IMG/VR virus record: IMGVR_UViG_3300030110_005075
Coordinates: 1 to 29,703 of that record
Direction: 5' to 3' (one strand)
Source: a virus
Length of the DNA stretch: 29,703 nt
Each line of letters begins with the position of its first letter. The stretch's first letter is position 1. Shown piece by piece: positions 1 to 29,703 of this stretch. A program made the translations under genes and the position numbers. The notes under the pieces were generated by a model, which ran no database searches, was not told the DNA's origin, and saw only the letters and a list, made by a program, of their open reading frames with translations.

Positions 1-16
1 GGGGGCTTATGCCCCC
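1..16 (-). terminator. hairpin at window edge, possible leftward terminator
   Basis: GGGGGC (1-6) and GCCCCC (11-16) form a perfect 6-bp stem with loop TTAT. It lies 46 bases beyond the stop of the leftward gene 63-338. A U-run for leftward transcription would lie before base 1, so terminator function cannot be confirmed. The + side is not T-rich. Confidence 0.4.
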
Positions 17-48
17 TTACTACTATCATTACTATCACGCTCTGTATC

Positions 49-68
49 CGTTTTGTTTACGTTTAGCG
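49..68. repeat. copy 1 of the CGTTTTGTNTACGTTTAGCG repeat
   Basis: This 20-base copy matches the one at 1644-1663 at 19 of 20 positions. Partial copies lie at 347-364 and 1744-1763. Read on the - strand it contains the CGC TAA end of the 63-338 gene. The family occurs only in the first 1.8 kb and sits at or near the ends of leftward genes. Confidence 0.75.
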
Positions 69-338
69 TTTCAAAGAATTTAAGGCTTCATTCCAACCTT
101 TAGTATACGCTTCGTCCCAACCTTCGTAATCGTGCTGCTCGTCCAGGGCTCTATTATACGCCCTGATTAAATGAACCAAATGCATATCTAACAATTCAAT
201 TTCCTTTTCCTTACTTCTTGATTTGTGTAAGTTTAGTTCACAATCATTCATATCTGAAGGAATCGCGCGCTGGTCTCTTTTTTCTTTTTTTAAATTATCT
301 AAATAATTTTCTACTTTCAATAATTCTCTTAATATCAT
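63..338 (-). CDS. hypothetical protein, charged and helical (91 aa)
   Basis: Not recognised. The 91-residue protein is rich in Lys, Glu, Arg and Leu and looks mostly helical. The first 20 residues (LLKVENYLDNLKKEKRDQR) could form a short coiled coil. The C-terminal part has several Trp and Tyr residues (EGWDEAYTKGWNEAL). No signal peptide or membrane segment is visible. The ATG at 338 is preceded by an A-rich stretch with only a weak ribosome site. It is the last of four leftward genes in this window (789 to 63), separated from its neighbour by a GC hairpin. Its stop lies inside a dispersed repeat. Function unknown. Confidence 0.6.
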   Translation of the reverse strand: MILRELLKVENYLDNLKKEKRDQRAIPSDMNDCELNLHKSRSKEKEIELLDMHLVHLIRAYNRALDEQHDYEGWDEAYTKGWNEALNSLKR

Positions 339-346
339 ATTTTTTT

Positions 347-364
347 CTTTGTTAACGTTTAGCG
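347..364. repeat. partial copy 2 of the ACGTTTAGCG repeat
   Basis: The stretch CTTTGTTAACGTTTAGCG shares the TTTGTTNACGTTTAGCG core with the copy at 49-68. It lies between the hairpin at 366-382 and the start of the 63-338 gene, so here it is intergenic rather than at a stop codon. Confidence 0.6.
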
Positions 365-365
365 C

Positions 366-382
366 GCCCCGCTTACCGGGGC
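366..382 (-). terminator. GC-rich intergenic hairpin
   Basis: GCCCCG (366-371) and CGGGGC (377-382) form a perfect stem with loop CTTAC, just after the stop of the leftward gene 395-592. No U-run follows on the - strand. It may be an attenuator, a factor-dependent terminator or an mRNA-stabilising hairpin rather than a classic intrinsic terminator. Confidence 0.45.
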
Positions 383-394
383 CCGCTTCATGGT

Positions 395-592
395 TTATAA
401 ATCTTCTAGCATTCCTTCGTAAATATCCTGCGCGTATCTATGCTCAACATAAAAGCACCGCTCATCGACTATTGACCTGGACCAATCATCAAATACAACG
501 TTTTTTTTCCACCAGTCCAGGGCTGCTTGCGTATGCAATTTAAATTCAACTATTGAACCTTTGCTGCTTATGGCTGCGTGATTTTTTAACAT
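395..592 (-). CDS. hypothetical protein (65 aa)
   Basis: Not recognised. The start ATG overlaps the stop of the upstream gene 586-789 (ATGTTAA), typical of translational coupling. The protein is soluble, with an aromatic patch (LDWWKKNVVFDDWS, about residues 25-38) and an acidic C-terminus (YEGMLEDL). A GC hairpin follows the gene at 366-382. The coupled position argues that it is a real gene expressed with 586-789. Function unknown. Confidence 0.6.
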   Translation of the reverse strand: MLKNHAAISSKGSIVEFKLHTQAALDWWKKNVVFDDWSRSIVDERCFYVEHRYAQDIYEGMLEDL

Positions 593-789
593 GCTTCTAG
601 GATATCTTTAGTATACACCCCGCCCGCTTCATCAAAAAAACCAACGGTGGACCCATATACATACATTGTAACAACTGACTTCCAGCCGCGCCCCTGCTTA
701 GGTGATTCAAGCAGCTTAGCTTTAACCGGCCCCAGGCCATTATTGATAATATAAAAATTATCTTTTTTTAGTTTTTCTTTATCAATCAT
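586..789 (-). CDS. hypothetical small beta-rich protein (67 aa)
   Basis: Not recognised. The ATG at 789 follows a good ribosome site (GAAAGGA, about 8 bases upstream). The first residues are lysine-rich (MIDKEKLKKDNFYII). The rest alternates hydrophobic and polar residues with many glycines, like a small SH3-like beta barrel. That fold is a guess. It is the first gene of the leftward set 789-63 and is transcribed divergently from the GP88-like gene. Its leader carries the 11-base box CAAGTAGAAAG that also occurs before the genes at 870 and 26274. Confidence 0.65.
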   Translation of the reverse strand: MIDKEKLKKDNFYIINNGLGPVKAKLLESPKQGRGWKSVVTMYVYGSTVGFFDEAGGVYTKDILEAC

Positions 790-869
790 TTTTTATTCCT
801 TTCTACTTGATTAATATATAAAAGACTATAAAGGATAATAAAACATTTAACAAGTAGAAAGTGAAAAAA
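790..869. promoter_or_regulatory. divergent leader region with inverted CAAGTAGAAAG boxes
   Basis: This 80-base AT-rich region separates the leftward gene 586-789 from the rightward GP88-like gene. CTTTCTACTTG (799-809) and CAAGTAGAAAG (851-861) are perfect 11-base inverted copies, each directly before a start codon. They include the ribosome site. Between them lies an AT-rich core with several TATAAA-like and TATAAT-like strings (815-842) that could be the -10 boxes of two divergent promoters. A third copy of the box lies at 26257-26267. Confidence 0.55.
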
Positions 870-1505
870 ATGTACACAATAAAAAAAGCTAAAGAATTGA
901 CCGGCGGCGGTATTAGCAATAGTAACCGTAAAATGCCAGGTCATACTTACGGCCTGAGCGCGCTAGAATGTAAGACCGGGGAAAAGCTGCGGGGTATTCC
1001 TGGTTCAGTGTGTTTTTTATGCTATGCAATGAAAGCTAATTATTTTTATCCAAGCGTAAAGACTGCACATAAAAGAAGGCTCAAGTCTATTAATAATAAA
1101 ACCTGGACCGCGGCCATGATTCAATTAATTACGCATTATGAAAAAGAATATTTTAGGTGGCACGATAGCGGGGATATTCAAACAGTAGAGCACTTAGGCA
1201 AGATCTGCGCCGTAGCTGCAGGAACCCCACATATACAACACTGGCTACCAACGCGCGAAGCAAAAATATTAAAAGATTATAAAGAAGCGGGCGGGGTGAT
1301 TCCTGCAAACCTGGTTATAAGATTGAGCGCGACTATGGTAAACGGGGTACCGTCTAAAATTCATGAGCATTCCAGCACCGTGCACACCGCCGGCGTTGCG
1401 CCAATTGGTGAAGCTTGCAACGCGCAACATCAAGGCGGCCAGTGCCTGGATTGCCGCGCATGTTGGAACCCTGCAATTAAAAATATTTCTTATGAAGCGC
1501 ATTAA
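870..1505 (+). CDS. GP88-family phage protein
   Basis: Resembles the phage GP88 (gene product 88) family, whose biochemical role is not known to me. Family-like blocks are visible in order: KMPGHTYGL (about 22-30), LRGIPGSVCFLCYAMK (about 41-55), FRWHDSGD (about 95-102), HWLPTREAK, NLVIRLSATM, SSTVHTAG, and a Cys-rich end CNAQHQGGQCLDCRACW. Cys at about 34, 48, 51, 113, 183, 192, 195 and 198 could bind metal or an Fe-S cluster, which is inference. I chose the ATG at 870 because it gives the same spacing to the CAAGTAGAAAG box as in gene 586-789. An in-frame GTG lies at 861. Its codons look more GC-rich than most of the window. The small membrane gene at 1492 overlaps its end. Confidence 0.85.
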   Translation: MYTIKKAKELTGGGISNSNRKMPGHTYGLSALECKTGEKLRGIPGSVCFLCYAMKANYFYPSVKTAHKRRLKSINNKTWTAAMIQLITHYEKEYFRWHDSGDIQTVEHLGKICAVAAGTPHIQHWLPTREAKILKDYKEAGGVIPANLVIRLSATMVNGVPSKIHEHSSTVHTAGVAPIGEACNAQHQGGQCLDCRACWNPAIKNISYEAH

Positions 1506-1602
1506 AATATTATTTGAATTTTGTATAATTATAATCTTAATCTACTGGCTAATACTCAAACCGATATTCTGGATCATCGACAAACTTCAAGAGGGCGCCT
1601 AA
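1492..1602 (+). CDS. small single-span membrane peptide (36 aa)
   Basis: This ORF is below the usual length cut. ATG AAG CGC ATT begins inside the end of the GP88-like gene, in another frame, and ends with TAA at 1600-1602. The peptide has a basic N-terminus (MKRIK), a hydrophobic stretch from about residue 7 to 28 rich in Ile and Leu, and a short polar tail (DKLQEGA). That is the layout of a small inner-membrane peptide. The 14-base overlap suggests coupling to the GP88-like gene. It could be a holin-like or toxin-like peptide, but no family is recognised. Confidence 0.5.
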   Translation: MKRIKILFEFCIIIILIYWLILKPIFWIIDKLQEGA

Positions 1603-1643
1603 GCGCTCATCAAAAAAAAGCTTTCTGAAAAATAAAGTGTGTA

Positions 1644-1663
1644 CGTTTTGTGTACGTTTAGCG
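1644..1663. repeat. copy 3 of the CGTTTTGTNTACGTTTAGCG repeat
   Basis: 19 of 20 bases match the copy at 49-68. As there, the complementary strand carries the CGC TAA end of a leftward gene, here the VRR-NUC-like nuclease. Confidence 0.75.
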
Positions 1664-2143
1664 TTCCGCTAACCTACTATCACGTTCTCTTGTGTGCGTT
1701 TTGTCAACCGAGAGGCGAGGGTCGCCCTCCTCCGATTTGGGTACGTTTTGTGTGCGTTTAGTCAACGTTTCGTGAATCAGTTGCCAGTCAAATGGTTTAT
1801 CAAACACGGCTATCGGTTCGGTTTTCGGTACGTTTTGTGCGAGATCCCTCCCCTTGTCTCCTCCATAGATTTTTATGGTACTCTGTTCGAGGGTCGTGGC
1901 TATGATAAAACATTTTCCACCCTTCAAATGGTGCTGTAAATTCCACGCAATCTGATGAGGCGTAATCTTTAATTTATTACTATAAATTACCTTTAATTCA
2001 GCCGTAAAGAACCCACAGGAGGGAAAACAGCCAACAAGGTCTGGAAACCCTTGTATTGTGCGAGTTTCTATTCTTGTCCAAGATATTTGTGACAAATTCT
2101 TTTTTAATAATTGCCAAAACTTAGCCTCTGGTTTGCGTAACAT
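1658..2143 (-). CDS. VRR-NUC-like PD-(D/E)XK nuclease
   Basis: A 161-residue protein whose first 100 residues match the small phage VRR-NUC / Holliday-junction-resolvase-like type of PD-(D/E)XK nuclease. Likely catalytic residues are E26, D35 in GFPDLVG, and E49-x-K51 in FFTAELK. Gln64 in TPHQIAW may complete the site. Such enzymes cut DNA, often branched or recombination intermediates. Beyond about residue 100 the chain is an unusual polar tail with two related units (AQNVPKTEP and TQNVPKSEE) and a charged end (THTRERDSRLAER). At DNA level the tail is built from the ACGTTTTGTG repeats. It may be a disordered extension gained by repeat expansion. It is divergent to the 2627 operon across a 483-base gap. 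Confidence 0.75.
   Translation of the reverse strand: MLRKPEAKFWQLLKKNLSQISWTRIETRTIQGFPDLVGCFPSCGFFTAELKVIYSNKLKITPHQIAWNLQHHLKGGKCFIIATTLEQSTIKIYGGDKGRDLAQNVPKTEPIAVFDKPFDWQLIHETLTKRTQNVPKSEEGDPRLSVDKTHTRERDSRLAER
1744..1763. repeat. partial copy 4 of the CGTTTTGTNTACGTTTAGCG repeat
   Basis: CGTTTTGTGTGCGTTTAGTC, 17 of 20 bases as in the copy at 1644-1663 and exactly 100 bases from it, inside the 3' part of the nuclease gene. Shorter related strings lie near 1696-1704 and 1831-1838. Together they give the repetitive C-terminal tail of the nuclease. Confidence 0.6.
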
Positions 2144-2626
2144 TTCTAAGGGCTAACAGTAACCTAAAAAGAATTAAAATAAATAAAAGATTTTCTTTGA
2201 TAATCTGTTAATCTATGATAAAGATTTTTTTAGAAAGCCAATTAGTAGGACTATGTCGGCAGGACTTGGAAACAAGTACCCTTTATCGTGAGAGAGGGCT
2301 GTGATTTTAGATTGCAGATGAGAGTGACTTTATAGGACTGGTTTCGAAAAGCTTTCAATGATTTATTCTAGGCGAGGATGAATAGTAGTAGGCATAAATA
2401 TAACAGGTTTCTTAGTAACTGGTCATTGTTGAAATCAAGACGTTAAAAAAGGAAGGCTTACTAAGTGCTACTATAGGTAGCTTAGAATAAAAATAGAGTA
2501 GTCATAATGATAGCTATAAAGATTTATCTGGTGCTATCCTACTCTAGGGCTGATAACTCGGTACAGTTTAGAAGTATACACCAAAGTGTCAGCCCACAAC
2601 TTAACCAAAATAGAAAGAAGGATAAT
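2144..2626. other. 483-base gene-free region with RNA-like hairpins
   Basis: No ORF with a convincing ribosome site is seen. Only fragments of about 12 codons follow the few ATGs. Visible structures: a stem 2262-2280 (GGACTTG / CAAGTACC, one bulge) capped by a GAAA tetraloop; CTAA-GCTAC / GTAGC-TTAG at 2461-2485 with a 2-base bulge; and a long-range stem GGGCTGATA (2547-2555) with TGTCAGCCC (2587-2595) just before the 2627 gene. AGGACT recurs near 2247, 2261 and 2333. A possible leftward promoter for the nuclease lies in the AT-rich first 80 bases (TTAACA, 17 bases, TTTTAT). The region may encode a small RNA, a structured leader or an origin. None of these is proven. Confidence 0.45.
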
Positions 2627-2809
2627 ATGACATTTAAAATAGGAGACATGGTCGAAGTCAAATCGATTGAAGAATGGGGCTTTGTCCACGATAGAGAAAT
2701 TGGTAAAGGTAAAAGAAACCTTTATTTAATAGATGAAATTCAAGGAGAAGGTTTTTCTTGGTTTCGTCAAGATGACTTAAAACTAATCAACAGAAAGAAG
2801 GAGGACTAA
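2627..2809 (+). CDS. hypothetical small protein, first gene of acidic operon (60 aa)
   Basis: Not recognised. An in-frame ATG exists at 2507, but the start at 2627 has a clear AGAAGG site 6 bases upstream, and the upstream extension looks like leader RNA, so 2627 is preferred. The protein is short, charged and probably beta-rich (MTFKIGDMVEVKS at the start, WFRQDDLKLINRKKED at the end), like a small KOW/SH3-type barrel. Its stop is followed immediately by the next ATG at 2810. It opens the rightward set of nine small genes up to 4631. Confidence 0.65.
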   Translation: MTFKIGDMVEVKSIEEWGFVHDREIGKGKRNLYLIDEIQGEGFSWFRQDDLKLINRKKED

Positions 2810-3214
2810 ATGGGAGATAGAGTAAGTATACAATTTCAAGATAGTGACGGAGATAAGTCACCAGTCTTGTTTCATCATTGGGGGGGAATGTACCTCCCCA
2901 AATTTGCATCAAATTGGATAAGGGATTTTAGAAAAAAACTAAATACTGAAGATAATGTAAGTGACCCTTTAACTAGATTAGAGGCGAGATCAGTTGCTGT
3001 TCAATTTATTGCAGACCTAAGAAATCATGAATTTTTTCATGAGTGCATGGGTTTTGAAAAAGATGAGGAGGGTAAATCAATTTATCAAAAACCAATTCAT
3101 TCTAGTGAGTTTGTTTCACATAGTGTTTATCTTGGTGCAGATGAGAACGAAGGAGACAATTCTGACAATGGTCATTTTGTTATTGATACAGATACAGGAG
3201 ACTTTGTAATATAA
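2810..3214 (+). CDS. hypothetical acidic protein (134 aa)
   Basis: Not recognised. It follows the previous stop without a gap and has a strong ribosome site (AAGGAGGAC). The protein begins MGDRVSIQFQDSDGDKSPVLFHHWGG and ends in a very acidic tail (ENEGDNSDNG...IDTDTGDFVI). The centre has a helical Arg/Asp-rich part and several His residues. The MGDRVSIQF opening and FHHWGG segment are of a kind I have seen in small phage proteins of unknown function. A strong terminator follows at 3219-3249. The acidity would suit a DNA-mimic or host-takeover protein, which is inference only. Confidence 0.75.
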   Translation: MGDRVSIQFQDSDGDKSPVLFHHWGGMYLPKFASNWIRDFRKKLNTEDNVSDPLTRLEARSVAVQFIADLRNHEFFHECMGFEKDEEGKSIYQKPIHSSEFVSHSVYLGADENEGDNSDNGHFVIDTDTGDFVI

Positions 3215-3218
3215 TTAT

Positions 3219-3249
3219 AGAGGAGGGCAATTAAGCCCTCCTTTTTTTT
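3219..3249 (+). terminator. strong rho-independent terminator
   Basis: AGGAGGGC (3221-3228) and GCCCTCCT (3235-3242) form a perfect 8-bp stem with loop AATTAA, followed by a T-run to 3249. It ends the 2627-3214 pair. The next gene starts 14 bases later, so some read-through or a new promoter is needed for 3263 onwards. Confidence 0.92.
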
Positions 3250-3262
3250 AAAGGAGAATAAT

Positions 3263-3535
3263 ATGCCAGTACAACAAACATATTGGGAATGGGAAGAGGC
3301 ATTTAACAAATTTGGATTTGGAGACGGAGATGAGTGGAATGGCACACATTTAGTTGAAGAATTTCTTCACGGCATAGGCTGTAAGGAAGTTGAGTGTGAC
3401 TCTTGGGGAATACATAATTATATGATTTTCCGAATAGTAGATAAAGACGGCAAAGAATATGAGTTTGATGGTTATGAAGAACCTCAAAACATTTTGCCAA
3501 AACATATAGTTGAAAAACTAAACAAGGAGTTTTGA
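3263..3535 (+). CDS. hypothetical acidic protein (90 aa)
   Basis: Not recognised. It has a strong AAGGAG site 7 bases before the ATG, right after a terminator. The protein is acidic and rich in aromatic and Gly residues (YWEWEEAFNKFGFGDGDEW at 7-25), with two Cys at 40 and 45. Its C-terminal half alternates charged and hydrophobic residues (FRIVDKDGKEYEFDGY), suggesting beta strands. It heads the seven-gene run 3263-4631. Function unknown. Confidence 0.7.
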   Translation: MPVQQTYWEWEEAFNKFGFGDGDEWNGTHLVEEFLHGIGCKEVECDSWGIHNYMIFRIVDKDGKEYEFDGYEEPQNILPKHIVEKLNKEF

Positions 3536-3536
3536 T

Positions 3537-3698
3537 ATGAAAAAAATAATTAGATACATCCTGTGTAAGTTTGGTGTGATTAAACCACAGCCAAGTTTAA
3601 TATGGAGAAACATCCTAAACAATGAGCATGTAGGTGTCATTGGTTATGGGTACAGTAGAAAAGATTTAATCAAAGCAGAAGATAAATGGAGGAGGTAA
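3537..3698 (+). CDS. hypothetical basic small protein (53 aa)
   Basis: A short ORF, ATG at 3537, TAA at 3696-3698, starting one base after the previous stop, with AAGGAG upstream inside the preceding gene. It begins MKKIIRYILCKFGVIK and ends KAEDKWRR. Unlike its acidic neighbours it is basic. The N-terminal amphipathic or hydrophobic stretch could touch membrane. Not recognised. Its last codons (TGG AGG AGG) form the ribosome site of the next gene, which supports both being real. Confidence 0.6.
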   Translation: MKKIIRYILCKFGVIKPQPSLIWRNILNNEHVGVIGYGYSRKDLIKAEDKWRR

Positions 3699-3701
3699 AT
3701 A

Positions 3702-3842
3702 ATGAGTAATTGTGAAACTTGTAATGATAATTATTTTATTTTGTCAAATGATGAGCAAGGCAATGATGAAATACAAAAATGTGATGATTGCAATTATTTT
3801 AAATCAGATAAACAAGCACAAGAGGTAAATAATGAGTATTGA
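3702..3842 (+). CDS. small zinc-ribbon-like protein (46 aa)
   Basis: A short ORF, ATG at 3702, TGA at 3840-3842, with GGAGG upstream. It has two Cys pairs, C4-x2-C7 and C27-x2-C30, the pattern of a minimal zinc ribbon, in an acidic Asn/Asp-rich chain. It overlaps the next gene by 11 bases. Seventeen bases around its start (3692-3708) are repeated exactly at the start of the next gene (3822-3838), suggesting local duplication. It could bind nucleic acid or a host protein. Function unknown. Confidence 0.6.
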   Translation: MSNCETCNDNYFILSNDEQGNDEIQKCDDCNYFKSDKQAQEVNNEY

Positions 3843-4104
3843 TATAGGTCATAACTGCATTGGGTGTCATGAGGACACCCAGTTCGGTAGTGGGAGGTTT
3901 GTTAATAGAATTCCTGCAGAAAATGATGAATACAATGGTTATTTATGTGTTGATTGTCAGTCAGATAACTGTGACGAATGTGATACACTAACACATGAAT
4001 ATCACCATGATGATGACGGTAATTTTTTATGTGATGATTGCTATATGGATAAACTTAAAAAGGGTCTAACGAGTGACGTTTACGATCTATTGGAGGACGA
4101 ATGA
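3832..4104 (+). CDS. acidic protein with four CxxC knuckles (90 aa)
   Basis: Cys pairs at 9/12, 39/42, 47/50 and 67/70 could bind two zinc ions. The His-rich stretch HEYHHDDDGNF lies between the third and fourth pairs. The chain is strongly acidic, especially near the C-terminus (SDVYDLLEDE). The arrangement resembles LIM- or RING-like cross-braced zinc folds, but no family is recognised. The start overlaps the end of the 3702 gene, and its own end overlaps the next ATG by 4 bases. It lies mid-operon among small phage proteins, so a role in host takeover or regulation is plausible but unproven. Confidence 0.7.
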   Translation: MSIDIGHNCIGCHEDTQFGSGRFVNRIPAENDEYNGYLCVDCQSDNCDECDTLTHEYHHDDDGNFLCDDCYMDKLKKGLTSDVYDLLEDE

Positions 4105-4283
4105 GAAATAGTGATGACTTAGCTAGTCAATGTATAGAACATATTATTAAATGGTTGAATGGCAACATTGATAAATCAAACTTTGATGACTATCCGAAGT
4201 TTCAAGAAATGTTGGCACAAGATAGTGCAGACCTTAAAGAAAAAATAGATTTATTTATGGAGGAGGGTATCGATGAATTCTAA
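4101..4283 (+). CDS. hypothetical acidic helical protein (60 aa)
   Basis: Not recognised. The ATGA overlap with the upstream gene indicates coupling, with GGAGG in the end of that gene as ribosome site. The protein looks helical and acidic (NSDDLASQCIEHIIKWL; ADLKEKIDLFMEEGIDEF). Its last 11 bases overlap the next start. Confidence 0.65.
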   Translation: MRNSDDLASQCIEHIIKWLNGNIDKSNFDDYPKFQEMLAQDSADLKEKIDLFMEEGIDEF

Positions 4284-4464
4284 ACAAGAACAAGAAACAT
4301 TTTTAATGAATTGTTATGAAAAGGCTTTTGTCATTTACAGTTATGACAAAAACTTACACTTAGCACATTTAGAAAATTCTGATATGCCATTAAAAGATTT
4401 TTTAAAAGCATACAAAGTTAAGATGAGGGAACTAACTGATGAGGAGGTAATATACACACCATGA
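4273..4464 (+). CDS. hypothetical small protein (63 aa)
   Basis: Not recognised. The ATG at 4273 lies inside the previous gene with a GGAGGAGGG ribosome site just upstream. The protein starts MNSKQEQETFLMNCYEKAF and has a helical, mixed-charge second half (LKDFLKAYKVKMRELTDEE). The end overlaps the next ATG by 4 bases. Confidence 0.65.
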   Translation: MNSKQEQETFLMNCYEKAFVIYSYDKNLHLAHLENSDMPLKDFLKAYKVKMRELTDEEVIYTP

Positions 4465-4631
4465 AAGTAAAAGATTTAGTTAGATTACTACTACTTGAAA
4501 ACCAAGAGTTAGATGTAGTTTTTTATAATGAAAGAATGGATGATAATCATTGGGGGTGTGAACTTAATGAAGATGATGTCAATAGTAAAGATTTAGTTAT
4601 CTATCCAACTATAGAGGAGGAGGGCGTTTAG
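4461..4631 (+). CDS. hypothetical acidic small protein (56 aa)
   Basis: A short ORF with ATG at 4461 in a 4-base overlap with the previous stop and GAGGAGG upstream. It begins MKVKDLVRLLLLENQELDVVF and ends in an acidic tail (YPTIEEEGV). The start resembles the small phage proteins with KVKDLIxxLxxxxxDxxV that occur widely with unknown role. The last codons and stop (TAG 4629-4631) form the stem and loop of the terminator that ends the operon, and the stop overlaps that of the convergent terminase gene. Confidence 0.65.
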   Translation: MKVKDLVRLLLLENQELDVVFYNERMDDNHWGCELNEDDVNSKDLVIYPTIEEEGV

Positions 4632-4644
4632 CCCTCTTTTTTTT
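4620..4644 (+). terminator. terminator embedded in two convergent gene ends
   Basis: GAGGGC (4620-4625) and GCCCTC (4631-4636) with loop GTTTA are followed by eight T residues (4637-4644). It ends the rightward small-gene operon. The loop and stem carry the stop codons of both the 4461 gene and the leftward terminase gene. Confidence 0.9.
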
Positions 4645-5116
4645 GCTCTATTTCTTTTACTTCTGTAAAGTCAGCGTCAATGATATCTCCGTACAGTTTG
4701 CGTATATCTTTTAATCTAGACTGTACTTGGTCTAGGCTCATTGAATCAATAGAATTAACCACATGAATGTTTTGTGCATGATTGTAAAATCCTGCTGCTT
4801 GACCTCGATTCTTTTCAGCTTGAACTGAGGCAGACCAAGCCTTGTCTTCCTGTGCTTTTCTAGACAGTTCATCTAATCTACTAACATGCCGATCATAAGT
4901 AACGGCAGTTTTGTGTTGCATTTCTTTTTTCATTTCATTGATGTATCTAACAACCTCGGGATGTTTCTGAGGATTTAATAATTCAGATGCTGTTACAGTT
5001 GCTCTGCTTTCCCCATATCCTGCACGTTTTGCCGCCTCTGTGGCTGTAATTTGTCCATCATTTGAAACGTATTCATTAACAAATCTAAGTTGTTTTAACG
5101 TTAAACGTTTAGTCAT
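4628..5116 (-). CDS. terS: terminase small subunit
   Basis: A 162-residue Terminase_2-type protein. Such subunits recognise phage DNA and start packaging by recruiting the large subunit. The N-terminal block LTLKQLRFVNEYVSNDGQITATEAAKRAGYGE (about 6-37) is the family's helix-turn-helix, followed by SELLNPQKHPEVVRYI. The middle (80-120) is helical and suits oligomerisation. The acidic C-terminus (DADFTEVKEIEQ) would contact the large subunit. The ATG at 5116 has no clear ribosome site and lies just after an AT-rich TATATA box. No large terminase gene follows, which is unusual. The upstream region has repeats that may be its binding site. Confidence 0.88.
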   Translation of the reverse strand: MTKRLTLKQLRFVNEYVSNDGQITATEAAKRAGYGESRATVTASELLNPQKHPEVVRYINEMKKEMQHKTAVTYDRHVSRLDELSRKAQEDKAWSASVQAEKNRGQAAGFYNHAQNIHVVNSIDSMSLDQVQSRLKDIRKLYGDIIDADFTEVKEIEQKKEG

Positions 5117-5326
5117 ATGCTTATATATAGAAGATATTAAAAGTTAATTCTATTAAAAAATTAAGTAACTCCTGAGCGAACTAAAACGTACTATGAAGGT
5201 ACTAAGTAAATCATTGTATTATAAAGATTAATTGGTCAAAGTACGTTAGTACGTTGAGTTTCAGAGTTAAAGGATAAAAATTGTACTACTAACTTTTAAT
5301 TTCTTCTATATGTGTTACTATACATC
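5117..5326. promoter_or_regulatory. divergent control region with long inverted repeat
   Basis: This region lies between leftward terS and the rightward basic gene. AACTTTTAATNTCTTCTATA plus three more bases occurs on the - strand at 5145-5123 and on the + strand at 5291-5313, with 21 of 23 positions equal. In each case it ends a few bases before the start codon. This suggests two copies of one promoter or operator controlling both genes. Neither gene has a clear Shine-Dalgarno site, so transcripts may be leaderless or nearly so. Confidence 0.6.
5185..5255. repeat. AGTACGTT repeats upstream of terS
   Basis: AGTACGTT occurs twice in tandem (5240-5247 and 5248-5255) and once inverted as AACGTACT (5185-5192). 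A related GGTACTA lies at 5199-5205. They sit between the arms of the 23-base inverted repeat. They could be a packaging (pac) site bound by TerS, or an operator. Confidence 0.5.
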
Positions 5327-5551
5327 ATGCGAAATTATAAAAAAGAGTACGAAAAGTATCATTCTAAGCCAAGTGAACGCAAGAGAAGGTCCTCCAGAAA
5401 CAAGGCCCGTAGAAAATTAGGCGATAAAAAAGGTTATGACGTTTCGCACCGTGATTCGAACCCCATGAATAATAAAAAAAGTAATCTCAAACATTCCAAG
5501 CCATCCAAGAACCGTTCATTCAAAAGAACGAAAAAAGCAAGAGAGGCTTAG
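5327..5551 (+). CDS. small very basic HNH-motif-like protein (74 aa)
   Basis: Begins MRNYKKEYEKYHSKPSERKRRSSRNKARRKL and is packed with Lys and Arg, so it surely binds nucleic acid. The later part DVSHRDSNPMNNKKSNLKHSKPSKNRS matches a family common in marine phages, with the pattern (D)V(D/S)HRDxNPxNNxxxNL, like the core of an HNH nuclease. Whether it cuts DNA is unknown, and the rest of an HNH domain is missing. The start at 5327 is preferred over the GTG at 5312 because it fits the family start. It has no clear ribosome site. The stop overlaps the convergent gene 5548-5745 by four bases (TTAG). Confidence 0.75.
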   Translation: MRNYKKEYEKYHSKPSERKRRSSRNKARRKLGDKKGYDVSHRDSNPMNNKKSNLKHSKPSKNRSFKRTKKAREA

Positions 5552-5745
5552 TCTAAGAAAAACTTAGGATCTTCCGTTACTGGTGCTAAAATTTTTCGGA
5601 GAGCTTCAAACCCTTGACCACGAACCGTGTTCCATTCCTCACGAGTATAGGTCCTATCATAATGAGGATTCCAAAACTTCACCGTAATCATGCCACATTT
5701 TGTGCATTCATGTATCCTTTTTACAGGACTATTAGGCAGTATCAT
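5548..5745 (-). CDS. hypothetical small protein with one CxxC (65 aa)
   Basis: Not recognised. It has a perfect ribosome site (AAGGAGGT) and a near-consensus sigma70 promoter 24 bases upstream, so it is likely strongly expressed early by host polymerase. The single CTKC (14-17) and nearby His and Trp residues (KFWNPHYDRTY) could form half of a zinc site. The end is acidic or hydrophobic (PKFFLD). It contains one copy of the oriented CCGTGNNCC motif. Confidence 0.75.
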   Translation of the reverse strand: MILPNSPVKRIHECTKCGMITVKFWNPHYDRTYTREEWNTVRGQGFEALRKILAPVTEDPKFFLD

Positions 5746-5768
5746 AACTACCTCCTTTTCGGTGCAAT

Positions 5769-5797
5769 ATTATATGATTTTTTATAAGATATGTAAA
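5769..5797 (-). promoter_or_regulatory. near-consensus sigma70 promoter
   Basis: On the - strand TTTACA (5797-5792), a 17-base spacer, then TATAAT (5774-5769). This matches the -35 at 5 of 6 and the -10 at 6 of 6. It drives gene 5548-5745 with a leader of roughly 20 bases. It is the best bacterial promoter I see in the window. Confidence 0.85.
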
Positions 5798-5960
5798 GCC
5801 CCGCAAGAGGACAAATGCGGGGCGAGGAGCGGAAAGTTAGTGATTTAACGGGCCAAATATATGAATAGTGGGAGTCGAACCGCCCGAACCACTTACGCTT
5901 TCACCTCACGATTAAGCCAGGCACTTTCCATTGCCTGTAAAGGTAGGTTCTATCCCGACT
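5798..5960 (-). ncRNA. candidate structured RNA
   Basis: A gene-free stretch rich in hairpins. Read on the - strand: GGATAG-AAC-CTACC near 5953-5941, CAGGCA / TGCCTG near 5937-5918, AGTGG / CCACT near 5893-5869 (its loop holds two GGTTCG units), and GCCCCGC / GCGGGGC at 5823-5798. AGTCGGGA at 5960 could pair with TCCCACT near 5868, closing the unit. The GGTTCGACTCC string resembles a tRNA T arm, but no tRNA fold could be drawn. It lies between the terminator at 5965-5981 and the promoter at 5769-5797. Strand and function are uncertain. Confidence 0.35.
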
Positions 5961-5964
5961 TTAA

Positions 5965-5981
5965 AAGGGTGGCTCACCCTT
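5965..5981 (-). terminator. leftward terminator of the small-gene chain
   Basis: AAGGGTG (5965-5971) and CACCCTT (5975-5981) form a perfect 7-bp stem with a 3-base loop. On the - strand the stem runs into TTTTAA. It lies 17 bases after the stop of gene 5998-6225 and probably ends the leftward operon that begins near 7574. Confidence 0.7.
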
Positions 5982-5997
5982 AAACTCTATAACTGGT

Positions 5998-6225
5998 TTA
6001 CTCATCCGAAATCGTGTAGTTTTTGAAACATTCTGGGTCAAGCGGTGGTCCGTAGTAGATGGTAACATTGTCTTCAATACCTTCGGTCCACGTTTGGTGG
6101 TAGTATTTATTTTCATCGAGTTCCCCTTGTGAGTGACAAACCTTACACTGTTCAATTGATTCCTCTGCTTCAAATAATAATCTGACATATCCATTTCCTT
6201 TGCAGTTGTGACATATCATTACCAA
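5998..6225 (-). CDS. DnaJ-type zinc-knuckle protein (75 aa)
   Basis: Two Cys motifs, CHNCKGNG (C5, C8) and CKVCHSQG (C27, C30), match the CxxCxGxG zinc knuckle of DnaJ. Here they occur alone, without a J domain. Such small knuckle proteins in phages are of unknown role; zinc-dependent protein or nucleic acid binding is likely. The second half is acidic and aromatic (HQTWTEGIEDNVTIYYGPPLDPECF). It has a strong ribosome site (AAGGAG) and a 7-base overlap with the GcrA-like gene upstream. It is last in the leftward chain. Confidence 0.75.
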   Translation of the reverse strand: MVMICHNCKGNGYVRLLFEAEESIEQCKVCHSQGELDENKYYHQTWTEGIEDNVTIYYGPPLDPECFKNYTISDE

Positions 6226-6461
6226 CTCCTTTGATGCGTGTCGTAATACTTTGTAATCTTTTCATGTCTTCTCCTTTTTGGTTTTGAATCTTTAACAGGT
6301 TGATGACCTTTTTTTAATCGGTGTCGGTACATGGCACCTAATACAGAATTCTTACTACGTCCAAAAATAGTACCGATCTGTGAATACGAATACTTTTCTT
6401 TTAGTTTTTCAATGAGATCTAAGTCACGTTGCGTATATTTTTTTTCGAATCTACTTCTCAT
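6219..6461 (-). CDS. GcrA-like helix-turn-helix regulator (80 aa)
   Basis: The first 50 residues resemble the DNA-binding domain of GcrA-type regulators: YTQRDLDLIEKLKEKYSYSQIGTIFGRSKNSVLGAMYRHRL, with the pattern (S/Y)xxQIxxxxGxxxNxVxGxxxRxxL. A basic tail follows (KPKRRRHEKITK). GcrA is a cell-cycle transcription regulator of Alphaproteobacteria that works with sigma70. A phage copy may redirect host transcription or control phage genes. The perfect site AAGGAGGT before the ATG predicts strong translation. ATGA overlap with the 45-codon gene upstream. Confidence 0.75.
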   Translation of the reverse strand: MRSRFEKKYTQRDLDLIEKLKEKYSYSQIGTIFGRSKNSVLGAMYRHRLKKGHQPVKDSKPKRRRHEKITKYYDTHQRSW

Positions 6462-6595
6462 TCGTACCTCCTTATTATAATCTTATGCACCCTCTCCCAT
6501 TGTAGTCTGGTAGCTACCTCTCGACCGTTCCGTGGTTCGCGAAGCGCTTTCAATGATGCTTTTAACTTGCGTAATTTCTTTTCACACTTAGTCAT
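6458..6595 (-). CDS. hypothetical basic small protein (45 aa)
   Basis: A short ORF: ATG at 6595, TGA at 6460-6458 overlapping the start of the GcrA-like gene (ATGA). It begins MTKCEKKLRKLKASLKAL and continues basic (REPRNGREVATRLQWERVHK), probably a helical pair. The phage chain would otherwise have a 140-base hole here. The ribosome site GGGAG lies about 9 bases upstream of the ATG. Not recognised. Confidence 0.6.
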   Translation of the reverse strand: MTKCEKKLRKLKASLKALREPRNGREVATRLQWERVHKIIIRRYE

Positions 6596-6599
6596 CTTT

Positions 6600-6773
6600 C
6601 TATTCTCCCAGTTTAATTAACACACGGCGTAACCATGAGTCTTCTTGTTTTATCTCATAATACAACCAAATACAATAATCATCATCCCCTGGACATGTTC
6701 GCATGAAACTCCAGAACGGGGAAAAGTAAATTAACATCCCCGTAATGATGATCATTGCCAACCATTTATTCAC
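6600..6773 (-). CDS. small membrane protein (57 aa)
   Basis: I chose the GTG at 6773, which overlaps the stop of the DUF6378 gene (GTGAATAA). A TTG at 6797 would give 65 residues. The N-terminal part (MNKWLAMIIITGMLIYFSPFWSF) is one hydrophobic span. Two Cys (TCPGDDDYC) follow, then a helical charged tail (QEDSWLRRVLIKLGE). It could sit in the inner membrane with the Cys pair outside. Not recognised. It may be a host-takeover or lysis-related peptide, but nothing decides this. Confidence 0.6.
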   Translation of the reverse strand: MNKWLAMIIITGMLIYFSPFWSFMRTCPGDDDYCIWLYYEIKQEDSWLRRVLIKLGE

Positions 6774-7032
6774 GGCGTTTAATGATTTCCCCTGCAATTG
6801 CGGCGTAAGCGGCTAGGTCAACATAGCTGTCATGTTTCGTTGCATGCATACTTCTTGCAATCTTTACTAGCCCCATCATAATAGCAACTTGATCAGGACG
6901 AATAGGCGTCTCGAGATACGTGGACCATAAATCAGCAATGCGAGTATGATTCACAAGTTTATCACCGTAGTCTTCGTGACGGTCACCCGCGACTAATTCT
7001 TTTGCTTCTAGTAATATGTCTTCACAAATCAC
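6766..7032 (-). CDS. DUF6378 protein (88 aa)
   Basis: Matches the phage DUF6378 pattern over its whole length: ILLEAKELVAGDRHEDYGD (about 6-24), NHTRIADLWSTYL, PDQVAIMMGLVKIARS, DSYVDLAAYAAIAGEI. All blocks are present and it has typical length. The function of the family is not established. The all-helical, His/Asp/Glu-rich pattern somewhat recalls MazG-type nucleotide hydrolases, which is only a suggestion. The start is GTG at 7032, overlapping the stop of the upstream membrane gene (GTGA). Confidence 0.8.
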   Translation of the reverse strand: MICEDILLEAKELVAGDRHEDYGDKLVNHTRIADLWSTYLETPIRPDQVAIMMGLVKIARSMHATKHDSYVDLAAYAAIAGEIIKRRE

Positions 7033-7196
7033 TGAAGCCTCGCTCTCTCTTCTTGCGAACGCATTCTTTTTTCATAATACCCACGCAGTTTTAACATTTC
7101 TATTTCATCTTCTCTACCTTGCCACCAACGACCGAGATAAAAAACAATGCCCCAAGAAATACCTAAACTTATTAAAGTCCAAAAATCAAGCATCAT
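7029..7196 (-). CDS. small membrane protein with coiled tail (55 aa)
   Basis: A short ORF: ATG at 7196 overlapping the stop of gene 7193-7378 (ATGA), TGA at 7031-7029 overlapping the GTG of the DUF6378 gene. One N-terminal membrane span (LDFWTLISLGISWGIVFYLGRWW) is followed by a charged helix (REDEIEMLKLRGYYEKRMRSQEERARLQ). A small anchored phage protein. No family is recognised. The overlaps at both ends strongly support it as a gene. Confidence 0.65.
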   Translation of the reverse strand: MMLDFWTLISLGISWGIVFYLGRWWQGREDEIEMLKLRGYYEKRMRSQEERARLQ

Positions 7197-7378
7197 GCGG
7201 ACCCCTCTGGTTCTGTTATCGCAAGGTAATGTTCCTCGCCTATTTCATTACCCAAGTCCCATTGAACGCGTACCCAAACATCAATGTTCTCACCACCATG
7301 TTTATCAACGAATTCTTGAGACGTCATCTCTGCAGCATCTTGCTCCATATCCATAAGCCAGTTTTTTACACTACCCAT
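7193..7378 (-). CDS. hypothetical acidic small protein (61 aa)
   Basis: Not recognised. The ribosome site AAGGAGAAG precedes the ATG at 7378 and lies inside the end of the ribbon-helix-helix gene. The protein has an acidic helical first half (NWLMDMEQDAAEMTSQEFVDKHG) and a strand-like second half (IDVWVRVQWDLGNEIGEEHYLAITEPEG). Part of the leftward chain 7574-5998. Confidence 0.65.
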   Translation of the reverse strand: MGSVKNWLMDMEQDAAEMTSQEFVDKHGGENIDVWVRVQWDLGNEIGEEHYLAITEPEGSA

Positions 7379-7574
7379 TTTTCTTCTCCTTATGTTTATT
7401 TACTAACCATACAATCTGATTACTGATGGAACGTAAATCTTTATCTGCTAACTTCTTAAGATCTTTCCACGTATTAAGTGGAACTGTTACAGACTTATAT
7501 TTATCCGTGTTCATAATTTTCCTTTCTGGCCAAAAGACCGTGTGTTTATAAAAAGTAACTAATCTATCTTCCAT
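7371..7574 (-). CDS. ribbon-helix-helix-like DNA-binding protein
   Basis: The C-terminal 47 residues fit a ribbon-helix-helix fold: strand YKSVTVPL, helix NTWKDLKKLADKD, then the turn RSIS and helix NQIVWLVNKHKEK. Arc/CopG-type proteins bind operators as dimers. Two in-frame starts have good ribosome sites: ATG 7574 (AAGGAGAAAGCT) giving 67 residues, and ATG 7514 (AGAAAGGA) giving 47. The longer form has an aromatic N-terminal extension. It is the first gene of the leftward regulatory chain and may autoregulate it. Confidence 0.65.
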   Translation of the reverse strand: MEDRLVTFYKHTVFWPERKIMNTDKYKSVTVPLNTWKDLKKLADKDLRSISNQIVWLVNKHKEKKNG

Positions 7575-7617
7575 AGCTTTCTCCTTAATATAAAAGACAA
7601 TATAAGAATTTATTTTA

Positions 7618-9063
7618 TTAAGTCAACCATTCCTTTAATTCTTCGCCTAAAACTTTTGCGGCAATGTCTATTTTATTTCGAAGACTCTTAACAATCTTTT
7701 CATCAACAGTCTTCTCTGTCATTAAATCAATGTAAGTAACGCTTTTGGCTTGACCAATACGATGCGCTCTATCCTCTGATTGAATTCTTTTTTCTAAATC
7801 GTAGTTGTTAGAATAATAAACAACAGTGCTTGCGGCAGTCAACGTCAAGCCGTAGCCGGCAGTCTGTTGATTACCTACAAAAAATCGCAAGGAATTGTCT
7901 GGATCCTGAAAGCGCTTGACAATCTCTTGCCTTTCCTTATCTGGTGTGTCACCAAAATAAGTTGATACACTATCGACCCCGTATTCCTTTTCTATCTCCT
8001 GTCTGATGTTACGAATATCTTGTCGATAGTTAGCCCATATAATAACTTTTCCATCTGTTTCAGCAAGTATATTCATTAATTCTTTTATACGATTATTTTT
8101 AAATGTCTGGATTTCTCCGTCTTCTCCTGTAAGATGCCCGCAACTAATTTGATGTAGTCGTAATAGTTGTGTCATTACAGTAGGCGCCGTAACCAAACCA
8201 CCCTTCTCAAGTTCTGCTAAAGCAAACTCTTTCATTGTTGAATACGCTTTCTTTTGTTCATCTGATAACTCAACAACTCTCTTCGTATAAACTTTAGGTG
8301 GTAGATCTAAACAATCTTCTTTCAATACTCTATAGGAATAAGGTTCTAACAATCCACTGAGCTCGCCCAAGTTTCGGTAACCAACAACTTTATTAAAGAT
8401 GTGTGTACCAACATTTGTTTTTACTTGAATGCAGTATCTACTTTTAAAACTATAGTAAGAAGAAAATCCTAAGATCGCCGGATCAAGAAATTCACATTGT
8501 GAAAATAAATCAATTGGATCTTTTGTAACAGGAGACCCTGTTAGAATTCTTTTAAACTTTGCAAGTGTACCAAGCTTTAAAATATTTTTTGTTTGTTGTG
8601 CTTTTGGATTTTTTATCGTGGTGCTTTCATCTACTGCCATCAATGCACGATGACCATTTAGAAATTGTTCCGCGAACCGTGCACCCTTAGTCGTACGAAG
8701 CGCTTCAACATTCATTAACAATATGTCAAGCGTCAGATCCTTCGGGTCCCTTATAATACTCTTTAATAATTCTTTCTCTGTCTTATTAGGAGTTGGTGTC
8801 CATGATACAATATAAGGTTCAACGTGATCAGGCAAGTGATTAGGTATCTCTTGTTTCTCCCAGTTACGATACACGCCCTTTGGTGCAATAATAAGAGCAC
8901 CATTAATATAGCCTTGGTCATACAACATAGACATATTATCAATGAGAACTTTCGACTTACCTGTTCCCATTTCCATAAATAAACCATAGGATTCTTTCTC
9001 CCATGACTTTTCTAATGCAGTTTTTTGATGTGCATACGGCACAGTCTTAAATGGATAATCCAT
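7618..9063 (-). CDS. SNF2-family DNA helicase/translocase
   Basis: A compact phage SF2 helicase of 481 residues. Motif I (Walker A) is EMGTGKS (31-37), motif Ia is in LIIAPKGVYRNW, motif II is DEST (145-148) in place of DEAH, and motif III is LTGSP (174-178). The C-terminal RecA lobe has VIIWANYRQDI, GYGLTLTAAS near 403 and motif VI QSEDRAHRIGQ (about 428-438), the SNF2 signature. Such proteins use ATP to move on duplex DNA and in phages belong to replication or recombination modules. It is transcribed leftward, divergent from the rest of the replication genes, with an AAGGAGAAG ribosome site. It contains one oriented CCGTGNNCC motif. Confidence 0.93.
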   Translation of the reverse strand: MDYPFKTVPYAHQKTALEKSWEKESYGLFMEMGTGKSKVLIDNMSMLYDQGYINGALIIAPKGVYRNWEKQEIPNHLPDHVEPYIVSWTPTPNKTEKELLKSIIRDPKDLTLDILLMNVEALRTTKGARFAEQFLNGHRALMAVDESTTIKNPKAQQTKNILKLGTLAKFKRILTGSPVTKDPIDLFSQCEFLDPAILGFSSYYSFKSRYCIQVKTNVGTHIFNKVVGYRNLGELSGLLEPYSYRVLKEDCLDLPPKVYTKRVVELSDEQKKAYSTMKEFALAELEKGGLVTAPTVMTQLLRLHQISCGHLTGEDGEIQTFKNNRIKELMNILAETDGKVIIWANYRQDIRNIRQEIEKEYGVDSVSTYFGDTPDKERQEIVKRFQDPDNSLRFFVGNQQTAGYGLTLTAASTVVYYSNNYDLEKRIQSEDRAHRIGQAKSVTYIDLMTEKTVDEKIVKSLRNKIDIAAKVLGEELKEWLT

Positions 9064-9158
9064 AACTTCTCCTTGTTTTTTTAATTATTCTTTCTAAAGA
9101 TGCATTTAATGCTTGATTTATTTTTTTGCAAGGACTAAATGGAGGAAGGAGAAAGCTT
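9064..9158. promoter_or_regulatory. divergent intergenic region of the replication module
   Basis: 95 bases between the SNF2 helicase and the rightward replication genes. It is T-rich, and leftward promoters could lie in the AT tract. Rightward, TTGATT with a 17-base spacer before TAAATG (about 9112-9140) is a weak promoter candidate. It ends in GGAGGAAGGAGAAAGCT, a strong ribosome site. The box AGGAGAAAGCT recurs at 9473-9483 and, inverted, at 7575-7585. Confidence 0.4.
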
Positions 9159-9464
9159 ATGACAGTTTATGTAGTACAAGAAAAACCAGGAGTAGATATG
9201 ACCGATGCTCTTCGCTTTGGTGATTTCCAAGAGTTATTACCAAGAAAAGATCAATTGGTTATTAGTTCTAAGCCTGTTATTCACTCTCTCAGAAAAAAAC
9301 TTAGAGACTTTTCTGATGAGGACTATATATTATGTCTAGGTGATCCATCCATCATTGCTGTAGTAGCAGCGGTGGCATCTGATTTAAATCGCGGTAGATT
9401 TAAATTACTTAAATGGGATCGTAGATTAGAAAAATATTATCCCGTGGAGGTAAACATTAACTAA
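9159..9464 (+). CDS. hypothetical phage protein of replication module (101 aa)
   Basis: The start is ATG 9159, with a very strong ribosome site. An upstream TTG at 9126 is less likely. The protein has strands and a hydrophobic core (TVYVVQEKPG; DQLVISSKP; DEDYILCLGDPSIIAVVAAVASDLNRGRFKLLKWDRR). The block YILCLGDPSIIAVVAAVA followed by a basic end is of a sort I associate with small phage proteins next to replication genes. It has no recognised catalytic motif. It precedes the coiled-coil and SSB-like genes and is probably cotranscribed with them. Confidence 0.75.
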   Translation: MTVYVVQEKPGVDMTDALRFGDFQELLPRKDQLVISSKPVIHSLRKKLRDFSDEDYILCLGDPSIIAVVAAVASDLNRGRFKLLKWDRRLEKYYPVEVNIN

Positions 9465-9485
9465 ACAAATATAGGAGAAAGCTAT

Positions 9486-10037
9486 ATGTCATTATTTGAA
9501 GAAACTAAAAAAAATATCGATGACTTTAAACAGTCAGGCGATGATCGGTTACGAACTTTAGGAGAGCGTTGTGAAGACCTTGAAGAAGTACGTGAAGATA
9601 TAAAGACAGCGAAAGCAAAATTAAAAGCTTTAGAAGAAGATCAATTCAAATTAGAAAATGAATCTATTCCAACATTGCTAGAGGAATTGAATATGAAGTC
9701 TGTTACACTTACAACAGGAACAAAAGTTTCTGTAGAAGAAGTATATAAGGCACATATAAGTGAAGACAATAAATCCGATGCGTTTGCATGGTTAAGAGAA
9801 AATGGGTTTGACGATATAATTAAAAATGATATTGTCGTGACCTTTGGAAGAGGAGAAGAAGATAACGCTTCTGAATTGTATCAGAGATTGCGCGATGAAG
9901 GGCAAGCTCCAATACAAAAGAGCGGTGTTCATGCCTCTACCTTAAAAGCTTTTGTTAAGGAGCAAATACAAAAAGGTGTTGATTTGCCCCAAGACAAATT
10001 TGGTGTCTATGTAACCAACAAAGTGAAAATTACATAG
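9486..10037 (+). CDS. coiled-coil phage protein of replication module (183 aa)
   Basis: Not firmly recognised. Residues about 25-70 form an acidic/basic heptad-like coiled coil (ERCEDLEEVREDIKTAKAKLKALEEDQFKLENE). After it comes a conserved-looking domain: VTLTTGTKVSVEEVYKAHIS, DAFAWLRENGFDDIIKNDIVVTFGRGE, then GVHASTLKAFVKEQIQKG and FGVYVTNKVKI. This arrangement recurs in phages next to SSB-like genes, which makes a role in replication or recombination likely. The ribosome box AGGAGAAAGCT is the same as in the previous gene. It is cotranscribed with the SSB-like gene 28 bases downstream. Confidence 0.7.
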   Translation: MSLFEETKKNIDDFKQSGDDRLRTLGERCEDLEEVREDIKTAKAKLKALEEDQFKLENESIPTLLEELNMKSVTLTTGTKVSVEEVYKAHISEDNKSDAFAWLRENGFDDIIKNDIVVTFGRGEEDNASELYQRLRDEGQAPIQKSGVHASTLKAFVKEQIQKGVDLPQDKFGVYVTNKVKIT

Positions 10038-10065
10038 TGAAACTTGAAAACTGAAAGAGGAAATT

Positions 10066-10860
10066 ATGGCGAAGAATGCTATGACGACTAAGAAAGAAAC
10101 AAAAGTGTTAGCAGAGGTTATCCCTTTTGAAAACTTTGGATCAATGGGTTTTGATACTATTGATACACAAGACTACGCTACACCAAGGCTTAAAGCTTTG
10201 ATGGCATTATCTCCAGAGGTACAGGATGAGACTGTTCCTGGAGCAAAGGCTGGCATGATATACAACAGCGTGACAGAAGAATTGTACAGTGGTGAGACTG
10301 GCATTCGTGTAATCCCTTGTGGTTTCGCAAGAGAATACGTTGAATGGTCTAACATTGGTACAGGATCTAATGCACCTGTTAATGTCTATCCCGCAACTTC
10401 AGATATTCTCTCACAAACAACGAGAGACAATATGAATAAAGATAGACTGGAGAATGGTAACTACATTGAAACATGTGCTAATCATTTTCTTTATGTTCTA
10501 AATGACAACGAGGCATCTTCAGGAATGCTAGGTGCACCTTGTGTTATCACACTCAAATCAACAGGGTATAAACGAAGTAAGAAATTTAATTCTCTTATTC
10601 GTTCCGTGATCCCTTCTGCGTGGCCAATGTTTTCTGGTATCTTTAAAGTTACCACAACAAAACAGAAAAACGACAAAGGAACATGGCACTCTTTTGATTT
10701 CGCTTTCGATCGACTACTCGATCAAGGTAATGAAAAGGACATTGCGATCTTTAATTCTGCGAAAACTTTTGCTGAAACCGTTTCAAAGGGTGAGGCTAAA
10801 ATATCACAGGAAAGAGGAGAAGGCAATGCGACTACGACGGAAGAAGCTGTTCCGTTTTAG
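10066..10860 (+). CDS. putative single-stranded DNA-binding protein
   Basis: A 264-residue protein between the coiled-coil gene and the primase. The body is beta-rich with aromatic and basic residues (ALMALSPEVQDE, GIRVIPCGFAREYVEW, FLYVLNDNEASSG, APCVITLKSTGYKRSKKFNSLIRS, WHSFDFAFDR). The end is acidic and finishes TTTEEAVPF, like the SSB C-terminal tip (DDDIPF) that recruits replication proteins. The block on CVITLKSTGYKRSKKFN is typical of phage SSB-like proteins of unknown name. The call rests on tail and context, not on a proven OB fold. A strong terminator follows. Confidence 0.65.
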   Translation: MAKNAMTTKKETKVLAEVIPFENFGSMGFDTIDTQDYATPRLKALMALSPEVQDETVPGAKAGMIYNSVTEELYSGETGIRVIPCGFAREYVEWSNIGTGSNAPVNVYPATSDILSQTTRDNMNKDRLENGNYIETCANHFLYVLNDNEASSGMLGAPCVITLKSTGYKRSKKFNSLIRSVIPSAWPMFSGIFKVTTTKQKNDKGTWHSFDFAFDRLLDQGNEKDIAIFNSAKTFAETVSKGEAKISQERGEGNATTTEEAVPF

Positions 10861-10867
10861 GTAGCGA

Positions 10868-10917
10868 AGAGGGGGCCCCAAATCCTCCGTGGTAAGAACC
10901 GGGGCCCTCTTTTATTT
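10868..10917 (+). terminator. terminator after the SSB-like gene
   Basis: AGAGGGGGCCCC (10868-10879) pairs with GGGGCCCTCT (10901-10910), leaving two bulged G, with a 21-base loop and a TTTATTTT tail. It ends the transcript 9159-10860 and should lower expression of the primase behind it. This would fit high SSB and low primase demand. Confidence 0.85.
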
Positions 10918-10928
10918 TAAAGGGTGTT

Positions 10929-12524
10929 ATGAACGTAGAAAAATTTATAGAAATATTTTCAGGATTAGAAAGAGCCTATGGTTCTTATGAACCTGACGGA
11001 AATGTAAGATCGGATGGTAAAAAAGGCGGTAAAGCTTTTATTAACAAACGAGAAGTTACAAAAGAATTATGGGTTAATCATTTACAAGGAAAACAAAGTT
11101 TAGGAATTATACCAATCACAGACAACTCTACTTGTAGATGGGGATGCATTGATATTGATGTGTATGAAGGTTTTGATCACAGCGTATTAATTAAACAAAT
11201 AGAAAAAAATAAATTACCTGTTGTTGTTTGCAGATCAAAGAGCGGCGGTGCACATATATTTATTTTTACTACTGAACCAATCTCTGCAAAATTAATGCGA
11301 TTAAAACTTCATGAGTTTAGAGCTCTTCTTAATTACGGAGATGCAGAAGTTTTTCCAAAACAAACAGAATTGGATACAGAGAGAGGAGACACAGGTAACT
11401 TTTTAAACCTTCCTTACTTTGATGGAGATAGATCGGTGCGTTATGGTTTTAACGGAAAAGCTGAATCGTTATCAGTAGATGAGTTTATAGATTTTGTTCA
11501 AACAAAAATAATTTCAGAGAAAGATTTAAAATCATTTAAGTTAAAAAAAAGAAAAACAAAAGAAGAACCAGAGGGCTTACTAGCAGATGGTCCACCTTGT
11601 TTACAAGGCTTGGCTCAAGATAAAATTCAAAAAGGAATGCGCAATGAATGTATGTTTCAATATTCTGTTTATGCAAAAAAGAAATGGGCAAATGAAAACT
11701 GGCAAAGTAAGGTGCACAGTTTTAACACATTAGAAAACTTCACAGAAATTTTAGACTACAGAGAAACTGATACTGTTATCAAAGAACAAGAGAAAAAAGA
11801 TTACGGATATAAATGTAAAACAGAACCATTTAAAGGACGATGTAATAGAACAGAATGTCGTGCTCGTAAGTGGGGTATTGGTGATTTCTTTGAACCACAG
11901 ATTTCTGGTTTACAAAAATATGAAACAGATGATCCTCAATGGTATTTAAACTTTACAATTTACACTGATGAAGGAGAAGAGGTTAGACGAATTAAATGCA
12001 ATACAGAAGAATTATTTGATCAAAGAAAATTTAGAAAAAAGTGTATGGATGTTTTAACTGTGTTACCTGATGCAATGGGTGGAGACGACTGGACTAAAAA
12101 ACTACAGACGTTGATGGCTGATGCAGATGTAATTAAAATGGAAGAAGAAATATCTAAGGGCGGTCAGTTTGATCAACACTTAAAATCTTTCTTAACAGAT
12201 CAGGGTATCTCTGATGATGTAAGAGATCTATTAGTTGGTAATCCTGTTCGTAAAAGAATTAATATTAAAAACGATGAAGATCAAACAGAAGAGATTGATG
12301 CTATCTTGTTTAATCCAAAAGATGTTGTTGATTATTGTACAAAGAAAAAGTTTACATCACTAGATCAAACAAGAATGATATTAAGAATAAAAGAATCTTT
12401 TAAAGGAGATAGTCATAAACTTAGTGTTGATAATAATAAAAAATATGTTTGGTTTGTTCCTGATAATTTTCAAAAACCTAAAGATATTGAGATACCGGAT
12501 ATGAAGAAAGCAGAACCGTTTTGA
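10929..12524 (+). CDS. archaeo-eukaryotic-type (AEP) DNA primase
   Basis: A 531-residue primase of the AEP/PrimPol superfamily, close in layout to the TOTE-type primases. Motif I is CIDIDVY (D75, D77, metal binding), motif II is SGGAH (105-109) and motif III falls in VFPKQTELDTERGDTGNFLNLPYFD (about 141-165). The next block GPPCLQGLAQDKIQKGMRNE and the Cys set C296, C305, C310 form the zinc-like accessory part usual in these enzymes. It makes primers for the polymerase below. The C-terminus DMKKAEPF resembles the SSB tip. The stop TGA overlaps the TTG start of the helicase, so the two are coupled. Confidence 0.88.
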   Translation: MNVEKFIEIFSGLERAYGSYEPDGNVRSDGKKGGKAFINKREVTKELWVNHLQGKQSLGIIPITDNSTCRWGCIDIDVYEGFDHSVLIKQIEKNKLPVVVCRSKSGGAHIFIFTTEPISAKLMRLKLHEFRALLNYGDAEVFPKQTELDTERGDTGNFLNLPYFDGDRSVRYGFNGKAESLSVDEFIDFVQTKIISEKDLKSFKLKKRKTKEEPEGLLADGPPCLQGLAQDKIQKGMRNECMFQYSVYAKKKWANENWQSKVHSFNTLENFTEILDYRETDTVIKEQEKKDYGYKCKTEPFKGRCNRTECRARKWGIGDFFEPQISGLQKYETDDPQWYLNFTIYTDEGEEVRRIKCNTEELFDQRKFRKKCMDVLTVLPDAMGGDDWTKKLQTLMADADVIKMEEEISKGGQFDQHLKSFLTDQGISDDVRDLLVGNPVRKRINIKNDEDQTEEIDAILFNPKDVVDYCTKKKFTSLDQTRMILRIKESFKGDSHKLSVDNNKKYVWFVPDNFQKPKDIEIPDMKKAEPF

Positions 12525-14059
12525 CCACTAAAAAAATATTCGGGCCTCCTGGCACAGGTAAGACACATACTCTTTTAAGTATTGTAGAAGAAGCTTTAGA
12601 TAATGGAATAGAACCAAATAAAATTGGATACTTTTCTTTTACACAAAAAGCAGCGAAGGAAGCTATCTCGCGAGCCGTGAACCGTTTTCCACAATATGAT
12701 AAAAAAGATTTTAAATATTTTAGAACGTTACACAGTTTAGCGTACATAGAGCTCGGTCTTGGAAATGATTCAATGATGGATGACGATGATTACAAAGAGC
12801 TTTCTGATAAATTAAATATAAAAGTTTCTAATCCTAATCAAAAATTAAAACAGTACGGAGTTAGTTGGCAAGATGATGCGTACTTACAGATTTATGATTT
12901 ATCTCGTATCAAACAAGTTAGCCTTGAACATCAATTCATGCAACCTGACACACCGTTTTTAAAAGATGGAGAAATTAAATTAAGAAAAATTGCTCGGGGC
13001 TTTGAACAGTATAAAAAAGATAATAAATTCATGGACTTCACAGACATGATTATAGAGTACACAAAAAGAAAACTGTCACCGCACTTTGAAGTTTTAATTA
13101 TTGATGAGGCTCAAGATCTTAGTAGCATTCAATGGGATATGGTAGAGCTACTATCACGTTCTTCTAAATCTGTTTATATTGCGGGGGATGATGACCAAGC
13201 AGTTTTTAAATGGGCGGGCGCAAGCCCAGAAAGATTTCTTAGATTAAAAGGTGAGCAAGTTATTTTAAATCAATCGTACCGTGTTCCGTTAGCCGTGCAA
13301 GAAAAAGCGGTAAACATTATAAATAGAATTCCTGAAAATGAACGTGTTATGAAAAATTGGAACCCTCGTGATTTTCAAGGACTTTACAAAAAACACAACA
13401 CTGTTTTCTTTAATAATTTTAATTTACATAATAATGATTGGTTAATTTTAGCTAGAACTAAATATCATTTAGATAACGTAGAAAAAGAATTAAAAAAAAC
13501 AGGAGTATATTATTCTCGTTACGATAAAAAATCTATTTCTGATCGGTTGCTAAATGCAATTATTTCATGGACTGATATTACAAGGGGAAAATCAGTGTCT
13601 TTAAAATCAGTAAAAGATATGTACAGTTACATGAAAGTGGACGAAGATGTTGCTCATGGGTTCAAAACAATGCCTAGAGCGTTAGATACAGCGCAATATA
13701 CATACGAAGATTTAAAAAATAACTATGGATTACTTGCAAAAAAGGATATGATATGGCGAGAATCAATGTCTGATATATCAGACAGTAAAGCACAATATGT
13801 AAAAAAAATGTTGGAGAATAAACAAAATTTAAAAAAAGATCCTGAAGTACGTCTTTCCACCATACACGCTTCAAAAGGAGGTCAGGCGTCAAACGTTTTA
13901 TTATTTTCTGATCTATCTTCAAAAGCAGACAGTTCATATAAACGAAATAAAAGTGATGAAAGAAGAGTTTTTTATGTAGGAATGACAAGAGCAAAAGAAC
14001 AACTGCACGTAGTTCGTTCAGAAACAATGTACGAGTTTGGAGAATTGTTTTGGAATTAA
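12521..14059 (+). CDS. UvrD/Rep-type SF1 DNA helicase
   Basis: A 512-residue superfamily 1 helicase. Motifs: I GPPGTGKT (8-15), Ia YFSFTQKAAKEA (about 37-48), II IDEAQD (194-199), III GDDDQAVFKWAG (222-233), IV NQSYR (250-254), V STIHASKGGQASNVLLF (about 447-463), VI VGMTRAKEQLHV (about 486-497). UvrD-like enzymes unwind 3' to 5'. It probably acts as the replicative or recombination helicase with the primase, with which it is coupled (TTG start in TTGA). It is shorter than UvrD itself, as expected for phage members. It contains two oriented CCGTGNNCC motifs. Confidence 0.93.
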   Translation: MTTKKIFGPPGTGKTHTLLSIVEEALDNGIEPNKIGYFSFTQKAAKEAISRAVNRFPQYDKKDFKYFRTLHSLAYIELGLGNDSMMDDDDYKELSDKLNIKVSNPNQKLKQYGVSWQDDAYLQIYDLSRIKQVSLEHQFMQPDTPFLKDGEIKLRKIARGFEQYKKDNKFMDFTDMIIEYTKRKLSPHFEVLIIDEAQDLSSIQWDMVELLSRSSKSVYIAGDDDQAVFKWAGASPERFLRLKGEQVILNQSYRVPLAVQEKAVNIINRIPENERVMKNWNPRDFQGLYKKHNTVFFNNFNLHNNDWLILARTKYHLDNVEKELKKTGVYYSRYDKKSISDRLLNAIISWTDITRGKSVSLKSVKDMYSYMKVDEDVAHGFKTMPRALDTAQYTYEDLKNNYGLLAKKDMIWRESMSDISDSKAQYVKKMLENKQNLKKDPEVRLSTIHASKGGQASNVLLFSDLSSKADSSYKRNKSDERRVFYVGMTRAKEQLHVVRSETMYEFGELFWN

Positions 14060-14241
14060 AAGAATTTAAAAAACATACAAGAACAACTCTGCGTGGTGTT
14101 CAAGAATGCCTATATAAACTGCCCCAACTTAAACGTCCTGATGTTGAGCGCTATCTAAAACTGGCGGTATTAGATTTGCAACTTGTGCTTAATGAAATAC
14201 GGGCGTTGGAAAGTAAATATGGCGAAGAAAAAAAGAAGTAA
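14050..14241 (+). CDS. hypothetical basic helical protein (63 aa)
   Basis: Starts on TTG at 14050, inside the end of the helicase gene, with GGAG 7 bases upstream. It is helical and basic (MELKEFKKHTRTTLRGVQECLYKLPQLKRPDVERYLKLAVLDLQLVLNEI, ending EEKKK). Its 3' end overlaps the polymerase start by 23 bases. The overlaps on both sides support a real gene in the replication operon. A role as helicase or polymerase accessory is only suggested by location. Confidence 0.65.
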   Translation: MELKEFKKHTRTTLRGVQECLYKLPQLKRPDVERYLKLAVLDLQLVLNEIRALESKYGEEKKK

Positions 14242-16120
14242 AAGCACTTTACAAATTCCATTTCCGGAATTTAATTTTAAAAGAGAATTAGATTGGGCTC
14301 CTCCAGAAACTCTCCCTGATTTATCTGATGCAAAAGAAATAGCAATAGATCTAGAGACAAGAGATAATGGTTTAGGAACAGGCGTGGGCCCTGGTTGGGC
14401 TACTAAAAATGGATATCCAATAGGTATAGCTGTAGCTGTTGAAGGATGGAAAGGATATTTTCCCATTGCTCATGAGGGTGGTGGCAATATGGATAAAAAT
14501 TTAGTTCTTCGTTACATCAAAGAAATTTTAAAACTACCTTGCGATAAAGTTTTTCACAACGCTATTTATGATGTTGGTTGGATGCATGCTTTAGATCTGC
14601 AAGTAAATGGTCGTATTATAGACACATTGATTGCCGCTCCATTAGTTGATGAAAACAGATATCGATACACTCTTGATGATTTAGGAAAAGAATATGTTGG
14701 AGAAAAAAAATCACAACATGATTTATACGAGGCCGCAAAAGAATGGGGCGTAAATCCAAAAACAGAAATGTGGAGACTTCCTCCAATGTACGTTGGCCCT
14801 TACGCTGAACAAGATGCGGCTCTAACATTAAAACTATGGGGCGCTTTAAAAACAAAAATTATACAAGATGATTTATTAGATGTTTTTAAATTGGAGTCTG
14901 ACTTATTCCCTGTATTATTTGAAATGAAAAAACAAGGAGTGCGCATTGACTTGGATAAAGCCGAGGCTACAAAAAAAGATTTGTATAAACAAGAGCAAGG
15001 AATTCTTAAAAAGATTCATGACATCTCTGGTATGCACGTTGATATATGGGCAGCAGCTTCTGTTGCAAAAGCTTTTGATGCTCAAGGGATTGAGTATGAT
15101 AAAACTGAAAAAACAAAACAAGCAAAATTGGATAAAGAGTTTTTGGTATCTCATCCTAGTGATTTGGCTAGGTTGGTTGTTAGGGCTCGTGAGATTAATA
15201 AAGCGAGAACCACCTTCATCGATAGTATACTCAAGCATTCGCACAGAGGGAGGATTTTCGCTGAGGTTAACCAAATGCGTAACGAGCAAGGAGGAACTAT
15301 ATCGGGACGTCTTTCCATGCAAAATCCAAACTTACAACAAATCCCGGCAAGAGACGAAGAAATAGGTCCATTAATTAGAAGTTTATTTATTCCTGAAGAA
15401 GGAACGACATGGGGTTGTTTTGATTATTCGCAACAGGAACCGCGATTGTTAGTTCATTATGCATCTGTTTTAAAACAAGAAGGTTCTGAAACATTAGTAA
15501 ATGGATACCGTGAGGGTGATATTGACTTCCATCAAGTGGTTGCAGATATGGCGGGCATAAAACGTAAGCAAGCTAAAACAATTAATCTTGGTATGATGTA
15601 CGGTATGGGTAAAGCAAAACTAGCTGATCAATTAAATTTAAGTTTAAGGGAGGCGGAAGAACTCTTCACTAAATATCATTCCAATGTTCCTTTTGTTCGA
15701 GCGATTAGTAAACGAGCAATGAAACTAGCGGGAGATAGAGGATATATTAGAACGTTAAAAGGTCGTAAGTGCCGTTTTGATTTATGGGAACCTTTAGAAT
15801 TTGGTGCGGGATTACCTTTACCAAGAAACGAAGCCGCCGCTAAGTATGGTGGATTCAGTCAATTAAAAAGAGGTTGGACATACAAAGCGTTAAATAGATT
15901 AATACAGGGAGGATCAGCTGATCAGACAAAACAAGCAATGGTTTCTTTGTATGACGAAGGGTTTTTACCAATGATACAGGTTCATGATGAGGTAGATATT
16001 TCTGTAGAAAATGAAAAACAAGCAGAAAAAATAAAAGAAATTATGCAAACATGTGTAGAATTAAATGTTCCTAGCGTAGTTGATTATGAAAAAGGCGCAT
16101 CGTGGGGCGAGATCAAATAA
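14219..16120 (+). CDS. polA: family A DNA polymerase with 3'-5' exonuclease
   Basis: A 633-residue replicative polymerase. Exonuclease: DLE (D44, E46), HNAIYD (D118) and YAEQD (D199). Polymerase: motif A FDYSQQEPR (D402), motif B RKQAKTINLGMMYG (K453, Tyr461) and motif C QVHDE (589-591). The residue at the position of E. coli Phe762 is Leu457 (INLG instead of INFG). In marine phage polymerases this Phe/Tyr/Leu site is a known marker, with Leu linked to slower, more accurate synthesis and suggested temperate habits. There is no 5' nuclease domain, as usual for phages. ATG 14219 was preferred to 14183 because of the site GGAAAG and the MAKKKRSK start. Confidence 0.96.
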   Translation: MAKKKRSKSTLQIPFPEFNFKRELDWAPPETLPDLSDAKEIAIDLETRDNGLGTGVGPGWATKNGYPIGIAVAVEGWKGYFPIAHEGGGNMDKNLVLRYIKEILKLPCDKVFHNAIYDVGWMHALDLQVNGRIIDTLIAAPLVDENRYRYTLDDLGKEYVGEKKSQHDLYEAAKEWGVNPKTEMWRLPPMYVGPYAEQDAALTLKLWGALKTKIIQDDLLDVFKLESDLFPVLFEMKKQGVRIDLDKAEATKKDLYKQEQGILKKIHDISGMHVDIWAAASVAKAFDAQGIEYDKTEKTKQAKLDKEFLVSHPSDLARLVVRAREINKARTTFIDSILKHSHRGRIFAEVNQMRNEQGGTISGRLSMQNPNLQQIPARDEEIGPLIRSLFIPEEGTTWGCFDYSQQEPRLLVHYASVLKQEGSETLVNGYREGDIDFHQVVADMAGIKRKQAKTINLGMMYGMGKAKLADQLNLSLREAEELFTKYHSNVPFVRAISKRAMKLAGDRGYIRTLKGRKCRFDLWEPLEFGAGLPLPRNEAAAKYGGFSQLKRGWTYKALNRLIQGGSADQTKQAMVSLYDEGFLPMIQVHDEVDISVENEKQAEKIKEIMQTCVELNVPSVVDYEKGASWGEIK

Positions 16121-16635
16121 TAGATAAACGTTGCACGCGTTGTAATACGTATAAACGCTTAGAAGAGTTTGATAGAAAAAAAGAAAATAAAATAGATGGC
16201 CATAAGTCTTGGTGTAAAGTTTGTTCAAGCAGGCATAATAAACATGTGTGGACTAACGGAAAAGGAGATAGAGATAAAGCTGCTATAAGTGCAGACCCTC
16301 GTAAATTTTTTAATCACTGGTTAAAAGATGCAAAAAACAAGAAAAGCAAAAACAGGCACCCCGTTGATCCTGATCTAACCGTTGATGATTTACTATACCT
16401 ATTTAAAAAACAAAATTATAGGTGTGCAAAAACAGGTGTTCTGCTCACGCATTTAAAAGGGCAAAGAAAAGTCAACACTAATGTATCTATTGATAGAATT
16501 GATAACGATTTAAAATTGTATACTTTGAGTAATATTCAGCTAGTTTGTTATAGATATAACCTCATGAAGGGTGATATGACGGAAAAAGAACTTGATAAGT
16601 GGTGTAGAATAATTCTATTCTCTTCAGATGATTAA
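16102..16635 (+). CDS. HNH-type endonuclease with zinc knuckles
   Basis: A 177-residue protein with N-terminal zinc pairs C11-x2-C14 and C38-x2-C41 around KRLEEFDRKKENKIDGHKSW, then an HNH-like C-terminal part: YRCAKTGVLL, SIDRIDND (129-136), YTLSNIQLVC and RYNLMKGDM. The usual first His of HNH is replaced by the DRID form found in many phage enzymes. It likely nicks or cuts DNA and could help resolve replication forks or take part in packaging. The start GTG 16102 overlaps the polymerase by 19 bases. HNH nucleases near polA are common in phages and some are homing enzymes, but here it is a regular operon member. Confidence 0.8.
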   Translation: MGRDQIIDKRCTRCNTYKRLEEFDRKKENKIDGHKSWCKVCSSRHNKHVWTNGKGDRDKAAISADPRKFFNHWLKDAKNKKSKNRHPVDPDLTVDDLLYLFKKQNYRCAKTGVLLTHLKGQRKVNTNVSIDRIDNDLKLYTLSNIQLVCYRYNLMKGDMTEKELDKWCRIILFSSDD

Positions 16636-16846
16636 AATATGGTTACTTATATCAATGATCTCTATGCCTGGCATGCCTTCCGTTAAACATACTGCTGAAC
16701 TTTGGTTTGATGAGGCTAAGTGTGAAGCAAGACGTATTGTGATGGAAAATAGTATTTATGATATGGCTGCTGAACAAGGAATTAATCCTGTTTATACACA
16801 GACGTGGTGTTTAGAATCTAATATGTTTGTGATGAAAGCTACTTAA
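16628..16846 (+). CDS. small putative exported protein (72 aa)
   Basis: Starts at ATG 16628, eight bases inside the HNH gene. The N-terminus MIKIWLLISMISMPGMPS is signal-like, with a possible cut near residue 18-20. The mature part has two Cys (CEARRI, QTWCLES) and could form a disulfide in the periplasm. Not recognised. It ends in an 8-base overlap with the convergent gene 16839-17039. It might act in lysis or superinfection exclusion, but nothing in the sequence decides this. Confidence 0.6.
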   Translation: MIKIWLLISMISMPGMPSVKHTAELWFDEAKCEARRIVMENSIYDMAAEQGINPVYTQTWCLESNMFVMKAT

Positions 16847-16852
16847 TAGCTT
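16836..16852. terminator. weak bidirectional hairpin at convergent gene ends
   Basis: AAGCTA (16836-16841) and TAGCTT (16847-16852) with loop CTTAA span the stop codons of both convergent genes. There is no good U-run on either side, so it is at most a weak terminator between the rightward replication block and the leftward virion block. Confidence 0.35.
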
Positions 16853-17039
16853 GATCTATTTTATCATTAATAGCTACAACATTCGCTTCAATGACCGAGA
16901 GCCGTGCATCGATACGCAACATATCTAAATCTTTTATTTTACTTTCATTAGCAATGACTCTATTTACTAACATACCATAACTATAAATGACAGTTATGCC
17001 TGCGATTATTATTGCAGTAATGTTAATTTTAGATTTCAT
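16839..17039 (-). CDS. small membrane-anchored coiled-coil protein (66 aa)
   Basis: ATG 17039 (a TTG lies at 17045). An N-terminal span (INITAIIIAGITVIYSYGMLV) is followed by a coiled-coil-like helix (NRVIANESKIKDLDMLRIDARLSVIEANVVAINDKIDQAI). This design occurs in phage lysis and ejection accessory proteins (holin- or spanin-like), but no family is recognised. It overlaps the preceding virion gene by 11 bases and is last in the leftward virion operon. Late expression, and hence a lysis role, is plausible but unproven. Confidence 0.65.
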   Translation of the reverse strand: MKSKINITAIIIAGITVIYSYGMLVNRVIANESKIKDLDMLRIDARLSVIEANVVAINDKIDQAIK

Positions 17040-17889
17040 ATCCAAGACTCATTTGCCCTGGACTTACGCCAAATGAAAATTGCCCAGGCAAACCAAATAA
17101 ATTTCTTTTGTAGTTTAATGATTTATCGCCAATATTTAAATTAAGCCCTTCAGGAATAACTTGTTGAAAGTTTTCAAAAATTCCTTGCCCTCTGTTGATA
17201 AGCTCGTTCATGTCTATAGTTGGTTCTAAATTTAATCCTCCAACATTAACAAGTTCAAAAGGAGCTTCTGCTCTTGCCATTGGTGTAGCAAAATCACCTT
17301 CATTTGAAAAAATACCAGCACCCTCAGCTGCTGCCATGTTTTCTCCGCCCTCTCTTGTTAAAGGATCGAAACTAGATTGTTCTAATGGATATCTTATCGC
17401 TGGCATAATACCGTCTCCGCTATACGGAATTGGTTTGTCTTCTATACCAAACATATTTTTTATTGCCTGCACAGCGAATGGTCCTTTTTGAAGTGCTGTA
17501 GTAATGGGATACATTCTTTTCATCTCTGCTGGAAACTGATTTTGAAGTCTTCTCGTAGGGTTTAAAAAATCTCTATCTATACCGCTTTGGTATAACTCAC
17601 TTCCTCTTGTCGATAAAACAGGATTTCCTGAACTTGTTTTTATTCCTTGTATTGTTAGTCCGGTATCACCACCAAAAACTTCTTGTTTAACAGTGTTCAT
17701 AGCAAGATCTTTAACAAAGTTTTTTTGTCTTGATCTTAAATCTTTTGCTTGATCTGTGTCACCACTTTCAATAGCTTTGTTAATTCTTCTATCTAAACTA
17801 CTGATACTTTGCTTAAGGTTATCAGTCTTTTGTTGATAAGACTTACCATAACCTCCGCCAGTTTTTGCTAAATAATCACCTCTTGCCAT
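17029..17889 (-). CDS. hypothetical virion-block protein (286 aa)
   Basis: Not recognised. The start ATG 17889 overlaps the stop of the large gene upstream (TAATG). The N-terminal third is charged and helical (YQQKTDNLKQSISSLDRRINKAIESGDTDQAKDLRSRQKNFVKD). The rest is rich in Gly, Pro and Asn with little regular structure and ends GLPGQFSFGVSPGQMSLGYEI. By position and composition it is probably a minor virion or ejection protein. A 98-residue ORF on the other strand within it is a shadow. Confidence 0.7.
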   Translation of the reverse strand: MARGDYLAKTGGGYGKSYQQKTDNLKQSISSLDRRINKAIESGDTDQAKDLRSRQKNFVKDLAMNTVKQEVFGGDTGLTIQGIKTSSGNPVLSTRGSELYQSGIDRDFLNPTRRLQNQFPAEMKRMYPITTALQKGPFAVQAIKNMFGIEDKPIPYSGDGIMPAIRYPLEQSSFDPLTREGGENMAAAEGAGIFSNEGDFATPMARAEAPFELVNVGGLNLEPTIDMNELINRGQGIFENFQQVIPEGLNLNIGDKSLNYKRNLFGLPGQFSFGVSPGQMSLGYEI

Positions 17890-20800
17890 TATAATATCCC
17901 TTTACCACTTTTACCAAATTTCGTTGGAACATCAAGTGCCTTGTACAATTCTTCACGAACTTGAGGGTTTGTTCCAAATATTGGAACTGATTTTACTAAC
18001 TCTCTTATTAGTTTATCTTTTTCACCGTCCGTCATTAAATCTCTTATGCCTTCTAAATAACTAATTAATCGGTGAACTATAGGACCCATTAAGGCTTCTA
18101 CTGGCCCTGATCCATACTTTTCTGCTCTAGCAGAGTCTAATAACAATTGCACTGGACCAAGAAAACCTGTTCTCTCTACCGCTCTAAATATATATTCCAA
18201 ATCATCTTCGTTTTTTCGACGTGGGTTTCCTTTTGCTCCATACTGTATTGCTTCACGTAGTTCATTACCAAGAGCAGCGGCTATGACCATAATTGCTCCA
18301 ACAGCAAAGTACCGTGATCCGTTTTTCATGCCATTGTAAAAACCACTTTGAAAAGTATCTCTAATCCATCTTTTTAATACGGTGTTTGAAAATGTTATTT
18401 GAAATCCTTTTAATTGTCCAAGAATAGCTAAATGAGGATCCGACATCCACATAGGCCGTTGCGTTGCACGCGGATTCATTACTACTTCATTTACATATCT
18501 AACTCCACCAAGACGAACTTGATTTTGAAAAAAATCTGTAGCTTGATATGCCTCTTTGTTACCGCTTTTATATATATCACTATTAACAAAACTAACGGCA
18601 TCGTTTGGATCAACACCAAGTTCTCTTAACTGTTCTGTTTTATTTTTAAATCTACCTGTTTGTGGTAAATCTTCTACACGTGCCACTCCTCTTTTTTGCA
18701 TGTTGCGTGCAAGGAATTGAGCATTACCAAAAATTAATCCTTGCGATGCTTGATAAGCGAGAGATCTGTTAAACCTTGTAAATTGTGATAAAAAATTTAA
18801 TCGAAAAAACTTTTCTGTTATTTTATTTGTATCCTGTCCTCCGCCGAATGCATCTGTTTGTCGTTCGATAACAGAGGCTTCCAATCCAAGACCAATGTTA
18901 GCGATTGCTTGATCTACTTCATCACGTGGATACCTAGGAAACACACTACGTATTGCACTCTTTAATCCACTAACAATAGATTTTGCAATCGCTTTAGGTC
19001 CCGCGCCTCCTCTACCAAGAACCAAGAAAGGTTCACTAAAAGAAGATATAGTTGCAAATGGTAACGTTAAAACATAACCATAGGTAATTAAAAAAGAGTT
19101 AAGTTTTCTAAAAAAACTACTTTGAATAGGTCTGTATTGTTTTTGTAAAGCTTTACCAACATCAATCATTCGTTGTTTTTCTGCCTCTGTCATTGGAACA
19201 CCAGCATCCCTTGTTTCAGCGGCTATGTTTGCTAAAGCCGCATCCATAAGCTCTCCTTCTTTTCCAAAAGTTTTTGCATACTCAACACGACGAATAACAG
19301 CATCTCTGTATCGGTGCGCTGTGTCAATAACATTTGCATTAATAAAAGGAGCTAATTTTTCAGTAGGTATATCTTTTAATTCTCTTTTCTTTTCTATTGG
19401 TCCTGCTTTTACAGTAGGTTGCTGTCCAATGTTTGCATCTTTTAAAGCAATAGTAAAACCTTTATTGTCTACAATATTATCTCTAATATTTACAGCGGCC
19501 TCTCTGCTAAAACCTTCGCTTTGAAGCATTTGAATAAACTGTTCATTAAATTTAGGATTGTTTTGTAGTTTTTGATATTGATACATTGTTGGGTAGTATC
19601 CTTGAACATACCCTGGATCAAAACCTACTTTCTGTCCTTTAAACGTTCCTCCTTTTCCATCATTAATATCCAAAACATATTCTGCTTCTCTAGCATATTT
19701 AATTATATCATCATAAAATTTACGCAGTTGCAAAGCAGCTTTTCTTACTTTTGGATTAGAAACGGTGGCTTCATTTATTATCGGTTGATTAACAGCTAAC
19801 AAAAGTTCCCTGTTTGTTTGTGCCGTAATAGCACCCGTGAAAGGAAAACGAACTGATTTTGAAACAATATCAATTGCTTTTTGTAAAGGAACACTAAACT
19901 TACCTGCATTTAAAAATATACGTTCATCAATTGTAGCGCCCTGTACTTCTTCTTTAGAGATACGTGTTTTTTCTCTTCCTCTAGCGCCTTCAAATGCTGC
20001 CCCTCCATCATAGTAAGCCATTTGCTGTCTTACTTTTTTTGCTGTTTCAGATCTCATTGCTAAATCATCAAGAGCAGATACAGACTTTCCAACAGTCTTA
20101 TCAAGAACTTGATCTTTAAACTCACCTAAACCTTTTTTAAATTTATATAATCTAGAAGTAGGAACAGGTTCTGTGCCAAGAACATCAATCTCATTTCCTT
20201 CTTCGTCTTTAATTGTTTTAAAATATCGTACTTGCGCGGGCCCTCTTCCGTAATAGTTAGAAGAAAAAGGTTTACCTCCCAATTCATACACACGGCGAAC
20301 CGTGTCCCGTGCTGGTTTATCCACGTATAAATTTATTTCTGCATCTCTTACTCTTAAGAAATCTTGTTCATTTTTTATATTCTGTTGTTCTTCCGGCGTT
20401 GCTAATTTTTTAAATGTTTTATAATCAGGATATTTAATAGCGGTTCCTGAGTTATCAGGGAAATTACGAAGACCAGAATCTCCGGCTCTATCTAATATAG
20501 GACCTACAGTGCTTGCAATACCCGCATAAGTAGCACCACCGAACGCACCTTGAATACCTGCATTAATAACATCACTTTTAAATTTTTCTCCTGATACTTT
20601 ACCGCCTGTTACTTTTTCTGCATCTTTAATAAATAATGCTTCTTGTCCAGCCTCTGTAACTCCTTCTAAAGCCGCCGCTGTAACAACATTACCTCCTATT
20701 TTAAGAACTGTATCAAAAGCTTTTGACGCTACGCTTTTATCAACATCAAAGGTTTTAGCTATTTGTTCAACTGCATCTGTTTTACCTATTTTTTTTAATG

Positions 20801-21488
20801 CTGGTTCAAGAGGTCTTAAAATAGGAACAATAGATACGACATCAAACGATCCTGTAACCAAACCTGTTTTTAATGCTTGAACAGGATCAGAAAAATCTTC
20901 GTTGTTTGCTAACTCTTTTTGTTTACGAACAGCTTCACCTGTGTTTAAAAAAGAAGAAGGAAGATATGCACCAAGAGCAGTTAACGCCATTTTACCGGCA
21001 AATGTTTGCGGAGTAAGACCAGCTAAACTAAAAGCAACTCGTGTTGCTAAACCACCCGCTACCCCTGGAAACAAGGAAGGTATTGCTTGCCCAAATTGAT
21101 TAGCTACCCAAGGTCCTATATCATCAGCGCTGTTTACATCTTCTATACGAGCAACTTTAGCATTTCCTACGTTAGCCGCTTCAATTCTATTTTTCATTGA
21201 TACGGCGTCACCATATTGTTCTAGATCATCGCTACCGAACAACTGACCTATGACACTAATTGCATCACCAGTAATTGCTTGAACGTTATTAAAACTTCTT
21301 TTAATACCTTTACTGAACTCGTTTCCGGGTTCATCGGAAGGTATTATATCGCTCGATATACCTATAGATGAAAGAAAATCGTCATCAAATCCTGTGTTTA
21401 AATCTATTCCTGAAAGAAGATTATCTTCTGTCTGAGAAGTTGCTCCAGGAAGTTCTACACCTATTTCTGAAAGAAAATCTTCAGCCAT
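17889..21488 (-). CDS. large putative internal virion / DNA-ejection protein (1199 aa)
   Basis: The biggest gene in the window. The layout resembles the large internal virion proteins of marine podovirus-like phages. The N-terminus has two copies of DFLSxIG (4-10 and 38-43). Residues about 128-181 are Gly/Ala-rich and hydrophobic. The middle is long and helical. A late segment (about 1061-1076, FAVGAIMVIAAALGN) is a good membrane span, near a basic helix (LKRWIRDTFQSGFYNG). Such proteins leave the capsid and form a channel in the host envelope. No lytic transglycosylase or peptidase motif was seen. The last codons GGG ATA TTA TAA act as ribosome site for the next gene. Contains two oriented CCGTGNNCC motifs. 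Confidence 0.72.
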   Translation of the reverse strand: MAEDFLSEIGVELPGATSQTEDNLLSGIDLNTGFDDDFLSSIGISSDIIPSDEPGNEFSKGIKRSFNNVQAITGDAISVIGQLFGSDDLEQYGDAVSMKNRIEAANVGNAKVARIEDVNSADDIGPWVANQFGQAIPSLFPGVAGGLATRVAFSLAGLTPQTFAGKMALTALGAYLPSSFLNTGEAVRKQKELANNEDFSDPVQALKTGLVTGSFDVVSIVPILRPLEPALKKIGKTDAVEQIAKTFDVDKSVASKAFDTVLKIGGNVVTAAALEGVTEAGQEALFIKDAEKVTGGKVSGEKFKSDVINAGIQGAFGGATYAGIASTVGPILDRAGDSGLRNFPDNSGTAIKYPDYKTFKKLATPEEQQNIKNEQDFLRVRDAEINLYVDKPARDTVRRVYELGGKPFSSNYYGRGPAQVRYFKTIKDEEGNEIDVLGTEPVPTSRLYKFKKGLGEFKDQVLDKTVGKSVSALDDLAMRSETAKKVRQQMAYYDGGAAFEGARGREKTRISKEEVQGATIDERIFLNAGKFSVPLQKAIDIVSKSVRFPFTGAITAQTNRELLLAVNQPIINEATVSNPKVRKAALQLRKFYDDIIKYAREAEYVLDINDGKGGTFKGQKVGFDPGYVQGYYPTMYQYQKLQNNPKFNEQFIQMLQSEGFSREAAVNIRDNIVDNKGFTIALKDANIGQQPTVKAGPIEKKRELKDIPTEKLAPFINANVIDTAHRYRDAVIRRVEYAKTFGKEGELMDAALANIAAETRDAGVPMTEAEKQRMIDVGKALQKQYRPIQSSFFRKLNSFLITYGYVLTLPFATISSFSEPFLVLGRGGAGPKAIAKSIVSGLKSAIRSVFPRYPRDEVDQAIANIGLGLEASVIERQTDAFGGGQDTNKITEKFFRLNFLSQFTRFNRSLAYQASQGLIFGNAQFLARNMQKRGVARVEDLPQTGRFKNKTEQLRELGVDPNDAVSFVNSDIYKSGNKEAYQATDFFQNQVRLGGVRYVNEVVMNPRATQRPMWMSDPHLAILGQLKGFQITFSNTVLKRWIRDTFQSGFYNGMKNGSRYFAVGAIMVIAAALGNELREAIQYGAKGNPRRKNEDDLEYIFRAVERTGFLGPVQLLLDSARAEKYGSGPVEALMGPIVHRLISYLEGIRDLMTDGEKDKLIRELVKSVPIFGTNPQVREELYKALDVPTKFGKSGKGIL

Positions 21489-23891
21489 TTATAGTATCCC
21501 AGAAAAATCTGCCTTTATTCCTTTTTTCTCAAGCTCTGCTTTTATTCTAGCTACAGCAGCTTCTTTGCTTAAATTAAATTTATTCATGGCCGCACTAACT
21601 ATAGCGTCTGTTATTGGAAGAGTAGCTCCTTTAAACCCTGTTATTCGATCTTTGCCCGTGTCTTTAAAACCAAAAAACTTAGTAATGTCTTGAAGCTCTG
21701 GAACTAATGTTTTGTCTACTTCATTAATTGCTTCTAAAGCTAACATGTCACCATCCGGTACTGTATCACCCGCATTGTAATACCCGTTTGCTAAAGATTG
21801 CATTTTATTTCTAACTGCCGTTATGTATCTCGCATCTAAACTATCCAAGTTTTCAGTGGTTAAATTATTAGGGTCTATGGATCTGTTAAAGTTTGTGCTG
21901 AGTGTGCTTAATATAGTACCATTCAATAAATCTTTATCTCCTATGTCATACTTAGTTTTTTTGGTAATTTTGTTACCTGCTTTTATTTCTTCTTTTAATA
22001 AATCCATTTTTCCTGAAAGAAGAACTTTAAATATCTCACCACGTAATTTTTGTTGCGCTGCTTTTGTTTTGTAACGTTCGTTAATTTCATTTTTAACATA
22101 TTGTCCTGCAGTTTGAATTGCTGCATCAAGAGGTTTGCCTGGAGTTTGCGCTAGTTGTAATCCGTAGTAAATCATTTTAAGAGCATCCGAGTCAGGGTTT
22201 TGAACAGCGCCTAAATTATATCCTGATTCTTTTAAAGCGTTTCCAATAATCTCACTAAATCCTGAAGATATACTTTCACTAACCACTGCTTTACCCGCAC
22301 CGTCTAATGTCGCGCCCGCTCCTCCAGTTGCTTCTGCAACTGCCGCCGCATCACTAGCTTCTGCATCACCTGTTGATATAGTACCAGTAACGTTGTCTTT
22401 ATCTTCTGAAGCAACAATTTCTTTTTGTTCTTCCTCAACTTTTGAATTAACCTCTTCACCTAATATACGAAGCTGATCATTTTTTTCATTCATTAACGTT
22501 TCAAATTCTTCTTTTGATATTTCATTGTTTTGATATCGTTGTAAAATAGTATCCATTTCAGTTTTAATGTTATCTGCATCTGATATTACTTTTTGTTTTT
22601 CTGTAAGTGTTGTGTTCTTTACATTGTTCACTGAGTCCTTGACAAAATTTATACTGTTATCAAGAGCGTCTTTTGTTCCAACTAAAAAATTACTCATAGT
22701 AGGATTCTGAGAATATTTATCATAGAGCTTTTGATCTGTTTCACTTAATGACTGATAATTAGAACCTAGAATTCTTTTTATATTTTCTATTTCGTCGCCG
22801 GCTGCTTTTGTTTTAGTATTAACATCATTTATCATCTTCTGCCATTGAGCGAGCGGGTTTCGTATGTTTCCCTCCTCATCTTTATCAATAGCATCTATTG
22901 TACTGTCTACAATAAATTCACCCAACTTTCCTTCTTTAGACGCTTGTGCAAAACCAGTATCTGCAAGAGAATCAATTTTAAACGGTGTTGCGCCTGGTCT
23001 AATATCAACTCCTGTTAATGTAGAAAAAGCATCATAAAAATCATTAACTGACTCTTCCGAAGGAGCCATATTTGCAATTACTCCTCTTGTAAACTCCACA
23101 GCTTCTTTTGTAGCTTCTACTCCAATTGTTTTAGCCTTATTTAGATCTACCAATGCTTTGTTAAGTAGTAATTGACTTTGAGTTTTAAACCCTTCAGTAA
23201 ATGCTTCTCCTCCAGCTTCAGAATTAAGTGCATCAAATGTATCAATTATTTTATTTGATTGGTTCTCCATTACTTCTGAAATATTTTTGGGACTATCCTC
23301 TTCAAGTTTAGGATCAAAAGAATCTGTTTTATCTAATTTGTCTGTAACATCTATAATAGGAAGTTCAGTTTTCTCGACTGTGCCTTCTTCTGTTGTCACT
23401 GTTTCAGGAGCGCCTTCAACTGCTGCAATGCCATCTTCCGCACCCTCTCTTAAAAGAGAATCAATCATAGGTTGTGGTCTTTGACTAGGATCAGATGCCG
23501 CTGCTGCCATAATACCTGCAATTTGTTCCTGTGTTCCTTGATCAATTATAGATTGATATGCGTTGCCTTCAGGAACATCGTCTCCCGTAAATCCCATAGA
23601 TTGAACTCCTGAAAAACCTGTTTGATCTGCAATGCCTAATATGCCTTCTTTATTATCCGGAGAGAACATAAACTTTAGAGGATCACCACCATCTTCTCCT
23701 GGAAAGAAACCTTCCTTATTCATTAATTTAGTTGCTTCAATCGCTCTTAGAAAACTCTCCGTATCTATAGGTTGACCAGCTTGATCAAAACCACCTTGAT
23801 AAAAATTCATAATCTGTTCTATGGTAGGAACATACACACCAGATTGCGCTTTGATAGGTTGTTGAAACATTTTTCTATTAAGAGGATGCAT
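21489..23891 (-). CDS. large putative virion protein (800 aa)
   Basis: Starts MHPLNRKMFQQPIKAQSGVYVPTIEQIM, an opening I associate with structural proteins of SAR11-type marine phages. I chose ATG 23891; a TTG at 23900 lies in the previous gene. The chain is acidic, with long helices (a KDSVNNVKNTTLTEKQ... coiled region about 420-500), an Ala/Gly/Asp-rich linker (about 505-545) and a helical C-terminus (KEAAVARIKAELEKKGIKADFSGIL). No enzyme motif was found. Its stop is next to the ATG of the 1199-residue gene. It probably belongs to the same ejection or tail complex. Confidence 0.7.
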   Translation of the reverse strand: MHPLNRKMFQQPIKAQSGVYVPTIEQIMNFYQGGFDQAGQPIDTESFLRAIEATKLMNKEGFFPGEDGGDPLKFMFSPDNKEGILGIADQTGFSGVQSMGFTGDDVPEGNAYQSIIDQGTQEQIAGIMAAAASDPSQRPQPMIDSLLREGAEDGIAAVEGAPETVTTEEGTVEKTELPIIDVTDKLDKTDSFDPKLEEDSPKNISEVMENQSNKIIDTFDALNSEAGGEAFTEGFKTQSQLLLNKALVDLNKAKTIGVEATKEAVEFTRGVIANMAPSEESVNDFYDAFSTLTGVDIRPGATPFKIDSLADTGFAQASKEGKLGEFIVDSTIDAIDKDEEGNIRNPLAQWQKMINDVNTKTKAAGDEIENIKRILGSNYQSLSETDQKLYDKYSQNPTMSNFLVGTKDALDNSINFVKDSVNNVKNTTLTEKQKVISDADNIKTEMDTILQRYQNNEISKEEFETLMNEKNDQLRILGEEVNSKVEEEQKEIVASEDKDNVTGTISTGDAEASDAAAVAEATGGAGATLDGAGKAVVSESISSGFSEIIGNALKESGYNLGAVQNPDSDALKMIYYGLQLAQTPGKPLDAAIQTAGQYVKNEINERYKTKAAQQKLRGEIFKVLLSGKMDLLKEEIKAGNKITKKTKYDIGDKDLLNGTILSTLSTNFNRSIDPNNLTTENLDSLDARYITAVRNKMQSLANGYYNAGDTVPDGDMLALEAINEVDKTLVPELQDITKFFGFKDTGKDRITGFKGATLPITDAIVSAAMNKFNLSKEAAVARIKAELEKKGIKADFSGIL

Positions 23892-23892
23892 A

Positions 23893-24921
23893 TTAACCAA
23901 ACATTCTACTTAATCCCAACGCACTAATACCAAGACCAGCAATTTGAGATAATGGATTTACGGGAGGAGCTTGATCACCATAAGTAATACTAGAATAACT
24001 AGAAGGCTGGCCTGTAAGTATATCACTAGCAAAACCGAGTCTAGTGAATGGCTCCATTTCTTGTTGCTCTGCAGTTTTTCTTGCAGCATCAAGACCCGCT
24101 TGAGCAATTTGTTGTTGTAGCCCACCAATACCAAGAAGAGAACTAGAGTCTGTTAAGTTCGCTCTTTGGAAATCTAATCCAAGACCTGCTTGTCCAGCAC
24201 CTAGTGTACCTAATCCTTGACCTAATTGACCGAACCGTGAACCGATAGCCCCAAGACCTTGTCCAATAGAACCTAATCCTTGACCGGCCATTAGTTGTCG
24301 TTGCTTATCTCTTTGAGCGTTTGCTAAAGCTTGATTGAAACCTGATTGTTGCGCTTGACCAATTTGTCGTAAAGTTCCTTCATCTATACCTGCTTCAACA
24401 ACACCTAAACGTGAACCGCCAAATGCGCCCGCTTGTTGCGCTTTTGAAGCTGCCTGTGTCTTCATGATGTCACCTTGTCTTTTTATTTCATCGGTGACCG
24501 CTGCTTGATATGGATTAAAATACTGACTTATATCTTGCCCTGTAATTCCTGTAGCACCTTGACCAAACATCTGTGCGCCTTGACCTAGTTGCTGTGCACC
24601 CTGTGCAAAGAAAGGAGTTCCGGCTAATGCTGCACCAACACCACTTTGTAATGTTCCTTGTGCTTGTTGTAAGAAAGGAGCAAAGCCCCCTAATCCTTGA
24701 CGTGTTCTTTGAAAAGCATCTATTTGATCTTGGTTTAATCCAGCAATGCTATATTGCGGTACTTGTCTAGAAACACCAGCTCTACCAAAACGACGTAAAT
24801 TAAATTGTTCGTCTGTTTCTCCTTGTTGTCTTGTAGCGTTTGGATCACCAAATACGCTTGCAAGAAGTTGTTCACTTCTCTCTTCTATATAGGGAGCTTG
24901 TCTAACTACTGTTTCACTCAT
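23893..24921 (-). CDS. Gly/Gln-rich virion protein (342 aa)
   Basis: A low-complexity protein with repeated GQG / LGxxGQGLG units (about 105-125 and 210-250), many Gln and Ala, and almost no Trp or Cys. Residues about 155-205 are a Gln/Ala-rich helix (IMKTQAASKAQQAGAFGGSRLGVVEAGIDEGTLRQIGQAQQSGFNQALANAQRDKQRQ, in parts). The composition and place recall the small internal core proteins of T7-like phages (gp14-like), an analogy only. The start ATG 24921 overlaps the previous stop (TAATGAG). It contains one oriented motif and one near-match. Confidence 0.72.
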   Translation of the reverse strand: MSETVVRQAPYIEERSEQLLASVFGDPNATRQQGETDEQFNLRRFGRAGVSRQVPQYSIAGLNQDQIDAFQRTRQGLGGFAPFLQQAQGTLQSGVGAALAGTPFFAQGAQQLGQGAQMFGQGATGITGQDISQYFNPYQAAVTDEIKRQGDIMKTQAASKAQQAGAFGGSRLGVVEAGIDEGTLRQIGQAQQSGFNQALANAQRDKQRQLMAGQGLGSIGQGLGAIGSRFGQLGQGLGTLGAGQAGLGLDFQRANLTDSSSLLGIGGLQQQIAQAGLDAARKTAEQQEMEPFTRLGFASDILTGQPSSYSSITYGDQAPPVNPLSQIAGLGISALGLSRMFG

Positions 24922-26144
24922 TATGCGTTACCTCTTGATTGCGGTGACAGTTTACCACCTTTTTCTAAATAATCCATCATTTCATACATAGGCTTCGCGC
25001 CTCCTGCATTTTTTACAGCCTTTGCTGTAACAACGAATTCACCATTGCTTAAGTATGCGGGTATGCTATCACTTGTTCCCGTTCCAGGACCGTTTAACAT
25101 CCCTTGAGCTCTTCGTGCGTCTTCAGGAAAACCTCCTTCAGCTAACCTAGCAATACCTTCCATTTTCTTTAATCCGTTAACAGGTTCATTCACCATACCG
25201 CCTTGAGCAACCTGTAAAGGACTAACAATGTTTGATCCAGCAAAATACGAAGGAGCAAAATTAAGTGATGCTAGTTGTCCAAAATCTCCTGGATAAACAT
25301 TTGTATCTACATATTCTTCTTCATCGTCTCCACCCATAAATGCGTTAAAAAGTTGTGGTGCTTGCTGTGCTAACATTAGACCAGCTAACACTCTTGATTT
25401 ACTGTATCCTTTTGTTGGGTCTCCCTCAGTTCTAAATAAATTTGATACGTTTTCAAAAATTCCTTTTTTTGTTGCTGGAGTGTTAGCAACGTTTCCTGCA
25501 CTGCTTGCTAGTTCCGCAGTATTTGCACCGCTCATAACTTGTTGATCAAGATTTGTAAATTGAGGTGCTACTTTTGCACCTTGAAACAACGTACCTAATC
25601 CACCTTCTTGAATACCTTTAAATATAGAACTTCCTAAAGATTTACCACCAGCTTGATTTCCTAAATTAAACGCTTGAGTTTTTCCACCAAGCCCCGCTAA
25701 TGATCCGGCCATAATACCCGACATCAATGCTTGCCTTGGATCTTGTCCTCCTATCAAACCACCCGCTGTTCCTGCTGCTCCTACTAATAAAGGACCTGCG
25801 CCAGGAATAAATGATGCTGCTATAGGTAAAAGAACCGGTGCTGCTTTCTTTAATTTTTTAAATAATTTTTTTAGAAAGAATTCTGGTTGACCTGTAACTG
25901 GATTGATTGAGTTAAGATTACTACCAACAATATACTCAGCCGGATTAATACCAAGTTTTGCCATAGAGGAAAACACTTGATCTCGAAGTTCTGGGTTTTT
26001 ATCAAAAACCTCCATCGGAATGATGGTTTCACCTGTTGCTACATGAGCAATAGTGTCATCTTCAAAACGTCCTAATTCGCGTAAAGCTCCGACAGCGTCT
26101 TGAAAATTAGCCAATCCGCCCTGTTGTAGTTTTAATTTTTTCAT
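24921..26144 (-). CDS. virion protein with paired SDSIPAxLSxGEFV-type motifs (407 aa)
   Basis: First gene of the leftward virion operon, with AGGAG before ATG 26144. The C-terminal part has GTGTSDSIPAYLSNGEFVVTAKAV, a motif common in marine phage tail and tape-measure-like proteins. The N-terminal part has the related FEDDTIAHVATGETIIPMEVF, so the motif seems present twice. Between them is a hydrophobic Gly/Ala/Pro segment after a Lys-rich helix (KKLFKKLKKAAPVLLPIAASFIPGAGPLLVGAAGTAGG, about 91-128, in parts), which may insert in membrane. A DDEEEY acidic patch lies near residue 285. Probably an ejection or tail protein. Confidence 0.72.
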   Translation of the reverse strand: MKKLKLQQGGLANFQDAVGALRELGRFEDDTIAHVATGETIIPMEVFDKNPELRDQVFSSMAKLGINPAEYIVGSNLNSINPVTGQPEFFLKKLFKKLKKAAPVLLPIAASFIPGAGPLLVGAAGTAGGLIGGQDPRQALMSGIMAGSLAGLGGKTQAFNLGNQAGGKSLGSSIFKGIQEGGLGTLFQGAKVAPQFTNLDQQVMSGANTAELASSAGNVANTPATKKGIFENVSNLFRTEGDPTKGYSKSRVLAGLMLAQQAPQLFNAFMGGDDEEEYVDTNVYPGDFGQLASLNFAPSYFAGSNIVSPLQVAQGGMVNEPVNGLKKMEGIARLAEGGFPEDARRAQGMLNGPGTGTSDSIPAYLSNGEFVVTAKAVKNAGGAKPMYEMMDYLEKGGKLSPQSRGNA

Positions 26145-26273
26145 AATCTCCTAGTAATGCATTATCTTAATGTAGCAAGGAGGCAAAACTTGAAACGTGA
26201 GCCAATTTAATCCTATATTTATAGGCAAATAATTGCTATATGACAATAGATATTTGCAAGTAGAAAGGAAACC
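26145..26273. promoter_or_regulatory. divergent promoter region with palindromes
   Basis: Between the leftward virion operon and the rightward oxygenase block. Rightward promoter candidate: TTGAAA (26190-26195), an 18-base spacer, TATATT (26214-26219). A palindrome CCTATATTTATAGG (26212-26225) covers the -10, and an overlapping imperfect one (26221-26239, core GCAA-ATAA-TTGC) lies just after it. Both are possible operator sites. The CAAGTAGAAAG box at 26257-26267 supplies the ribosome site of gene 26274. Confidence 0.55.
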
Positions 26274-26936
26274 ATGTCAACTAAAGTAGATTTCCATGCC
26301 ATCAGACCTTTTGGTCCGACCATATTACAAGGTAAATTACCTGATAACTTAATTAAAATTCTTGATGATAGAGCAACAGAGTTATTAGATGATAAACAAT
26401 TAGCATGGAAGTATGATCATTCTATGCACTTAGCTGGTAATGTTCAACAAGAAGTTCGTTATCCAGATGAAGATCTTTTAAGCAAACCTATTAATCAAGT
26501 AATAGATGCTCTTGGTAAAATAGTTTATCAATATATTTCTATACCCCCTGCTAGCGATACTATATCACCTACTTTTGTTGGTCAGATGGTAGTAGAGTCT
26601 ATGTGGGTCGTGAGCCAGTGGGCGGGAGACTTTAATCCTTTTCATGTACATCAAGGTGAATTGTCAGGTGTTATCTATTTACGAGTGCCTCCTAGTCTTA
26701 AAGACGAATACGCAAAAGAAGATCACTATCCATGTGTCGGTGATATTGTTTGGCATGCTGGTCAAGCTGCTACATTTAGTGGTCATAAACATCAAGCAAC
26801 TCCTGAAGTAGGTGCTATATATTTATTTCCTTCTTGGTTATCTCACGGTGTATATCCATTTAGAACACCTAACGAAGAAAGAAGATCTGTTTCTTTTAAT
26901 TTACATTTAAAAAGAAAAGAACCTATTAACGAATGA
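26274..26936 (+). CDS. putative 2OG-Fe(II) oxygenase (220 aa)
   Basis: Matches the phage family of putative 2-oxoglutarate/Fe(II) dioxygenases: WAGDFNPFHVHQGELSGVIYLRVP (about 116-139) with H124 and H126, GDIVW, then AIYLFPSWLSHGVYPFR (181-197) with the distal H191, and EERRSVSFNLHL with Arg203/204 for the 2OG carboxylate. These enzymes hydroxylate proteins, nucleic acids or small molecules. The substrate is unknown. The ATG has the box AAGTAGAAAGGA. It overlaps the next gene by 4 bases. With the second oxygenase and the glycosyltransferase it forms a modification cassette. Confidence 0.85.
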   Translation: MSTKVDFHAIRPFGPTILQGKLPDNLIKILDDRATELLDDKQLAWKYDHSMHLAGNVQQEVRYPDEDLLSKPINQVIDALGKIVYQYISIPPASDTISPTFVGQMVVESMWVVSQWAGDFNPFHVHQGELSGVIYLRVPPSLKDEYAKEDHYPCVGDIVWHAGQAATFSGHKHQATPEVGAIYLFPSWLSHGVYPFRTPNEERRSVSFNLHLKRKEPINE

Positions 26937-27205
26937 ACATAGACAAAGTACCAATGGTTCGTGTGACGTGGTTAGATGCCCGTGATACAGAAACAGGGTG
27001 GCTCGATATAAAAGAAGTTATTAGTGCACCTTTAGCCGTGTGCCAAGAAGTAGGGTGGATGATTCATAATGGTGAGGAAAGAATAGTTATTATGCGTTCA
27101 TATAGTAAAGATAAAGATGATATTACAGGTGGGGGCGCGATAGCCATACCAAAGGGATGGTTAAAGAAAATAGAGTATTTAAAAGTAGATTATGCAACAC
27201 AATAA
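26933..27205 (+). CDS. conserved-looking hypothetical phage protein (90 aa)
   Basis: Not named. ATGA overlap with the oxygenase gene. The body reads like a small beta barrel: VRVTWLDARDTETGWLDIKEVISAP, a helix or strand with CQEVGWMIHNGEERIVIMRSY, then GGGAIAIPKGWLKKIEYL. Small proteins of this kind are frequent in marine phages with unknown role. It sits between the two oxygenases and overlaps both, so it may be an accessory of them. It contains an oriented CCGTGNNCC motif. Confidence 0.72.
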   Translation: MNIDKVPMVRVTWLDARDTETGWLDIKEVISAPLAVCQEVGWMIHNGEERIVIMRSYSKDKDDITGGGAIAIPKGWLKKIEYLKVDYATQ

Positions 27206-27704
27206 AAAAACAAAGTTTGTCATGTATGTTGATGATTTTTTAGATAAAGATACGTTAAAGTCACTTCAAGATACAGTCACAAACCTTGAGTATCAAGAAG
27301 TAAAAAATCCTAATGGTCAATTGTATGGCATGCGTCATACTTTTGATAAAGGTATTCATAATGATCCATTAGTAAAATTAATTAAACAGTATTTCTTTCC
27401 ACATAGAAACCTTGAACCAATATCCGTGAGTGCACATTTACGAGAGAATAATAAAGAACCTTTATTTCACACTGATGATGATAAAGGTAATGTTGCTAAC
27501 TTTCTTTTGTTTGTAAAAGGAGAACCTTTGCTTAATAATGGTACAGGTTTTCTATATAACGAGAAGTTATCTTCACATATAGGTTTTGTAGAAAACAGAG
27601 CTTTATTTTTTAATGGCTCAAAAATATCACATTCGGATTTGCAATCTTTTGGAGATAGCTCTAATAGATATACACTTAATATTTTTTATAAAGATGCAGA
27701 CTAA
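27192..27704 (+). CDS. second putative 2OG-Fe(II) oxygenase (170 aa)
   Basis: A smaller, different double-stranded beta-helix protein. Candidate Fe ligands are H93-x-D95 (FHTDDD) and H147 (KISHSDLQ). Arg159 (NRYTLNIFY) would bind 2-oxoglutarate. The strand pattern between them (VANFLLFVKGEPLLNNGTGFLYN, GFVENRALFFNG) fits the fold. The substrate is unknown. The start ATG 27192 lies in the end of the previous gene, and the end overlaps the glycosyltransferase start by 11 bases, so all four genes are tightly coupled. Confidence 0.75.
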   Translation: MQHNKKTKFVMYVDDFLDKDTLKSLQDTVTNLEYQEVKNPNGQLYGMRHTFDKGIHNDPLVKLIKQYFFPHRNLEPISVSAHLRENNKEPLFHTDDDKGNVANFLLFVKGEPLLNNGTGFLYNEKLSSHIGFVENRALFFNGSKISHSDLQSFGDSSNRYTLNIFYKDAD

Positions 27705-28482
27705 AGTATTTATTGGAACTCCTTGTTATGGTGGGATGATAACAGCCGATTACTTTAAAAGCTGTTTACAACTTACAGCTTTGGCCGCACAAAAAAAAGT
27801 AGAATTACAATTTGGAACTATTGGTAATGAGTCTTTGGTGACAAGAGCTCGTAACACATTGGTGCAATTATTTATGGATGACCCACAATATACTCATCTT
27901 TTATTTATTGATGCTGATTTAGCTTTTGATCCTGAGTCTGTGTTTCGTATGTTGGATTTAGATGAAGATGTGGTGACAGGAGTCTATCCTCGTAAAACTA
28001 TTGATTGGACTAAAGTAAAAAGAAAAGTAAAAGAAAAACCAGATATATCGGAAGACGAACTTCATGCAGCGTCGTTGCAGTATAATTTAAATGTTAAAGA
28101 TTCAAAAAAAATAATTGTAAAAAAAGGTTTTATTGAAGTATTGGATGGTGCTACAGGTTTCATGTTAATAAAAAGAAACGTATTTAAAAAAATGGCTTTA
28201 GCTTATCCTGATTTAAAGTTTACACCAGACCAACATATCGGTTCTCCACACGATAAAACTTTTAATTATCATGACACATCTCATTGGAATTACGCTTTTT
28301 TTGATACAATGATAGATCCTGATACAAATAGATATTTGTCAGAAGATTACGCTTTTTGTCGTTTATGGCAGAAAATAGGAGGTAAAGTTTATGCTGATAT
28401 AGTGAGTGGTATTACTCATTACGGGAATTATTCATTCAAGGGCAACGTAGGCACTCAATTCTTGCCACAAAACAATAAATAA
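27694..28482 (+). CDS. glycosyltransferase, GT-A type (262 aa)
   Basis: A nucleotide-sugar transferase with the opening KVFIGTPCYGGMITADYFKSCLQL, VTRARNTLVQLF (49-60) and the metal-binding DxD in LLFIDADLAFDPESV (DAD 73-75). Then comes DVVTGVYPRKTIDW, GFIEVLDGATGFMLIKRNVF and YLSEDYAFCRLWQKIGGKVYAD, usual acceptor-side blocks of the phage GT-A / Anp1-like group. I use ATG 27694 as start, overlapping the oxygenase stop; a longer frame from 27613 has no support. It could glycosylate a virion protein, phage DNA bases or a host surface sugar. The adjacent virion gene favours the first. Confidence 0.85.
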   Translation: MQTKVFIGTPCYGGMITADYFKSCLQLTALAAQKKVELQFGTIGNESLVTRARNTLVQLFMDDPQYTHLLFIDADLAFDPESVFRMLDLDEDVVTGVYPRKTIDWTKVKRKVKEKPDISEDELHAASLQYNLNVKDSKKIIVKKGFIEVLDGATGFMLIKRNVFKKMALAYPDLKFTPDQHIGSPHDKTFNYHDTSHWNYAFFDTMIDPDTNRYLSEDYAFCRLWQKIGGKVYADIVSGITHYGNYSFKGNVGTQFLPQNNK

Positions 28483-28498
28483 TTTAGTATACTCCGAC

Positions 28499-29703
28499 AT
28501 GAAATTAGTCGATTTAAAGTTTCAACCAGGTATAGATAAACAAGACACTGCTTATTCAGCGGGAGATCAACGTAAATATGTTGATTCCGACTTTGTTAGA
28601 TTCCACTATGGTAAGCCTGAAAGATGGAAAGGCTGGTCATATTTACCAAATCCTAATAAAACTATTGTGGGCGTGGTCCGTGATACGCACAGCTGGGTTG
28701 GTTTAGACGGAATAAGATATCTAGCTTTAGGAACTGATAGAAAATTATATATCTACACTGAAGGAGCCTTGTATGACATTACACCCCTACGTGACACGGA
28801 AGCTCTGACAAATCCTTTTACAACAAATGGCACAACTACAGTGTCAGTGGCTGATGCTGCACATGGAGCTGCAGTTGGTGATTTTGTTACCTTTGATTCT
28901 TTTTCAACAATAGATGGTTTAGATATGAATCAAGAGTTTGAAATTACATCAGTGACAAGTGCAAGTGCTTACACTGTTACACATACTAGCACTGCTTCTG
29001 GTTCTACATCAGGTGGTGGAGGATCAGGTAACGCTAAATATCAAATAACCACAGGCCCTTCTACATCTACATATGGATATGGTTGGGGAACCTTAACTTG
29101 GAACACTAGCACTTGGAACACACCAAGATCATCTTCAGGTGTTGTTTTATCAGCTCGTCAATGGTCTTTAGATAATTTTGGTGAAGATTTAATTGCAACG
29201 GTTTTAAATGGTGGAACATTTATTTGGGATACTTCAGGTGGAACTGGAGTTAGAGCAACTGCTCTATCTAACGCTCCTACTGCGTCTAGATTTAGTATAG
29301 TTTCAACTGATACAAGGCATTTACTTATATTTGGAACAGAGACAACAATAGGTGATCCTACTACACAGGATGATTTATTATTTAGATTTTCTGATAGAGA
29401 AGATGCAACTGATTATACACCTGTATCTACTAATGAAGCAGGCTCATTACGTATATCAGACGGTTCTAGAATTATGGGAGCTGTTAAATCTTCTGGTCAG
29501 ATACTCCTATGGACCGACACTTCTATGCACGGTATTCAATTTGTTGGTACACCTTTTACTTTTGGTCTTAGACAACTTGGTGCGAACTGCGGGTTAATAG
29601 CACAACATGCAGCTATAGAAGTTAATGGTAGAGCATATTGGATGTCTGATGATTCTTTTTATATGTATGATGGTGTTGTTAAAAAAATGCCATGTTCCGT
29701 GCA
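28499..29703 (+). CDS. virion structural protein, 3' end outside window
   Basis: Open from ATG 28499 to the last base without stop, 401 codons seen. The start MKLVDLKFQPGIDKQDTAYSAGDQ, then YVDSDFVRFHYGKPERWKGW, is a pattern I know from structural (tail or neck-like) proteins of marine phages. After it come repeated beta-type stretches: GLDGIRYLALGTDRKLYIYTEGALYDITP, a Ser/Thr/Gly-rich insert with GSTSGGGGSG (about 170-180), VVLSARQWSLDNFGEDLIATVLNGGTFIWD and RAYWMSDDSFYMYDG, suggesting a beta-propeller-like fold. No Shine-Dalgarno is visible. It ends inside a likely oriented motif, GTTCCGTGCA. Confidence 0.8.
   Translation, partial: MKLVDLKFQPGIDKQDTAYSAGDQRKYVDSDFVRFHYGKPERWKGWSYLPNPNKTIVGVVRDTHSWVGLDGIRYLALGTDRKLYIYTEGALYDITPLRDTEALTNPFTTNGTTTVSVADAAHGAAVGDFVTFDSFSTIDGLDMNQEFEITSVTSASAYTVTHTSTASGSTSGGGGSGNAKYQITTGPSTSTYGYGWGTLTWNTSTWNTPRSSSGVVLSARQWSLDNFGEDLIATVLNGGTFIWDTSGGTGVRATALSNAPTASRFSIVSTDTRHLLIFGTETTIGDPTTQDDLLFRFSDREDATDYTPVSTNEAGSLRISDGSRIMGAVKSSGQILLWTDTSMHGIQFVGTPFTFGLRQLGANCGLIAQHAAIEVNGRAYWMSDDSFYMYDGVVKKMPCSV

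Follow-up and report, generated by a model that had tools for sequence, protein, structure and literature searches.

Phages of an uncultured marine family bear many short, mostly one-way arrays of seven-base units (heptads), possibly read by a DNA-binding protein of their own. The starting material was IMG/VR record IMGVR_UViG_3300030110_005075 (38,358 bases in full), of which positions 1–29,703 form the stretch analysed here as the window; a ten-N scaffold gap begins immediately past its end. The word CCGTGNNCC, which an earlier note had reported as confined to one strand, was counted 9 times on the + strand of the window and 0 times on the − strand, and the inequality persisted on both strands of the full record (9:0). 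Dinucleotide shuffles of the window (n = 100) gave a mean of 0.60 copies for both strands together and a maximum of 3. CCGTG, for which a skew of about 25 versus 8 had been claimed, occurred 26 times on + and 8 times on − in the window (31:9 in the full record), and one-mismatch forms of CCGTGNNCC were distributed 32:10 over the strands of the full record. In 300 synonymous-codon shuffles within genes, 0.56 copies of CCGTGNNCC were expected on + and 0.25 on −, and 0 of the 300 reached 9. Of the nine copies, leftward ORFs contain five and rightward ORFs four; the signal is independent of gene direction and codon phase, as the note had stated, and the motif occurs in related phage records too. 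Sixteen uncultured phage records were tested against the synonymous-codon null, and in 8 of them CCGTG or its complement came first among all 1024 pentamers. In two cultured phages of Pelagibacter HTCC1062 any excess was mild at most: the complement stood at 12/8.1 in one (rank 117) and at 10/5.0 in the other (rank 20 of 1024).

Beyond what the earlier note had described, CCGTGNNCC is the junction at which neighbouring units meet in a degenerate tandem array whose period is 7 bases. The unit is approximately C-C-G-Y-G-N-N, and the arrays are dispersed over the genome and mostly intragenic. CC recurs after CCGTG at +7, +14, +21 and +28; the observed versus expected numbers in clade A were 37 vs 2.7, 22 vs 2.1, 14 vs 3.8 and 9 vs 1.2, respectively, and those at +7 were 11 vs 1.1 in clade B and 20 vs 3.5 in clade C. 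Among 1024 pentamers at 26 lags, the top combination was CCGTG at lag 7 in clades A and C, and CCGAG at lag 7 in clade B. Since a period of 7 is not divisible by three, the codon phases of the CCGTGNNCC copies vary. Using scoring weights and cut-offs set by hand after the data had been seen, 145 period-7 arrays were found in 15 representative records (491 kb), against 16, 4, 4, 7 and 3 at control periods of 5, 8, 10, 11 and 13. Twelve synonymous shuffles of these records yielded means of 19.0 (+) and 9.2 (−), where the real numbers were 119 and 26. The 42 uncultured records of at least 10 kb contained 288 + and 66 − arrays (42, 16, 15, 34 and 14 at the same control periods), with + arrays outnumbering − arrays in 39 of the 42; relatives share homologous sites, so that the events behind these counts and the P values are not independent. 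Five control phages had no period-7 excess. Overall, the enrichment exceeds codon choice and the arrays mostly have one common orientation. The part of the earlier note that proposed a real, selected, strand-oriented DNA signal is supported, but a single word of the Chi, KOPS or uptake type is not; against the latter speak the phased multi-unit heptads, the mostly reversed polarity between the terminase genes TerL and TerS, and a phage-encoded ribbon-helix-helix (RHH) protein. The features of the record are, from left to right:

362–389, +, heptad array GCGCGCC CCGCTTA CCGGGGC CCGCTTC, score 12.1
1708–1735, +, weak heptad array, score 9.7
1872–1899, −, heptad array left of TerS, score 10.2; the sole − strand array of the record to survive strand competition
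4628–5116, −, terminase small subunit (TerS; PHROGs terminase small subunit), beside which array polarity switches
5442–5469, +, heptad array TTTCGCA CCGTGAT TCGAACC CCATGAA
5618–5645, +, heptad array CCACGAA CCGTGTT CCATTCC TCACGAG, with the CCGTGNNCC copy at 5625
6530–6557, +, heptad array CCGTGGT TCGCGAA GCGCTTT CAATGAT
6904–6931, +, heptad array AGGCGTC TCGAGAT ACGTGGA CCATAAA, score 9.5, at threshold
7374–7514, −, RHH (Arc/CopG-like) protein of 47 residues (longer ORF 7371–7574), candidate array reader
7618–16120, block from SNF2 helicase to polA, inverted relative to clade C and cultured phages; arrays keep the genome-wide orientation
8670–8697, +, heptad array CCGCGAA CCGTGCA CCCTTAG TCGTACG in the SNF2-like helicase gene, with the copy at 8677
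10604–10631, +, heptad array CCGTGAT CCCTTCT GCGTGGC CAATGTT, with the copy at 10604
12668–12695, +, heptad array TCGCGAG CCGTGAA CCGTTTT CCACAAT in the UvrD-like helicase gene, with the copy at 12675
13272–13299, +, heptad array AATCGTA CCGTGTT CCGTTAG CCGTGCA in the UvrD-like helicase gene, with the copy at 13279
16888–16915, +, heptad array TCAATGA CCGAGAG CCGTGCA TCGATAC
18305–18332, +, heptad array CAAAGTA CCGTGAT CCGTTTT TCATGCC, with the copy at 18312
19001–19028, +, heptad array CCGCGCC TCCTCTA CCAAGAA CCAAGAA
20300–20327, +, heptad array CCGTGTC CCGTGCT GGTTTAT CCACGTA, with the copy at 20300
24235–24269, +, CCGTGAA CCGATAG CCCCAAG ACCTTGT CCAATAG, with the copy at 24235, from a five-unit scan and absent from the four-unit list
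26959–26986, +, heptad array TCGTGTG ACGTGGT TAGATGC CCGTGAT
27022–27049, +, heptad array TAGTGCA CCTTTAG CCGTGTG CCAAGAA, with the copy at 27036
28671–28698, +, heptad array GCGTGGT CCGTGAT ACGCACA GCTGGGT

Synonymous codons under the array at 8670–8697 were conserved to 0.683, compared with 0.538 across the whole SNF2-like helicase gene, and the two arrays of the UvrD-like gene, pooled, gave 0.784 versus 0.624 gene-wide; of the six 9-codon windows with the strongest synonymous conservation in that gene, three overlap the array at 13272–13299. A clear excess was absent at 10604–10631 (0.62 versus 0.59), and synonymous conservation was not seen for arrays within the SSB-like gene or the Dtrans gene.

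The orientation of the arrays follows the genome. In the 15 representatives, 119 of 145 arrays lie opposite the strand of the late (TerL-side) genes. The orientation is not uniform across all records, with +:− counts of 1:3 in G041, 1:1 in G027, 4:4 in G060 and 5:4 in G030. The inverted SNF2-to-polA block serves as a natural experiment in which the direction of the genes is uncoupled from that of the genome. Within it, arrays on the polA strand and on the opposite strand numbered 24:5 in clades A and B together and 0:17 in clade C (31:10 and 3:38, respectively, with a laxer cut-off); array orientation thus persists through inversion of the replication block in clades A and B. Around TerS (13 records), the map gave +86/−5 from 0 to +30 kb, +4/−19 from −6 to 0 kb and +11/−1 from −14 to −8 kb, and array polarity is mostly opposite between TerL and TerS. 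Dense contiguous heptads lie between these genes in DSL-LC04 and HTVC027P; on inspection by eye, a long contiguous array was not seen there in the window's own clade.

RHH proteins can bind contiguous 7-bp repeats, as in plasmid omega/parS, and the phage RHH protein is therefore the best candidate reader of the arrays. It is conserved among these phages, with its gene within a few kb of TerS. Family matches are weak: the protein at 7374–7514 matches Pfam RHH_5 with an E-value of 2e-4, under the curated cut-off, and 7 of 11 homologues match an Arc-like PHROG when E-values up to 1 are admitted (best, 7e-5). The profile matched the AvtR structure 4hv0 with an E-value of 0.019. The profile picked up homologues in clades A and C, in one record of clade B, and in G057/G058, HTVC023P, HTVC027P and 023Pt, three pelagiphage-type records included, and in 0 of the 5 control phages, which also lack the period-7 excess. 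G056 gave no profile match and has no clear period-7 excess. DSL-LC04 matched only with an E-value of 1.5 although its array is clear, and 023Pt has the protein but few arrays (+5/−1 versus 0–4 at control periods), with no run of CNNG spaced by 7. An AlphaFold model of the monomer was of low confidence (pLDDT 69, pTM 0.35), with two main helices and no strand, and Foldseek with this model returned no match.

That the phage RHH protein reads the tandem heptads, and that their one-way orientation is tied to a genome-long process, is in our estimate evenly balanced between true and false. The CCGTGNNCC copies are the best-kept junctions within the degenerate arrays, and each array would be a site for the phage's own RHH protein with one dimer per 7 bp, bound cooperatively as plasmid omega is at parS. 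Loading or operator sites may be strongest in the dense TerL–TerS arrays, the dispersed arrays providing weaker sites. More weakly, the one-way orientation suggests that the RHH–DNA complex must be met from one direction, by a process that would start at the terminase region and run the length of the genome (packaging, entry or replication), local transcription probably not being the cause. A further-reaching version, put forward tentatively and with more doubt than belief, is a phage-wide polarity code in which the RHH protein reads arrays kept by selection pointing away from the terminase region. Such a code would tell packaging, entry or replication its direction of travel; after block inversion the same genes would carry the signal on their opposite strand. 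In viruses it would parallel the KOPS and Chi of chromosomes, and would be built from parS-like arrays. If true, widespread marine phages encode their own genome direction in a DNA code that overlies protein genes and tracks the genome, not the genes, upon block inversion. This would be a clear viral case of selection on genome-level polarity, offering a testable reader protein and connecting the way phages handle their genomes with heptad centromeres of the plasmid type.

Other explanations were weighed against the same data. Some sites are homologous and lie within conserved peptides, which would suit an origin by chance, from codon usage or from a protein motif; the synonymous shuffles, the period controls, a period that 3 does not divide and the recurrence of the signal in diverged clades led us to reject this. 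A Chi-like role, in which GGNNCACGG on the TerL strand halts host RecBCD/AddAB degradation of the phage DNA from an end left open next to the terminase cut, has a precedent in lambda, where Chi acts next to cos. The orientation is constant over most of the genome regardless of genes, and the enrichment rightward of TerS, with none in clade A head genes (CCGTG 14/10.4, 15/10.9), fits one exposed end. However, a single octamer-like word predicts neither 7-base phasing across at least 28 bases, which was found out to +28 and set apart by the period controls, nor the reversed TerL–TerS polarity, and the HTCC1062 phages show a mild excess at most; we regard this role as quite improbable. A host was not evident among 299 genomes from the phylum to which a Klebsiella genome belongs, nor among 59 from the order of one of these (partly the same genomes). 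Recognition by terminase is unlikely, though it ranks higher: TerS would read the heptads, the dense TerL–TerS array would be pac, and dispersed arrays would tune initiation or termination of packaging. The position of the dense arrays in DSL-LC04 and HTVC027P and the polarity switch in that region agree with this, as do the short repeats in the pac of phage P1, but a pac site is normally single, the dispersed arrays are mostly opposite in polarity to those of the terminase region, and in the window's own clade inspection by eye showed no long contiguous array in that region.

Silencing or pausing of transcription, with sites oriented against it as in mycobacteriophage stoperators, is improbable. 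Like the arrays, stoperators are dispersed, asymmetric and oriented (excerpt of PMC9283540), and + arrays of clade C are mostly in leftward genes (37 vs 8). Stoperators occupy short intergenic spaces, whereas 113 of the 119 + arrays and 22 of the 26 − arrays are more than 90% inside script-called ORFs. Nor does orientation follow transcription (24:5 versus 0:17 relative to polA): the inverted-block arrays of clades A and B are mostly sense for primase, UvrD and polA and antisense for SNF2. Strand bias through restriction avoidance shares the one-way orientation of the 36 EcoP15 sites of T7 (excerpt of PMC3874151). It predicts no enrichment, and because the sites are 16-fold enriched (9 vs 0.56 expected) and phased by 7 it is already disfavoured and extremely improbable.

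Among known systems, Chi and KOPS are strand-oriented octamers that are tolerated in coding sequence and occur as single words in chromosomes; Chi sites are enriched and oriented in the genome of the host whose RecBCD/AddAB recognises them, and KOPS polarity runs from the replication origin to dif. With AIMS they share the absence of 7-base phasing, whereas the polarity of the phage arrays switches at the terminase genes. AIMS octamers, too, are strand-oriented single words of chromosomes tolerated within coding sequence (excerpt of PMC7537859), and the same paper describes periodic dinucleotides as a selected intragenic periodicity, present in some lytic phages, with a proposed binding partner; their period is about 10–11 bp and genome-wide, whereas the arrays are discrete, with period 7 and a defined GC-rich word. 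For the T7 sites, of single orientation throughout, the excerpt of PMC3874151 ascribes this to escape from type III restriction and describes no phasing. Stoperators of mycobacteriophage L5 are more than 20 asymmetric protein sites of fixed orientation across the genome, but are 13-mers that sit in promoters and in short gaps between genes, and their orientation follows transcription (excerpt of PMC9283540); the heptad arrays are intragenic and genome-oriented. Xanthomonas GGGAATC repeats are likewise dispersed tandem 7-nt repeats, but are under-represented in coding regions, alike on both strands (84 and 102 in one genome) and G-quadruplex-forming (excerpt of PMC4692102), whereas the phage arrays are coding and one-way. 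AvtR, SvtR and F55 of archaeal viruses are virus-encoded RHH regulators that act at promoters, AvtR and SvtR being thought to spread on DNA outward from a strong site; the consensus sites stated in the excerpt of PMC5569661 are not 7-base arrays. Closest is omega, the RHH ParB of plasmid pSM19035, with parS: a small RHH protein reads non-palindromic 7-bp repeats (WATCACW) that adjoin one another, several in each of six sites, with one repeat per dimer, and at least four contiguous repeats are required for full ParA activation (excerpt of PMC9499535). The phage arrays are also tandem, non-palindromic 7-bp units with an RHH protein, here a candidate reader, encoded on the same replicon (Pfam match below cut-off; DSL-LC04 only at an E-value of 1.5). 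Promoter-overlapping sites, mixed repeat orientation and a ParA partner are features of parS (PMC9499535, excerpt), whereas the phage arrays are dispersed, degenerate, mostly intragenic and mostly one-way, with RHH binding as a candidate property. The complement of the parS repeat, WGTGATW, and the phage CCGTGA have GTGA in common (same excerpt).

Nine copies of CCGTGNNCC, the seven-base motif built on CCGTG, were found on the + strand (opposite the late, TerL-side genes) and none on the − strand, both in the window and in the entire record of 38,358 bases. In a codon-shuffled control the expected numbers were 0.56 (+) and 0.25 (−), and none of 300 synonymous within-gene shuffles reached nine. 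The signal is real, and the earlier note had rightly judged it an oddity. Directly after the window, from 29,704, where that note had predicted CC, the record has a scaffold gap of ten N within a stretch matching the stabilisation protein of phage DSL-LC04. The nearest polA relatives among the phages searched were 023Pt_psg01 (023Pt), DSL-LC04 and the Pelagibacter phages HTVC023P and HTVC027P (47–56% identity), which places the window phage in or near the HTVC023P-type group.

The motif also proved to be present in relatives. Single-word scans covered 71 records. When each record was oriented to place its late genes (TerL, portal, TerS and ejection genes) on the − strand, CCGTGNNCC was commoner on the + strand in 38 of 43 listed records; the five exceptions were G024 and G039 (both 1:1), G034 (0:1), HTVC027P (0:0) and DSL-LC04 (10:15). 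Examples of the +:− counts are 9:0, 5:1, 9:2, 6:1 and 8:3 in clade A (polA 70–100%), 3:0, 3:0 and 3:0 in clade B (polA about 62%), and 7:2, 3:1 and 5:1 in clade C (polA about 60%). Across the 42 uncultured records of at least 10 kb the ratio was 155:27. Pentamers were ranked in 16 uncultured records and the four named phages, with a synonymous-codon shuffle as null. CCGTG was first of 1024 pentamers in G000 (31 vs 10.3 expected), G003, G007, G015, G021 and G033, and its complement CACGG was first in G032 and G030; one or the other was thus top-ranked in 8 of the 16. CCGTG ranked 5 in G028, and CACGG and CCGTG ranked 13 and 16 in G026. For six further records the rank of the word on the strand opposite TerL was 13 (G054), 4 (G055), 39 (G056), 3 (G057), 8 (G058) and 25 (G060). 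The complement on the expected strand was at most mildly raised in HTVC023P (12 vs 8.1, rank 117), HTVC027P (10 vs 5.0, rank 20) and 023Pt (15 vs 10.8, rank 138). In DSL-LC04, CCGTG ranked 3 and CACGG 17.

Analysis of the flanks of CCGTG revealed that the same letters recur every seven bases. In clade A, CC followed CCGTG 37 times at +7 (2.7 expected), 22 times at +14 (2.1), 14 times at +21 (3.8) and nine times at +28 (1.2); at +7 it did so 11 times in clade B (1.1 expected) and 20 times in clade C (3.5 expected). The unit is approximately C-C-G-Y-G-N-N, of which C at place 2 and G at place 5 are the most constant across clades. Examples of these degenerate tandem arrays are the following.

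Arrays in the window and in two relatives.
Window 8670: CCGCGAA CCGTGCA CCCTTAG TCGTACG
Window 13272: AATCGTA CCGTGTT CCGTTAG CCGTGCA
DSL-LC04, 14.5–14.9 kb, TerL on −: long heptad array
DSL-LC04, between TerL and TerS: CCGTGAA CCGTGGG CCGGTGG CCGTGAT CCCTGGG CCGTGGG CCGTGGC CCGCGCG
HTVC027P, 39.9–41.1 kb, TerL on −: long heptad array
HTVC027P, between TerL and TerS: runs of GCTTGNN (CAAGC/GCTTG heptads, in place of CCGTG)

Among all 1024 pentamers at lags 5–30, CCGTG at lag 7 was the top pair in clade A (22 vs 2.3) and clade C (16 vs 1.1), and CCGAG at lag 7 in clade B (13 vs 1.1). The same scan gave no excess at lag 7 in five other phages, three of which (Pan1, VpKK5 and Pag-Yong1) were represented by parts of their genomes. 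Fifteen representatives (491 kb) contained 145 four-unit arrays at period 7, compared with 16, 4, 4, 7 and 3 at the control periods 5, 8, 10, 11 and 13. Twelve codon shuffles of these sequences yielded means of 19.0 (+) and 9.2 (−) vs 119 and 26 observed. The representatives were hand-chosen, omitting near relatives as well as G041 (1:3), G027 (1:1) and G040 (4:0); all 42 records were counted afterwards and gave, near relatives included, 288 + and 66 − arrays at period 7 and 42, 16, 15, 34 and 14 arrays at the control periods. Eight of the nine copies first noticed lie inside four-unit arrays, and the copy at 24235 was recovered only in a five-unit scan. A permuted-core control was unclean: among 29 permuted cores the highest count, that of GGTCC, was 93 arrays vs 115 for CCGTG, a count that we put down to shifted-phase matching of the same arrays. 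A strand-blind universal core, CNNG, was discarded, being weak in the window's record (one run of three at spacing 7 vs one expected). A period-8 signal in 023Pt was traced to a GAGC run of period 4; this tetranucleotide run adjoins TerS at 44.3 kb (TerL on −).

A single oriented word of the Chi or KOPS type, to which the earlier note had likened the motif, was the working idea until the period emerged, and was kept as a rival. The oriented signal stands; as a single word it is less well described than as oriented arrays phased at seven bases. In a search for enrichment in a host genome, no usable host was obtained from two genomes with polA matches, from a phylum sample of 299 genomes or from 59 genomes belonging to the same order as G205 (partly overlapping that sample). 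Assignment of this order to SAR11 was ruled out, its genomes being mostly larger, and a rhodopsin search (11 of 398 genomes positive) yielded no confirmed SAR11 genome. No paper on Chi with AddAB and SAR11 was found. In the accessible text on pelagiphages and HTVC023P, phage motifs, oriented Chi, AIMS/KOPS and heptads with ribbon-helix-helix (RHH) proteins, mostly outside subscription journals, we recognised no description of such arrays (compared, as partial text: PMC9599517, PMC9499535, PMC5569661, PMC9283540, PMC3874151, PMC4692102, PMC7537859). According to the available parts of these sources, selection acts on a dinucleotide periodicity of ∼10–11 bp, some lytic phages included (PMC7537859), and Xanthomonas has dispersed heptameric repeats that occur on either strand and for the most part in non-genic DNA (PMC4692102). 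Of the phage arrays, 113 of the 119 on + and 22 of the 26 on − lie within ORFs.

The arrays have a polarity: of the 145 in the representatives, 119 are on the strand that does not carry the late genes, and + arrays outnumber − arrays in 39 of 42 records (the others being G027, 1:1; G060, 4:4; and G041, 1:3). Relative to polA, the motif bias flips between clades, because the SNF2 helicase–polA block (window 7618–16120) is inverted; this inversion, which accounts for the gene-order difference, distinguishes clades of HTVC023P-like phages among G000–G060. Late genes are opposite to polA in clades A and B; in clade C and the cultured phages most run with polA. Within the block (six A, five B and five C records), CCGTG opposite the late genes numbered 48 vs 15.8 expected in A, 27 vs 7.3 in B and 32 vs 16.7 in C, and on the other strand 18 vs 13.0, 7 vs 9.1 and 6 vs 8.7. 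In A and B, therefore, primase, UvrD and polA have the signal on their sense strand, and in C on their antisense strand. Block arrays on the polA strand vs the opposite strand were 24:5 in A plus B and 0:17 in C (Fisher 1.5e-8, with sites shared among relatives). The inverted block thus shows that orientation is not set by the direction of the genes, and bears out the claim that the two are independent. The arrays and their overall polarity are nearly certain; as to the process that the polarity serves, we are unsure.

Mapped from TerS in 13 records (G000 and G003 each contributing one side only), the arrays numbered +86/−5 from 0 to +30 kb, +4/−19 from −6 to 0 kb, +3/−3 from −8 to −6 kb and +11/−1 from −14 to −8 kb. 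The stretch of reversed polarity corresponds approximately to the TerL–TerS interval. At window 1631–1839, TACGTTTTGTG-like copies occur, several at 11-base spacing, and similar CTAAACGTACACA repeats were seen by eye between TerL and TerS in relatives; they are possibly iterons or an operator.

A 47-residue protein (window 7374–7514, −) matched Pfam RHH_5 weakly (E 2e-4, short of the cut-off). When E values as high as 1 were admitted, 7 of 11 homologues matched an Arc-like repressor PHROG (best 7e-5), and RHH_5, RHH_4 and MatP_C were each matched by 4 of 11 (best 2e-5). M1, K5, K7, S8 and V9 are invariant across 11 sequences. A monomer model placed two helices as expected, at low confidence, and Foldseek returned no fold match to it. 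An RHH profile search was positive in clades A and C, in clade B for G038 alone (most clade B records are without the region of this gene), and in G057/G058, HTVC023P, HTVC027P and 023Pt, each match lying on the late-gene strand 2–5 kb from TerS. The profile had no match in five control phages or G056, and reached only E 1.5 in DSL-LC04. According to the accessible part of PMC9499535, each dimer of the RHH protein omega of pSM19035 binds one 7-bp repeat, and full ParA activation needs at least four contiguous repeats; on this precedent the phage protein was named as candidate reader. The chance that it reads the arrays is put at about even. The differing core words, GCTTG and CCGTG, suggest that array word and candidate reader co-vary. 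A small ORF at window 6219–6461 matched Pfam HTH_23 weakly (E 0.05) and appeared GcrA-like by eye.

Among clade A representatives, synonymous codon conservation was 0.784 in arrays vs 0.624 in the UvrD-like gene and 0.683 vs 0.538 in the SNF2-like gene, with no clear excess in the SSB-like gene (0.62 vs 0.59) and none in Dtrans (0.51 vs 0.55). Arrays are thus supported by this measure in the first two of these four genes but not the last two. Window 10066–10860 encodes a Pam3_Gp34-family protein with the C-terminus EEAVPF, which recalls an SSB tail; the protein may be the phage ssDNA-binding protein.
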